In this document: piece by piece, positions 1 to 48,180 of the stretch | Layout: every line of letters starts with the position of its first letter | Position numbering within the stretch: the first letter of the stretch is position 1 | NCBI GenBank assembly: GCA_026388765.1 | Contig: JAPLJC010000121.1 | Location: forward strand, 1 to 48,180 | DNA from: Deltaproteobacteria bacterium | Lineage (GTDB): Bacteria > Desulfobacterota > Desulfobaccia > Desulfobaccales > 0-14-0-80-60-11 | Reading direction: 5' to 3' | Length of the DNA: 48,180 nt | Notes under the pieces: model-generated | The model's input: the letters and a program-made list of their open reading frames with translations, nothing else | What the model was told of the DNA's origin: nothing | The model's database searches: none | Position numbers and translations under genes: made by a program

Positions 1-2
1 TG

Positions 3-842
3 ATGATCCTGGACGGCCATACCCACATCTTTCCCGCTGAGGTCATCAACGGCCGGGAAGATTTTTTTGCCGATGAGCAGGCGTTACGGCTGCTGTATGA
101 ATCTCCCCAGTCCAAGATGGTGGGGCCGGAGGAGATGTTGACCGCCATGGAGGCGGAAGGCGTCGAGGCCTCGGTGGTCCTGGGGTTTCCCTGGCGGCGG
201 GAGCGCCATTGGCGGCAGCACAACGACTTGATCCTGGAGGCCCAGCGCCGCTGGCCGAAAAAATTCTTCGGGTTCTGCGCCGCCCATCCGGCCGTCCCCG
301 GGGTCGTGGCGGAGATCGAACGCTGCCTGGCCGCCGGGGCCCGGGGCATCGGCGAGCTGGCCTTCTATATGCGGGACCGCAGCGAGGACATCAAGTCCAT
401 CCTGGCCCCGGTCGCCGAACTCTGTCAGCATTACCGCGTCCCCCTGATGCTCCACGCCACCGACCGGGCCGGCCCCGTATATCCTGGCCGGTCCTTGACG
501 CCCCTGGGAGTCATTTACCGGGTAATCAAGGATTTTCCGGAGACCACCTGGATCCTGGCTCACTGGGGCGGGCGCCTGCCCTTTTATGGGCTGCTGAAGA
601 AAGAGGTCTCCGAAACCTTGCGGAACGTCTATTTCGACACCGCCGCCTCCCCTTATATCTACCGGCCGGTGATCTATAAGGTGGTGGCCGAGATGGTGGG
701 TCCGGAAAAGATCATCTTCGGCAGCGATTACCCCCTGCTGCCCCCCAGCCGCTATGTGAAAGAGATAGCCGAGGCCAACCTGCCGGCGGACTGGCAGGAG
801 ATGATCCTGGGAAAAAATTTGGCGCGGTTGATGGGTTTTTAG
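3..842 (+). CDS. Amidohydrolase-family metal-dependent hydrolase (TIM barrel)
   Basis: A complete 279-residue protein of the amidohydrolase-2 type (PF04909 family). It opens with the metal-binding HTH motif (DGHTHIF, residues about 4-10). Other barrel landmarks follow: GIGELAF near 115-121, LHATD near 150, LAHWGG near 185 and FGSDYPL near 240, whose Asp is the usual catalytic/metal residue. Family members hydrolyse or decarboxylate small cyclic or carboxylated substrates in the cytoplasm; the substrate here cannot be read from sequence. The start ATG overlaps a TGA at 1-3 (TGATG), which could be the stop of an upstream, translationally coupled gene outside the window. No signal peptide is seen. 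A short dispersed repeat begins at the stop codon. Confidence 0.85.
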   Translation: MILDGHTHIFPAEVINGREDFFADEQALRLLYESPQSKMVGPEEMLTAMEAEGVEASVVLGFPWRRERHWRQHNDLILEAQRRWPKKFFGFCAAHPAVPGVVAEIERCLAAGARGIGELAFYMRDRSEDIKSILAPVAELCQHYRVPLMLHATDRAGPVYPGRSLTPLGVIYRVIKDFPETTWILAHWGGRLPFYGLLKKEVSETLRNVYFDTAASPYIYRPVIYKVVAEMVGPEKIIFGSDYPLLPPSRYVKEIAEANLPADWQEMILGKNLARLMGF

Positions 843-898
843 CTGTTAGCTTTCAGCTTTCAGCGGTCAGCTTTCAGTTAAGAGCTAAAGGCTAAAGG
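841..898. repeat. Left arm of inverted short repeat (AGCTTTCAGC type)
   Basis: A short GCTTTCAG-rich repeat begins directly at the amidohydrolase stop. A 23-nt core at 855-877 is the exact reverse complement of 1735-1757, so the two copies bracket the low-GC gene at 947-1660. A related fragment occurs near 17199-17216. Confidence 0.8.
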
Positions 899-946
899 TC
901 TTATCCAAATCGTTCCATTGTCCTTAAGGAATGAGAAAGAAGGTTT

Positions 947-1660
947 ATGATTAACGCGATCCCCTTTTTTTATGCTGACTTGATTGCTCGAATGATTCCT
1001 GGGGCAATTTCGTTAGCATTACTGGGTCTAACCACTTTTGAGCCGTTACACCCTTGGGCAGAATTCAATATGATGTCGGGTATGGCCATAATTTTACCGG
1101 TTTTTTATGCTGGCCAAGCTTATGTGATCGGTACTATTTTGGAGGTACTATTGAGTCGGCCCCTTGAAATACTCTATATTTGTGCTTTCAACAATGCATC
1201 CAAGACTTATTCGTGGACTTATGAAGGTCCTCAGAACATGCAGAAAGTTAAAAAGTCTGCAAAAGAACTCTCTAGAGCTTCCTTCGGTTACTTGATCGCG
1301 GCTATATCAAAAAAGGAAAGCGAAATAATATCACATATTGTGCGGTTCCATTCTGAAGCAAAGATGTGCTTTTCTGTTTTGTGTCTTTTTTTAGTTTTTC
1401 TCCTAGCCATTATTGTGCAGAAATCTAGTGACGTTTCAATTATAAGACCTATTTCAAACAATATCGCGTGGTTGTTTATCCTAATTTTAGCAATATTTGC
1501 CTTATTCTATGGCACATTGCAGAGATTAGCAAGTAGAAGCCGTTTTATATTGAGGGGGATAGAACGTTTGGCAGATGAAGAAGAATCGTCAGAAAATAAC
1601 CATAAATCTTCCAGTCTTATGGAACTACGCGATCAATTGTATACCTTTTCTAATAATTAG
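947..1660 (+). CDS. Hypothetical membrane protein in a low-GC islet
   Basis: A 237-residue protein I do not recognise. Hydrophobic stretches lie near residues 10-30 and 45-70, and two strong helices near 140-160 and 175-195 (for example LVFLLAIIV and LFILILAIFAL), so it is probably an inner-membrane protein with a charged cytoplasmic tail. Its base composition is far more AT-rich than both neighbours, and it lies between inverted copies of a short repeat, which suggests acquisition by transfer. RBS-like purines (GAAAGAAGG) precede the ATG. No catalytic motif is visible. A role in defence or an abortive response is conceivable from the context but unsupported. Confidence 0.6.
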   Translation: MINAIPFFYADLIARMIPGAISLALLGLTTFEPLHPWAEFNMMSGMAIILPVFYAGQAYVIGTILEVLLSRPLEILYICAFNNASKTYSWTYEGPQNMQKVKKSAKELSRASFGYLIAAISKKESEIISHIVRFHSEAKMCFSVLCLFLVFLLAIIVQKSSDVSIIRPISNNIAWLFILILAIFALFYGTLQRLASRSRFILRGIERLADEEESSENNHKSSSLMELRDQLYTFSNN

Positions 1661-1730
1661 TGAAGAAAAGCCTTTATTGGCTGTCTTGCATTGGCAGGGA
1701 AGCAAAATGTGGCGTTATTGATTTCATAAA

Positions 1731-1764
1731 AAAGCTGAAAGCTGACCGCTGAAAGCTGATAGCT
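1731..1764. repeat. Right arm of inverted short repeat
   Basis: Inverted copy of the repeat at 841-898; 1735-1757 is an exact 23-nt reverse complement of 855-877. It ends one base before the ATG of the next gene, so it occupies the place where that gene's ribosome binding site would be. Confidence 0.8.
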
Positions 1765-1765
1765 T

Positions 1766-2665
1766 ATGTCAAGAATCTCTGCTCTAAGATTGGCCGCCTT
1801 GCTGGCCGCCTGCCTCCTGCTTCTCGTCGGCTCCGCCCTGGCGGCCTCTCCCCTGGTGGAGATCAAGGACCTGAAGCAGCCGGTGGCCGCCGGATCAATC
1901 ACCACCTATGCGGATTTGCTTAAGCTGGTCTTCCCGGAGCCGCCCGCTGGGGAGAAGGAGGCGCCTGAGACGCCGCCGGTGCGCAGCCTGAGCGACTACT
2001 TTAAAGCCCAGCCGCTGACCGCGAAGCAGGGCTACGGGGACGTCCTGGCCTTGCCTATCAAGGACCGGGGCCGGCCGCTGCTCCTGCTGCTCGTTTCTGC
2101 CACCGGGGAGAGGGTCGGGGAAGAAGGGGACGCCGAAGAACAGCATTTTGAGTTGCTGGCCTTATTTCAAACCGCCCCGGCTCCCAAGCTCCTGGACCTG
2201 GTGGACATCGGGCAAGGGATGACCATGGGGATGATCGAGGGTTTCTGGTGCAAAAATCCCCTGCTCAATCTGACCCCGGCGACCCAGGCCTGCATGGTTT
2301 TTCAGGAACATTTCAATTCTTCCCAGAGTTATCTGCAAATCCACCTGCTCTGGGTCCGAAACCAGCGTCTGGAGGAGCTCTTGGGCGTTTTCGCCTTTGG
2401 CGGGAAAGGCCTGTGTGAAAGCTTCGCCACCAAGGCGGTCTTTCGGACCCTCCCGGATAAAGGCCGGGAGTACCCCAAAGTGGTGGCCAGGCTGACCGTG
2501 ACGATGGAGCCGTCCCCCAAGGATGAGGAGTGCGACAAGCAGCGCCAGCGCGGGTTTACTCGCAGCTACCAGGGAACCTGGCGCTGGGACCCGGCCAAGC
2601 AGAAGTATCGCCAGGTCTCCGGCGACCTGGATAAGCTGTATAAATGGTATGAAAAGTATTATTGA
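1766..2665 (+). CDS. Exported hypothetical protein
   Basis: A 299-residue protein with a clear Sec signal peptide (basic start, leucine/alanine-rich core, cleavage probably after SALA near residue 26). The mature part is soluble, with several cysteines (near CKNP, QACM, GLCE, DEEC) that could form periplasmic disulfides. It ends with a tryptophan/tyrosine-rich segment (TWRWDP, YKWYEKYY). I do not recognise the family. The start is uncertain: no Shine-Dalgarno precedes the ATG because the repeat arm at 1731-1764 abuts it, so the native 5' region may have been replaced. The annotated start is nevertheless the only one that gives the signal peptide. Confidence 0.65.
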   Translation: MSRISALRLAALLAACLLLLVGSALAASPLVEIKDLKQPVAAGSITTYADLLKLVFPEPPAGEKEAPETPPVRSLSDYFKAQPLTAKQGYGDVLALPIKDRGRPLLLLLVSATGERVGEEGDAEEQHFELLALFQTAPAPKLLDLVDIGQGMTMGMIEGFWCKNPLLNLTPATQACMVFQEHFNSSQSYLQIHLLWVRNQRLEELLGVFAFGGKGLCESFATKAVFRTLPDKGREYPKVVARLTVTMEPSPKDEECDKQRQRGFTRSYQGTWRWDPAKQKYRQVSGDLDKLYKWYEKYY

Positions 2666-2673
2666 TTAATGAA

Positions 2674-2727
2674 TGTAGAACCGCCGCCCTCGGCGGTTCG
2701 TGCGCCGGCGAGGGCGCCGGCGCTACA
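2674..2727. repeat. 54-bp REP-like double palindrome, copy 1
   Basis: Two GC-rich hairpins in tandem (ACCGCCGCCCTCGGCGGT, then GCCGGCGAGGGCGCCGGC) bounded by TGTAG and CTACA. A second copy of identical length lies at 13243-13296. It sits between the 1766-2665 gene and nadB, inside the over-extended nadB frame of the ORF track. Confidence 0.85.
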
Positions 2728-2754
2728 TGGACTGCTATCAACAAAGGAACTAAC

Positions 2755-4374
2755 TTGGAACAAATTGCAGACGTACTGGTAATCGGTTCAGGGCTGGCGG
2801 GGCTCAGTTATGCCCTGAAGGTGGCGGATTTCGCCCGGGTCAATCTGGTCACCAAGAACGGCTTGACCGAGACCTCCACCAGCAAGGCCCAGGGGGGCAT
2901 CGCCGCAGTGCTCGGGCCGGATGACCGTTTCGAATATCACATCCAAGACACCCTCACCGTGGGGGAAGGCCTGTCCCACCCGGACATCGTCGAACTGGTG
3001 GTGCGCCAGGGTCCGGACCGCGTCCGGGAATTGATCGATCTGGGGGCCCACTTCGACCCCGGCGTTGGCAATGGCTACGACCTGGGCCGGGAGGGCGGTC
3101 ATTCCCGGCGGCGGGTGATCCACGCCCAGGACATGACCGGCGCCGAAGTGGAGCGCATCCTGTCCGAGAGGGTCCTGGCCCATCCCAATATCCAGGTCTT
3201 CGAAAACCACATGGGCGTCAATCTCATCACCTTAGAAAGGGTGGTGCGCCAGGGGCGGGTGGTGACCGAGTCGGAGAGCGCCTGCCTGGGGGCCTATGTC
3301 CTCAATAAGGAGACCGGCCAGGTGGACACCTTCCCGGCCCGCCTCACCCTCCTGGCCACCGGCGGGGTCGGCAAGGTCTACCTCTACACCAGCAATCCCG
3401 ACATCGCCACCGGCGATGGCGTGGCCATGGCCTACCGGGCCGGGGCCCTGATCGGCAACATGGAGTTCGTCCAGTTCCACCCCACCTGCCTCTACCATCC
3501 GGCGGCCAAGAACTTCCTCATCTCCGAGGCCTTGCGGGGCGAAGGGGCCGTCCTCATGGATCAGGCCGGGCGCCCCTTCATGGACAAGTATCATCCCTTA
3601 AAGGATCTGGCGCCCCGGGATACGGTGGCCCGGGCCATCGACACCGAGCTGAAAAAGAGCGGCGCCGATTATGTCTATCTGGACATCAGCCACAAACCGG
3701 CGGATTTTGTCCGGAGCCGCTTTCCCAACATCTATCAAAAATGCCTGGAGTTTGGCATCGACATTACCAAAGAGCCCATGCCGGTGGTGCCCGCGGCCCA
3801 TTATATGTGCGGCGGGGTGGCGACGGACGCCTGGGGCCGCACCACTATCAACAACCTGTTCGCCGTGGGCGAGGTCTCCATGACCGGCCTGCACGGGGCT
3901 AACCGTCTGGCCAGCAACTCGCTCCTGGAAGCCCTGGTCTTCTCCCACCAGGCCGCCCAGGTGGCCCGGGAAACCCTGCCCGACTTGCTCGCCAAGCCGC
4001 CGATCCCGGTGGCGGCCTGGAACACCTACGGTGCCAAGGACAGCGAGGAAGGCGTGGTGGTCTCCCACAGTTGGGATGAAATCCGGCGTTTCATGTGGAA
4101 CTACGTCGGCATCGTCCGCAGCGACAGCCGCCTGCTCCATGCCCAGGCCCGCATCGAACTGGTCCTGAAGGAGATCAACGATTATTACTGGAAATTTCTC
4201 CTCACCAGCGATCTCCTGGAATTGCGCAATATCGCCTACGTCGCCGACCTGATCATCCGCATGGCCCTCAGGCGCAAGGAAAGCCGGGGCCTGCACTACA
4301 CCCTGGATTATCCCAAGACGGATGACGACCACTTCCACCGGGATAGCCTGATCTCGTCGGAAGGCTGGCATTGA
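2755..4374 (+). CDS. nadB: L-aspartate oxidase
   Basis: FAD-dependent oxidation of L-aspartate to iminoaspartate, the first step of de novo NAD synthesis in the cytoplasm. The Rossmann motif VIGSGLAGLSYALK lies at the N-terminus. STSKAQGGIAA, the flavin-contacting FVQFHPT, the active-site region SEALRGEGA, and GLHGANRLASNSLLE near the C-terminal part of the FAD domain are all present. The ORF track begins at 2662, but that extension only translates the REP-like repeat. I choose TTG at 2755, preceded by AAAGGAA five bases upstream, which gives 539 residues, the usual NadB length. The GGDEF regulator follows 10 bases later. nadA and nadC are not in the window. The succinate dehydrogenase/fumarate reductase flavoprotein is the related alternative, but length and motifs favour NadB. 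Confidence 0.92.
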   Translation: MEQIADVLVIGSGLAGLSYALKVADFARVNLVTKNGLTETSTSKAQGGIAAVLGPDDRFEYHIQDTLTVGEGLSHPDIVELVVRQGPDRVRELIDLGAHFDPGVGNGYDLGREGGHSRRRVIHAQDMTGAEVERILSERVLAHPNIQVFENHMGVNLITLERVVRQGRVVTESESACLGAYVLNKETGQVDTFPARLTLLATGGVGKVYLYTSNPDIATGDGVAMAYRAGALIGNMEFVQFHPTCLYHPAAKNFLISEALRGEGAVLMDQAGRPFMDKYHPLKDLAPRDTVARAIDTELKKSGADYVYLDISHKPADFVRSRFPNIYQKCLEFGIDITKEPMPVVPAAHYMCGGVATDAWGRTTINNLFAVGEVSMTGLHGANRLASNSLLEALVFSHQAAQVARETLPDLLAKPPIPVAAWNTYGAKDSEEGVVVSHSWDEIRRFMWNYVGIVRSDSRLLHAQARIELVLKEINDYYWKFLLTSDLLELRNIAYVADLIIRMALRRKESRGLHYTLDYPKTDDDHFHRDSLISSEGWH

Positions 4375-4384
4375 TGGAGCCTTG

Positions 4385-5794
4385 ATGGCGGACCCGGAAA
4401 AAATCCTGCTGGCGGACGATGAGCCCCAAATCTTGGCCCTCCTCAGTGAGTTTCTCGGTAACCGGGGATATACCGTGCGGGCCGTGGCCGATGGCCGGGA
4501 GGCCCTGAAGGCCGTCCAGGAGGAAGAATTTCACCTCGCCTTGTTGGATCTGGGCCTGCCCGGGTTTTCCGGGCTGGAGCTGCTCTCCCGCATCAAGGAA
4601 CAGGCCCCACACACGGAGGTCATCCTGTTCACCGGGCACGCCGGGATGGACAGCGCCCTCCAGGCCTTGCGCCTGGGGGCCTATGATTACCTATTGAAGT
4701 CGGAGCTGCGTCTGGATAATCTCCAGGCCGTGGTGGTCCGGGCCCTGGAGCGGCGACGTCTGGACTTGAGCAACCGGGAACTCCTGGCCAACCTGCGCCG
4801 GGCCCAACAAGAGCTCTCCAGGCAGCGCGCCCAAGACCTCAGCCGGGTCCGCCGCCTGTGTGAGGCCCTGGCCGTGCCCCTCACCTGGGAACAGCTCTTT
4901 CACGGCTTGCTGAATCTCATCTGGGAAAGCATTCCCTTCAAGGTCTTGGGCCTGGAATTTCGGGGGGCCCACAAAGAACTCTCTCTGGAAGCCTTTCACC
5001 GCCAGCCGGGGTTGAATGAAGATACCGTGGATCGGACTAAAGCATGGCTGAAAGAGCGCTTCCGCCTGGCTGCCGAGGGGCTGCCGGATCCGGCGGCACC
5101 ACCGGCCGAGAGGCCGCTGCCCGAAGTCTTGGCAGCCGAGGCCCGGGCCGGTGAGAGCCTGGCCCTGGTGGCCGGCGGCCGGGATATCCCGTTCACCCCG
5201 GAAGAAGCCGAACTCTTCCGCATCCTTATCCTCCAGGGGGAGGCCGCCCTGAAAAACCTGGAGCTCTTTGAGGAGATCAAGAGCCTGGCCATCCGGGACG
5301 GCCTCACCGGCCTTTTCAACTACCGCCACTTCTGGGAGCTCCTGGCGCACGAAGTGGAGCAGAGCCGGCGTTATCAGACCCACCTGGCCCTGCTCTTCCT
5401 CGACCTGGATAACTTCAAGATCATCAATGATGCCCTGGGCCACTCCCGGGGAGACGTGGTGCTGAAGACCCTGGCCGACTACCTGCGAACCGCTCTGCGC
5501 CATGCTGACGTGGTCTGCCGCTACGGCGGCGAGGAGTTTGTGGCCCTGCTCCCCAAGACCCCGGTGGACCAGGCCGTGAAACTGGCGGAACGGCTGCGCC
5601 AAAAAATCTCCGAGATGACCATCCCCTTGCCGGAGCAGGACGTACAATTTACCGTGAGCATCGGGGTGGCGGGGCTGACGCCCGAGATGGACGGCGAGGC
5701 CCTGGTGGAGGCAGCCGACGCCGCCATGTACCGGGCCAAGAGGGCGGGGAAAAACCAGGTGTGCGGTCCGGATGCGACACTTGGCCAGACCTGA
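4385..5794 (+). CDS. Response regulator with GGDEF output (diguanylate cyclase)
   Basis: A 469-residue protein starting at ATG 4385 (GGAG five bases upstream; the track's TTG at 4382 is one codon earlier). Residues 5-120 form a receiver domain with the acidic pair D11/D12, phospho-acceptor D55 in LLDLGLPG, T83 and K105. Residues 120-160 look like a coiled linker and 160-290 a divergent GAF-like sensor. The C-terminal GGDEF domain carries the active-site motif RYGGEEF. RHAD lies exactly five residues before GGEEF and matches the inhibitory RxxD I-site, so c-di-GMP feedback inhibition is expected. It makes c-di-GMP from GTP when phosphorylated by an unidentified kinase. The link to nadB appears to be co-transcription only. 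Confidence 0.9.
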   Translation: MADPEKILLADDEPQILALLSEFLGNRGYTVRAVADGREALKAVQEEEFHLALLDLGLPGFSGLELLSRIKEQAPHTEVILFTGHAGMDSALQALRLGAYDYLLKSELRLDNLQAVVVRALERRRLDLSNRELLANLRRAQQELSRQRAQDLSRVRRLCEALAVPLTWEQLFHGLLNLIWESIPFKVLGLEFRGAHKELSLEAFHRQPGLNEDTVDRTKAWLKERFRLAAEGLPDPAAPPAERPLPEVLAAEARAGESLALVAGGRDIPFTPEEAELFRILILQGEAALKNLELFEEIKSLAIRDGLTGLFNYRHFWELLAHEVEQSRRYQTHLALLFLDLDNFKIINDALGHSRGDVVLKTLADYLRTALRHADVVCRYGGEEFVALLPKTPVDQAVKLAERLRQKISEMTIPLPEQDVQFTVSIGVAGLTPEMDGEALVEAADAAMYRAKRAGKNQVCGPDATLGQT

Positions 5795-5851
5795 ATCAGG
5801 GTGCGTTCGCACCGCGTCAGGACTTAATTTGCAGAGAGGGAATTGTCGGGT

Positions 5852-5870
5852 CGGTTCTCGAACCGCCCCT
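5852..5870. repeat. REP-like hairpin (CGGTT / AACCG)
   Basis: A small palindrome, CGGTTCTCGAACCG, followed by CCCC, 58 bases after the GGDEF stop. It resembles other GGGCGGTT-type hairpins in the window (6743-6772, 41641-41663). The nearby stretch 5951-5985 consists of short imperfect TTGAACTTTGAACC direct repeats. Confidence 0.55.
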
Positions 5871-5996
5871 TTGGCGTCTTCTCAAAACAGTCATTCTTGG
5901 GCCTTTGGCCCACCCGTAATTTATGAAAAGTTTTCGGCAATTGTGGTTTTAAACCTTGAACTTTGAACTTTGAACCTTGAACTTTCGGAACAGAAA

Positions 5997-6599
5997 CTAC
6001 GGAATCACCTCCAGCACCTTGATGCCTTCCTTATTCAGGGCCTCCACGATGGGGTCGAGATCGCACTTCTCCAGGCGAAAGTAATAAGCCCGCTGGAGGC
6101 CCCGGTCGGGGCCCAGGGCCAGATTGAGGATCTTGCCGCCGGCATCTTTGATGATCTTGGCGGCCGCCTCCAGGGCCTCGGGTTTGTCCTCTAAGGAGAG
6201 GTCCAGGCGCGAGCTGTTCCGGATCAGGCTCAGCATGGTGAGGAAGGCCCCGATCAGGTCCAGCATGGTAATCACCCCCACCAGCCGGTCGCCCTCCAGG
6301 ACCGGCAAGCCGCCGATCTTGTGCTCCTTGATCAGGCGGGCCGCCTCTTCTACCTCAGTGTCCGCGCCGACGCTGATGGGTGCCTTGATCATGACGTCCG
6401 CCACGGTGATCTTTTCCAGCATGGAGGCCAGGAGCACTTCCCGCAGGTCACGGGAGGTGAGCCAGCCCACCATGCGGCCCTTTTCCGTCACCGGCAGGTG
6501 GCGGATCTTTTGGTTTTGCATCAATTGCAACGCCTGACCCACCCGTTTGTCGGGAGTGATGGTGATGAGATCCCGGCTCATAATCTCGCTGACCCGCAT
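5997..6599 (-). CDS. CBS-pair and ACT-like domain protein (AcuB-like)
   Basis: A 200-residue cytoplasmic protein with two CBS motifs in tandem (residues 1-55, from MRVSEIMSRDLITI; 68-125, from VADVMIKAPISVG, with GGLPVLEGDRLVGVIT). A C-terminal ACT-like fold follows (about 140-200, containing GGKILNLALG and YYFRLEKCDLDPIVEAL). This is the arrangement of AcuB-type proteins, in which the CBS pair binds adenine nucleotides and regulates a partner. The partner is not evident here. AGGAGGGG lies upstream of the ATG. The gene converges with the GGDEF gene. Confidence in the domain calls is high; any link to acetoin utilisation is not supported. Confidence 0.85.
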   Translation of the reverse strand: MRVSEIMSRDLITITPDKRVGQALQLMQNQKIRHLPVTEKGRMVGWLTSRDLREVLLASMLEKITVADVMIKAPISVGADTEVEEAARLIKEHKIGGLPVLEGDRLVGVITMLDLIGAFLTMLSLIRNSSRLDLSLEDKPEALEAAAKIIKDAGGKILNLALGPDRGLQRAYYFRLEKCDLDPIVEALNKEGIKVLEVIP

Positions 6600-6742
6600 C
6601 TGCCCCTCCTGATCCCTGAATTAGTTCCCACCTTAAAACAGGCCGGAATAAATTTCAATGAAATTGCCGCAGTTGCAATCAGGGAGGGAGAAAAGAAAGG
6701 CGAAACAGCCGCCCCGGCTGTTCTTAAGTAGGCAAGGGGATT

Positions 6743-6772
6743 GCAGGGAGCGGTTCTTAAACCGCCCCCTGC
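6743..6772. repeat. REP-like hairpin
   Basis: An imperfect palindrome with arms GCAGGGAGCGGTT and AACCGCCCCCTGC around a CTTA loop. It lies just beyond the 3' end of the kelch gene and may act as a weak terminator or mRNA stabiliser. Confidence 0.6.
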
Positions 6773-6792
6773 GAGGAATCCGGGAATTTGAC

Positions 6793-8049
6793 TTAATCGA
6801 TGAGCATCATCATCGCGGATATGGCAGACTTAGATGCCAGAGAGCCGAAGAAAGTCAATTTCGCGGGGGAAAAATTATAATTACTGGGACCAAATGCGGT
6901 GTTCCCTCCGGTAACGAAAAGACGGCCATCCACCAGGAGATTCAAGCCCACATTCCCCAGGTAACCATTGAGGGGGGTGGCTCCGGTAGGGGCCGAGAGG
7001 GCGCCGCTGGTCAGGTTGGCGGTGTAGACCCGAGCCTGCACCGGCATGGAAGGGTAAGGGGTGACAAAGGCCAACAGGTAAGCCTTATTCCGGCCGGCGT
7101 CCACTACCGGAGTCAACAAGCCTACCCCGCTCGAGGGCAGGGCGGGGGCAGTGGCGAATTTGGCGAAGCTCTTGGTGGCCGGATCAAAAGTAAACAAGCT
7201 ATAAGTGGAGGTGTTGATATTCGAAGCCAGGAAGAGGTACCGGCCATCCGGCAGCTTCTGGGCTTCAATGGCAATGCCGTTGTTCCAGTCCACACTGCCG
7301 CCGGTCACCCAACCCGGCTCTCCCGGCAGGAGATTGGCCTGGAGAATGCTGAAGCTGTTCAAAGCGGGATCGTACAGTTCTACCTGCTCAATAGTGGAGC
7401 CGCCGTAAACATCCATGCCGCCGCAGACCACCGCCTTGCCGTCGGCGGTGGGCAGCACCCGGGGATGGGACCTGCCGGTATTGAGTTGCTTGGTGGCGGT
7501 AAAGGTGTTCGCCGCGGGATCATACAAATCCCCATAGAGCCCGGCGGTGGGCTCGTACCAGGAGCCCACCACCAGCACCTGGCCGCCGGTCAGGGTGGCG
7601 GCCGCGGCTTCGGCCCGGGCATAATGCATGGCGCCGGTGGGCGTAAAATTGGCAGAGGTAGGATCAAAGACCTCTGCAGTCGTGGTGTAGCCTACCCCCA
7701 AGGGATCGGAAAAACCGCCGGCCAGGAGATAGCGACCGTCATTTAACCTGGCAATGGCGCACGTATCGTGGGTGAAATGCATTTGATGAGTGGTAAAACT
7801 GTTAGTGGCCGGGTCCCAAATTTCGGCGCTTTGCAGCGGCACAAAGTCGGTACCGTGGCCCCCGAAAAGCGCCGCCCGGCCATCGGCAAGGACGGTGACG
7901 GCATGCATCATCCGGGCCGTGGCGAGATTCGGACCCGTGGTAAAGGTGACGCCGCCGTTCTGGGCTTGGACGGACGAAACTCCGCCGAAAATTAGTGCGC
8001 CGAAAAGGATAAGAAGCATTAGCAGTGCAGGTTTAGGCGGTGATCTCAT
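6793..8049 (-). CDS. Secreted kelch-repeat beta-propeller protein
   Basis: A 418-residue exported protein. ATG 8049 is chosen over the track's GTG at 8061 because GGGAGGG lies just before it and it starts the signal peptide (MRSPPKPALLMLLILFG..., cleavage near VQAQ). The mature part is a string of kelch-like blades, each with a paired glycine (FGGHG, LAGGF, VVGSW, VCGGM) followed about 15-20 residues later by a [EVL]xxDPxxNxF element. At least four blades are clear in the N-terminal half and the C-terminal repeats are more divergent. Such propellers bind ligands or glycans outside the inner membrane; a galactose-oxidase-like enzyme is possible, but I see no copper-site residues. No sorting or anchor signal is present. 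Confidence 0.8.
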   Translation of the reverse strand: MRSPPKPALLMLLILFGALIFGGVSSVQAQNGGVTFTTGPNLATARMMHAVTVLADGRAALFGGHGTDFVPLQSAEIWDPATNSFTTHQMHFTHDTCAIARLNDGRYLLAGGFSDPLGVGYTTTAEVFDPTSANFTPTGAMHYARAEAAAATLTGGQVLVVGSWYEPTAGLYGDLYDPAANTFTATKQLNTGRSHPRVLPTADGKAVVCGGMDVYGGSTIEQVELYDPALNSFSILQANLLPGEPGWVTGGSVDWNNGIAIEAQKLPDGRYLFLASNINTSTYSLFTFDPATKSFAKFATAPALPSSGVGLLTPVVDAGRNKAYLLAFVTPYPSMPVQARVYTANLTSGALSAPTGATPLNGYLGNVGLNLLVDGRLFVTGGNTAFGPSNYNFSPAKLTFFGSLASKSAISAMMMLID

Positions 8050-8354
8050 AATCCCTCCCACAAATTCTGTCTAAGAGTTCCAGGTTAAAGCCGATGGAAC
8101 GCAAACCGGGATTAAGCGAACCTCCCGGCGGTTACCCAAATGGCTGTAAAGAACCTCCTTCCCCCAAAATCAAATTTTACCTTGGTGGTCCGCTCGTTGG
8201 TGGAGGAGGAGCATATTATAGCAGAAATTATCATAAAAATATTTAGTAGAATCTGGCATTGCCCCGGTGCCCCTATTTTTCTCCATCCACCGATAAACAA
8301 GCCTCCCCATGGGGAGGCTTGTTAAGGTGGCTTGATTGAAGACGGAAGGGCGAA
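8050..8354. other. Gene-free stretch with a candidate minus-strand promoter
   Basis: No convincing gene. On the minus strand a perfect -10 hexamer TATAAT lies at 8220-8215 with only a weak -35 (AATATT, 17-bp spacing). It could drive the kelch gene with a long leader. The palindrome at 8296-8323 lies at the other side. The ORFs in the track here are short and have no homology-like features. Confidence 0.4.
8296..8323. terminator. Perfect 28-nt palindrome, likely bidirectional terminator
   Basis: Arms AACAAGCCTCCCC and GGGGAGGCTTGTT around a central AT form a 14-bp perfect dyad 32 bases past the stop of the DUF2333 gene. There is no long T-run on either side, so Rho-independent function is likely but not certain. 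Confidence 0.6.
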
Positions 8355-9512
8355 TCAGTTGGTGGCCAGCTGAGTCTGGAGGGTGGAAATGACGTGCTCG
8401 GCCTCGCCGATGTAAGTCCCCATGTTGGCCCGGTGATTGGCGATCCAGCCGTCCTTGTCGCCGTTGAAGACGATCCAGGGCGCTAAGTGGGCGGCTTGGT
8501 GCAGGGCGTGGATGCCATCTTCCAGGAGCTTGGAGGAGTTCTTTTTCTGGAGTTCCTGGTGGAACTCCTTGCTCACCGCGTCCAGCATCTCCGCCATCCC
8601 CAGGGCGATGCCCCGGGAGAAGTAGAAGTAATCATCCGACACCCACCAGGACACCGGCTTGCCGTCGGACTCGCTGTCTTTGATGAGGTTGTGGAAGCTG
8701 CTGCCCAGCAAATCTTTATAGTTGCTGAGCAGGGCGATGAGATTGTCCACCCGGGAATAGTAGCGGCTGCGGCCTTTGTGCAGGCCTTCGATGTATTGCT
8801 CCAGGTCGTGCATGGCTTCCTGGTACTTGCCCGCGGCCGAGGGAAACCAGTATTTGTCCGGGCTCACCATGAAGTAGTTCATGGCTTCGTTGACCTGGGG
8901 ATTGTAGGCCTCCGTGGTGGCGAAGCGCGTCATGTTGACGTTCATCACCTCCACGGTACGCCGGGCCACCTCCAGGACGCCCAACTGGATGTTGTTGACG
9001 TTATCGGTGAGGCCCATCTTGCCGAAGATGATGCTGTTGGGGCGCCAGCCGAACCAGGTGCCGTTAATCTGGTCGTCCATGATCTTGATGAGAGCCCGGG
9101 TGAAGACCTCGCCCTTGGCCGGTTCCCGGGGCGGGGCCAGGGGGGCCGGCACCGGGACCGCGGGGCTCGGGTGCGCCGTCGCCGGTATTTTGGCCTCCGG
9201 GGTCGGGTGCACCCTGGCCGGAGTCCCGGCCTCACGGGTCGGGGCCGGGGCCAAGGCCTGCCCGGCTTCCGGAGCCTTTTCCGGCGCCTTCCCCAGCGAA
9301 GGGGCTGCGAATGGGTGGGTCTCCTGGGAAGGCGCCGTTCCCTGCCAGGACTGCCAGGTGAAGAGGGCGGCAAAAAAGAGGATGATCATCAGAGCCACCA
9401 GGAAAAAGCGGTAGCGCAGCAAAAGGGCCAGCAGGGATTTATCCGCCGGGTCGGGGCCTCCCGGCGGCAGGAGCATCGGCAGGTGCTCCGGATTCTCAGG
9501 TTTTGGGGTCAT
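8355..9512 (-). CDS. DUF2333-like membrane-anchored protein
   Basis: A 385-residue protein with a proline-rich N-terminus and one transmembrane helix (near residues 30-52, FLVALMIILFFAALFTW). A low-complexity Pro/Ala/Glu linker (about 60-130) follows, then a conserved domain from about 140 to the end. The domain shows NGTWFGWRPN, NIQLGVLEVARRTVEV, FPSAAGKYQEAM and RYYSRVDNL, which resemble the proteobacterial DUF2333 family as I remember it. Topology suggests N-in with a periplasmic domain. The start is ATG 9512, which overlaps the upstream gene's stop (ATGA), so the two are translationally coupled; the track's earlier start overlaps unnecessarily. Function is unknown. Confidence 0.65.
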   Translation of the reverse strand: MTPKPENPEHLPMLLPPGGPDPADKSLLALLLRYRFFLVALMIILFFAALFTWQSWQGTAPSQETHPFAAPSLGKAPEKAPEAGQALAPAPTREAGTPARVHPTPEAKIPATAHPSPAVPVPAPLAPPREPAKGEVFTRALIKIMDDQINGTWFGWRPNSIIFGKMGLTDNVNNIQLGVLEVARRTVEVMNVNMTRFATTEAYNPQVNEAMNYFMVSPDKYWFPSAAGKYQEAMHDLEQYIEGLHKGRSRYYSRVDNLIALLSNYKDLLGSSFHNLIKDSESDGKPVSWWVSDDYFYFSRGIALGMAEMLDAVSKEFHQELQKKNSSKLLEDGIHALHQAAHLAPWIVFNGDKDGWIANHRANMGTYIGEAEHVISTLQTQLATN

Positions 9513-10174
9513 GGTAGGGCACATCCCGCTTGTTTGGGGTGATCACCAAAGACTTCGGCGGTGAAGGCATAAATTTTGGTACCGGGCACTTTCCAGGCAT
9601 CCGGCGCCAGGCCGGCCTTGCCGCAGGTTTGCTGCAGGAAGGTGAGCCGGTCCCACTTATATTCCGTGGCCACCTGCGGCAGGAGCAGGCCCCGGCTCGG
9701 CCCCTGGACGATGTACAGGCCATCGGTGCCCACCTGGATTTCATCAATATTTTTAATCAGGCGCATGGGGCTCAAGACCGAGATTTCCACCTCCAGGTCC
9801 TTAAGCTCCTCCCGGCCCAGGGGGCGGAAGCGGGGGTCGTGAAAGGCCGCGGCCGCGGCCATCTCCCGCACCGTCTGCCCCAAAGGTTTGACCGCCTCCA
9901 GATAGCCGATGCAGCCACGGAGTTGTCCTTTACGGTGCAGCGAGACGAAGGCTCCCCGGGATTCGCATAGCCGGGGGACCGTTTCCAGGGGCGGGAGCGG
10001 CTTGTCCAGGAGGTGCGCCTCGATGCTGGCCCTGGCCATCTGCAACAATAAATTCTTATCGGCGTCGCTGAGATTCATTTTTGCCTCATCCCCCCAAGAC
10101 CGCGGGGCCGCGGGACCCCACGGGCCAATGGTCCCCAAAAGCAGACATAGGGTGATAAAACCGCGGATTTTCAT
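9509..10174 (-). CDS. AMMECR1-domain protein with N-terminal signal-like extension
   Basis: The AMMECR1 fold (AmmeMemoRadiSam protein A type) spans about residues 33-215, with LRGCIGYLEA, HDPRFRPL, EVEISVLSP and WDRLTFLQQTC. The function of this family is unsettled. Two starts compete. ATG 10174 adds a 32-residue hydrophobic segment that looks like a signal peptide but has only a weak SD. ATG 10078 (MNLSDADK) has GAGG six bases upstream and matches where family members usually begin. I report the long form because an in-frame signal-like sequence is unlikely by chance. It is followed by the DUF2333 gene with an ATGA overlap. The usual MEMO and radical-SAM partners are absent. Confidence 0.8.
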   Translation of the reverse strand: MKIRGFITLCLLLGTIGPWGPAAPRSWGDEAKMNLSDADKNLLLQMARASIEAHLLDKPLPPLETVPRLCESRGAFVSLHRKGQLRGCIGYLEAVKPLGQTVREMAAAAAFHDPRFRPLGREELKDLEVEISVLSPMRLIKNIDEIQVGTDGLYIVQGPSRGLLLPQVATEYKWDRLTFLQQTCGKAGLAPDAWKVPGTKIYAFTAEVFGDHPKQAGCALP

Positions 10175-10286
10175 GATCTAAGTTGCCATCCGGGGCCTTG
10201 CCGGCCGGGGTTCCCTTAATTTAGTATCTAACCAAGATTTACCACCCTGTCAATGGCAAAGGGGGGCCTGCGGCTGACCGGATGAC

Positions 10287-10302
10287 TGGCATTTTCCTTG
10301 CA
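10287..10302 (+). promoter_or_regulatory. Sigma-54 (-24/-12) type promoter
   Basis: TGGCATTTTCCTTGCA matches the RpoN consensus (TGGCAc-N5-TTGCa), with the invariant GG and GC separated by exactly 10 bases. It points toward the tetrapyrrole operon; transcription would begin about 70 bases before the start at 10387. No activator gene is visible nearby. Confidence 0.5.
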
Positions 10303-10386
10303 AGATGGCCATAATCTTGATAAATTTTAGAAAAAAGGGGTTGCCGCCGATGCTACCCGCGGCGGGGCGCCTGCCTGATTCTGCTG

Positions 10387-11070
10387 ATGAAGACCTATCC
10401 CATCTTTGCCCTCATTGAAGACCGGCCCTGCCTGGTGGTGGGCGGCGGCGCGGTGGGCGAGCGCAAGGTCCAGGACTTGCGCCTCGCCGGGGCCCGGGTG
10501 ACGGTGGTGAGCTTAAGTCTCACTCCCGCCCTGGCGGAGCTGGCCGCGGCGGGCCAGATCCGCTACCTGCACGAAGATTTCTCCCCGGAGCACCTTCAGG
10601 GCATGGTCCTGGTGCTGGCCGCCACCGACGACCGCCGGGTGAATGCCCGGGTCAGCGCCGCGGCTCAGGCTCAGTCCATCTGGGTCAACGTGGCGGACGA
10701 TCCGGAGTTCTGCACCTTTATCGTCCCGGCCCAGGTTAAGCGGGGCGACCTGACCCTGGCCATCAGCACCGGCGGCGCCTCTCCGGCCCTGGCCCGGAAG
10801 CTGCGGAAGGACCTGCAGCAGCGCTTCGGTCCCGAATATGGGCCTTATCTGGCCTTGCTCAAGGGGGTGCGGACCCGTCTCCTCACCGAGCGCCGGGGCC
10901 GTCCGGAGAATGCCGCCCTGTTTCACCAATTGGTGGCTAGCCCCTTGCTGGCGGCAGTGGCCCAGGGAGACCAGGCCCGGGTGGTGGCCCTGCTCCGGGA
11001 GATCCTGGGCGACGCCCTGAGCCCCCAGGTCCTGGGGGAGCTCACGAGCGAGGCCTTGGCAGAATCCTGA
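10387..11070 (+). CDS. Precorrin-2 dehydrogenase / sirohydrochlorin ferrochelatase-like (Met8/SirC family)
   Basis: A 227-residue cytoplasmic enzyme of the CysG-N/Met8 family. It oxidises precorrin-2 to sirohydrochlorin with NAD and may insert iron to give siroheme. The NAD-binding motif LVVGGGAVGERKVQDL lies at residues 16-31, then VLAATDDRRVN (about 77-87), VNVADDPEFCTFIVPA (about 100-115, including the conserved Asp) and ISTGGASPALARKLR (about 126-140). There is no uroporphyrinogen methyltransferase domain. It is the first gene of a run with ccsA/hemX and hemA, and supplies siroheme for sulfite reductases or the alternative heme route in organisms that have it. The upstream region holds a sigma-54-like promoter. 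Confidence 0.9.
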   Translation: MKTYPIFALIEDRPCLVVGGGAVGERKVQDLRLAGARVTVVSLSLTPALAELAAAGQIRYLHEDFSPEHLQGMVLVLAATDDRRVNARVSAAAQAQSIWVNVADDPEFCTFIVPAQVKRGDLTLAISTGGASPALARKLRKDLQQRFGPEYGPYLALLKGVRTRLLTERRGRPENAALFHQLVASPLLAAVAQGDQARVVALLREILGDALSPQVLGELTSEALAES

Positions 11071-11096
11071 GGGTGGCATCTTTACTCTAAATACTT

Positions 11097-11930
11097 ATGA
11101 CTGAAAATTTATTATACTTCGCCCTGGCGGCTTACTTCGGCGCCACCGCCCTGTGGCTGGCTTTTTTCCTGGCCCAACGGGAGAGCCTGTACCGCTATGG
11201 CGCCTGGGTTATGGCCGCCGGCCTGGCCTGCCATACCCTGGTCCTCATCCAGCGTACCATTGCTTACGGCTACCTGCCGGTGGCCGTCTTCGGCGAGGCC
11301 CTGCTGTTATTCGACTGGGTCCTGGTGGCGGCCTTTTTGCTCTTCAACTGGCGCTACCCCATCCGGGTCCTGGGAGCCCTGGTGGCGCCCCTGGCCGCCC
11401 TGCTGGTTTACGGCTCCCTCATCTTGCCCCAAGGCCAGGCGGGAGCCATCTCTCCCCTGTTGCGGGGCTTCTGGTTGACGGCCCATATCGGCTTGACCCT
11501 GGGGGGCTATGCCGCCCTGACCCTGAATTTTCTGGGCGGCATCTTTTACCTGATCCAGGAACGCCAACTCAAGGCCAAAAAATTCGGTTTCTTTTACCGG
11601 CGCCTGCCGTCCCTGTCGCAGTTGGACACTCTCAATTACTGGTGCCTCACCATCGGCTTCCCGTTGTTCACCGGCGGCATCATTACCGGCTCCTTGTATG
11701 CCCAGCACACCCTTGGGCGTTTCTGGTCCTGGGACCCCAAAGAGGTCCTGACCCTGATTGCCTGGCTGATCTATGCGGTGCTGTTGCATGAGCGCCTCAC
11801 CGTGGGCTGGCGGGGCCGCCGGGCCTCCTGGCTCGCCATCCTGGGTTTCCTGGTGCTGGCGGTCACCTTTGTGGGCGCTAACCTGTGGCTCTCGGGCTAC
11901 CACAGTTTCTCCAAGTTTGTTCAACCATGA
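11097..11930 (+). CDS. CcsA/HemX-family cytochrome c assembly membrane protein
   Basis: A 277-residue integral membrane protein with about eight hydrophobic helices. The tryptophan-rich heme-handling motif is present near residue 205 (GRFWSWDPKEVLTL), with histidines in flanking helices (for example AHIGLTLGG and LLHERL). CcsA proteins present heme to the cytochrome c synthetase CcsB outside the membrane, whereas the related HemX in Bacillus hem operons influences HemA levels. Placement directly before hemA with an ATGA overlap makes the HemX reading attractive, but the WWD-like motif is also typical of CcsA. No ccsB lies in the window. Confidence 0.82.
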   Translation: MTENLLYFALAAYFGATALWLAFFLAQRESLYRYGAWVMAAGLACHTLVLIQRTIAYGYLPVAVFGEALLLFDWVLVAAFLLFNWRYPIRVLGALVAPLAALLVYGSLILPQGQAGAISPLLRGFWLTAHIGLTLGGYAALTLNFLGGIFYLIQERQLKAKKFGFFYRRLPSLSQLDTLNYWCLTIGFPLFTGGIITGSLYAQHTLGRFWSWDPKEVLTLIAWLIYAVLLHERLTVGWRGRRASWLAILGFLVLAVTFVGANLWLSGYHSFSKFVQP

Positions 11931-13228
11931 ATCTCCTGTTAGTGGGCGTCAATCATAAGACTGCTTCCGTGGGGTTGCGGGAAAGGCTGGCCGGCCTCAT
12001 CCCGGATCTGGAGGCGGCCTACCGGACCCTCACGGCCTACCCGGAGATCGCCGAGATCATCCTCTATGGCACCTGCAACCGGCTGGAGCTTCTCTGCGTG
12101 ACGGCTGAGCCGGCCGAGGCCCTGGACCGGCTGCGGGCCTTTCTCTCCCAAGACCCGGAAGTCTCCCCGGCGGAACTGGAGGAATCCCTGTACGTGCACC
12201 AGGGCCCCGAAGCGGTGCGGCACCTCTTCCGGGTGGCCGCCAGTCTCGACTCCATGGTGTTGGGGGAGCCCCAGATCCTGGGCCAGATCAAGGAGGCCTT
12301 TCGTCAGGCCACCGGGCAGCAGGCCACCGGGCCCATCTTGAACCGCCTGCTGCACAAGACCTTTTCGGTGGCCAAACGCGTCCGCACCGAGACGGGCATC
12401 GGCGATCACGCCGTCAGCGTCAGTTACGCCGCCGTCAGCCTGGCCCGGAAGATCTTCGGCGAACTCACCGGCATGACGGTGCTGCTGGTGGGCGCCGGCG
12501 AGATGGCCGAACTGGCCCTGGAGCACCTCCGGGGCCAGAAAGTGGGCCGCATCGTCGTGGCCAACCGCACCCTGGAGCGGGGCCTGCGCCTGGCCGAGCG
12601 CTACCGGGGGGAGGCCGTCTCCCTGGAGGAATTGGAGGACCAGCTGTTGAGCGCCGACATTCTCATCAGCTCCACCGGTTCGGAAACCTATCTGCTGAAA
12701 CGGGACCAGGTGAAGGCCGCTATGCGCCGCCGGAAGCAGCGGCCCCTCTTCCTCATCGACATCGCCGTGCCCCGGGACCTGGACCCGGCCATCAACGACC
12801 TGGACAACGTCTACCTCTACAATATCGACGACCTGCAGGAAGTGGTGGAGCAGGGCTGGCAGGCCCGCCGGCAGGAGGCGGCCCGGGCCGAACGCCTGGT
12901 GGGGGCCGAGACCGTTAAGTTCGAGGACTGGCTGCAGACTCTGGAGGTCTACCCCACCATCATCGCCCTGAAGGACAAGGCCGCGGCCATTAGCCAGGCG
13001 GAGCTGAAGAAGACACTGAGTCAGTTGGGCCCCGTCAGCGAGGAGCAACACCAGGCCCTGGAGGTGCTCCTTAACTCCGTCACCCAAAAGCTCCTCCACG
13101 ACCCCATCATCTTTCTGAAGCGCGACCACAGCATGAAGAAGAGCCCCCACCGGGAACTGGACCTGGTGCGCCGCCTCTTCAACCTGGATTTGGAACGGGA
13201 GGCGGAGGGAACGGAAGAAGAAGAATAG
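11927..13228 (+). CDS. hemA: Glutamyl-tRNA reductase
   Basis: NADPH-dependent reduction of glutamyl-tRNA(Glu) to glutamate-1-semialdehyde, the first committed step of C5-pathway tetrapyrrole synthesis. It is 433 residues long from ATG 11927, which overlaps the ccsA/hemX stop (ATGA); the track's start 42 bases earlier lies inside that gene. Diagnostic features are VGVNHKTASV at the N-terminus, YGTCNRLEL with the catalytic cysteine near residue 48, LGEPQILGQIKEA, the NADPH-binding VLLVGAGEMAELA, and a helical dimerisation region at the C-terminus. It is the third gene of the tetrapyrrole operon, and a REP-like element follows the stop. Confidence 0.96.
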   Translation: MNLLLVGVNHKTASVGLRERLAGLIPDLEAAYRTLTAYPEIAEIILYGTCNRLELLCVTAEPAEALDRLRAFLSQDPEVSPAELEESLYVHQGPEAVRHLFRVAASLDSMVLGEPQILGQIKEAFRQATGQQATGPILNRLLHKTFSVAKRVRTETGIGDHAVSVSYAAVSLARKIFGELTGMTVLLVGAGEMAELALEHLRGQKVGRIVVANRTLERGLRLAERYRGEAVSLEELEDQLLSADILISSTGSETYLLKRDQVKAAMRRRKQRPLFLIDIAVPRDLDPAINDLDNVYLYNIDDLQEVVEQGWQARRQEAARAERLVGAETVKFEDWLQTLEVYPTIIALKDKAAAISQAELKKTLSQLGPVSEEQHQALEVLLNSVTQKLLHDPIIFLKRDHSMKKSPHRELDLVRRLFNLDLEREAEGTEEEE

Positions 13229-13242
13229 TTGAGAGAAAAAAA

Positions 13243-13296
13243 TGTAGAACCGCCGCCCTCGGCGGTTTTATAGCCGGCAAGGGCGCCGGCTCCACA
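13243..13296. repeat. 54-bp REP-like double palindrome, copy 2
   Basis: The same length and architecture as 2674-2727: TGTAGAACCGCC at the left, a second GCCGGC-type hairpin, and TCCACA at the right. Loop and inter-hairpin bases differ between the copies while the stems are kept. It lies 15 bases after the hemA stop. Confidence 0.85.
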
Positions 13297-13377
13297 TCAG
13301 CGAAGAGCCACCTCTGCTATTGACCGGCCCCCATTATCTTGTTATTTTTAAAAGAAGCAGCGCTGACGAGGCTAAAT

Positions 13378-13767
13378 ATGTCCAAAGTCATCGATATCGA
13401 AGACCGGCTCAAGCTGGAGCAAAAGAAAAGGGTCCGGGTGGATAAGGCCAAGAAGACCGAGGCGGTGCGCAAGGTGGTGCAGTGCACCCGCTGTATGGCC
13501 CGCTGCGCCCGGTGCGGGGTCCAGTTCGACACCACCGACATGTATAAGCGCTACCCGGGGCCCTACCGCCTGTGCGCCTTTTGCCAGGAAGAGTACGACG
13601 ACTTTCTGCGGATCACCGAAAAAGGACAGGAGAGTCCCTTTTACTGGCACAACCGGGAGTGGGTGGCCCTGTGGCAGTCCTGGGTCGATTACCAGAAGGC
13701 CATGAAGGGCTATGGCGAGTCTCCCGAGTTCATCGACCTGGTGCGGGAGGTGGAGCTGGATAGGTAG
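13378..13767 (+). CDS. Small zinc-ribbon protein of unknown function
   Basis: 129 residues from ATG 13378 (GAGG seven bases upstream; the track start at 13339 has none). The first 30 residues are a charged helix. Cysteines C36-x2-C39-x3-C43-x2-C46 and C66-x2-C69 then form a probable zinc-binding or treble-clef-like site (CTRCMARCARCG, CAFC). The C-terminus is rich in Trp/Tyr (FYWHNREWVALWQSWVDYQ). It is cytoplasmic, with no signal peptide. I do not recognise a named family. Position after hemA suggests possible co-expression, but the REP element lies between. A nucleic-acid or protein adaptor role is plausible only by analogy with other zinc ribbons. Confidence 0.7.
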   Translation: MSKVIDIEDRLKLEQKKRVRVDKAKKTEAVRKVVQCTRCMARCARCGVQFDTTDMYKRYPGPYRLCAFCQEEYDDFLRITEKGQESPFYWHNREWVALWQSWVDYQKAMKGYGESPEFIDLVREVELDR

Positions 13768-13773
13768 TAGCCA

Positions 13774-13852
13774 GTTGCCAGTAGTCAGTAGTCAGTAGTC
13801 AGTAGTCAGTTCAAGAATCTCTCAAGAGCTTTTTTTCTGACTACTGACTACT
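13774..13852. repeat. Tandem CAGTAGT repeats and their inverted copy
   Basis: Four or five 7-bp units (cagtagt) are followed after a 40-base spacer by ctgactactgactactg, the inverse of the same units. The pair can form a long hairpin between two converging genes (plus-strand zinc ribbon, minus-strand 81-aa ORF) and may act as a bidirectional terminator. Confidence 0.75.
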
Positions 13853-13856
13853 GCAA

Positions 13857-14102
13857 TTAATCGATTCCCTTGCCCAAACGGTAGGCGTGTTGCAGGATTT
13901 CCATGGCGAACTCAAAGGCGTTGTGGTGGTCCATGAGAATCTCGGTATGCTCCTTCTGTTTTTCCCCGGTGCCGGTGTAGACCACCAGCTTGAGAACGCC
14001 TTCGGGACGCTGCACCACCGCGATCTCCCCTGCCGGCGTGAGAGTCTTATAGGTGCGATGCTCTTGTCTGTTTGGGTCTGTTCCGTGAACAGGATGAACC
14101 AT
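13857..14102 (-). CDS. Small conserved-looking hypothetical protein
   Basis: 81 residues from ATG 14102, chosen because GAGGAGGAG lies right before it; the track's start at 14147 has no such site. The protein is soluble and polar, with a beta-rich middle (EIAVVQRPEGVLKLVVYTG) and a C-terminal helix (AFEFAMEILQHAYRLG). I do not recognise it. It is divergent from mnmG with about 80 bases between, so the two may share a promoter region. Confidence 0.6.
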   Translation of the reverse strand: MVHPVHGTDPNRQEHRTYKTLTPAGEIAVVQRPEGVLKLVVYTGTGEKQKEHTEILMDHHNAFEFAMEILQHAYRLGKGID

Positions 14103-14181
14103 AATCTCCTCCTCAGCGCGAATTACTTGAAGTTTTAGCATAATCATCTCGCTGTCTTAATTCAAGGCGAAATTTCCTGCC

Positions 14182-16062
14182 ATGGCCTTTTATTCAAAAG
14201 AGTATGACTTGATCGTCATCGGGGCCGGCCACGCCGGCTGCGAAGGGGCCCTGGCCGCAGCCCGCATGGGCCTCAAGGTGCTGCTCTTCAACCTCAACCT
14301 GGACACCATGGCCCAGATGGCCTGCAACCCGGCGGTGGGGGGCCTGGCCAAGGGCCACGTGGTCAAAGAGATTGACGCCCTGGGCGGCGCCATGGGGGAG
14401 CTGGCGGACCTCACCGGCATCCAGTTCCGCACCCTGAACCTCTCCAAGGGACCGGCGGTACGCGGCACCCGGGTCCAGTGCGACAAGCAGGCCTACCGCC
14501 TGGCCATGAAATCCCGTCTGGAGCGGGAACCCAAGATCGACCTGCGGGAGGCCATGGTGGCGCGGCTCCTGGTGGAGGACGGCCGGGTGGTGGGGGTGGT
14601 GGAGACCCTCGGGCTGGCCTATCGGGCCCGGACCGTGCTCATCACCACCGGCACCTTTTTGAATGGCCTGATCCACATCGGCGAGGCCCGCATCCAGGCG
14701 GGGCGGGCCGGGGAGTTTGCCAGCACCGCCCTGGCCGACCATCTCCAGGAACTGGGCTTCCGGATGGGGCGCCTGAAGACCGGCACCCCGCCGCGTCTGA
14801 GGGCCGGCAGCATTGATTTCGCCGGCATGGGAAAGTTGGAAGGCGATCCCCGGCCGCGCCCCTTCTCCTGGCGCACCCGGGTCGTGCCCGGGGAGCAACT
14901 CGTCTGCTTCATCACCCACACCAGCCTGACCACCCATCGCCTGATCAAGGACCACATCCACCTCTCCCCCCTGTATAACGGCTCGATCCAGGGGGTGAGC
15001 GCCCGCTATTGCCCGTCCCTGGAAGACAAGGTGATGCGCTTTCCGGACAAACCCAGCCACCAGGTCACCTTGGAGCCGGAAGGCCGGGACACCGCCGAGA
15101 TCTACGCTAAGGGCCTGGGCAATTGCCTGCCGGTGGAGCTGCAGTTGCAACTGTTCCGGAGCGTCCCGGGGTTGGAGGAGGTCGAGGTGATGCGCCCGGC
15201 CTATGCCATCGAATACGACTACGTCGACCCCTTGCAGCTCCAAGCCACCCTGGAAACCAAGCTGATCCGGGGCCTCTTCCTGGCCGGGCAGATCAACGGC
15301 ACTTCGGGTTACGAAGAGGCCGCCGGCCAGGGCCTCTGGGCCGGCATCAACGCCGCCTGCCAGGTCCTCGGGCGCCCTCCCTTTCTGCCGAACCGCTCCC
15401 AGGCCTATATGGCGGTATTGGTGGACGACCTGGTGACCCGGGGCACCCGGGAGCCCTACCGGTTGTTCACCTCCCGGGCGGAATACCGCCTGCTGCTCCG
15501 GGAAGACAACGCCGATCTGCGCCTGACCCAATGGGGCCATGAATTGGGGCTGGTGGACCAAGAGGCCGTGGCGCGCCTCCACGAAAAAGAGCGGCTGTTG
15601 CAGGAGGAGGAGGCCCGGCTGGCCGGCCGGCGCCTTTATCCCAGCGCCGCGGTGAATGAGGAACTGGCGAGCCGGGGAACTTCGGCCTTGAAGGAGCCGA
15701 CGCCCATCCTCAATCTGGTGAAACGCCCCCAGCTGGACCTGGCCACCCTCTACCGCCTGGCCGGGGAAGAGCCCCCGGTCCCCGCCGAAGTGGTGGAGCA
15801 GCTGGAAATCAGGCACAAGTACGAGGGCTACATCCGCCGCCAGGAGGAGTCGGCCGCCAAATTCGCCCAGGGGGAGGGGCGTCGCATCCCGCCGGACTTC
15901 GATTACGCTGCGGTGCCCGGGCTGTCTCTGGAAGTACGGGAAAAACTGCAGGAGGTGCGGCCCCGGTCCCTGGGCCAGGCGGCCCGCATCTCCGGGGTGA
16001 CCCCCGCGGCCGTGGCTATCTTGATGGTTTATCTGAAACGGGGTGGCGTCGGCAAGGGCTAA
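14182..16062 (+). CDS. mnmG: tRNA uridine-5-carboxymethylaminomethyl modification enzyme MnmG
   Basis: The FAD-dependent partner of MnmE that forms (carboxymethyl)aminomethyl-uridine at the tRNA wobble position. At 626 residues it has the usual long-form length. The FAD motif [19 protein letters not shown] lies at residues 10-28, the [20 protein letters not shown] signature near 47-66, the mid-protein GTPPRL motif near 205, and [16 protein letters not shown], the second family signature, near 370. The C-terminal helical tRNA/MnmE-binding domain ends with [17 protein letters not shown]. The SD before the ATG is poor. mnmE and the usual rsmG-parA-parB neighbours are absent. Confidence 0.96.
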
Positions 16063-16065
16063 AAA

Positions 16066-16614
16066 TTATTTGCCTTTGAAAGGAGGTATGTCGATCGGTA
16101 ATCCAACTCTCATGAAAAATCTGGCAAAGGCTTGGGATAGATGTTCTCTATAAGGCGGTAATAATCGTATCCTTTGTTTTTTTCCTTTTACAAATTCTGT
16201 CAAAAAAGAGAAAGGAACGGTGTGCAATTCTCGGAAATCCACTATCTGATAATCACGTTCAAATCCTGGCCTTTCAATCTTATTTAATAAATGAAAACCA
16301 ACCATATTTCCTTGACGTAAAGCCTCTTTCCCTCTATTACTTCTAAAAATATCGTTTTTTCTCCCAATTTCCTGCAAAGGCCAAACTGCGCAAACCACTA
16401 CCCAACCAACCTTGAACTGTTGGAGATCACAAGATTGAGTCATTACAATGACATCAAATGAAATTATATCGGCAATGGTAGGGCTTCCACCGGGTTTTAT
16501 ATCGGATGATATTGGAATAATTATCGGGCAATTCTCTATTAAATCACCCTGACGAAGAGGGGTATCTGGTGGGACAAGCGTAAACCAAGGATACTCAGGC
16601 TCCCCCTCAAACAT
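16066..16614 (-). CDS. Conserved hypothetical protein (TQSCDL / YREHLSQAFARFFMRVGLP family)
   Basis: A 182-residue soluble protein in a distinctly AT-rich islet. Notable motifs are LRQGDLIENCPI (near residue 20), FDVIVMTQSCDLQ (near 55), RQGNMVGFHLL, VDFRELHTVPFSFL and a strongly patterned C-terminus (PPYREHLSQAFARFFMRVGLP). I believe I have seen these phrases in hypothetical proteins scattered through unrelated bacteria, but I know no function. The conserved cysteine and the ordered C-terminal helix suggest a genuine fold. Its ATG overlaps the end of the upstream minus-strand gene by 8 bases, so the two are coupled. It starts 3 bases past the mnmG stop on the opposite strand, with converging transcription. 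Confidence 0.7.
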   Translation of the reverse strand: MFEGEPEYPWFTLVPPDTPLRQGDLIENCPIIIPISSDIKPGGSPTIADIISFDVIVMTQSCDLQQFKVGWVVVCAVWPLQEIGRKNDIFRSNRGKEALRQGNMVGFHLLNKIERPGFERDYQIVDFRELHTVPFSFLTEFVKGKKQRIRLLPPYREHLSQAFARFFMRVGLPIDIPPFKGK

Positions 16615-17044
16615 CGATTAACACCTCTGGTTCAACGCCCCCGGGGGGTTCTGCCTTTCTAAATTCTCTTATTTTTAATTCAACACGGAACTTAGCTTTT
16701 GGCTCCATTTTTATTATTGTATGATGCTCAATAGACTCGGGAAAGGAAATATATGTCTCCTTCCTTCTCTCTAATCTCTTTTTATTCCTTTTTGATATTT
16801 TTCTTTTAGGCGAATACGCATCTGAATTTCTACCTATTTTACTAAATCCAGAAAGATTATCACTTCCGAGCACTCGTTTTACTCCAGTGAGTTCGCGCGC
16901 ATGATCCTGACGGTTTAAAACCTCGCATTTCCGTTGGAATTCTCTTACGGCGTCAATAATTGATCTTGCCGAGTGATCTCGTTTCTCAGCAAGTTGCCCA
17001 GACGCAATCTTAGGTCTACAAGCTATTCTCTTTATATTTTTCAT
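16607..17044 (-). CDS. Hypothetical basic protein, upstream partner of the TQSCDL gene
   Basis: A 145-residue AT-rich gene. The first two thirds are highly basic (for example SPKRKISKRNKKRLERRK near residues 78-95), followed by a beta-like segment (HHTIIKMEPKAKFRVELKIREF). No signal peptide or membrane segment. GGGGAAGGA lies nine bases before the ATG. The basic patch suggests nucleic-acid binding, which is inference only. It overlaps the following gene by 8 bases, and the pair looks like one transferred unit. Function is not recognised. Confidence 0.6.
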   Translation of the reverse strand: MKNIKRIACRPKIASGQLAEKRDHSARSIIDAVREFQRKCEVLNRQDHARELTGVKRVLGSDNLSGFSKIGRNSDAYSPKRKISKRNKKRLERRKETYISFPESIEHHTIIKMEPKAKFRVELKIREFRKAEPPGGVEPEVLIDV

Positions 17045-17216
17045 TTAAATAGTCCTTCCCCTATATCTCAGGAGGACCAGAATTAAAAACTGTCTTAAGT
17101 TTATCACAAATTAGCCGGTTTAGACAGTCTGGTAAACTTTATTGAATAAATGCATGATAGACAAGATTGTGGCTAGTGCCACTTGTGCCCCATCGGTCTT
17201 TGCTGAAAGCTGACAG

Positions 17217-17390
17217 CTACCTGTTCGTGGGACCCATGGACCGGTCGGCGGTATAGGCAAAATAGTCGGGCCCGACGGAGGCCCCGCACATGGCGCAGGT
17301 CGCGGCCCGACCCGCGACGCTGGAGTTGGTTTCGGCGCAGGCCCAGGTCAACAGGGCCGCCAAGAGTAGCAAGCCAACCGATTTTTTCAT
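17217..17390 (-). CDS. Tiny predicted lipoprotein with a CxxC motif
   Basis: 57 residues from ATG 17390, preceded by GGAGAAG; the track start at 17429 lacks a site. A lysine start, a leucine-rich core and a lipobox-like TWAC suggest a lipoprotein with the lipidated Cys near residue 18. The short mature part contains CAMCG, a possible metal or redox pair. It heads downstream in a run of small exported proteins on the minus strand. It is too short for family recognition. Confidence 0.5.
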   Translation of the reverse strand: MKKSVGLLLLAALLTWACAETNSSVAGRAATCAMCGASVGPDYFAYTADRSMGPTNR

Positions 17391-17488
17391 TTCTTCTCCA
17401 TTTTTTCCCCGAACTGCGCCGGCGGCCAAGAGCAGGTTCTGCAGGAGCGGATTGGCAACCCGCCCCTACGGTCGCAATTTAACCCCCC

Positions 17489-17722
17489 TTAAGGGTTACC
17501 CCGGGATTTCTGGTATTGGTCGTAGAGAAAGCCCCCCAGGACCCCGGCGCCGCCGCCGATGGCCGCCCCGGCCGCCGGCGAGCCCGCCGCCCAGCCGATG
17601 AGGGCGCCGCCGCTGGCCCCCATGGCGCCGCCGCTCAGCATGCGCTGCTGCGTGTTGGACATCCCGGAACAGCCACCCAGCAAGACCGCCACCAACATGA
17701 CCAGAATGATCGACTTTTTCAT
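17489..17722 (-). CDS. Glycine-zipper lipoprotein (OsmB / YMGG-like)
   Basis: 77 residues with a classic lipoprotein signal (lipobox LLGGC, Cys near 18). A glycine zipper follows (GGAMGASGGALIGWAAG...GAAIGGGAGVLGGFLYDQYQ), the pattern of OsmB and 17-kDa-antigen-like proteins. Such proteins sit at the outer membrane with the zipper in or near the bilayer. The ATG overlaps the stop of the upstream gene (ATGA), indicating translational coupling. Confidence 0.75.
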   Translation of the reverse strand: MKKSIILVMLVAVLLGGCSGMSNTQQRMLSGGAMGASGGALIGWAAGSPAAGAAIGGGAGVLGGFLYDQYQKSRGNP

Positions 17723-18096
17723 TGCTTTACTCCCACCATCCCCGGCGGGCAGGCCTTGGCAACGCGGACCAGGATCACTTCCAGCACCGAGGTGCTCAGC
17801 TTGTCCGGATTCTCCTTATAAAACTTGTCCACTGCCTCAATGATCTGATTCACGGTTTTGGTTTTTAGATCAGCGGCTAAGGCCCGGGACACGCAGGCGG
17901 CCTTGCCTTTGCTGGCCGCGGTCTCAAAGTCGGCCAGGTTGCCGACGCCCTTCACATAACCCACCTTGGCGTCAAAGCTTAACTGGGGCCATTGGCTGCC
18001 ATCCCACAGAAATCCCTTCTCCTGGGCCAGGGCGCCGCCGGCCAGGACCAGGACCACCACCACTGCGAAGAAAACCACTTTCCCCATCAATTTCAC
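17719..18096 (-). CDS. Exported Rap1a/Tai-like small protein, paralogue A
   Basis: 125 residues from GTG 18096, eight bases after GGAGG; the track's start at 18198 is upstream of this site. Signal peptide with cleavage after GGALA. The mature part shows GFLWDGSQW, YVKGVGNLADFE, AACVSRAL, LKTKTVNQIIEAVDKFYKENPDKL and a terminal CPP. Spacing of the two cysteines around a helix with an NP turn resembles the Rap1a/Tai4 domain (secreted, disulfide-bonded; some members are type VI immunity proteins). That assignment is inference. It is a clear paralogue of the gene at 18307-18693, from tandem duplication. Confidence 0.65.
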   Translation of the reverse strand: MKLMGKVVFFAVVVVLVLAGGALAQEKGFLWDGSQWPQLSFDAKVGYVKGVGNLADFETAASKGKAACVSRALAADLKTKTVNQIIEAVDKFYKENPDKLSTSVLEVILVRVAKACPPGMVGVKQ

Positions 18097-18306
18097 GGCC
18101 TGCACCTCCAATGTGCTTTTGGACAAAACACGCCTTGTCGGCCGATGGTCATAAGACCCTGGGCCTTTTTTAGATAAGGCGTCGCTTGCCTTCGTCAACC
18201 ATCAAAGGCTGCCGAGATACTGCTGGTCAAACCCTGCCAGGGATAATCTCTAGCCGTCCCGGCGACTTCTCGTATCGGTCATTGAGCCAGGCAATAACCG
18301 CGCCTG

Positions 18307-18693
18307 TCACTTCTTCTTCTCTGTGGCCGCGGCTTCCGGCGGACAGAGCTTGGTACATCTCAGGAGGACTACCTCGATCACCGGAGTGGTCAGCTTCTGG
18401 GGATTATCCTGGTAGTATTTGTCCACCTCTTGCACCACCTGCCCGATGGTCTTGGTCTTGAGTTCGTCGACGAACCCCTTGGAAATACAGGCCGCCCGGC
18501 CACTGCTGCCGGATGCCACCTCGACATCGGCCATATTCCCCACGCCTTTGATGTAGGCCACCTTCAGATCGCCGGTCATATCTTTCCAGTGGCTGCCATC
18601 CCACAGAAAACCTTTATCCGCGGCCAGGCTCGGCATAGCCAGGGCGAAGACCAGGGCCAACCCTAGCATGGCTGCCTTTCCCCTGAATTTCAT
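18307..18693 (-). CDS. Exported Rap1a/Tai-like small protein, paralogue B
   Basis: 128 residues with a signal peptide (cleavage after PSLA) and GGGAGGAAG before the ATG. It repeats paralogue A through most of its length: GFLWDGSHW, YIKGVGNMADVE, AACISKGF, LKTKTIGQVVQEVDKYYQDNP, EVVLLRCTKLCPP. It differs by an extra cysteine and a lysine tail. The two are separated by 210 non-coding bases, so each may have its own promoter. Periplasmic or secreted location is expected; partner or substrate unknown. Confidence 0.65.
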   Translation of the reverse strand: MKFRGKAAMLGLALVFALAMPSLAADKGFLWDGSHWKDMTGDLKVAYIKGVGNMADVEVASGSSGRAACISKGFVDELKTKTIGQVVQEVDKYYQDNPQKLTTPVIEVVLLRCTKLCPPEAAATEKKK

Positions 18694-18732
18694 GGGCTTC
18701 CTCCCTCATTGAGAAATTTTCAGGTCCCCGGT

Positions 18733-19110
18733 TTAGCTTTCGTCCGGGCCGGGGGTCTCTGCCGGCGCAGCGGGTGCGCCCGCGGGCTTCTTCGTCTTCC
18801 CGGTGGCCTTTTGTCCCTTCTTTTTGGCAACTTTCGCGGTCTTTTTCTTAGTGCCGTTCTTTTTAACGGCGGTCTTTTTCTTGGTCGTCTGGGCTGGCTT
18901 GGCTTTGGCCTTGACTTTGCTTGTGGGTTTGGCCTTCTCTTCCCCCGCCTTTTGGGGAGTCGCTGGTTCCTTGGTTTCGGGGGTGGCCAGGGGCCTAGAG
19001 CCCTCCAACATGGGGGGTACGGGCGGCGGCGGCACTTCCTTCTGGGCCCTGGCGGCCTGCAGGCTCAGGAGAAAAATCCCCGCCGTGGCCAAGATGATAA
19101 TCTTCTTCAT
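18733..19110 (-). CDS. Exported lysine/alanine/proline-rich protein
   Basis: 125 residues from ATG 19110 (the track's TTG start is four codons earlier). Signal peptide with cleavage after AARA, then a proline-rich segment (PPPPVPP) and a long low-complexity tail of Lys/Ala/Thr (for example TKKKTAVKKNGTKKKTAKVAKKK). The tail is strikingly like histone H1-type repeats but is exported. Possible roles are ionic binding to peptidoglycan, LPS or extracellular DNA. Low complexity makes homology calls unreliable. Confidence 0.6.
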   Translation of the reverse strand: MKKIIILATAGIFLLSLQAARAQKEVPPPPVPPMLEGSRPLATPETKEPATPQKAGEEKAKPTSKVKAKAKPAQTTKKKTAVKKNGTKKKTAKVAKKKGQKATGKTKKPAGAPAAPAETPGPDES

Positions 19111-19148
19111 GGCTGTTCTCAAATTACTCTCCGGTGATTAAATCTGCG

Positions 19149-19186
19149 GCCGGAATTCGTCCCCCAGGAAAGGGCCGAATTCCGGC
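19149..19186. repeat. Inverted repeat with 11-bp perfect arms
   Basis: GCCGGAATTCG and CGAATTCCGGC flank a 16-base loop between two small exported-protein genes. There is no T-run, so it is more likely an mRNA-stabilising hairpin or REP than a terminator. Confidence 0.7.
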
Positions 19187-19213
19187 ATGGAGCCAGGGTT
19201 CTGGTCGGCCTGG

Positions 19214-19519
19214 CTATTCGGGTTCCTCGGCCGGTTTTGCCTTTTTGGTCTTTTTGGTAGCCTTTTTGGTTTTTGTGGCAGTCTTGGCCTTTTTGGTCTT
19301 GCTCTTCTTGGTGGCCTTGGCCGGCTCTTCCTTCGAGGCCGCCGGCGCTTCCATCTTCGGGGCCGCCGGGGCTTCCATCTTCGGAGCCGCCGGGGCCGCA
19401 GGCGCCGCCTTCTCCACCGCCGGGGCCGCCGGGGCCGGGGCCTTCTCCTGGGCCAGAGAAGCGCCCGCCAGGCTTAGAACAAAAGCCCCCACACTTGCCA
19501 GTACTAAAATTTTTTTCAT
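19214..19519 (-). CDS. Exported Ala/Pro-rich protein with lysine-rich tail
   Basis: 101 residues with a signal peptide (cleavage after ASLA). An Ala/Pro segment follows with repeated APKMEAPA units, then a Lys/Thr/Ala tail (KKSKTKKAKTATKTKKATKK) ending in acidic EEPE. The architecture matches the neighbour at 18733-19110, so the two are probably paralogues or functional partners. GGGGAGATGG precedes the ATG. The repeated APKMEAPA codons suggest recent slippage or duplication inside the gene. Confidence 0.65.
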   Translation of the reverse strand: MKKILVLASVGAFVLSLAGASLAQEKAPAPAAPAVEKAAPAAPAAPKMEAPAAPKMEAPAASKEEPAKATKKSKTKKAKTATKTKKATKKTKKAKPAEEPE

Positions 19520-19558
19520 AACCCATCTCCCCTTAAGATAAATTCGTTAAATAAATTA

Positions 19559-19635
19559 TGGTGGCGGTGCAGGGATTCGAACCCCGGACACTGCGGATAT
19601 GAGCCGCATGCTCTAACCGACTGAGCTACACCGCC
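19559..19635 (-). tRNA. tRNA-Met (CAT)
   Basis: 77 nt including an encoded CCA. Acceptor GGCGGTG pairs with CACCGCC. The D-arm GCTCAGTCGGTTAGAGC, anticodon stem TGCGG/CCGCA with loop CTCATAT, and T-arm GGGGTTCGAATCCC all fold normally. The anticodon CAT fits elongator Met; tRNA-Ile2 (lysidine-modified CAT) cannot be excluded by eye. Confidence 0.93.
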
Positions 19636-19742
19636 GTGGCTCTTGAAAATATAGTTGTCAAAGCCCGGTCTGTCAAACAAAATCGCCGGGACGCCGCCGG
19701 GGCCAATAGCCCTCGAATACCCTTGCGGGCTGCGGAAAATAA

Positions 19743-20405
19743 TCACTCAACAATATCCACTAATTGGTCGAACCGGGTCAGGAGGAAGTCGGGGTTGGCC
19801 GACTGCAGGGAGGCCAACTCACCGTAGCCGTAGGTGACCGCGGCGATATGGGCGCCGGAGCCCCGGGCGGTCATGACATCCGCCGGTTTATCCCCCACCA
19901 TCAGGGTTCGCCCCGGCGCCACCCCCAGCTCCTGGATCAAGGCCGTCAGGGGTTCGGCCGCGGGCTTCAGGGGCAGGCCGGTGCCGCCGCCGCGGCTGGC
20001 GGCGAAGCAGCGGGCCAGGCCCAGGGCCGCCAAGACCGCCTCCGTCAGGCGCTGGAGCTTGTTGGACAGAACCGCCTGTTTCTTGCCGGCCAGCTTCTCC
20101 AGAGTCTCCCGCACCCCGGGGTAGAGGCGGGTTAGATCGGCGCTATGCCGGGAGTAATAATCCAGGTAGATGGCCAGGCAATCGTCCGTCAGGTCCTGGT
20201 GGGCCGGGCCCACCAGCCGTTCCATGAACATGCGCTCGCCGCCCCCGATCATCCCGGCGATGGCTGCAGGATTGCGCTCCGGCAGGCCCAGCCGGCGGCA
20301 GGCATAATTGGCGGCCGTGGTCAAATCCGGCAGGGAGTCGGCCAGGGTGCCGTCCAGGTCGAAGACGATGAGGTCCACCGCCACTTTCTTTGATAATCCG
20401 GGCAT
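19743..20405 (-). CDS. gph: HAD-superfamily phosphatase, phosphoglycolate phosphatase-like
   Basis: 220 residues with all HAD motifs: FDLDGTLADS (nucleophile Asp near 15), LSNKLQ (motif II, near 115), a motif III lysine, and MVGDKPADVMTARG (motif IV, near 168-182). A helical cap follows motif I, as in the Gph subfamily, which dephosphorylates 2-phosphoglycolate from DNA repair. Substrate assignment from sequence alone is tentative; pyrophosphatase PpaX-like activity is the main alternative. It lies just upstream of the tRNA on the same strand. No strong SD is visible. Confidence 0.82.
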   Translation of the reverse strand: MPGLSKKVAVDLIVFDLDGTLADSLPDLTTAANYACRRLGLPERNPAAIAGMIGGGERMFMERLVGPAHQDLTDDCLAIYLDYYSRHSADLTRLYPGVRETLEKLAGKKQAVLSNKLQRLTEAVLAALGLARCFAASRGGGTGLPLKPAAEPLTALIQELGVAPGRTLMVGDKPADVMTARGSGAHIAAVTYGYGELASLQSANPDFLLTRFDQLVDIVE

Positions 20406-20462
20406 ACTGTCTCTATATTATCAATGGAGTAGGTTAGGTAGGGGATTGTTAGCGGCCTCTTA

Positions 20463-20498
20463 CGAAAAAACGAAAAAGACGAAAAAGGCGAAAAAGCC
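20463..20498. repeat. Short CGAAAAAG(R) tandem repeats
   Basis: Four imperfect copies of a 9-bp CGAAAAAGR-like unit between gph and the P1 peptidase gene. Purine-rich and non-coding; no role is apparent. Confidence 0.5.
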
Positions 20499-20535
20499 CC
20501 TGACTTGCCTTCCGGAATCCTTTCTGCCTAGGCCT

Positions 20536-21507
20536 CTACCTGACCCGCCGCCCCCGCAACAGGTCCCGGTGGGCGGGCAGGACCCCTAGGCTCTGGGCGC
20601 TTTTCACCGCCCGGAGGATGGCCTGTTGCAAGGCAATTTCCGCCCACAGGCCGATGATTTGCAGGTCGGACTCCATCTGCGGATGGCCCAGGACAAAGAT
20701 GGTGTCGCCGTCGAACAGGGTGTGCACCGGCCGGATGCAGCGGGCCAGGGCGTCGTGCCCCAGCTGCGCGATCTTCCGGGCCTCCTCGCGGTTGAGCCGG
20801 GCATTGGTGGCCACCACCCCGATGGTGGTGTTGGGCTCCCCGAACTGGCGGCGCACCAGGCCCTGGCGCACCAGCCGGGTGGAGTCGGCAAACTCACGGC
20901 TGTCCTCGGTTTTCCGGGCTCCCGCCAGGATCTCCCCGGTCTCCGGGTTCACCACATCTCCCAGGGCGTTGACCACCACCAGGGCTCCCACTTGCAAACC
21001 GTCGGGGCCCTCCACGAAGGCGGTGCCCAGGCCGCCTTTGGTGGCCTGCTTGATCCCCAGAATCTTGCCGATGGAAGCCCCGGTGCCGGCCCCCACGCTG
21101 CCGTCTCCCTGGGGCTCCGAACGGGCCGCCTCGCAGGCGGCGTAGCCCATGGCCTTGTCCGGGCGCACCTGGTGATTGCCCACCGAAAGGTCGAAGATCA
21201 CCGCGGTGGGGACGATGGGAACCCGGGTGACCGTGACGTCGAAGCCCCGGCCCCGCTCCTCCAGGTACTCCATGACCCCGCCGGCTGCGTCCAGGCCGAA
21301 GGCGCTGCCCCCGGTGATCAGGACCGCATGGACCTCGGTGACCAGGTGGTATTTTACCAGGGTGTCCATCTGGCGGGTGCCCGCGGCGGAACCCCGCACA
21401 TCGACGCTGCCCACCGTGCCCGGCGGGCACAGGACCACGGTGCAGCCGGTGACGTTTTTAAAGTCACTGGCATGGCCGACCTGAAATCCGGGAACCTTGG
21501 TAATCAT
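20536..21507 (-). CDS. P1/S58-family self-processing aminopeptidase-like protein (DmpA/NylC type)
   Basis: 323 residues from ATG 21507, 17 bases after the upstream stop; the track's start at 21597 lies inside that gene. It is a peptidase family S58 (PF03576) member. GHASDFKNVTGCTVVL at the start, ITGGSAFGLDAAGGVMEYL near 64-82, and NTTIGVVATNARL near 226-238 are the key blocks. The N226/T227 pair matches the autocleavage site at which a new N-terminal threonine nucleophile is released in NylC-like enzymes. Substrates in the family include D-aminopeptides and nylon oligomers; the native substrate is unknown. No signal peptide, so cytoplasmic. Probably co-transcribed with the LpoA-like gene upstream. 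Confidence 0.88.
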   Translation of the reverse strand: MITKVPGFQVGHASDFKNVTGCTVVLCPPGTVGSVDVRGSAAGTRQMDTLVKYHLVTEVHAVLITGGSAFGLDAAGGVMEYLEERGRGFDVTVTRVPIVPTAVIFDLSVGNHQVRPDKAMGYAACEAARSEPQGDGSVGAGTGASIGKILGIKQATKGGLGTAFVEGPDGLQVGALVVVNALGDVVNPETGEILAGARKTEDSREFADSTRLVRQGLVRRQFGEPNTTIGVVATNARLNREEARKIAQLGHDALARCIRPVHTLFDGDTIFVLGHPQMESDLQIIGLWAEIALQQAILRAVKSAQSLGVLPAHRDLLRGRRVR

Positions 21508-21523
21508 GGCAGTGGCCTTGGCC

Positions 21524-23368
21524 TCATGGTCCGGGGGCCAGAATCTGGATCTGGCCGTCTTTGACGGTAAGCAGGTAAATGGCCGCTTCCTCTTCACGCT
21601 GGGGGTTGAAGCCTTTGAACCACGGCAGGTCGGGGCTGGCCTTGAGTGACGCGACCTTCAAAGGCAGATCGGTGCGGCTCAGGGGACCGCCGGCGGCCGC
21701 CAGTTGCCCCATGAGGCGAATGACCACATAGCCCTGGGTCGCCAGATAATCCGGATTTTCCCCATATTGCTGGCGGTAGGCGGCGATGAAGCTTTGGACC
21801 GCGGGATTGGGGTCGCCGGCAAAGAAGGCGTCGGGAAATACCACCCCCTGCAGGGCCGCCAATTGCTCCGGGGTAATCCTCGGATTATGGAGCAGGTTGG
21901 TGCCCAGAAGCTGAATCCCCCCCAGGGAGACGTTAGCCAGTTGCCCGGCGATGGCCGCCACCACCGCGGCATCGTCGGGAATGAACAAAGCCACGGTTCC
22001 CGGGTTTGCCGGCGCCTGGGACTGGAGATCCTGGTTCAGGCTGGCCAGCACCGGGCTGAAGTCCTTGGTGCCGGCGGCAAAAGGCTCCTGGGCCGCCAGT
22101 TCCAGCCCCGCAGCCGCCAGTTCTTCCTGGAACATCTGCAGAAAGGTGCGGCCGTAAGCAGAATCGGGGTAAAGGATGGCGTAGCGCTGGATGGCCAGCC
22201 GCACCGCCCCTCGCACCAGGGCCCGCACCTGCTGCCGGGGGGTGAGGAAGGCCTGGAAAATCAGGTTGCCGGTCTGGGTGATATCGGCCTTCTGGGATAG
22301 GGACAGGAGAGGCAGCCCCGCGCCCTGGGCGGCGCCCGCCGCGGCCTGGGCGACTCCCGAGGTGAGGGGACCCATGACGGCCAGCACCTTTGGGTTCTGC
22401 GCCAACTCCTGCACCAGTTGCGCCGCGGCCCCGGGGTCGTTTTGGGTATCTTTAAAGACCAGTTCCACCGGGGCTTGCCGGGCCGCCAGCTCCATGCCCC
22501 GCTGCACCCGGAAGCCGACGTTGCTCATCTCGCCGCTCAGGGGCAAGAGGCACCCCAGGGTGACTTTACCGCCGCCGGCCGGCAGGGCCCTGGCGGCCGA
22601 GGCCTCCGGGCTGTTGGGATAGCGCTCCTGCAAAACCCGCTGCCATTTTTGGGCCTCCTGGGGCCGGCCGGATTCCTGGGAGACTTTAGCCAACCGGAGC
22701 ACCAGGGCGGCGGCCAGGGGACTGTCCGGGTACATGCCGGCCAGGCTCTCCAGATCACCGGGACTGGCCGCCTCCACCACCCGGGACTTCAAATCCTCGA
22801 ACCACTCCTGGTCTCCCGAAGGCAGATCCTGGGCTGCCAGGCGCAGCCGGGAAAAGGCCTGGGAGACGTTGCCTTGCTTTAAGGCGATCTCAGAGAGCAG
22901 GGCCTGGGTGGAGAACCACAAGGAGCGCGGCAGGTCGCCGGCCGCGGTGAGGCTGTCCAGAATCTGCACCGCCTGTTGATATTGCCCCAGCTTGAAATAG
23001 GCCCGACCGATGCCGTAGCGGGCCTTCAGGACCACCGCCGGTTCCGGCTGCCGGGCCAGGATGGCTTGGTAGGCCGCCAGAGACCCCTGCCAATCCCCCT
23101 GGAGGCCCAGCAGTTCGGCTTCCCGCAGGCGAGCCTCGGTGGCGTGCTGACCCTGGGGAAAACGTTCCAGGTATTGGGCATAACTCTGAAAGGCCTGGCC
23201 ATAGGCCTGACGGCGGTAACTATCTTCCGCCGCCTGGAACAGCGCCTCGCCCGCCCTGCCCGCCTCCACCGTCCGCCCGGGCGGCGGAAAACCGGGGAGC
23301 TCGGCGCAGGCCGGCAACAGCCAGAGGAGCAGCAACAGCGGCGCCAGTCTGGACCATGAAATCTTCAT
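21524..23368 (-). CDS. LpoA-like lipoprotein: TPR plus periplasmic-binding-protein fold
   Basis: 614 residues from ATG 23368, seven bases after AGGA; an ATG two codons earlier is too close to the site. A lipoprotein signal (lipobox LPAC, Cys near 20) is followed by TPR-like helical repeats (about 40-245, for example AEDSYRRQAYGQAFQSYAQYL). A type-I periplasmic-binding domain runs from about 262 (KVTLGCLLPLSGEM) to the end. This is the layout of LpoA, the outer-membrane activator of penicillin-binding protein 1A, and of branched-chain amino-acid receptor relatives. An outer-membrane location facing the periplasm is expected. Without the PBP1A partner in the window, LpoA function remains inference. 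Confidence 0.8.
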   Translation of the reverse strand: MKISWSRLAPLLLLLWLLPACAELPGFPPPGRTVEAGRAGEALFQAAEDSYRRQAYGQAFQSYAQYLERFPQGQHATEARLREAELLGLQGDWQGSLAAYQAILARQPEPAVVLKARYGIGRAYFKLGQYQQAVQILDSLTAAGDLPRSLWFSTQALLSEIALKQGNVSQAFSRLRLAAQDLPSGDQEWFEDLKSRVVEAASPGDLESLAGMYPDSPLAAALVLRLAKVSQESGRPQEAQKWQRVLQERYPNSPEASAARALPAGGGKVTLGCLLPLSGEMSNVGFRVQRGMELAARQAPVELVFKDTQNDPGAAAQLVQELAQNPKVLAVMGPLTSGVAQAAAGAAQGAGLPLLSLSQKADITQTGNLIFQAFLTPRQQVRALVRGAVRLAIQRYAILYPDSAYGRTFLQMFQEELAAAGLELAAQEPFAAGTKDFSPVLASLNQDLQSQAPANPGTVALFIPDDAAVVAAIAGQLANVSLGGIQLLGTNLLHNPRITPEQLAALQGVVFPDAFFAGDPNPAVQSFIAAYRQQYGENPDYLATQGYVVIRLMGQLAAAGGPLSRTDLPLKVASLKASPDLPWFKGFNPQREEEAAIYLLTVKDGQIQILAPGP

Positions 23369-23951
23369 CTTCATATCCTGATTATCCGGGAATAGATTAA
23401 GTTAACAAAATAACAAATTATTTTCGGAAAATGAAGGCAATAGTTTGGGGATCAACTTCTAGGCGCCGGGGAAGGGTCTGAAAGGCGCGGAACTATCAGT
23501 CTAGAATGCGTCTCTGGTTCCCAAGCTGGGCTTGGCAACCCCTGCTATCTAAGTTGTGCTTGGAATGGCAAGATTTCCTGGGTGCGAATCTTGTCTTCGC
23601 CTCGACGAGCTAACCTGAGGTTCTCCTTTGCTAAACCGCCAAGCCAGGCTTGGGGATGAGAAGAAAATACCTTAGGGTTTGAGATACAGCTATGATAACG
23701 ATATCAATAAGCTACCTGCCGAGTAACGCAGCCCGCATACAGAGCAGTGATCGAGACCAGCCGGTCTCAGCCAGAATCTATGGGAGCGTCTTTATTAACA
23801 ATGCCTTCCTGAATACCGATAACAAAAGTCTTATGATTTCCTTGGAACCATACAAAAATAATGCTTCGTTAAGTCCTCAGGTGGCATCTTGACTTAGATT
23901 CCCTCCTTCCTGTCATCTCTGGCAAAAAGAGGGAAATATAGGTCACTCGTG
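23369..23951. other. 583-bp gene-free region with degraded hairpin repeats
   Basis: No credible gene; the 66-residue plus-strand ORF at 23692 has no recognisable features. Near 23517-23540 a CCCAAGCTGGGCTTGGC hairpin and near 23637-23657 a CCAAGCCAGGCTTGG hairpin look like degraded copies of a palindromic repeat. It probably also holds the 5' region of the LpoA-like gene and the 3' region of the FecR gene. Confidence 0.5.
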
Positions 23952-24773
23952 CTAACGACGGGGAGTGGGCCTCACACCTATAATCCCGTTTGATCCTGAC
24001 GCCTCATGGATCCAGAGGTTTGGTGATTGGATTACCGGCGGCAATACGGGCCAGGGTTGCCTCACTTGATCATCCAAGGTGATGGGAGTAACAGCCGGAG
24101 ATGGAGGCCTTAGTGACTGGATTGGAGGCACAGCCAGGGTTACCCTGGTCTTGACCAGGAGTTGGTCCATTTCCCCAGATTGGACCTGGGATAACTTCAG
24201 CATGCCGTTTTTCTCCGAGATGGCCACCTGCCTTGGCCCGACTGAGAGGTGGCGCCCGGAAATCTGGTTGGCGATGGATATGCTGCCGCCCTCTATGCAG
24301 AAAAGGCGGTCCTCTTCGACGCTGACCAGGAAACCTGTCCCCCGTGGGATGGTCAGGCGAGAAGTGAGCGTATAAATCAGAGCACCTGGGCGATGATCAG
24401 GAAGGTCAACGGCAAATTGCAAGGTCCCGTTCCTCAGAGTGACGAGAAAATCAGATGGGTTGCTGGCATTGAGGGATTGTTGGCCAAATTCCAACAGGCT
24501 TTCTTCCCCCAGTTTTAGAACCACTCCTTGGGACAGGAACAGCATGGCTTTTCCTCTCGCCTCGGTCTGCAAGGCCGACCCTGGCCCAAGCAGTTCTGCC
24601 GCCTTGACAGGGCGAAAGACCTCACCCAGAGACTCCCTGACCTTGACTGCGCCTTCCATGGCGATGAGCTGGAAGGCTTCACCCAGCCGAGCCTGGGCGT
24701 AGGTTGGTGCCACCCAAGACAGCCCAGCCATTATGAGCATAATCGATAGGAAAAGCGACCGGGGTAGAGGCAT
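23952..24773 (-). CDS. Exported FecR-domain protein, copy 1
   Basis: 273 residues from ATG 24773, eight bases after GGAG; the track start 43 codons earlier lies partly in the preceding gene. Signal peptide with cleavage after TYAQA. The FecR-like beta domain (about 30-200) includes GAVKVRESLGEVFRPVKAAELL, GVVLKLGEESLLEF and IPRGTGFLV. The C-terminus is proline-rich (PPIQSLRPPSPAV, PVLPPVIQ). Classical FecR is an anti-sigma factor with a cytoplasmic part; this one is entirely exported and has no sigma factor nearby, so it is more likely an envelope or surface protein. It follows the TPR/beta-barrel gene by 13 bases, the same order as at 36.9-39.6 kb. Confidence 0.8.
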   Translation of the reverse strand: MPLPRSLFLSIMLIMAGLSWVAPTYAQARLGEAFQLIAMEGAVKVRESLGEVFRPVKAAELLGPGSALQTEARGKAMLFLSQGVVLKLGEESLLEFGQQSLNASNPSDFLVTLRNGTLQFAVDLPDHRPGALIYTLTSRLTIPRGTGFLVSVEEDRLFCIEGGSISIANQISGRHLSVGPRQVAISEKNGMLKLSQVQSGEMDQLLVKTRVTLAVPPIQSLRPPSPAVTPITLDDQVRQPWPVLPPVIQSPNLWIHEASGSNGIIGVRPTPRR

Positions 24774-24786
24774 GACGTTTCTCCAC

Positions 24787-26244
24787 CTAATAAAGATTCC
24801 AGGTAAACTGCGCCTGAAATAACGACCGGTTAAACTGCCACTCCGGTATATTGGCGCGCGTGTTGGCATAACCGTAACCGAACCAAAAGGCAAGGCGCTC
24901 ATTCAGAGGTTTTTTGACTAGCAGCTGGAGACAATAATTATCGTTTAGTTGCCTTCTGCCGGACCATTCGTCAGTGTTGTCGAAATGCGCCTGCCCGTAT
25001 TCGAAATTTAGCCACCCGGTGAGATCCCAGGGGAGAAAAACCGTGGCATTCGCCGTGGCCCCATACAGGTGGGAAGCCCAAAAAAGACCTTGAGCCAGAT
25101 CACGGTCATAGAAAATCCCCAGCCGCATAATGCCGCGCGCCGGCAAGAGAAACGCCTGGAAAAGATCTATGCGGTGATCCCAACCAGACTGATGATATTC
25201 GTCGCCCCGGGAATACCAAAAGTTCTTATCTCTGGCTCGGTACGTCGCTTCCCCTTTTAAGAAGCTCGTTTCAGGCCAATCAATGGTTAGGCCAGGAATA
25301 TTAAAGGTGCTAAATGGTTTGCCGTTGCCATACCAGGTACGGTCATAGGCGAAGAAAGGCTTGAAGACGAACGGCCCAAGGCGCCAATTAATGAAGGCCT
25401 CCCCTTTGAGGTTTAAAAAGTCCCAGGACTGGAGGTAAAGGTGCCCGCTATCAGAGCCATTAAAACGCAATCCCAGGTTAAAGTCATCGCGTATGAGCGG
25501 GTAATACTCGGTGCGGTCGCCCAAGATACCCCCCCAATCCGTGTACTTGGGTGACTTGCGTGCCGGAGTAGCAAGGTAATAAGGTCTTGTATGTAACTCC
25601 ACATTACTGTCATAGTTAAGGCCTACGGCAACCTCCTGGCGAAACTTCTTGATCTGGACGTCCACCGGGGTAAGGAGAATTTCCTCATAAGGCTTGAAAT
25701 AAGAGGCGAATTCAGGGCTAAGATGATAGCCTTCCTGCAATTCTTTAAGGCCTTGTTGGGGGTGGTTCATCTGTATCTCGCAAAGGCCTAGATAATAACT
25801 TATCAAGCCCTTTTCCGGGTCTTGCTCTTTGGCGTTCCGCAAATATTTCTCAGCTTGCTGATATTCCCCTAAGCAATATTTTGTGATGCCAAGATAAAGA
25901 AGGCCATCTTTGATATGGGAATCTAGAGAAATGGCGACCTGAAAACTGTGGAGGGCTTCCTGATATTTTTTCAGGGCCAGGTAACAAAGCCCCAATGCAA
26001 GCCTGATATCGGCGCGCTCTGGTCCTATCGCTGCTGCCTGGGATAGCTGGTCGCTTGCCTCTTGGTAACTTCCGAGCGCATATGCTTGGCTGCCACGGGC
26101 ATAAAGCATTTCAGCCGGGAGAGAACTCGAGGCCCGGCTTATGGTGGCCGAAAAAAATATGGCCACAACTAGATAAAATGAAGCTATGGAAAGAAACCAG
26201 GACTTGGTAATATTGTCCCTTCGCTTGACAACCCTTATATTCAT
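24787..26244 (-). CDS. TPR protein with C-terminal outer-membrane beta-barrel, copy 1
   Basis: 485 residues. An N-terminal signal/anchor (about 15-40) precedes four to five TPRs (about 45-195, for example AYALGSYQEASDQLSQAAAIGP). A region of alternating aromatic beta-strands (about 205-485) ends in LYand begins with VGLNYDSNVEL, typical of an outer-membrane barrel with a terminal aromatic. The layout resembles Slam/DUF560-like proteins and polysaccharide-export porins, but I cannot assign either. GAGGGGG lies seven bases before the ATG. Co-transcribed with the FecR gene. Base composition is less GC-rich than the housekeeping neighbours. Confidence 0.78.
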   Translation of the reverse strand: MNIRVVKRRDNITKSWFLSIASFYLVVAIFFSATISRASSSLPAEMLYARGSQAYALGSYQEASDQLSQAAAIGPERADIRLALGLCYLALKKYQEALHSFQVAISLDSHIKDGLLYLGITKYCLGEYQQAEKYLRNAKEQDPEKGLISYYLGLCEIQMNHPQQGLKELQEGYHLSPEFASYFKPYEEILLTPVDVQIKKFRQEVAVGLNYDSNVELHTRPYYLATPARKSPKYTDWGGILGDRTEYYPLIRDDFNLGLRFNGSDSGHLYLQSWDFLNLKGEAFINWRLGPFVFKPFFAYDRTWYGNGKPFSTFNIPGLTIDWPETSFLKGEATYRARDKNFWYSRGDEYHQSGWDHRIDLFQAFLLPARGIMRLGIFYDRDLAQGLFWASHLYGATANATVFLPWDLTGWLNFEYGQAHFDNTDEWSGRRQLNDNYCLQLLVKKPLNERLAFWFGYGYANTRANIPEWQFNRSLFQAQFTWNLY

Positions 26245-26721
26245 TCAATGCCCCCTCTGCCTGATGCCATTTTTGGAGCCCTGAATTGGGTTCTTCTAGC
26301 TTCAATCAAGATTAGGCGATAGCCTTTGGCTATACCATTAAAAATTGGTATTGGGGACTTCCCTCCCGAGCTTGACTCCAAGAAGGTTCCTCTTTTTACA
26401 GCCAGAGAGTCTTGAGGGAGCATGATAGCACAAATTTCGCAGATAAAGTATTTTGTCCTAAAAGGAAGTTTACTACACTCTCAGGTCCAGATGCCTTACT
26501 GCTTTGGACCTTAAGGACCCCCAGGCCAGCACCGGTCGCTAATGTGAGCCTGAGGTGGAGGTCGCATGGATATACCACCTCCGGTAACAGATAACTTGCC
26601 CTTATCAGTAGCTTCCTAAGCAAACCAATAACTTATCGATATGAACTGGATAGAGAGAATGGAGTCTTGGGTTAGCGGACTTCCGGAATCCAGGGGAGGA
26701 GATAGCAAATTAACCTGAAGT
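26245..26721. other. Gene-free upstream region of the TPR-barrel/FecR operon
   Basis: About 480 bases without a credible gene. It should contain the promoter of the minus-strand operon, but I found no unambiguous -35/-10 pair. The short ORFs listed on both strands lack any recognisable feature. Confidence 0.4.
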
Positions 26722-26722
26722 C

Positions 26723-26762
26723 AAAAAAAGAAAGGGCGGGAAACCCCGCCCTTTCTTTTTTT
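26723..26762. terminator. Strong bidirectional Rho-independent terminator
   Basis: An 18-bp perfect stem (AAAGGGCGGG core extended by A/T tracts) around an AAAC loop, with T-runs on either strand. It is the duplicated version of the dnaK terminator and is more symmetrical than the original. Confidence 0.85.
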
Positions 26763-26788
26763 ATAAATTAAAGCTGAACCAACCAGTC

Positions 26789-26876
26789 TTATTTAACTTC
26801 CTCGAACTCCGCCTCCACCACCTCTTCTTCGGGCTTTTTGGGCTTCTCTTCCTGGCCCGGAACCGCGCCCGCCGCC
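26789..26876 (-). pseudogene. Orphan 3' fragment of dnaK
   Basis: In frame on the minus strand this reads ...[19 protein letters not shown] and on through EEVK to a TAA stop, identical to the last 20 residues of the intact DnaK at 29658-31574. There is no start or upstream coding sequence; homology stops at the GC-rich linker. It is a remnant of a duplication, not a gene. Confidence 0.88.
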
Positions 26877-26924
26877 CGCGGGACAGTGCAGAAAATTGCC
26901 ACAGGATTATGAGGCTATCTAATC

Positions 26925-26988
26925 AGCCCGAATTGGGTGACAAAGTTCGTAAATTTATGTTATATTGTTGTCGTCAGACAATTCGGCT
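26925..26988 (+). promoter_or_regulatory. Promoter inside an imperfect inverted repeat
   Basis: GTGACA (26937-26942), a 17-bp AT-rich spacer and TTATAT (26960-26965) form a plausible sigma-70 promoter for the delta-60-repeat gene. The flanks AGCCCGAATTGGGTGAC (26925-26941) and GTCAGACAATTCGGCT (26973-26988) are near-exact inverse copies, overlapping the -35 and the expected start site as an operator would. Confidence 0.5.
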
Positions 26989-27085
26989 ATAAAATTGAGG
27001 ATATTGGTCTGGGTTAAACTCGGCGAAAAGTGATAACCATTCTTTAATGGCCTGGCTATCAACCAAAGATTTTGTCGGAGGGACC

Positions 27086-29479
27086 ATGAAGCCTCATCAT
27101 TTACTCGTTGCCGGCCTGACGGAAGGATCCCTAAGGAAAGCCCACCTCCCTCTCCGGCGCCGGGCCTGCCGCGACCTGGCCGTTATCCTGGTGATCTGCT
27201 GCCTTTTCCTGGCCTTACCCGCTGCCGCCGCAGCCGGTGACGCCGACTGGGACCACACCTTTAATTCCGGCCTCGTTGAGAAGATCTGCGTAATCCGGGG
27301 CAAAGTCGATTACACCGACGGCCGGTTTCTCCTCTATGGTTTCTTCTCTACCCTGAGCGCAGGTATCTGGCGCAATTCTATCGCCCGCCTGAATGCCGAC
27401 GGCACCCCGGATCCCTCCTTCAATGCCCCAGTCAATGGCGAGGTGCGCCGCGTCTATTTACTGGACAGCGGCCAGATTTTAATCGCCGGAAAATTCACCA
27501 TCGGCACTTTTATTAATTTCGCCCGCTTGAACGCCGACGGCTCGGTGGACACCTCCTTCCCCAAGGTCTTCAACTCTTCCGGGGCAGTAAATGATATCGC
27601 GGTGCAAGCGGACGGCAAGATCCTGCTGGGGGGCTATTCCATGGCCGTCCCGGGAAGCACCGCCAACACCTTTCATCTGCTCCGTTTGAACAGCGACGGC
27701 ACCCTGGATGACAGCTATCCCCGGCGCTCGGCTCCCGGAGGCTACGTCTCTTCCGTCGGAATACTCAGCGGCGACGCGGCGCGCCTCTTCGGGACCCTGC
27801 CCCGCGCCGGTACCGCGCACGTGGATTACCAGCTGGACCTGGCCAGCACCGGTGTGGTGCAGACACACCTCGGGGATGAGACGGTGGACGGCCCCATCCT
27901 GAGCATGGGCCAGCAGAGCAACGGCCAGTGGCTGATCTCCGGGCAGTTCCAGCATGTCTTGGGCGTGGCCAGGAGCCGCGTCGCCCGCTTCAACCTGGAT
28001 ATGACCCTGGACCCTAACTTTAATATCGGCGCCGGCGCCAACGCTTCGGTGTCGCAACTCACGGTCCAGGCGGACGACAAGATTGTCCTGGCTGGCAATT
28101 TTGATGCTTTTAACGGCACTGCCTGCGGCTATCTGGTGCGTCTCAATACCGACGGCTCGGTGGACTCCACCTTCGCCACCGGGACCGGGGCCGATTACCG
28201 CATTGTGCGCCTGACCGCCGGCGGCAGCGGTTGGCTGATCTACGGATATTTCCGCAATTATAACGGCTCTTCCCGGTACGGTATTGCCAGCCTGGACGCC
28301 AACGGCGGCCTGACCGGTAGCAACGTGTATGTCTTTAGTTACTATCTTGGGACGGTCTATGCCCTGGCGGCCCAAAACGACGGCAAGATCCTGGTGGGCG
28401 GCGACTTTACCGGAGTGAGCGCCAAGTACCGGGGCGGCATTGCCCGGCTCAACCCTGACGGCAGCCTGGACACCTCGTTCAAAGGCGGGCTGGACGGCTA
28501 CGTGGAAAGCATCGCCATCCAGGACGACGGCAAAATCCTGCTGGCCGGCAACTTCGGCGCGGCCCAAGATTACGCCCGCACCAGCCTGGCCCGGCTGAAC
28601 GCTGACGGCTCCTTGGATACCACTTTTAACCCTCTGGTGGTAAAAGGGGACGGGTCCGTCAGCGACCTGCGCCAGGTCGTGCGCTTGTCAGGCGGGCAGC
28701 CCGTGGTCGCCGGGGATTTCGCCCAGGTCTGCGGCGCTAACCGCACCATAGTGGTCCGCCTGAACGGGGACGGTTCCCTGGACGCCGCCTTCAACGCCCA
28801 GCTCAACGCCACCGGGGTCAGCAATATCATGGGCTACCGGGTGGCGATGGCGGGCGGCAATTATGTGGTGTATGGCTCATTGTTACTGAACGGCACCTCC
28901 CGGGGGTTCTTGACCCGCTTCACCAACACCGGCGCCCTGGACACCACCTTTGGCCCCACCGCCCCGCCCACCCCGGTGGCCAATGTTATTATTCTGGACA
29001 GCGGCTCTAGTCCGACCCCGGCGGCCGACATGTTCCTCCAGAACGACGGCAAGATCGTGGTGGGCGGCAGCTTTTCCCATATTATTGACAGCTCCGGCAG
29101 CCCTCCCGCCAGATGGTCCATCGTCCGGTTCTCGGGCAGCGGCTTCCTGGATGACACCTTTTTTTACCATGGCTCATCCAATACCATCAACGCCATGGCC
29201 TTGCAGTTTAACGGCAAGATCCTTGTCGGCTCGGGGTCTCTGTTCCGTCTGTACCCCGACGGCAACCTGGACACCGCTCCATTCATGGCGGGACCGGTCT
29301 TCGCCATATTGCGCCAGGCCAGCGGCAAGAATATATTCGCCGGGAATCTCAAATATTACTTCTCCAGTCTCCAACAGAGTATCCCCCGCATCGGCACCCC
29401 GCCCCTTCCTAATGCGGGCGTGGCGGCGGGTATGCTGGGTCCTCTTTTGGAGGATAAGCCATATCCGTGGCCCTTTTAG
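27086..29479 (+). CDS. Secreted delta-60-repeat beta-propeller-like protein
   Basis: 797 residues from ATG 27086, behind GGAGGG; the track start 13 codons earlier has no site. A long N-terminal region (basic, then ICCLFLALPAAAAAG near 45-60) is a probable signal peptide. The body is about 12-13 tandem units of about 50 residues following the delta-60 pattern (QxDGKILxGGxF...xxRLNxDGSLDxxF), for example ARLNADGSVDTSF and ARLNPDGSLDTSF. Such proteins are extracellular and likely form beta-propellers. There is no obvious surface anchor; the C-terminus is GMLGPLLEDKPYPWPF. It lies between the two direct copies of the dnaK tail, which suggests insertion or rearrangement. Confidence 0.85.
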   Translation: MKPHHLLVAGLTEGSLRKAHLPLRRRACRDLAVILVICCLFLALPAAAAAGDADWDHTFNSGLVEKICVIRGKVDYTDGRFLLYGFFSTLSAGIWRNSIARLNADGTPDPSFNAPVNGEVRRVYLLDSGQILIAGKFTIGTFINFARLNADGSVDTSFPKVFNSSGAVNDIAVQADGKILLGGYSMAVPGSTANTFHLLRLNSDGTLDDSYPRRSAPGGYVSSVGILSGDAARLFGTLPRAGTAHVDYQLDLASTGVVQTHLGDETVDGPILSMGQQSNGQWLISGQFQHVLGVARSRVARFNLDMTLDPNFNIGAGANASVSQLTVQADDKIVLAGNFDAFNGTACGYLVRLNTDGSVDSTFATGTGADYRIVRLTAGGSGWLIYGYFRNYNGSSRYGIASLDANGGLTGSNVYVFSYYLGTVYALAAQNDGKILVGGDFTGVSAKYRGGIARLNPDGSLDTSFKGGLDGYVESIAIQDDGKILLAGNFGAAQDYARTSLARLNADGSLDTTFNPLVVKGDGSVSDLRQVVRLSGGQPVVAGDFAQVCGANRTIVVRLNGDGSLDAAFNAQLNATGVSNIMGYRVAMAGGNYVVYGSLLLNGTSRGFLTRFTNTGALDTTFGPTAPPTPVANVIILDSGSSPTPAADMFLQNDGKIVVGGSFSHIIDSSGSPPARWSIVRFSGSGFLDDTFFYHGSSNTINAMALQFNGKILVGSGSLFRLYPDGNLDTAPFMAGPVFAILRQASGKNIFAGNLKYYFSSLQQSIPRIGTPPLPNAGVAAGMLGPLLEDKPYPWPF

Positions 29480-29590
29480 CTATCACCAGGGCCCGACCAT
29501 CGTGGAAATAGTCCATAGCCGGTTATTGATCCCTGCTTCCACCGCTGGCATTACCCGCAGCATCTGGTGAATCCGCACAGAGTTGGAAGC

Positions 29591-29746
29591 CAAAAAAAGA
29601 AAGGGCGGGAAACCCCGCCCTTCTATTTTTATATAATTAAAACTGAACCAACCAGTCTTACTTAACTTCCTCGAACTCCGCCTCCACCACCTCTTCTTCG
29701 GGCTTTTTGGGCTTCTCTTCGTGGCCCGGGCCCGGGCCCGCCGCCC
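29591..29746. repeat. Direct repeat of the dnaK 3' end and terminator (copy B, native)
   Basis: The native dnaK tail and terminator, matched by copy A at 26722-26876. Divergence is concentrated in the AT tracts of the terminator and in the GPGPG-like linker codons. Confidence 0.88.
29592..29630. terminator. dnaK / delta-60 gene terminator
   Basis: GGGCGGG-AAAC-CCCGCCC hairpin with an A-tract before and a T-rich stretch after, so it can serve dnaK on the minus strand and the delta-60 gene on the plus strand. Confidence 0.8.
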
Positions 29747-31574
29747 CGGCCCCGGGGCCGCCGGCCGCGCCGGTCTTGGCGTACATCTGCTCCGCCAGCT
29801 TGTGGGAGGCCTTCATCAGCTCATCCGTATGCTGCTTGATGACGGCGACGTCGGTGCCTTCGATGGCGGTCTTCAGAGGCGTGATTTTGGCCTCGATGTC
29901 CGCCTTGGTGGCCTCGTCCACCTTGTCCCCCAGGTCCGCCAGGGTCTTCTGGGTGGTGTAGATCAGGGAGTCGGCCTGGTTGCGGGCCTCGGCCAGCTCC
30001 TTCTTGCGATGGTCTTCCTCGGCGTGGAGTTGGGCCTCTTTCACCAGGTTGTCGATCTCATCCTTGTTGAGACCGCTGGGAGCGGTGATGCGGATGGACT
30101 GCTCCTGCCCGGTGCCCAGATCCTTGGCGGCCACGTGGACGATGCCGTTGGCGTCGATGTCGAAAGACACCTCGACCTGAGGGATGCCGCGGGGGGCCGG
30201 CGGGATGCCGAAGAGCTCGAAGCGCCCCAGGGTCTTGTTGCCATCGGCCATCTCCCGCTCGCCCTGGAGCACGTGGATGGTCACCGCGGTCTGGTTGTCG
30301 GCCGCGGTGGAGAATACCTGGCTCTTGCGGGTGGGGATGGTGGTGTTGCGCTCGATGATCTTGGTGAAGACCCCGCCCAGGGTTTCGATGCCCAGGGACA
30401 GGGGGGTGACGTCCAGCAGCAGGATGTCCTTGACCTCGCCCTTAAGCACCCCGGCCTGGATGGCGGCGCCCACGGCCACCACTTCGTCGGGATTGACCCC
30501 CTTATGGGGCTCCTTGTCGAAGATCTGCCGGACCTTCTCCTGCACCCGGGGCATACGGGTCATGCCGCCCACCAGGATGACTTCGTCGATATCCTTGGTG
30601 GTGGCCTTGGCGTCCCGCAGGGCACTGAGGCAGGGGCCTTCGCAGCGGTCGATGAGCTCCGCCACCAGGGACTCCATCTTGGCCCGGGTCAGTTTGATCA
30701 GCAGGTGCTTGGGGCCGGAGGCGTCGGCGGTGATAAAGGGCAGGTTGACGTCGGTCTCCAGGGCGGTGGAGAGCTCGCACTTGGCCTTCTCCCCGGCTTC
30801 CTTCAGGCGCTGCAAGGCCATGCGGTCCTTCCTCAGGTCGATGCCCTGCTCCCGGAGGAACTCGTCGGCCAGGAAATCCATCAGGCGCTGATCGAAGTCG
30901 TCGCCCCCCAGGTGCGTGTCGCCGTTAGTCGATTTTACTTCAAAGACCCCTTCGCCCAGCTCCAGGATGGAGATGTCGAAGGTGCCGCCACCCAGGTCGA
31001 AGACCGCCACCCGTTCTTCCTTCTTCTTCTCCAGGCCGTAGGCCATGGAGGCGGCGGTGGGTTCGTTGATGATCCTGAGGACGTTCAAGCCGGCGATGGT
31101 TCCCGCGTCTTTGGTGGCCTGGCGCTGGGCGTCGTTGAAATAGGCCGGCACGGTGATCACCGCCTCGGTCACCTTCTCACCCAGATACTCCTCCGCGGTC
31201 TGCTTCATCTTGGTGAGAATCATGGCCGAGATTTCGGCGGGCGAGTAAGTGCGGCCCCGGATTTCCACGTGAGCGTCACCGTTGGCGGCCTGGACGATCT
31301 TGTAGGGCAGGATCTTGGTATCCCGCTGCACTTCCGGATCGCTGTATTTGCGGCCGATGAGGCGTTTGATGGAAAAGACGGTGTTCAAAGGATTGGTGAT
31401 GGCCTGGCGTTTGGCGATCTGGCCCACCAGGCGTTCCCCGGTCTCGGTAAAGGCCACCACCGAGGGGGTGGTGCGAGCTCCTTCAACATTGGCGATGACC
31501 TTAGGCTCTCCACCTTCCATAATGGCAACACATGAGTTGGTGGTGCCTAAATCAATGCCTATGAGTTTTGACAT
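29658..31574 (-). CDS. dnaK: Molecular chaperone DnaK (Hsp70)
   Basis: 638 residues. ATPase-domain signatures are IDLGTTNS (residues 6-13), [14 protein letters not shown] (near 195) and [14 protein letters not shown] (near 335). A substrate-binding domain (from about 390, [14 protein letters not shown]) and a helical lid follow, then a Gly/Ala/Pro linker and the acidic tail [13 protein letters not shown] that docks co-chaperones. Its ATG immediately follows the grpE stop with no gap, so translation is coupled, and GAGGAAAG lies within the grpE end. It folds proteins with DnaJ and GrpE under HrcA/CIRCE control. No dnaJ follows; the delta-60 gene occupies that position. Confidence 0.98.
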
Positions 31575-32189
31575 TTAACTTTCCTCCTGAGTAGTCGAAT
31601 CGTCTTGACTTGCTGTTTCTTGGGTATTGCGAGCCACTACCACCATGGCCGGCCGTAGCAGCCGGTTCTGGAGCAGGTAGCCTTTTTGCATTTCCTTGAG
31701 CACGGTGCAATCTGGGACTTCCGGCGCCATTTCCTGCAGCACCGCGTTGTGAAAATTCGGGTCGAATTGTTGACCCACCGCCACGATGGGGGTTACCCCA
31801 AACCGGGCCAAGGCCTTCAAGAAGCCCTGGTGCACCAGGTCAATCCCTTCCAGGAAGGGGGCCGCGGTTCCCGCTTGACGGCCGTGGTCCAGAGCCAGCT
31901 CCAGGTTGTCCACCACCGGCAGCAGCTCTTTGATCAGGTTTTCGTTGGCAAATTGCAACAGATCGGCCTTCTCTCGCTCCAACCGCTTCTTCAAGTTTTC
32001 CATTTCCGCGGCGAGCCTCAGGGCGCGATCGTAATTCTCCTGGGCTTCTTTGGTCTTCTCTGCCAACTGTTGCTGCAATTGAGCCATATCGGCCGGCAGC
32101 CGCGGGGCTGCGGCGGCTTCGGGCGCTAGGGGATCCTCCGGGCCGGCGGCCTTCGGTTGCTCCACTTTATGGTGTCTGGCTGAAGTCAT
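31575..32189 (-). CDS. grpE: Nucleotide exchange factor GrpE
   Basis: 204 residues. A low-complexity N-terminus (about 1-35) precedes a long coiled coil (about 38-90, AQLQQQLAEKTKEAQENYDRALRLAAEMENLKKR) and the C-terminal beta-wing domain (about 130-190, FDPNFHNAVLQ...). It releases ADP from DnaK. It is the middle gene of hrcA-grpE-dnaK; its stop codon abuts the dnaK ATG. Confidence 0.96.
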   Translation of the reverse strand: MTSARHHKVEQPKAAGPEDPLAPEAAAAPRLPADMAQLQQQLAEKTKEAQENYDRALRLAAEMENLKKRLEREKADLLQFANENLIKELLPVVDNLELALDHGRQAGTAAPFLEGIDLVHQGFLKALARFGVTPIVAVGQQFDPNFHNAVLQEMAPEVPDCTVLKEMQKGYLLQNRLLRPAMVVVARNTQETASQDDSTTQEES

Positions 32190-32269
32190 AAATCCATGTC
32201 TCCTTCAACTTCCCCCAAAACCGAGACCCCAGACGAGGTCGGCAATTTTTCTCAAGCGGGGCGCGGGCC

Positions 32270-33316
32270 TCAACTCTGCCGCTGATTGAGCAGGTTGGTG
32301 ACCATGGCGGCAGTATAGCGCACGATGGGAACCAGCCGGGCATAATCCATGCGCATGGGGCCGATGATCCCCAGGCAACCCAAGGGAGAGTGCAAGGCGC
32401 CGTAAGACGAGGCCACCAGGGAAAGCTGCATTTCGGGAAAGTGTTCGCTCGGGCTGATGATGATCTGCACTCCCTGGGCCGCCAGGGTTCGATCCAGCAG
32501 GGTGATCAGCCGGTGTTTCTCTTCAAAGGCCTGGAACATAGTGCGCATCTTGGCCACGTCCTCGGCAAATTCCCGGTAGTCCAGGATCTGGCTGGTGCCC
32601 TCGATGTAGAGCTCTTCTTCCTCGTCCCGCTCGTCGCTCTGGAGCGCCTGACGGCTGAGACTCAAGGCCTGGGAAATCATCTGATCAAAAAGGTTCTTTT
32701 CTTCCTCCATCTGGGCCAGGATCTTCTGCCGGCTCTCCCCCAGGGTGAGGTTCTGGCATAGCTCATTGAGATAGTGGCTGAACCGGTCCAGCAGGTCCTG
32801 GGAATAGCGCGCATCACCCCGCACGAACCGGGTCTGCACCTGGTCATCCTGGGAGACCAGGATCGTCAGGATCCCGTCGCTGCTCAGGCCGATGAACTGG
32901 ACGTGTTTCAGCCGCATCCCCTGGGGCCTGGGGGCCAAGACCAGGGCCGGATGGCCGCTCACCGCGGAGAGCACCCGGGAAGCCTGGCGGAACAGGTCCT
33001 GGGGTTCGCTGGAGGATGGCGAGAAAGCCGCCTGAATCTTCTGCTGCACCGATGCCCCTAACTCCTGGACGGGCAGGATGTGGTCCACATAATAGCGGAA
33101 CCCCTTGGGGGTGGGTAATCTCCCGGCGGAGGTGTGCGGCTGTTGCACGTAACCCCGCTCCTCCAGGTCCATCATCAGGTTGCGGATGCTGGCCGAAGAG
33201 AGGTTGAGGCCGGAAATCTTGGCCACCATCCGGGAACCCACCGGCTCGCCGGTGACAATATACTGGGCCACCACGGTTTTCAATACCCGGGTGTCGCGCT
33301 CGCCTAAGAGTTCCAT
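32270..33316 (-). CDS. hrcA: Heat-inducible transcription repressor HrcA
   Basis: The repressor of class I heat-shock genes; binds CIRCE as a dimer and needs GroE for folding. The winged-helix N-terminus is recognisable (LGERDTRVLKTVVAQYIVTGEPVGSR, then NLSSASIRNLMMDLEERGYV and PHTSAGRLPTPKGFRYYVD). A GAF-like core and insert domain follow to the C-terminus. Several in-frame ATGs (33334, 33328, 33316) follow a TTG at 33340 and none has a strong SD. I favour 33316 (348 residues) because HrcA normally starts a few residues before L-x-x-R. It heads the chaperone operon and represses itself through the CIRCE at 33399-33425. Confidence 0.93.
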   Translation of the reverse strand: MELLGERDTRVLKTVVAQYIVTGEPVGSRMVAKISGLNLSSASIRNLMMDLEERGYVQQPHTSAGRLPTPKGFRYYVDHILPVQELGASVQQKIQAAFSPSSSEPQDLFRQASRVLSAVSGHPALVLAPRPQGMRLKHVQFIGLSSDGILTILVSQDDQVQTRFVRGDARYSQDLLDRFSHYLNELCQNLTLGESRQKILAQMEEEKNLFDQMISQALSLSRQALQSDERDEEEELYIEGTSQILDYREFAEDVAKMRTMFQAFEEKHRLITLLDRTLAAQGVQIIISPSEHFPEMQLSLVASSYGALHSPLGCLGIIGPMRMDYARLVPIVRYTAAMVTNLLNQRQS

Positions 33317-33376
33317 TACCAATTCCATGGCCATTACCAAATATGAAAGTTAATAATCTAACCTGGATTTGTCAAG

Positions 33377-33405
33377 AGTATAAGGCATTTTTGCCCAAAT
33401 AGCAA
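33377..33405 (-). promoter_or_regulatory. hrcA operon promoter
   Basis: On the minus strand, -35 TTGCTA (33405-33400), a 17-bp spacer and -10 TATACT (33382-33377). Transcription would begin near 33370, about 35-55 bases before the candidate hrcA starts. The -35 lies inside the CIRCE element. A second -35-like TTGACA at 33375-33370 has a weaker -10. Confidence 0.65.
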
Positions 33406-33425
33406 CACCTTGGCGAGAGTGCTAA
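33399..33425 (-). promoter_or_regulatory. CIRCE operator
   Basis: Reading on the minus strand: a perfect left half TTAGCACTC, a 9-bp spacer and a degenerate right half TGTTGCTAT (consensus GAGTGCTAA). It overlaps the -35 of the hrcA promoter, as expected for HrcA repression. Confidence 0.82.
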
Positions 33426-33497
33426 TAACTCTGAGACGCCAACCCATTTTGATATCACTTTGCTCAAGGGTTATTTTAGCTGGCCTGCAAAATTCTT

Positions 33498-33520
33498 CCC
33501 TCTCCCCTCGGGGGAGAGGG
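33498..33520. repeat. Perfect 23-nt palindrome
   Basis: CCCTCTCCCC-TCG-GGGGAGAGGG in the gene-poor stretch between the CIRCE region and higA. No T-run follows; REP-like. Confidence 0.6.
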
Positions 33521-33546
33521 TCAGGTTGCGGGGGGCGAATGTAGCC

Positions 33547-33562
33547 GCAGGCTTTAGCCTGC
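33547..33562. repeat. REP-like GCAGGCTTTAGCCTGC palindrome
   Basis: A 16-nt palindrome preceded by GTAGCC, between hrcA's upstream region and higA. A relative (GCAGGCTTCCAGCCTG, preceded by GTAGC) lies at 48005-48020. Confidence 0.65.
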
Positions 33563-33603
33563 CTTGTTCATATTCACAAGGCAACTTCACCTATCAGGCA
33601 TTC

Positions 33604-33906
33604 TCAAGCCGCGGTCTCCACTGGCTTAATCTTTAGATATTCCTCACCATGAATCTGCAAGGTGTCCCATAAGTCGAGGTCGGTTTGCAGGCCGAGCCAG
33701 AACTCCGGGGTGGTCTCGAAAAGCCTCGCCAGGCGAAAGGCGGTGTCAGGGGTGATCCCCCGCTTGCCGCGCAAGATCTCGCTCAAACGCACGCGAGTGA
33801 TCCCCAGGGCCGCTGCCAGCGCTTTCTGGCTGAGCCCCAAAGGCTCTAAGAATTCATGCCGCAGGATTTCTCCCGGCGGGGTGGGACGCCGATTCCGGGG
33901 TAGCAT
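33604..33906 (-). CDS. higA: HigA-family antitoxin (HTH-XRE)
   Basis: 100 residues. N-terminal TPPGEILRHEFLEPLGLSQ is the hallmark of HigA (VapI-like). The helix-turn-helix covers about 25-65 (LSQKALAAALGITRVRLSEILRGKRGIT), followed by a helix with TPEFWLGLQTDLDLW. It should neutralise HigB and repress the operon. It starts 14 bases after the higB stop, in the toxin-first order typical of higBA. Confidence 0.93.
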   Translation of the reverse strand: MLPRNRRPTPPGEILRHEFLEPLGLSQKALAAALGITRVRLSEILRGKRGITPDTAFRLARLFETTPEFWLGLQTDLDLWDTLQIHGEEYLKIKPVETAA

Positions 33907-33920
33907 GTTTTCTCCTCAAT

Positions 33921-34202
33921 CTAATGATATTGCACCAGTTCCAGATCAAAAACTTTGCCGTCTGCAAAACTAAAACATAATCTCCAGGCTCCGCTGACTG
34001 CAATGGCCCATTGTCCCTCCCGGTCGCCATGCAAAGCATGAAGGTGGTTGGAGGGGGGCGCTTTTAAGTCTTTGAGGGCCTCGGCCCGATTAACCATATC
34101 CATCTTCCGCAGCAGGCGGGCTTCAAGCTCCGAAGGCACCCGCTTATGCTTGCCATTGTGCCAGAACTCTTCTAACCATGGCTGGGAGAAAGTTTTGATC
34201 AT
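33921..34202 (-). CDS. higB: HigB-family toxin (RelE/ParE superfamily)
   Basis: 93 residues from ATG 34202 (MIKTF, the usual start of the family); the track's start at 34259 lies upstream of the operator. It has the HigB sequence skeleton: ELEARLLRKMDMVNRAEALKDL, PPSNHLHALHGDREGQWAIAV and WRLCFSFADGKVFDLELVQYH. The C-terminal His and Arg/Trp residues are those used for ribosome-dependent mRNA cleavage in the family. It is the first gene of the toxin-antitoxin operon, controlled by the palindrome just upstream. Confidence 0.93.
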   Translation of the reverse strand: MIKTFSQPWLEEFWHNGKHKRVPSELEARLLRKMDMVNRAEALKDLKAPPSNHLHALHGDREGQWAIAVSGAWRLCFSFADGKVFDLELVQYH

Positions 34203-34205
34203 ATT

Positions 34206-34222
34206 GTAACGATTATCGTTAC
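34206..34222. promoter_or_regulatory. higBA operator palindrome
   Basis: GTAACGATTATCGTTAC is a 17-nt palindrome with one unpaired centre base, 3 bases before the higB ATG. On the minus strand TTGCAA and TACAAT are spaced 17 bp across it, and a GATAAT lies within it. Either -10 would leave almost no leader, so transcription may be nearly leaderless. HigA is the likely ligand. Confidence 0.65.
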
Positions 34223-34298
34223 TCGTTGCAAGATTTTCCGTAGGGGGCGGCCTACGCATCGCCTCATCATTTTGCCGGCTGGCCCCCGCCCCGGGAAT

Positions 34299-35471
34299 TT
34301 ACCGGGGATATCGGATCGCCAGGCTGAGGCCAAGTCCGATTACGGGCAGAATCATGATGGCTTTCAAAGCCATGGGAATGCCGAAGCTATCGGCGACTAC
34401 TCCCAGCAGGGTGACGCCCAGGCCGCCGACCCCGATGGCAAATCCTACCATGAGACCGGAGGCGATACCCAGGTTTCTTGGCAAGAGCCTCTGGGCCATG
34501 ACGATGGTGACGGTAAAGGATGAGATGAGAGCCATGCCGACCACGGCGAGCACCACGAACAACCAGGGTCCCCGGACTGCCAGGATCAACGGGGTCAAGA
34601 CGCTGGCCGCCACCAGGGAACAAACCAGAAAGGGCTTGTGGCCAAAACGGTCGGCCAGGATGGAACCGATGATGGTCCCGGCCACGCCCCCGAGAAGAAA
34701 GGTGGAGACCAGTTTCCCGGAGTACATGGGGTCCCCTTTAAGATAATCGATGTAATAAAACGGGATAAAAGTCATGAGCCCCATTTGGGTCCACGACCTC
34801 GTGACCACCGTGGCGATGGTCAAAAAGAGCGGCAGATAGGCATTGCGGCCGGCCGCGGCCGCCTCTTCCCGGGCCTGGGGCCGCTCCCGGTGGGCGCGCT
34901 GGATGGCAGTCCATTGAAACCGGAACAACGCCAAAAACAAGAGGGAGAAGATCACCATGACCGGCAAAACTTCGAAGCCGAGTTGGGTCACGATGGTAAT
35001 GGCGATCATCGGCCCCAGGGCAAAGCCCAGGTTCCCCCCGACGGAGAAGACCGACATCCCGGTGGCCAGGTTTTTGCCGGTGAAATAGTGCGCCGTTTTA
35101 TAACCTTCCGGATGATAGGCCGCCACCCCGAGCCCGCTGATCATTACCAGCATGAGCACGAAGCCGTAACGGTTCGGGGCGGACAACAGCGACAGGCCTA
35201 CCCCGGCGGCGAGGCAGCCCAGGGGCAGCAGGAGCACTTTCTCTCTCTTGTCGGAGAAATAGCCGAAAACCGGCTGCATGATGGACGAAGCAAAAGTGGC
35301 GGCCATCAGAATGGCCCCGGCCAGGGCATAAGACAGCGACAGCCTGGTCTTTAAGAAGGGCAGCAGGGCCGGCAGCGCCCCCTGATAGATATCGGTGACC
35401 AGGTGGCCGAAGGACAGCACCAGCAGAACCTTCAGGTTCATTTTCCGTTCGGGTAAGTCTAATATGGCCAT
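34299..35471 (-). CDS. MFS transporter, fosmidomycin-resistance (Fsr)-like
   Basis: 390 residues with about 12 transmembrane helices. It starts with NLKVLLVLSFGHLVTDIYQGALPALLPF, the typical beginning of Fsr-type drug/proton antiporters, and has the MFS loop GYFSDKREK (about 70-78) and YHPEGYKTAHYF near 125. The related E. coli Fsr exports fosmidomycin; physiological substrates are unknown. Start is uncertain: ATG 35441 (MNLKVLL) is the alternative with a shorter N-terminus. No regulator adjoins it. The preceding higBA pair is probably independent. Confidence 0.85.
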   Translation of the reverse strand: MAILDLPERKMNLKVLLVLSFGHLVTDIYQGALPALLPFLKTRLSLSYALAGAILMAATFASSIMQPVFGYFSDKREKVLLLPLGCLAAGVGLSLLSAPNRYGFVLMLVMISGLGVAAYHPEGYKTAHYFTGKNLATGMSVFSVGGNLGFALGPMIAITIVTQLGFEVLPVMVIFSLLFLALFRFQWTAIQRAHRERPQAREEAAAAGRNAYLPLFLTIATVVTRSWTQMGLMTFIPFYYIDYLKGDPMYSGKLVSTFLLGGVAGTIIGSILADRFGHKPFLVCSLVAASVLTPLILAVRGPWLFVVLAVVGMALISSFTVTIVMAQRLLPRNLGIASGLMVGFAIGVGGLGVTLLGVVADSFGIPMALKAIMILPVIGLGLSLAIRYPR

Positions 35472-35533
35472 GATTTTGCGGAAGAGGTTCCTTCCTTAAA
35501 ATTGCGGTGCGGGCGGGACCCAAAGAGAAGAAT

Positions 35534-35550
35534 GGTGCGTCGGACGCACC
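35534..35550. repeat. Short palindrome GGTGCGTCGGACGCACC
   Basis: A 17-nt palindrome between the MFS gene and the small membrane protein. REP-like; seen once in this form. Confidence 0.5.
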
Positions 35551-35562
35551 CTACGGAACCTT

Positions 35563-35778
35563 TTACCGAGTGCCTTCGAACCATAAGGCCAGGATTAAGA
35601 GACCGGAGGCGGTGATTAGAAAATATCCCCATATTTTCAAACTTCGGGACATCTTCTGGGCCGCGGCTTGACCATAGGATTTTTCCAGCTTGGCATAGTA
35701 TTGTTTGCTCCGGGAAAGGAAGAGACAAATGAGGCCGGCCGCCAGGGAAACCAGGGCGAAAATAAAATAATTCAGCAT
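35563..35778 (-). CDS. Small two-helix membrane protein
   Basis: 71 residues from ATG 35778 (AAGGAG upstream); the track start at 35901 has no site. Two hydrophobic helices (residues 3-20, FIFALVSLAAGLICLFL; 48-66, YFLITASGLLILALW) flank a basic loop (SRSKQYYAKLEKSYGQAAAQKMSRS). No family recognised. It is an isolated gene between phoU and the MFS gene. Confidence 0.6.
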   Translation of the reverse strand: MLNYFIFALVSLAAGLICLFLSRSKQYYAKLEKSYGQAAAQKMSRSLKIWGYFLITASGLLILALWFEGTR

Positions 35779-35966
35779 CAGTGGCTCCTTCTCTTGGTCC
35801 CAGGGAACTGATTCAGCCTGGAAAAGACTTATTGGCGGCAGCTTTCCGGCGCGTGGTCCCGAGGCGGCGGGCCAGAAGCCCGCCCTATCACTTTTCATCA
35901 CTATTGGCGCGGGGAACGCACCTTACGCTTTTCCCTCTTCGCCCTTTCCCCTTTTACCCCATCCTT

Positions 35967-36656
35967 TTATCCCTGGCAGCGATGCCGGATGCTTTCCCCC
36001 TCCACCATGAAGACCACCTGTTCGGCGATGTTGGTGGCGTGGTCGCCCACCCGCTCGAGGTTGCGCACGATGTTGATCTGGCTCAGCCCCGCCGGGATGG
36101 CAGTGGGGTCACCGGTCATCTCCACCAGCAAATTCTCGATGATGGCCCGGTCCAGGGCGTCCACTTCATCATCCTCTTGGCAGATTTCCCGGGCCAGGCG
36201 GGTATCCTGGGCGAGAAAGGCCTGCAAGCTCCGGCGGACCATTTGCCGGACGTCCTCAGCCATGCGGGGCAGGTCGAAATGGACCGGTTTGGCCGGTAGC
36301 TGCCGGAGATTCAGGACTTCTTCGGCGATGTTGGTGGCTGAGTCACCGATACGTTCCAACTCGGCGCTGATGTGATCCACCGCCATCAGCACCCTGAGAT
36401 CGATGGCCACCGGCTGGAACAAGGCGATCAGGCGCACGCATTCGCTGTCGATGGCCTCTTCCAGCTCGTTGACCGCCTTGTCCCCGGTGATGACCTGGCG
36501 GGCCAGATCCGGGTCCCGGTGCAACAGCGCGGTGATGCTGCGCTCGATGGCGCGCTCCGCCGCCTGGGCCAGCTCCAGCAGCCTGGCCTTCAGGTCTCCC
36601 AGTTCCCGGTGGAATTTGTCGCGGGCCGCCGGGGCGCCTTTGCTCTCTTCAGGCAT
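35967..36656 (-). CDS. phoU: Phosphate transport system regulator PhoU
   Basis: 229 residues from ATG 36656, eight bases after GAGG; the track start is a TTG four codons earlier. Two PhoU repeats (about 15-105 and 120-215) contain the metal-binding pattern ELEEAIDSECVRLIALFQPVA and DEVDALDRAIIENLL, and the helices RIGDSATNIAEEV and RVGDHATNIAEQVVFM. It modulates PhoR/PhoB signalling and PstSCAB in other bacteria, but none of these genes is in the window. A dyad GAGTGCTA...TAGCATTC lies upstream at 36676-36698. Confidence 0.94.
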   Translation of the reverse strand: MPEESKGAPAARDKFHRELGDLKARLLELAQAAERAIERSITALLHRDPDLARQVITGDKAVNELEEAIDSECVRLIALFQPVAIDLRVLMAVDHISAELERIGDSATNIAEEVLNLRQLPAKPVHFDLPRMAEDVRQMVRRSLQAFLAQDTRLAREICQEDDEVDALDRAIIENLLVEMTGDPTAIPAGLSQINIVRNLERVGDHATNIAEQVVFMVEGESIRHRCQG

Positions 36657-36871
36657 GGGGCACCTCAAATCCGAATGGAGTGCTAATACCTATAGCATTC
36701 TTTTAGAATTGATGGCCAAGTAAATTTTTTAATCATCCGACCGGTAACCGGCAAGGTTGAATCTGGAAATATTTTTATTTCACAATAAAAATACTTTTAA
36801 CATTTTTTGGCATTGTGCTAAGGTTTAGCCCCATAAGGGAGAGTTCAAATTCATAATTTCGGGGAATTAAC

Positions 36872-38401
36872 GTGGGGATTAAGGCAATTACAAAGAACTT
36901 GATATTGGTATTGGCGCTGCTGGGGGCCGTCCTCCTGAGCACCCCAGCCCAGGCAATCAGCCCCTACGATGATGTCCTGGTGCAGAAGGCGGCCAAAGAC
37001 CTGCAACAGGAAAATTACGACGAAGCCCTGGCGGGACTGACCGAGGCCTGGCAGAAAGGAACCCACACCCCGGAAAAGGCCTTCCTGTTGGCTCAGACCT
37101 ACCGGCAAATGCTCAATTACCCCAAGGCCAAGGAATACTTGGAAGAAACCCTGCGCCTGAATCCGAACCTGTCCCCGGCCCAGCTCATGCTGGCCGACAC
37201 CCTGCTGGCCCTGGATCGACCCAAGGAGGCCCTGCCCATCTTGCAGTCCCTCGAAGCCTCAGGCTTTGAGCCGGGTCAGGTGGCCTTCCTCAGGGGCATG
37301 ATTGAGACTAAGGAAGGGAGATACAACGAGGCACTGGATTATTTCCGCAAGGCTCAGGAAGATCCCCGGCTGGCCCAGGAAGCCAAGTTCCAGGCCAGCC
37401 TGGCCCTGGCGGCCCTGAACCGCCTGAAGGAAGCCCGCAAGACCATGGAAGAGGCCATCTCCATCAACACCCAGTCCCAGACCGCGGATTTCGCCAATCG
37501 CTATATGGGGATCCTGGAAAAACGCCTCGATGAAATCAAACCCTTCCGCGCCACGGTCACCGCGGGCTTTGATTACGATTCCAACGTCACCCTGCAACCG
37601 GGAGGCGCCGGGGCTGCCACCCAGGTTTCCGGCCACGGGGACGCGGTCTTCGCCCAATCCGCTACTTTTGAATACAACTTACATGCCCAAGGGCCTTTCA
37701 GTCTTCTGACGCAATATTCTTATTTCCAGAACTTCCATCCGACCCTTGGCACCTTCGACATCATGAGCCATTACGTGGGAGCTATTCCCACTTATACTTA
37801 CAAATCCGGCCGTGTCTGGCTGCCTGCAAGCTACAACTATGTGGACGTCGCCTCGGACAAGTACTTTACCGGCTTTCTCGCCAATCCCACCTGGCTGCAC
37901 CTGTTTACTGAAAACGTCGGGGTGGAAACGACGGCCCGGTTTGCCCGGAGATACTACTGGACTCCCCTCAGCTTCGCACAGGACGACCGTTCCGGCAAAG
38001 ACGTCGGCGGCAGTCTGGGCGCCTACTATTTTATCCAGAACCAGAAGGGCTATCTCCAGGCCCGTCTCAGTTTTGATCACGATGCCACCACCGGCAGCAA
38101 CTGGGACAGCGACAGCTACCGCCTGCTCCTCGCCGCCCTTTATCCCATCACCGATAAATTGAAGGCCAACGCCTTTGTGGATCTGTCCGTGCAACCCTAT
38201 GAACACCTGTTCTTCAACGGGGCCGGCCTCGAAAACAAGCGCTTCGACAAGATCCTCGTCACCGGCTTGCAGTTCACCTACCAGTTGCCCAAAGGCTTTG
38301 ACTTCAACGTCCACTACTTCTTTACCCGGGACAATTCCAACACCGCCCTCTACACCTATTCCCGCCACATCGTCGGCTGCCAGATAGGTTACCGCTATTG
38401 A
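36872..38401 (+). CDS. TPR protein with C-terminal outer-membrane beta-barrel, copy 2
   Basis: 509 residues from GTG 36872 (GGGGA upstream). Signal peptide with cleavage after AQA (about 31). TPR-like repeats fill about 36-225 (for example AAKDLQQENYDEALAGLTEAW and TYRQMLNYPKAKEYLEETLRLNP). A beta-barrel-like region starts at about 227 with TAGFDYDSNVTLQPG and ends in aromatic strands (HIVGCQIGYRY). It matches copy 1 at 24787-26244 in layout and in the YDSNV motif. A FecR gene follows in both places. It is likely an outer-membrane protein with periplasmic TPRs; substrate or role unknown. Confidence 0.8.
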   Translation: MGIKAITKNLILVLALLGAVLLSTPAQAISPYDDVLVQKAAKDLQQENYDEALAGLTEAWQKGTHTPEKAFLLAQTYRQMLNYPKAKEYLEETLRLNPNLSPAQLMLADTLLALDRPKEALPILQSLEASGFEPGQVAFLRGMIETKEGRYNEALDYFRKAQEDPRLAQEAKFQASLALAALNRLKEARKTMEEAISINTQSQTADFANRYMGILEKRLDEIKPFRATVTAGFDYDSNVTLQPGGAGAATQVSGHGDAVFAQSATFEYNLHAQGPFSLLTQYSYFQNFHPTLGTFDIMSHYVGAIPTYTYKSGRVWLPASYNYVDVASDKYFTGFLANPTWLHLFTENVGVETTARFARRYYWTPLSFAQDDRSGKDVGGSLGAYYFIQNQKGYLQARLSFDHDATTGSNWDSDSYRLLLAALYPITDKLKANAFVDLSVQPYEHLFFNGAGLENKRFDKILVTGLQFTYQLPKGFDFNVHYFFTRDNSNTALYTYSRHIVGCQIGYRY

Positions 38402-38635
38402 AAAATACCGCCAACCTGCTAATCAGCTCAAAAAGTCAGGCAGGCCTTAGACTTCCGCAAATAAATGGGGTTCGGCGTTTCCCAGGTAATAAGGTTATCG
38501 AACCGGACCCGAAATTTTAAAGATGTGGCTAAATGGGTAAATATTTGCGATACTGAATACCATCCATAATTTTTTTTACCTTAACCGCTCTGGATTTGCT
38601 CTCTTGACCGCGGTTGGCAACGTGAGGAGATGGGT

Positions 38636-39610
<975 letters not shown>

Positions 39611-39722
39611 TCCGGACCCTGGACGAATGAGACGAGCAAGGGAAGAGAGGGGACCAGGAAATTGAGTCATGATTATGATTTTTCCTCATTAAATCCTTGT
39701 CCCTTTTGTACCTTTTTAAGGT

Positions 39723-39728
39723 TATAAT
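39723..39728 (+). promoter_or_regulatory. Consensus -10 hexamer upstream of the VWA gene
   Basis: TATAAT exactly, with only a weak -35 (TCCCTT at 17 bp). It would give a leader of about 155 bases before the ATG at 39893. The leader contains a tandem CTTGACGAC repeat and a purine-rich stretch; I could not match it to a riboswitch. Confidence 0.45.
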
Positions 39729-39892
39729 GAAAAACATCTGGACATTCCGATTTCGGTCGCTCACTTCCCCTACTTGACGACCTTGACGACCGGCGAATTT
39801 GGGAGGCAGACAGGCGCAACGCAAGGTGGCGCAAGCCGTCACGAGTTTCGGCACCCGACATCTGATTAACCTTGTGATACCAGGAGGATAGG

Positions 39893-41620
39893 ATGAAAAG
39901 CCTGGCTTCAAAAATTTACGGCGCCTCTTTGGCGGTTGTGTTTTTTCTCCTGGCTCTGACGGGCCCGGCGCTTTTTGCCTATTTATTTCTGCTTTCCCCA
40001 GTAAATGCCCTGGCCGATAATGTGGTGCCACCGACTTACTCCACCACTTTGACGGTGGGACACAGCGTCACCATTGCCAAAACCGTAACCATCACCGCGG
40101 GCACCCCCACTTCCGCCAAGGTTGACGTCTTTTTCCTCGCCGACACCACCGGCAGCATGGGCGGCGCGATTCAAAGCGTTAGAGACGGAGCTGCCGCCAT
40201 TATGGCAGCCACCTCCGGACTGGGAGATGTGGCCTACGGCGTGGGTGAGTATAAGGACGTGGGCGACCCTTTTGTTTATCGGCTGAACCAGGACATCACT
40301 AAGGTTACTGCTGAGGTTCAAACCGGGATAAACGCCTGGGTGGCAGGCGGCGGTGGGGATACTCCCGAGGCCGACATCTATGGACTTTATGAAGCGGCCA
40401 ATACCACTTCCTGGCGCCCTGGTTCCACCCGCATCCTCATCTGGTTCGGGGATGCCTGGAGCCATGACCCCGCCGGACCATCCCCCGGAGTTACCGAGGC
40501 GCAAGCCACTGCTGCCCTGATAGCCCAAACCATCAAGGTCTTGGCCCTCGATTTGGGCCAATTGGATGAGTTAGGTCAGGCCACAAGGATTGCCAACGCC
40601 ACCGGTGGCCAATATTATATCGGCATAGACCCCACTACGATTGTCGATGTTATCAAGAGTGCCATTATCTCCTCTTTTGCCACTTACAGCAACGTCAGTC
40701 TAGGCACGGCGTCGGTGCCGACCGGCCTTGCGGTCACCATTGCCCCACCGTCGATTACGGGCGAATTTGACCGCAGCATCGATCGCATCTTTAACTTTAG
40801 CGTGACTTTTACCGCAGTCTCCCCCGGTTCTTATAGTTTTCCCATCCCCGTCCTGGTAGATGGGGGGACGATGGCTACCGAACAAGATAATATTCAGGTT
40901 GAGCGGCCGGTTATTGGGCTGGTCTTTCCCTTGCCGCGCTATACCCCCTTCAACGCCCCGGTGAGCGCGGTGATGGACAACTCCGTGCTTGATCGGACCC
41001 CCATTCAATTTTACGTCCCCGGCGACACGATCACGGCATTTAACGGTGAAAACGGAGAAAAGCAATTCGGGGTTATGTATCTGGATCCCTACGGCCTATA
41101 CTGGCCGGCTTACAAAAACAGCGGCGGCACCGGCTTCTTCCCTCCCTCCGGCGCGGGGGTACGTCCGCTCAACTACGTCACCGGCCCGTGGCTTTCCTAT
41201 GCCGGCAATCCCGGTTACAACTACCAGGTGCCCGAGGGCACCCCGGTGTTGGCCACCGCCGACGGCAAGCTTTACCTAGTCGGTCCCAACCACGTCGATC
41301 CCGTCAACGGCGGGGATTACGACTATTATCACAGTTCCTTCATCGACCATCAAAACGGCTGGTTCTCCTGGTATCTCTATGCCCCGTTGAACCCCGCCAT
41401 CCTGGCGCAGATCAGCCTAAACGGTTTTGCCCAGGTGACCCAGGGGCAAATCATCGGCAAGACCATTGCTGATCACCTGCACTTCGAGGTGCGCCATAAC
41501 GGTATCGACAATGCCAACGTGGTGGACCCTTACAAGCTTGGACTTTGGCTGCCCAGCAGGGTAAATCCTGCGCCCCAGATGCTCTTGCTCTTAGATGAAT
41601 CAAACCTTCCTCCTCAATGA
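39893..41620 (+). CDS. Exported VWA-domain protein with M23-like C-terminus
   Basis: 575 residues; CCAGGAGGATAGG precedes the ATG. A signal peptide or N-terminal anchor (about 12-42) is followed by a von Willebrand factor A domain (about 75-265) with the MIDAS motif DTTGS (D84) and later GGGGDTPEADIYG. A beta-sandwich-like region (about 270-350) leads to a C-terminal domain (about 380-560). There PEGTPVLATADG and ADHLHFEVR match M23/lysostaphin peptidases (HxH zinc motif), but the first His/Asp pair of the family is not seen (NPGYNYQ instead), so catalytic activity is doubtful. It may be the third gene of the TPR-barrel/FecR locus, though about 280 bases and a possible promoter separate it. 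Confidence 0.78.
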   Translation: MKSLASKIYGASLAVVFFLLALTGPALFAYLFLLSPVNALADNVVPPTYSTTLTVGHSVTIAKTVTITAGTPTSAKVDVFFLADTTGSMGGAIQSVRDGAAAIMAATSGLGDVAYGVGEYKDVGDPFVYRLNQDITKVTAEVQTGINAWVAGGGGDTPEADIYGLYEAANTTSWRPGSTRILIWFGDAWSHDPAGPSPGVTEAQATAALIAQTIKVLALDLGQLDELGQATRIANATGGQYYIGIDPTTIVDVIKSAIISSFATYSNVSLGTASVPTGLAVTIAPPSITGEFDRSIDRIFNFSVTFTAVSPGSYSFPIPVLVDGGTMATEQDNIQVERPVIGLVFPLPRYTPFNAPVSAVMDNSVLDRTPIQFYVPGDTITAFNGENGEKQFGVMYLDPYGLYWPAYKNSGGTGFFPPSGAGVRPLNYVTGPWLSYAGNPGYNYQVPEGTPVLATADGKLYLVGPNHVDPVNGGDYDYYHSSFIDHQNGWFSWYLYAPLNPAILAQISLNGFAQVTQGQIIGKTIADHLHFEVRHNGIDNANVVDPYKLGLWLPSRVNPAPQMLLLLDESNLPPQ

Positions 41621-41640
41621 ATCACGCCATAGCTTTGCCG

Positions 41641-41663
41641 GGGGCGGGTTTTAAACCCGCCCC
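41641..41663. repeat. Perfect 23-nt palindrome GGGGCGGGTTT...
   Basis: GGGGCGGGTTT-T-AAACCCGCCCC followed by TCTGCTTTT, 20 bases after the VWA gene stop. It may double as its terminator. Confidence 0.65.
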
Positions 41664-41741
41664 TCTGCTTTTCTAGCGCGCCCTTTCATTTAGAGGAGGA
41701 TACGCCTGATACCAATTCGCCCGCGCAGGATTTTTTCCGGA

Positions 41742-41764
41742 GGGGCGAACCTTGGGTTCGCCCC
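41742..41764. repeat. Perfect 23-nt palindrome GGGGCGAACC...
   Basis: GGGGCGAACC-TTG-GGTTCGCCCC; the same length and GGGGCG/CGCCCC ends as 41641-41663, so a second copy of one REP-like family in this 280-bp gap. Confidence 0.65.
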
Positions 41765-41899
41765 CACAGTTTAATCCCCTTTTGATAGCCGCGCCTCCGG
41801 CCCGACCTTCAGGCTCAAGCTTGCCGCGCCAGCTCTCCCCAACCTCTCGCATTGACAAAGATGGGCCGGCCGGATTATAAGTTAAACCGGAGGTCGACC

Positions 41900-44569
41900 A
41901 TGGCCGAAGAACCCCGGATACTCTATCTCATCGACATCAGTTCCTATTTTTACCGGGCCTTCCACGCCATTCGGGGACTGGCCACCTCCAAAGGTTTTCC
42001 CACCAACGCCGCCTACGGGGTGACCAAGATGCTCCTCAAGGTCATCAAGGAGCGGCAGCCCCATTACCTGGCCCTGGTCTTCGACTCCAAGGGGCCCACC
42101 CAGCGGCACCGCGACTTTCCCGCCTATAAGGCCCACCGGCCCCCCATGCCCGAAGAGCTGGTCATGCAGCTCCCTTATATCCAGAAGATCATCGACGGCT
42201 TCCGGCTGCCGGCCCTGCGGCAGGAGGGTTTCGAAGCCGACGACCTCATCTGCACCCTGGTGCATCAGGCCCGGGCCCGGGGCTTCCGGGTGGAGATCAT
42301 CACCGGCGACAAGGACCTCCTGCCCCTGGTCCAGGAGGGGGTGGACCTGTGGGACCCCATGAAGGAGGTGCGCTACGACCCGGGGGCCATTCGGGAGAAG
42401 TATGGCCTCACCCCGGAGGAGCTCGTCGAAGTGCGGGCCCTGGCCGGGGACGCCAGCGACAACATCCCCGGGGTGCCGGGGATCGGCGAAAAAACCGCCC
42501 TGAAACTAATCGCCCGCTTCCACAGCCTGGAAAACCTCCTGGCCCACCTGGACGAAGTCAAGGAAAAGGCCCTGAAGAGCCGCCTGAGCGAATATGCCGA
42601 CCAGGCTCGCCTGAGCCGCCGCCTCACCGTGCTGGAGCGCCGGGTGCCGCTCACGGTGGACCTGGAGGCCCTCCAGCCCGGCCCTCCCGACCGGGAAGGC
42701 CTACGGCGTCTGTTTGTGGAACTGGAATTCAATCAATTGGTCAAGGAATTGGGGTTCGACACCCGGCCCCCCGAAACCTGCCTGCTGGTCCGCGACCGGG
42801 AAGAGCTGGAGCGGCTGGCCGCCGAGATCCGGACCGCCGGGACCTTGAGCCTCTTTTACTTGCAGGGGGAGCAACACCCGGTCATGGCGCCCCTGGCCGG
42901 GGCCGCCCTGGCCTGGCAGGCCGGGGCGGCAGCCTATGTCCCCTTTGGCCCGGAATTGACGGCGGCGGCCTTTTGGCAGGTTCTGGGGCCCTTGTGGTCT
43001 GACCCGGCGGTGCAGAAAGTAGGGGCCGACCTGAAGGCGGCCAGCTTGATCGCCGGCCTTTCTGGCCGGGAGCCCGCCGGCCTCGCCGGCGACATCCTCC
43101 TGGCCTCCTACCTGCTGGACCCGGCCCGTTATGAGCAAAACCTGGAGAACGTCGCCCTGCATTATCTGGGGCTCAACCTGGCCGGACCCCGGGAACTGGC
43201 CGGACGCCCCCTGGGAGTGGCGGATCTGCCCCCGGATTTGGGCTGCGTCTACGGCGCTTCCCGGGCCGAGGCCGCCCTGAATCTCTGGCCGATCCTGAAG
43301 GGCGAACTGGAACAGGAGGCCCTCTGGGATCTCTATGCCCACCTGGAACTGCCCTTGCTGGCCGTCCTGGCTCGGATGGAGGCCCGGGGCATCCGTCTGG
43401 ACCAGGATTTTCTCCGCCGCTTCGGCCAGGACCTGGAAGAGGCCCTGCACCGCCTGGAAGGGGAGATATATCACCTGGCCGGAGAAGAGTTCCTCATCAA
43501 TTCGCCGCAGCAATTAGGGCGGATTCTCTTCGAAAAACTTAACCTTACTCCCCAGAAGAAGACCAAAGGCAAGGCCCTGTCCACCGACGTCGAAGTGCTC
43601 CAGAACCTGGCCGCCGCCCACCCGCTGCCGGCCAAGATCCTGGAATACCGCACCATGGGCAAACTCAAGTCCACATACGTAGACGCCCTCCTGAAGCTGG
43701 TTAACCCCGCCACCGGCTGCATCCACACCACCTTCCTGCAGTCGGTGGCCGCCACCGGGCGTCTCTCCAGCCGGGACCCCAATCTGCAAAACATCCCGGT
43801 GCGGGGGGACCTGGGGGGGCAGGTGCGCCAGGCCTTTATTCCGGCCCCCGGCCACGTCTTTCTGGGAGCGGATTACTCCCAGATGGAGCTCCGGATCCTG
43901 GCCCACTTTTCCGAAGACCCGGTGCTCCTCAAGGCCTTTCGGGAGGATATCGACATCCACCGGCAGACCGCGGCGGAGGTCTTCGACATTCATCCGGAGC
44001 TGGTGACCTCCGAGATGCGGCGCCAGGCCAAGGTGGTCAACTTCGGCGTCATCTACGGCATCAGCGCCTTCGGCCTGGCCAAACAGATGGGGGTTCCCAA
44101 CCGGGTGGCCAGCGACTTCATCCAACGCTATTTCGCCCGCCATACCCGGGTCAAGGCGTATCTGGACGAAACCCTGAAGACGGCCCAGGAGCATGGCTGG
44201 GTCACCACCTTGCTGGGGCGGCGGCGGCGCACTCCCAACTTAAAGAGCCCGAACCGCATCCTGCGCCAGGAGGCGGAGCGCGCCGCCATCAACACCCCCC
44301 TCCAGGGTACCGCGGCGGACATCATCAAAAAGGCCATGCTGGAGGTGGAGACCGCCTTAACGGCCGCGGGCCTGGCCGCTAAAATGCTGCTGCAGATCCA
44401 TGATGAACTTCTCTTCGAGGTGCCGGAGCCGGAACTGGCAGCCACCGCAAAAGTGGTCCGCCGGATCATGCAGGGGGTGGTCACCTTGAAGGTGCCCCTG
44501 GCCGTGGACCTGCGGGTCGGCAAAAACTGGGGGGAAATGTCTCCTTTTCAAAAACAGGCAGATGATTAA
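41900..44569 (+). CDS. polA: DNA polymerase I with degenerate proofreading domain
   Basis: 889 residues from ATG 41900 (GGAGG six bases before; the track start 16 codons earlier has no site). The N-terminal 5'-3' exonuclease (about 1-290) has EGFEADDLI, GDKDLLPLV and GDASDNIPGVPGIGEKTA. The polymerase domain (about 500-889) carries motif A (GADYSQMELRILAHFS), motif B (RRQAKVVNFGVIYGISAFGLA) and motif C (QIHDELLFEV). The intervening 3'-5' exonuclease fold (about 305-480) keeps the KVGADLKAA and LASYLLDP framework. The first catalytic DxE site reads TLSLFYLQ, and the later catalytic Asp positions are also changed, so proofreading is probably lost, as in Taq and Bst. It functions in repair and Okazaki-fragment processing. 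Confidence 0.95.
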   Translation: MAEEPRILYLIDISSYFYRAFHAIRGLATSKGFPTNAAYGVTKMLLKVIKERQPHYLALVFDSKGPTQRHRDFPAYKAHRPPMPEELVMQLPYIQKIIDGFRLPALRQEGFEADDLICTLVHQARARGFRVEIITGDKDLLPLVQEGVDLWDPMKEVRYDPGAIREKYGLTPEELVEVRALAGDASDNIPGVPGIGEKTALKLIARFHSLENLLAHLDEVKEKALKSRLSEYADQARLSRRLTVLERRVPLTVDLEALQPGPPDREGLRRLFVELEFNQLVKELGFDTRPPETCLLVRDREELERLAAEIRTAGTLSLFYLQGEQHPVMAPLAGAALAWQAGAAAYVPFGPELTAAAFWQVLGPLWSDPAVQKVGADLKAASLIAGLSGREPAGLAGDILLASYLLDPARYEQNLENVALHYLGLNLAGPRELAGRPLGVADLPPDLGCVYGASRAEAALNLWPILKGELEQEALWDLYAHLELPLLAVLARMEARGIRLDQDFLRRFGQDLEEALHRLEGEIYHLAGEEFLINSPQQLGRILFEKLNLTPQKKTKGKALSTDVEVLQNLAAAHPLPAKILEYRTMGKLKSTYVDALLKLVNPATGCIHTTFLQSVAATGRLSSRDPNLQNIPVRGDLGGQVRQAFIPAPGHVFLGADYSQMELRILAHFSEDPVLLKAFREDIDIHRQTAAEVFDIHPELVTSEMRRQAKVVNFGVIYGISAFGLAKQMGVPNRVASDFIQRYFARHTRVKAYLDETLKTAQEHGWVTTLLGRRRRTPNLKSPNRILRQEAERAAINTPLQGTAADIIKKAMLEVETALTAAGLAAKMLLQIHDELLFEVPEPELAATAKVVRRIMQGVVTLKVPLAVDLRVGKNWGEMSPFQKQADD

Positions 44570-44650
44570 CTTTATTATAAATACCAATATGTTATGCTTA
44601 TTAACCCCATCGCGGTAAGAAAATAAATTCATCAGTGGTGCATATTTCCC

Positions 44651-44782
44651 TTGATATTTTTGCCATCATACTTATATTTAACTGAAATCAAGGAGTTATG
44701 TGCGCCGGGAAGGGCTGGCCGAAAAAAAAGTTCTCCCGAGGCCATAATTTTTCTTGATATTTTCGGCCCGCTGTTATTAAAT
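44651..44782 (+). promoter_or_regulatory. Two tandem promoters upstream of the lipoprotein pair
   Basis: P1: TTGATA (44651-44656), 16-bp spacer, TATATT (44673-44678). P2: TTGATA (44754-44759), 17-bp spacer, TTAAAT (44777-44782). Both share a CTTGATATTTT core and read toward the lipoprotein gene at 44832. P1 would yield a leader of about 145 bases. Confidence 0.5.
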
Positions 44783-44831
44783 GGGCGCATCTTTAACCTT
44801 TAACCATCTCTTTGAGAAGGGGGGATAGATG

Positions 44832-45122
44832 ATGAGGAAAGCTTTGGTAAGGAAGGGTTTTGCTTTGGCCATCATCATGGCGTTTGTTGTCGTCATGGTG
44901 GGAGGCTGCTGCGACGCCTGCAAGAAAGACGTAGACCAGGCCAAGATGTACGCCGATCAGGCGGCGGCCTCGGCTGCGAAGGCAGACACCGCGGCACGGA
45001 ACGCCGAAATGGCGGCGGCAGACGCGAAAGCTTCAGCTGACAAGGCTGAGGCAGCGGCTGATCGGGCTGAGGCTGCAGCTGCAAAGGCTGAGGCCTGCCT
45101 GATGAAGAAGATGCGGAAGTAG
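44832..45122 (+). CDS. Lpp-like alanine-zipper lipoprotein A
   Basis: 96 residues from ATG 44832 (six bases after GGGGGA; the ATG at 44829 is the alternative). Lipoprotein signal with a GGC lipobox (Cys near 26). The mature peptide is a near-perfect heptad array of Ala with charged residues (AAASAAKADTAARNAEMAAADAKASADK), a single long coiled coil as in Lpp/OprI. It ends in MKKMRK; a terminal Arg-Lys is the site by which Braun's lipoprotein is linked to peptidoglycan. An L,D-transpeptidase lies 0.8 kb downstream on the opposite strand. Trimeric outer-membrane anchoring is expected. Confidence 0.75.
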   Translation: MRKALVRKGFALAIIMAFVVVMVGGCCDACKKDVDQAKMYADQAAASAAKADTAARNAEMAAADAKASADKAEAAADRAEAAAAKAEACLMKKMRK

Positions 45123-45180
45123 CACCAAGGGTTGATCAGCTAATGGAGAGTGAAAAATTCTCTCCGAAAGGGGGTAATCG

Positions 45181-45537
45181 ATGAGGAAGGCAATGAGAAA
45201 AGGCTATGCCTTGGCTCTCCTCGCGGTCTTTGCCCTGGTGCTGGGAGGTGCTGGCTGCTGCCAAAAGTACTATGATCAGTGCAAGATGTACATGGAGCAA
45301 GCTAAGGCTTCTGCAGATCGGGCAGCCGCGTCGGTAGTAAAGGCTGAAGCGGCCGCACTGGATGCCAAAGTCCCAGTGCCTCGCGCTTCCGCCGCAGCCA
45401 ACAAGGCTGAAGCGGCCGCCGCTAGGGCCGAAGACGCGGCAGAAAAGTGCTGTGCCAAGGTTGGAACGATGAAGGCTCACAAAGGCAAAAAGGCCAAAAG
45501 GGCCAAGAAAGCCAAAAAAGCCAAAAAAGCAAGTTAA
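45181..45537 (+). CDS. Lpp-like alanine-zipper lipoprotein B with basic tail
   Basis: 118 residues, a paralogue of lipoprotein A. Signal with a GAGC lipobox, then an Ala/Lys/Glu heptad coil (MEQAKASADRAAASVVKAEAAALDAK), a short PVPRAS break and a second coil. A CC pair precedes a strongly basic tail (KGKKAKRAKKAKKAKKAS). GAAAGGGGG lies upstream of the ATG and the gene is probably co-transcribed with A. The tail could bind peptidoglycan or other anionic polymer; there is no terminal RK, so Lpp-like covalent linkage is less likely than for A. Confidence 0.72.
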   Translation: MRKAMRKGYALALLAVFALVLGGAGCCQKYYDQCKMYMEQAKASADRAAASVVKAEAAALDAKVPVPRASAAANKAEAAAARAEDAAEKCCAKVGTMKAHKGKKAKRAKKAKKAKKAS

Positions 45538-45577
45538 TTTATCCAGTAGTCATTTAGGGTTTAAACCCTGGTTTTAA

Positions 45578-45864
45578 GAAGAGGGTGTGGATTGGGCCTC
45601 GAGCCCACCACACCTTCTGTCTTTTCGGGGCTGTCGCAACCAGCGACGTCCCCCGGGATTGCCCCCTCTTACTCCCGAGGGTCCCGGATAACTCGGGAGA
45701 TTATCTCCCGCCGGCGACCGCCCCCTTACCCCGCCCTCTTCAAGCTTCCGCCTGCAACTGTCCGCTTAAGCTATGGTGGCCGGGACTGCCTTAACCTTGC
45801 CCGGCTGCGCCAACCCCCGGCCTTTGCTAACCGCTAATAACTGAGGACTGGTAGCCTTTTTTTC
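45578..45864 (+). ncRNA. Candidate structured RNA element of unknown class
   Basis: Between the lipoprotein gene and the convergent L,D-transpeptidase. Base pairing visible by eye: a closing stem GAAGAGGG (45578-45585) with CCCTCTTC (45734-45741); hairpin GGTGTGG/CCACACC (45584-45614) with an inner TGGGC/GCCCA; hairpin GTCGC/GCGAC (45633-45647); hairpin CTCCCGAG/CTCGGGAG (45672-45699), which competes with GGGAGA/TCTCCC (45695-45709); stem GGCCGGG/CCCGGCC (45778-45822). A GCTAACC/GGTAGC stem then leads to TTTTTTT at 45857-45863, a possible plus-strand terminator. ORFs on both strands here are low-information. I do not recognise tmRNA, RNase P, 6S or SRP RNA. It might instead be several REP units. 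Confidence 0.35.
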
Positions 45865-45892
45865 AGGAGCGCCTGCTTACGCCGGAATCACC

Positions 45893-45923
45893 AAAAAAAA
45901 AGGGGCGGTTCATTAACCACCCC
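45893..45923 (-). terminator. Rho-independent terminator of the mtnA-ldt operon
   Basis: On the minus strand GGGGTGGTT-AATG-AACCGCCCC followed by nine T residues, 27 bases past the L,D-transpeptidase stop. Confidence 0.88.
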
Positions 45924-45949
45924 TGGGGCATTCGGCTCTTAAGCCAGGC

Positions 45950-46894
45950 TCAATAGCTCTGCTGGCTCAGGCTCAGACCCCCGCCGTCCCCCGCCCCCCG
46001 GCTGATATCCATGGGCATGCCGGTCTGCTCTTCCACCACCTGCAGCACCTTGCGCATATCCACCTGACCCGTCAGGCCCTTCTGTTCGATCAGGCTCATC
46101 ACGTGCAGCAGCATGGAGCGGATCTTGAAATAGACGTCGTCGTGCACCGACAGGAAGACGCGGCCATTTTGGAAGCCGATCTTGGCCGGCTCATAGATAT
46201 ACTCGACCTTGGTCCCCATGGGCACCATGGCGAAGAGCTTTTTGATGTCTTCGGGATAGAGGCGCGTGCAGCCGTGGCTCACCAGGCGGCCCACCGCCCA
46301 CGGCAGATTGCAGCCGTGAATCCCGTAGTCGCCCCAGTTCAGCCCCAGTTTAAAGGCCCCCATGGGGTTATCCGGCCCGGCGGGCATCACTGCCATTTCG
46401 TACTTTTTCTGCAATTGCTTGGGGATATGCCAGTCCGGATTCACCTTCTTTTGATTCACGGAAAATTTGCCGGTGGGGGTTTTGTAGTCCAGGACCCCCA
46501 TGCCGATGGGATAGGTATAGACCTGGGTGCCGTTATTGACGAAATAATAGAGCCGCATCTCCCCGGTGTTGACCACGATCTGGGCGTCGCGACCGGTGGG
46601 GACGATCCACCTGGTGGGGATGAGGATATTGGTGTTCGGCGGCGGCAGCCACGGGTCCCATTGGCGATACATGGCGCCGATTTCCGTCCAGCCCAGGTCA
46701 TAGTGCCGGGCCACGTCCAGAAGATCCTCACCCTTTTTGGTCATATGGTGCTGCGGCGCGCCGATCACGGTCACAGCCTGGGGGTCGAGGCCGCTGGCGG
46801 TGGCAGGCAGCCGGATGTTGAAAGGTCCGCCGGCCCAGGCCGGGAGCGCCACGCTGAGGACTAGGAGAATCGTCAGGAACGACAATTTACGCAT
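45950..46894 (-). CDS. L,D-transpeptidase (YkuD/ErfK type) with LysM-like domain
   Basis: 314 residues. Signal peptide with cleavage after PAWA (about 21), a LysM-like region (about 48-95, HMTKKGEDLLDVARHYDLG...PNTNILIP) and the YkuD catalytic domain (about 103-230). The signature IHGCNLPWAVGRLVSHGCTRL contains H193, H207 and the nucleophile C209. The C-terminal about 80 residues are less conserved. It is periplasmic and either forms 3-3 peptidoglycan cross-links or attaches lipoproteins to diaminopimelate, as ErfK/YbiS do for Lpp. Its ATG is 3 bases after the mtnA stop, with AGGAG inside the mtnA end, so it is translationally coupled. The nearby Lpp-like genes make a lipoprotein-anchoring role attractive. 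Confidence 0.9.
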   Translation of the reverse strand: MRKLSFLTILLVLSVALPAWAGGPFNIRLPATASGLDPQAVTVIGAPQHHMTKKGEDLLDVARHYDLGWTEIGAMYRQWDPWLPPPNTNILIPTRWIVPTGRDAQIVVNTGEMRLYYFVNNGTQVYTYPIGMGVLDYKTPTGKFSVNQKKVNPDWHIPKQLQKKYEMAVMPAGPDNPMGAFKLGLNWGDYGIHGCNLPWAVGRLVSHGCTRLYPEDIKKLFAMVPMGTKVEYIYEPAKIGFQNGRVFLSVHDDVYFKIRSMLLHVMSLIEQKGLTGQVDMRKVLQVVEEQTGMPMDISRGAGDGGGLSLSQQSY

Positions 46895-46897
46895 AAT

Positions 46898-47947
46898 TTA
46901 CTCCTGAGGCGACCGAAACGGTTTCAGGCTGGAAATATAGGGCGGCTTCAACACCCCCTTTTCCGTTATTATACCGGAAATTAGTTCGTTGGGGGTAACG
47001 TCAAAGGCCAGGTTCAGGGCCTGCGCTCCGGCCGGGGCCACCGGCTCACCCCTCAGGTGGGTGACTTCATCCCCGGAACGTTCCTCCACCGGGATCTGGC
47101 TGCCGTCATGAATGGCAAAATCGACGGTGGACAGCGGCGCCGCTACGTAGAACGGGATGCCGTGGTGATAGGCCAGGACCGCCACACTGTAAGTGCCGAT
47201 CTTGTTGGCGGTGTCGCCGTTGGCGGCGATGCGGTCCGCCCCGAGGATCACCAGGCTCACCCGGCCCTGGTGCATTAGAGTGGCGGCCGCCCCATCCGGG
47301 ATCAAGGTATAGGGGATGCCCAATTTCCCCAATTCCCAGGTGGTGAGGCGCGCCCCCTGGAGCAGTGGCCGGGTCTCGTCCACCCACACGGTAAAGCGCT
47401 TGCCGGCCTCCCAGGCGGCCCGCAAAACCCCCAGGGCGGTGCCGTAGGCCCCGGTGGCCAGGGCCCCGGTGTTGCAGTGGGTCAGGACCTGCATGCCTTC
47501 CTTGATGACCACCTGGCCGGCCTGGCCCATACGCCGGTTGGTGGTCTCGTCTTCCTTCAACATGGCCTGGGCTTCGATCACCAGGTAATCCTTGAGGGCC
47601 GGCACCGGCTCATCGGCATGAGCCTGGACCAGGAGCTGGACCCGGTCCAGGGCCCAGAAGAGATTTATCGCGGTGGGCCGGGCTGCGGCGATTTCCCGGC
47701 AGATATCCAAAAACCGCCTTTGAAACTCGCGAGGATCATCGGTGTTGATCTCCAACGCCCCCAGGGCGGCGCCCATGGCCGCGGCCACCCCGATGGCCGG
47801 CGCCCCCCGGATGGCCAGGGTCTTGATGGCCTCAATCACTTCGTGATAATCCCGGATCTCCAGATAGATCTCTTCCTGGGGCAGCTTACGCTGATCCAGC
47901 AGTTTGATCTTATCGATGTCCCAGCAAATGCTGCAGTAAGGAATCAT
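46898..47947 (-). CDS. mtnA: Methylthioribose-1-phosphate isomerase
   Basis: 349 residues. Converts 5-methylthioribose-1-phosphate to methylthioribulose-1-phosphate in methionine salvage; cytoplasmic. Signatures are IRGAPAIGVAAAMG (near 45-58), THCNTGALATGAYGTALG (near 155-172, with the catalytic Cys), VDETRPLLQGARLTTWEL (near 188-205) and GADRIAANGDTANKIGTY (near 235-252, with the catalytic Asp). GGAG precedes the ATG. It is related to eIF2B-alpha-like proteins, but length and the GAPAIG/CNTGALAT motifs are specific for MtnA. No other salvage genes are in the window. Confidence 0.95.
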   Translation of the reverse strand: MIPYCSICWDIDKIKLLDQRKLPQEEIYLEIRDYHEVIEAIKTLAIRGAPAIGVAAAMGAALGALEINTDDPREFQRRFLDICREIAAARPTAINLFWALDRVQLLVQAHADEPVPALKDYLVIEAQAMLKEDETTNRRMGQAGQVVIKEGMQVLTHCNTGALATGAYGTALGVLRAAWEAGKRFTVWVDETRPLLQGARLTTWELGKLGIPYTLIPDGAAATLMHQGRVSLVILGADRIAANGDTANKIGTYSVAVLAYHHGIPFYVAAPLSTVDFAIHDGSQIPVEERSGDEVTHLRGEPVAPAGAQALNLAFDVTPNELISGIITEKGVLKPPYISSLKPFRSPQE

Positions 47948-48004
47948 TTTGAACTCCAGTTTTCAGTTTTCGGTTTCAGGTCCTTCCTCCCATCGCCTGG
48001 TAGC

Positions 48005-48030
48005 GCAGGCTTCCAGCCTGTTAGTTTTTT
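48005..48030. repeat. REP-like GCAGGCT hairpin next to the IS end
   Basis: GCAGGCT-TCC-AGCCTG preceded by GTAGC and followed by TTAGTTTTTTTT. It is related to 33547-33562. It lies about 40 bases from the transposase stop, so it is at or very near the boundary of the insertion sequence. Confidence 0.65.
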
Positions 48031-48062
48031 TTGCAGTAGAAATGTAGCGACTGTCTTTTCTG

Positions 48063-48180
48063 TCAAGCTGCCAGATGCAGCTGAGGGTTCCAGTAAGTAC
48101 GATTTTTGAGCATGGCATTAAGTATCACCAGGAGTTTGCGCATACAGGCGGTGAGGGCCACCTTAGGCGGTTTACCTGCC
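48063..48180 (-). CDS. IS110-family transposase, C-terminal end (runs off the window)
   Basis: Not in the ORF track. On the minus strand from the window edge the frame reads AGKPPKVALTACMRKLLVIL, continues with NAMLKNRTYWNPQLHLAA and stops at TGA (48063-48065). The GK(P)xKVALxACMRKLLxxLNAMLK pattern is the C-terminus of the Transposase_20 domain of IS110/IS1111 DEDD recombinases, which carries their Ser active-site region. The N-terminal DEDD domain lies outside. These elements usually lack conventional terminal inverted repeats, and the family encodes a guide (bridge) RNA at one end, which would also lie outside or in the last bases here. Confidence 0.85.
   Translation of the reverse strand, partial: AGKPPKVALTACMRKLLVILNAMLKNRTYWNPQLHLAA
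48063..48180. mobile_element. IS110-family insertion sequence, partial
   Basis: Only the transposase C-terminus and up to about 40-60 terminal bases are in the window. The left boundary is probably between the REP hairpin (48005-48030) and 48062; exact ends cannot be set without the other half. Confidence 0.7.

Follow-up and report, generated by a model that had tools for sequence, protein, structure and literature searches.

The window, i.e. the whole stretch of 48,180 bases that was analysed, contains the operon sirC-ccsA-hemA and, upstream of it, a divergently oriented gene, with the following features between and within them. Gene identities come from Pfam and TIGR profiles.

9509-10174, minus strand: divergent gene of the AMMECR1/AmmeMemoRadiSam protein A family (PF01871, 4.5e-56; TIGR04335, above cut-off)
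10225-10253, minus strand: sigma-70-type promoter TTGACA-N17-TAGATA, read from the sequence, which would serve the divergent AMMECR1-family gene
10287-10292, plus strand: -24-like element TGGCAT, which together with 10298-10302 makes up the reported sigma-54 motif
10298-10303, plus strand: putative -35 box TTGCAA (TTGCAT in relatives)
10318-10326, plus strand: putative extended -10 element TGA-TAAATT (hexamer at 10321-10326)
10387-11070, plus strand: sirC-type gene with a precorrin-2 dehydrogenase domain of the CysG N-terminal type (PF13241, 1.9e-30; PF14824, 5e-10; TIGR01470, score above cut-off)
11097-11930, plus strand: cytochrome c assembly membrane protein of the CcsA/CcsB type (PF01578, 2e-41; TIGR03144, above cut-off)
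11927-13228 (start at about 11927), plus strand: hemA, glutamyl-tRNA reductase (PF05201, PF01488, PF00745; TIGR01035, 3.8e-138)
13248-13267 (approximately): terminator-like hairpin 3' of hemA

An Rfam search of positions 9400-13500 gave no match. Past the hemA terminator, at 13378-13767, there is a cysteine-rich open reading frame of 129 residues without a Pfam or NCBIfam match.

An earlier note on this DNA had described a sigma-54-type motif pointing at a SirC-like/CcsA/hemA operon. The motif lies between the AMMECR1-family gene and sirC-ccsA-hemA, and therefore the operon was correctly named; it faces sirC, whose start at 10387 is 84 bases downstream. In what follows, g1 denotes the genus of the window, g3 its sister genus and g11 the genus of the outgroup family. 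The promoter region of the AMMECR1-family gene is visibly kept between g1 and g3, and its -35 region, TGTCAATG, recurs across most of the family where this gene is divergent.

The motif, TGGCATTTTCCTTGCA, is the 16-mer at 10287-10302 of the plus strand, with GG at 10288-10289 and GC at 10300-10301 separated by N10, and near-consensus flanks, so that the claim of an invariant GG/GC pair at exact spacing is borne out. For comparison, the sigma-54 (RpoN) consensus is TGGCAC-N5-TTGCW, and the half-sites of the D. vulgaris sigmulon read tGGcacg and tTGCt (PMC4641369). No other place in the window matches TGGCAYN5TTGCW exactly, and by chance 0.07-0.10 such matches would be expected there (5.6-7.4 per genome), according to Markov simulations of the window of orders 1-4. 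The draft genome has 14 strict matches. Judging from their surroundings, read by eye, seven of the 13 others either stand in front of a gene and point at it or lie at its start. These genes are two amtB-type transporters, a tusA-like and a gcvH-like gene, one for a universal stress protein, and two more; the remaining matches are inside or beside open frames. A 14-to-0 excess over the reversed pattern was not counted as evidence, since reversal changes the letter pairs, and the Markov expectation is used instead. Scored with a sigma-54 matrix built on a small reference set, mostly of amtB sites, the window motif reaches 14.8, equal to the lowest value among the 20 reference sites (range 14.8-24.1), while the g3 copies reach 18.5, within that range.

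It should be considered whether the organism possesses the sigma factor in question. The two RpoN Pfam domains were sought in the draft, which is 93% complete, and rpoN was not found there; it is present in 39 of 40 relatives, and the draft contains 29 matches to the activator domain. In the sister genus, rpoN belongs to the block lptA/C-lptB-rpoN-hpf-ptsN-rapZ, and this whole block is missing from the draft assembly (G000): when a 6.4-kb stretch of sister-genus DNA with lptB-rpoN-hpf-ptsN-rapZ (gene names read by eye) was compared with the draft, only short matches inside an ABC-ATPase gene were obtained. Because bacteria of this kind normally cannot do without lptB, which is absent together with the rest of the block, the block most likely falls in an assembly gap rather than having been lost, and it is almost certain that the species possesses RpoN and numerous activators. 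The argument that a draft lacking rpoN implies an organism lacking sigma-54 was rejected on these grounds, since the whole block is missing and both the activators and conserved sigma-54 sites remain. As for local control elements, a simple motif scan of the window showed no motif of an enhancer-binding-protein gene, and no inverted repeats are present at 10175-10390, in the intergenic region near the promoter. A literature search found no sigma-54-controlled hemA operon of the sirC-ccsA-hemA type; in Bradyrhizobium, heme genes are lowered in rpoN mutants (PMC13207237), which has no bearing on the sirC promoter.

Orthologs of sirC are present in 22/22 genomes of the family and in 6/7 of the sister family, and the promoters of 14 of them, from six genera of the two families, could be aligned without gaps. 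TTGCA, which the -35 box shares with the "-12" half of the reported motif, is present in all 14, and the two C's preceding it are kept in 13/14 and 14/14. In 14/14 the -10 hexamer conforms to TAMATT and the G at 10319 is kept, and the spacer between TTGCAW and this hexamer is exactly 17 bases in every one of the 14 promoters. In the window, TTGCAW-N17-TAMATT occurs once, at the sirC promoter. The region thus has hexamers within the 16-18 spacing of sigma-70 promoters, a TG at the extended -10 position, and elements kept in orthologs. The outgroup genus g11 retains CTCCTTGCAT-N17-TAAATT although the AMMECR1-family gene was not found upstream there. In four further g8 genomes, the boxes are shifted at the same place and lack GG, and in three of these the best-scoring boxes are TTGGCA or TTGCAA with TAAAAT. 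In the g9, g4, g6 and g10 genomes, neither promoter was recognisable in the DNA searched.

The pattern of a TTGCAT-like -35 box, a 17-base spacer and TGNTAMATT, kept in front of the same operon in two families, is that of sigma-70 extended -10 promoters, from which it differs in that the -35 box (TTGCAT) departs from TTGACA; judged against the E. coli consensus, TTGCAT falls short of a strong -35 box. The sigma-70 matrix that was used is E. coli-style and approximate, and in some orthologs it prefers different pairs; the argument for a putative sigma-70 promoter is based on conservation, not on matrix scores. A pair proposed by a separate promoter scan, CTGGCA-18-CATAAT, was discarded, its second box not being kept in the sister genus.

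The -24 half behaves differently from the -35/-10 pair. GG is present in only four of the 14 aligned promoters, all of them from g1 or g3, and the other ten keep TTGCA without it; outside these two genera the position reads CG, TG or CT, or else has GG one base too close. Conservation of the motif upstream of orthologous operons, which the earlier note had proposed as a check and whose absence it took as refuting its claim, consequently breaks down beyond two sister genera. A yardstick for this result is provided by genuine-looking sigma-54 sites of the same family. At amtB, a classic sigma-54 target, GG and GC are kept in 16/17 close orthologs from eight genera, the exception (L059) being at a contig edge, where the 209 upstream bases available contain none. 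At the gcvH-like gene, they are kept in 6/6 orthologs, as opposed to 4/14 at sirC. The tusA-like gene (L192-L198) has the site in 3/7 orthologs; strict sites are found in g1, g3 and one g8 genome, whereas the four remaining g8 genomes lack one. Given a TTGC half, GG is present in 25/25 control sites versus 4/14 sirC promoters, for which Fisher's test gives p 1.6e-6 with kinship ignored; this value is too small because the rows are related, and the comparison by genus (amtB 8/8 versus sirC 2/6, p 0.015) is safer. The within-family comparison, with amtB as the yardstick, is what separates the sigma-54 and sigma-70 readings.

These data bear directly on the idea that the operon is driven solely or mainly by sigma-54. 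The exact consensus match speaks for it, as does the near certainty that the species has RpoN and many activators, and the sirC site resembles sigma-54 promoters in its letters, in its GG-N10-GC spacing and in its distance from the start codon. However, unlike the amtB and gcvH-like sites, with their near-complete retention of GG, the sirC site does not have a family-conserved GG; it overlaps a -35/-10 pair that is kept in all 14 promoters, ten of which lack GG; and neither an enhancer, sought as inverted repeats at 10175-10390, nor, in a simple motif scan of the window, a linked activator was found. We regard a main role of sigma-54 as very improbable.

The conservation could also have a different origin, namely that TTGCA and the stretch upstream of it form the binding site of a putative transcription factor, both promoter readings being secondary. 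Consistent with this, similarity across genera is somewhat higher in the columns directly before the -35 box than in more distant ones, with, for example, C at -4 and T at -5 each in 10/14 promoters. The intergenic region lacks an inverted repeat, however, and the fixed 17-base distance to TAMATT is what a sigma-70 promoter predicts, so that this explanation appears unlikely, if somewhat less so than the preceding one.

A more restricted role of sigma-54, limited to g1 and g3, deserves closer attention. The two genera are sisters in the sirC tree (support 94/97), and therefore a single origin of the -24 half is enough. The bases CTGGCATT are identical at 8/8 positions when the window genome is compared with three g3 genomes one by one, while identity between g1 and g3 is 44-56% (gapped) in the 25 bases of upstream flank and 35-53% in the -35/-10 spacer. 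At the identity of the flank, the chance of an 8/8 match is about 0.001-0.01, counted as one comparison because of the close kinship among the g3 genomes. Such identity amid a flank that is only about half alike is a hint that the -24 half may be under some constraint in the g1-g3 clade. That clade consists of five genomes. In one of them, the fourth g3 genome (G017; L012, upstream of 1501), an insertion of about 600 bases between the AMMECR1-family gene and sirC has replaced the whole promoter, and neither promoter reading therefore applies there. By eye, this insertion carries a candidate BrnT/BrnA-like toxin-antitoxin pair.

In this clade, a sigma-54 site may have been built onto the ancestral housekeeping promoter of this heme/siroheme entry operon, with the -35 box reused as the -12 element, giving a dual promoter in which sigma-70 would provide basal expression of hemA while the sigma-54 holoenzyme acts on the same DNA. 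Responding to some signal, RpoN might then activate hemA, with sigma-54 (-24 at 10287-10292, -12 at 10298-10302) adding an activator-driven start at about 10313, or else block it, the sigma-54 holoenzyme being bound but inactive, and competing with and lowering the housekeeping promoter. Competition of the latter kind is documented in E. coli, where sigma-54 and sigma-70 sites overlap at argT, chaC, mdfA and patA (PMC4551910). As at those genes, a -24/-12 motif lies within the footprint of a -35/-10 promoter; unlike them, the putative sirC overlap is confined to one clade. Besides the consensus match at exact spacing, roughly half of the genome's strict matches look real, which is also in favour of a working site. 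On the other hand, the feature is restricted to one clade of five genomes, one of which has lost the entire promoter, neither inverted repeats at 10175-10390 nor, in the window, the motif of a linked activator gene were found, and a -24 half gained once by chance beside a fixed TTGCA, and then inherited, would look similar. A dual promoter is kept as a minority possibility, roughly one chance in five, because of the CTGGCATT identity, the score of the g3 copies and the competition known from E. coli.

The reading that we prefer, and consider probable on the basis of the conserved elements, is that transcription of the operon starts at a housekeeping promoter of the sigma-70 type whose -35 box completes the sigma-54-like motif. 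This promoter would consist of the -35 box TTGCAA at 10298-10303, a 17-base spacer, and the extended -10 element TGA-TAAATT ending at 10326. From this arrangement, we infer the holoenzyme that uses the promoter as well as the start site, predicted near 10333 (10332-10334). The -35 box, as CCTTGCA, would serve as a -12 element without a mismatch, and the 11 bases before CCTTGCA would have come to read TGGCATTNNCC in the ancestor shared by g1 and g3, creating a -24-like half at the right spacing; the sigma-54-like motif would arise because the two lie together. As to the proposal that RpoN controls hemA, the resemblance of the motif to sigma-54 sites stands, if at the bottom of the reference range, but the conserved element is of the sigma-70 -35/-10 type, and such control would reach no further than one small clade.

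More generally, a conserved sigma-70 -35 box can contribute one half of what reads as a perfect sigma-54 consensus. Should the sigma-54 half be functional in g1 and g3, it would represent an overlapping promoter, acquired recently, at the entry of tetrapyrrole synthesis, for which the relatives without the -24 half would be natural controls.

What the first reader, a model, noticed from the sequence alone, without database searches (positions are those of the whole stretch)
24787..41620. A TPR/outer-membrane-barrel + exported FecR gene pair occurs twice, once followed by a VWA/M23-like protein
Seen: 24787-26244 with 23952-24773 (minus) and 36872-38401 with 38636-39610 (plus) have the same gene order, signal peptides, TPR block, a barrel that opens with [LF][ND]YDSNV, and FecR proteins with proline-rich tails. 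Known: FecR proteins normally sit next to ECF sigma factors and TonB receptors; neither is present. Inference: a two-component envelope system, perhaps for surface polymer export or sensing, in which the TPR-barrel is the pore and the exported FecR domain a partner. The second copy adds a VWA protein with a degenerate peptidase fold.
Basis: partly seen in the sequence, partly recalled or inferred. Interest (0 to 1): 0.75.

Follow-up and report, generated by a model that had tools for sequence, protein, structure and literature searches.

The report
Outer-membrane TPR pore with FecR partner
Two neighbouring genes, one for an outer-membrane pore with a periplasmic helper region and one for an exported FecR-domain protein, form a widely conserved but undescribed pair that probably displays proteins on the cell surface, as known Slam (type 11) secretion and LapA-type adhesin anchoring do.

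Summary
The two pairs are not a recent duplication: their TPR-barrels fall into separate deep clades. Pairing is conserved far beyond chance. FecR lies just downstream on the same strand in 10/10 orthologues of copy 1, 22/30 of copy 2 in the order, at least 33/38 loci from a genome-wide scan that reaches Omnitrophota, Nitrospirota and Desulfuromonadia, and at least 47/67 in a phylum sample.

The copy-2 barrel is modelled at pLDDT 90 with 14 strands behind TPRs. Orthologues and homologues exceed the cut-off of Pfam SlipAM (Slam/DUF560, type 11 secretion), although the window proteins themselves do not. The FecR partners are Sec-exported, often carry passengers of up to about 2,000 aa, and their FecR domain resembles the LapA retention module and a solved antifreeze-adhesin domain.

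Best reading: a T11SS-like pore that displays or anchors a FecR-retained surface protein. Polysaccharide export and CHASE2-linked sensing remain rivals. Secretion is untested. I call it a new variant of a known kind.

The parts
24787..26244 (-). Copy 1 TPR + outer-membrane barrel protein (485 aa), signal peptide, barrel opens with LNYDSNV
   Evidence: orthologues in 10 other genomes of the order, all with FecR next door
23952..24773 (-). Copy 1 exported FecR-domain protein (273 aa), Pro-rich tail; 13 bp after the barrel gene
   Evidence: (PF04773 E=0.005, below cut-off); orthologous position holds above-cut-off FecR genes
36872..38401 (+). Copy 2 TPR + outer-membrane barrel protein (509 aa, GTG start)
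   Evidence: AF2 model pLDDT 90.2; conserved in 26 of 29 genomes of the order
36968..37534 (+). TPR region of copy 2 (residues 33-221)
37544..38398 (+). 14-stranded C-terminal barrel of copy 2 (residues 225-509); orthologues match PF04575 SlipAM above cut-off
37574..37588 (+). YDSNV motif opening the first barrel strand
   Evidence: D-S-N-V invariant in 14 order members; N invariant, D and V nearly so, in 34 members from several phyla
38630..39610 (+). Copy 2 exported FecR-domain protein (326 aa)
   Evidence: PF04773 2e-14
38813..39109 (+). FecR domain of copy 2
   Evidence: family resembles LapA retention module and PDB 5ix9 over its first ~75 residues
39527..39607 (+). Proline-rich C-terminal tail of FecR2
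39893..41620 (+). Exported VWA + M23-like protein (575 aa), candidate third component or cargo
   Evidence: all full-size relatives in the order lie beside copy-2 pairs
40880..41572 (+). Degenerate M23-like C-terminal domain shared with proteins having other N-terminal domains
   Evidence: PF01551 3e-9; zinc ligands lost, alignment
41640..41664 (+). Terminator-like hairpin (11 pairs, 8 G-C) with T-rich tail ending the copy 2 gene set
   Evidence: pattern match only

Best explanation
Each pair is a small outer-membrane display unit. The TPR-barrel protein sits in the outer membrane as a 14-stranded Slam/type-11-like pore or assembly factor with its TPR arm in the periplasm. The downstream gene makes its Sec-exported partner. 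The N-terminal FecR beta-domain of that partner stays in the periplasm, docked on or near the TPR arm, as a retention or docking module. Its Pro-rich linker, and in many relatives a long beta-rich passenger, is led through or presented at the outer membrane. In the window the FecR tails are short, so the exported VWA/pseudo-M23 protein, and not FecR itself, may be the surface-exposed cargo of copy 2. Shown: conserved pairing, export signals (by eye), barrel model, SlipAM membership of orthologues, long passengers in relatives, FecR-TPR-barrel fusion. Inferred: that the barrel moves protein, that FecR stays periplasmic, that P0005 is cargo.
For: Pairing: 10/10 and 22/30 in the order; at least 33/38 across phyla; at least 47/67 in the phylum. 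Barrel: AF2 pLDDT 90.2 with 14 strands after TPR helices. PF04575 SlipAM over its gathering score across the full barrel in L086, L098 and L100. An independent PF04575 search of the order picked copy-2 orthologues as five of its seven hits. TPR_Slam matches weakly in 30/34. DUF560 barrels are described as 14-stranded with TPRs, unlike 16-stranded PgaA (PMC8406197). Partner: passengers up to 2016 aa, with a conserved beta-rich C-terminal region across phyla that AF2 folds as about eight C-terminal strands. FecR domain: modelled as an anti-sigma FecR fold; retention_LapA model in 21/24 and PDB 5ix9 at E=2.5e-7. Retention modules sit in the periplasm and hold adhesins in outer-membrane pores (PMC13090378). 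Fusion: FecR-TPR-barrel in one ~1,210-aa protein, a topology that puts FecR on the periplasmic side. P0005-type proteins occur in the order only beside copy-2 pairs, with swapped N-termini. VWA/DUF1194 proteins also accompany marine T11SS loci (PMC12282271).
Against: The window barrels themselves give no SlipAM hit. The closest solved folds are BcsC (cellulose export) and OmpG, not a secretion Slam, though I saw no Slam structure among the hits. C-terminal pieces also match BBP2_2, DUF2860 and EpsL. The passenger's resemblance to T11SS cargo is not significant (TbpB, E=0.007, prob 0.14), and no TbpBBD Pfam hit was found. The retention similarity covers only the first ~75 residues. LapG-type protease was not found in 29 genomes and the cleavage motif is rare. 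Some copy-2 barrels have no FecR beside them. The window FecR proteins lack long passengers.
Confidence: 0.45

Rival explanations
1. Polysaccharide export: the TPR-barrel is a BcsC/PgaA/EpsL-like exopolysaccharide pore and the FecR protein a periplasmic accessory or polymer-binding subunit.
For: Best fold match is BcsC, TPR + barrel; BBP2_2 in 20/34 members; weak EpsL and PEP-CTERM barrel matches; some PgaA also falls in PF04575 (PMC8406197).
Against: 14 strands, not 16; SlipAM covers the whole barrel while EpsL matches only its ends; no polymer synthase is among the recurrent neighbours identified or beside the window pairs; does not explain 600-2000-aa FecR passengers.
Confidence: 0.17
2. 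Envelope sensor: the TPR-barrel and FecR protein detect something at the outer membrane and relay it to an inner-membrane CHASE2 cyclase, as FecR/LysM plus CHASE2 kinase may do in the Burkholderia biofilm operon.
For: CHASE2 cyclases within about 7 kb in 12 of 41 loci and beside 8 of 17 long FecR genes of the fusion type; FecR+LysM and CHASE2 kinase share a biofilm operon in Burkholderia (PMC5192318).
Against: No CHASE2 gene in this window; most loci lack one nearby; orientation varies; long passengers look like displayed proteins.
Confidence: 0.2
3. Positional habit without shared function: FecR-domain proteins are common and merely sit beside an outer-membrane porin.
For: Eight of 30 copy-2 barrels in the order have no FecR beside them; other FecR genes stand alone.
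Against: Adjacency, order and strand are kept across several phyla and in two separate barrel clades; FecR, TPR and barrel are fused in one protein elsewhere.
Confidence: 0.1
4. Canonical FecR anti-sigma regulator with a TonB-dependent receptor.
For: The FecR domain itself; fold match to anti-sigma FecR structures.
Against: Cleavable-looking N-terminal signal and no cytoplasmic anti-sigma region; no sigma factor or TonB receptor among the window proteins scanned.
Confidence: 0.03

Closest known systems
Type 11 secretion system outer-membrane proteins (Slam / DUF560 / SlipAM, PF04575)
   Same: Signal peptide, periplasmic TPR arm, 14-stranded barrel; orthologues exceed the Pfam cut-off; VWA-type proteins near some T11SS loci (PMC8406197, PMC12282271).
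   Different: Window barrels are below detection; partner is a FecR protein, which neither T11SS paper mentions; no TbpBBD-type cargo and no TonB receptor nearby; found in phyla outside the published Proteobacteria survey.
LapA / ice-binding adhesin retention modules (with TolC-type or type Vb pores)
   Same: FecR-family beta-domain at the N-terminus followed by linker and, in many relatives, long beta-rich sequence; 21/24 members match retention_LapA; PDB 5ix9 hit.
   Different: Sec signal rather than type 1 secretion, essentially no RTX motifs (1 in 73), no LapG protease found, LapG motif rare; similarity limited to ~75 residues; pore is a TPR-SlipAM barrel.
BcsC / PgaA / PelB and EpsL-type polysaccharide export barrels
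   Same: TPR + barrel layout; BcsC is the top fold match; EpsL matches at barrel ends.
   Different: 14 strands; no polymer synthase genes seen; protein-type partner.
Burkholderia BiofilmReg operon (FecR-LysM protein + CHASE2 histidine kinase)
   Same: Exported sigma-less FecR protein linked to a CHASE2 sensor (PMC5192318).
   Different: No TPR-barrel in that operon; CHASE2 absent next to the window pairs.

Membership tests
T11SS / Slam outer-membrane protein | PF04575 (SlipAM) barrel above curated cut-off | tested here: inconclusive
   Window barrels: no hit. Orthologues at ~50% identity and homologues in other phyla: above cut-off.
T11SS / Slam outer-membrane protein | N-terminal periplasmic TPR domain with signal peptide | tested here: met
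   TPR_Slam weak in 30/34
T11SS / Slam outer-membrane protein | 14-stranded barrel | tested here: met
   Copy 2 only, AF2 model pLDDT 90; copy 1 not modelled
T11SS / Slam outer-membrane protein | Neighbouring cargo with C-terminal eight-stranded barrel (TbpBBD or lipoprotein C) | tested here: inconclusive
   Not present in window; relatives' passengers end in ~8 strands but no Pfam or significant fold match
T11SS / Slam outer-membrane protein | Barrel-dependent secretion of cargo | not testable with these tools
   needs experiment
LapA-type retained adhesin | N-terminal retention module | tested here: inconclusive
   NF033682 in 21/24 FecR proteins, best 4.8e-7, below the curated cut-off of 50 bits where scores were shown; PDB 5ix9 2.5e-7 over ~75 residues
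LapA-type retained adhesin | LapG protease and [TAP]AAG cleavage site | tested here: not met
   PF06035 0/29; motif in 3/73 and not in the window proteins
LapA-type retained adhesin | RTX repeats / type 1 secretion signal | tested here: not met
   1 RTX-like motif in 73 proteins; Sec-type signals
FecR anti-sigma regulators | Neighbouring ECF sigma factor and TonB receptor | tested here: not met
Polysaccharide export TPR porins (BcsC, PgaA) | 16-stranded barrel beside polymer synthase genes | tested here: not met
   14 strands; recurrent neighbours identified are FecR, CHASE2 cyclase, and VWA or propeller proteins
M23 peptidase (C-terminus of P0005) | Zinc ligands HxxxD and HxH, and catalytic Y-x-H | tested here: not met
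   NxxxN, HLH kept, Y-x-H lost; PF01551 3e-9

The most novel reading that the evidence does not exclude
A widespread outer-membrane display system in which a Sec-exported protein is threaded through a dedicated TPR-SlipAM barrel and held there by an N-terminal FecR domain acting as a retention plug. That would be a third way of anchoring large adhesins, beside the LapA-TolC-type and type Vb ways, optionally coupled to CHASE2 cyclase signalling.
Probability: 0.28. Interest if true: 0.78.

Novelty: new variant of a known kind. Interest (0 to 1): 0.58.

Why it matters
FecR-domain proteins without a sigma factor are numerous and unexplained. A conserved link to a Slam-like TPR pore gives them a concrete, testable role, extends type-11-like barrels to Desulfobacterota, Nitrospirota and Omnitrophota, and offers candidate surface proteins of bacteria that are mostly uncultured.

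Tried and rejected
Sequence searches of the PDB with the TPR-barrels found only repeat proteins. Comparing the passenger with T11SS cargo gave only a non-significant TbpB match. The DUF5122 propeller gene beside copy 1 is not conserved beside other copy-1 pairs, so I leave it out of the system. A recent duplication of the pair was rejected by the tree. A LapG-controlled release model was rejected. Plasmid records hold no relative of copy 2. Literature searches found no paper describing the FecR + TPR-barrel pair, within an open-access library only. My greedy ORF picker hides some FecR genes behind antisense ORFs (e.g. L065, seen as G004:C34), so the counts are lower bounds. The FecR list was cut off, so 20 loci were fetched and rechecked.
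Full report
OBSERVATION. The window is a whole contig of a 3.7-Mb draft genome, 93% complete. The order around it includes genomes matching deposited 'Desulfobacca' and 'Deltaproteobacteria' MAG contigs. All five genes exist as described. In copy 1 the barrel and FecR genes are 13 bp apart. In copy 2 the gaps are 228 and 282 bp with no terminator-like site on the plus strand, and a clear hairpin follows the VWA/M23 gene. Pfam finds TPRs in both large proteins, FecR in P0004 (2e-14) and only weakly in P0002 (0.005), and VWA plus M23 in P0005. The copies are homologous but distant. A tree puts copy-1-type and copy-2-type TPR-barrels in two clades separated by a long branch with 100/100 support, so the window holds two old systems, not a tandem duplication.

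CO-OCCURRENCE. In the 29 genomes of the order, the copy-2 barrel is in 26, FecR domains in 29 at about 2.7 per genome, and the copy-1 barrel in 11. A FecR domain lies downstream on the same strand within 1.5 kb for 10/10 copy-1 relatives and 22/30 copy-2 matches. Three of the eight exceptions are shorter open frames without the TPR block; several of the others have unrelated genes downstream. A scan of one genome per species, using only barrel/TPR motifs, returned relatives in Omnitrophota, Nitrospirota, Thermodesulfobacteriota, Desulfuromonadia and Desulfomicrobiaceae. FecR follows within 600 bp in 33 of the 38 loci with enough downstream sequence, and one further case was hidden by my ORF picker. 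In 247 genomes of the phylum, 67 barrel matches gave 36 with FecR in the truncated list, plus 11 more on inspection.

WHAT THE BARREL IS. AF2 with 34 sequences gives pLDDT 90.2, about a dozen helices, then 14 strands from residue 225 to 508. The best solved folds are BcsC and 14-stranded OmpG. Barrels of Nitrospirota, Geobacter and Desulfomicrobiaceae members exceed the SlipAM/DUF560 gathering score along the whole domain. A blind PF04575 search of the order returned seven hits, five of them copy-2 orthologues. The window barrels themselves are too divergent to hit. DUF560 proteins are type 11 secretion pores with TPRs and 14 strands, and PgaA-like members were set apart as 16-stranded (PMC8406197). 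Partial matches to BBP2_2, DUF2860 and EpsL keep polymer export alive as a rival.

WHAT THE FecR PARTNER IS. Across relatives it has an export signal, a FecR domain, a Pro-rich stretch and then a tail that runs from short (window) to proteins of 600-2016 aa with beta-rich sequence; those scanned had no further convincing Pfam hit. The last ~400 residues are homologous across phyla. One member was modelled. The FecR part is confident and matches anti-sigma FecR structures, and the C-terminus forms about eight strands at moderate to high confidence, but without a significant match to T11SS cargo. A profile of 24 FecR domains matches PDB 5ix9, 'antifreeze protein', at 2.5e-7, and 21 of the members match the LapA retention-module family. 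From my own knowledge 5ix9 is the N-terminal region of the Marinomonas primoryensis ice-binding adhesin. Retention modules stay in the periplasm and hold adhesins in outer-membrane pores, both TolC-like and type Vb (PMC13090378). The similarity covers about 75 residues only. LapG protease and its cleavage motif are missing, so a Lap-like release switch is not supported.

FUSIONS AND NEIGHBOURS. In the same order 16 or more FecR hits lie in open frames of about 1,200-1,290 aa. The one read in full is FecR, then TPRs, then what looks like an outer-membrane barrel, in one chain. This ties the three parts together and places FecR on the TPR (periplasmic) side. CHASE2 cyclases lie near 8 of 17 such genes and near 12 of 41 two-gene loci. 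P0005-type proteins share a degenerate M23-like C-terminus under different N-termini: VWA, repeat domains, or propeller-like plus DUF11. In the order every full-size match lies beside a copy-2 pair. A variable front with a constant back is the logic of T11SS cargo, but here it is an inference.

MECHANISM. Most likely the barrel, with its TPR arm, presents the FecR partner and perhaps P0005 at the surface, with the FecR domain as periplasmic docking or retention module. The pairing and architecture are shown; transport, topology of FecR and cargo status are inferred. Confidence is about 0.85 that each pair is a functional unit, 0.6 that the barrel is T11SS-like, and 0.45 for the whole statement.

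NOVELTY. I found no description of the pair in the open-access literature searched. The parts are known kinds, so this is a new variant of a known kind.

Noticed in passing
L113:597-4220 (Desulfobacca-like genome G022) and 16 similar FecR hits in the order: A ~1,210-aa protein joins FecR, TPRs and what looks like an outer-membrane barrel (weak TonB-receptor-like matches at the end) in one chain; 8 of 17 such genes have a CHASE2 cyclase within 6 kb.
   Followed up: partly
window 27047-29479 (+): Exported protein with 11 DUF5122 beta-propeller repeats, divergent from copy 1; not conserved beside other copy-1 pairs.
   Followed up: partly
window 29658-33340 (-): dnaK-grpE-hrcA heat-shock genes lie between the two pairs; the same genes flank a copy-1 pair in L114/L115 and a copy-2 pair in L126.
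   Followed up: partly
window 33604-34259 (-): HigB-like toxin with adjacent HTH antitoxin gene.
   Followed up: no
L038, L041, L042: Shorter proteins (331-361 aa) with a YDSNV-type barrel but no TPR block and no FecR neighbour.
   Followed up: no
L002 (G000:C234): Third FecR paralogue in the same genome (521 aa), closely related to P0004 but with a beta-rich C-terminal extension; near a contig end.
   Followed up: no
L003 / L012 (G000:C202): Stand-alone exported FecR protein downstream of a PQQ-type sugar-dehydrogenase-like gene (judged by eye).
   Followed up: no
window 21524-23374 (-): TPR + periplasmic-binding protein of the LppC/penicillin-binding-protein-activator type next to copy 1; a related gene also lies near a copy-2 pair in L126.
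   Followed up: no
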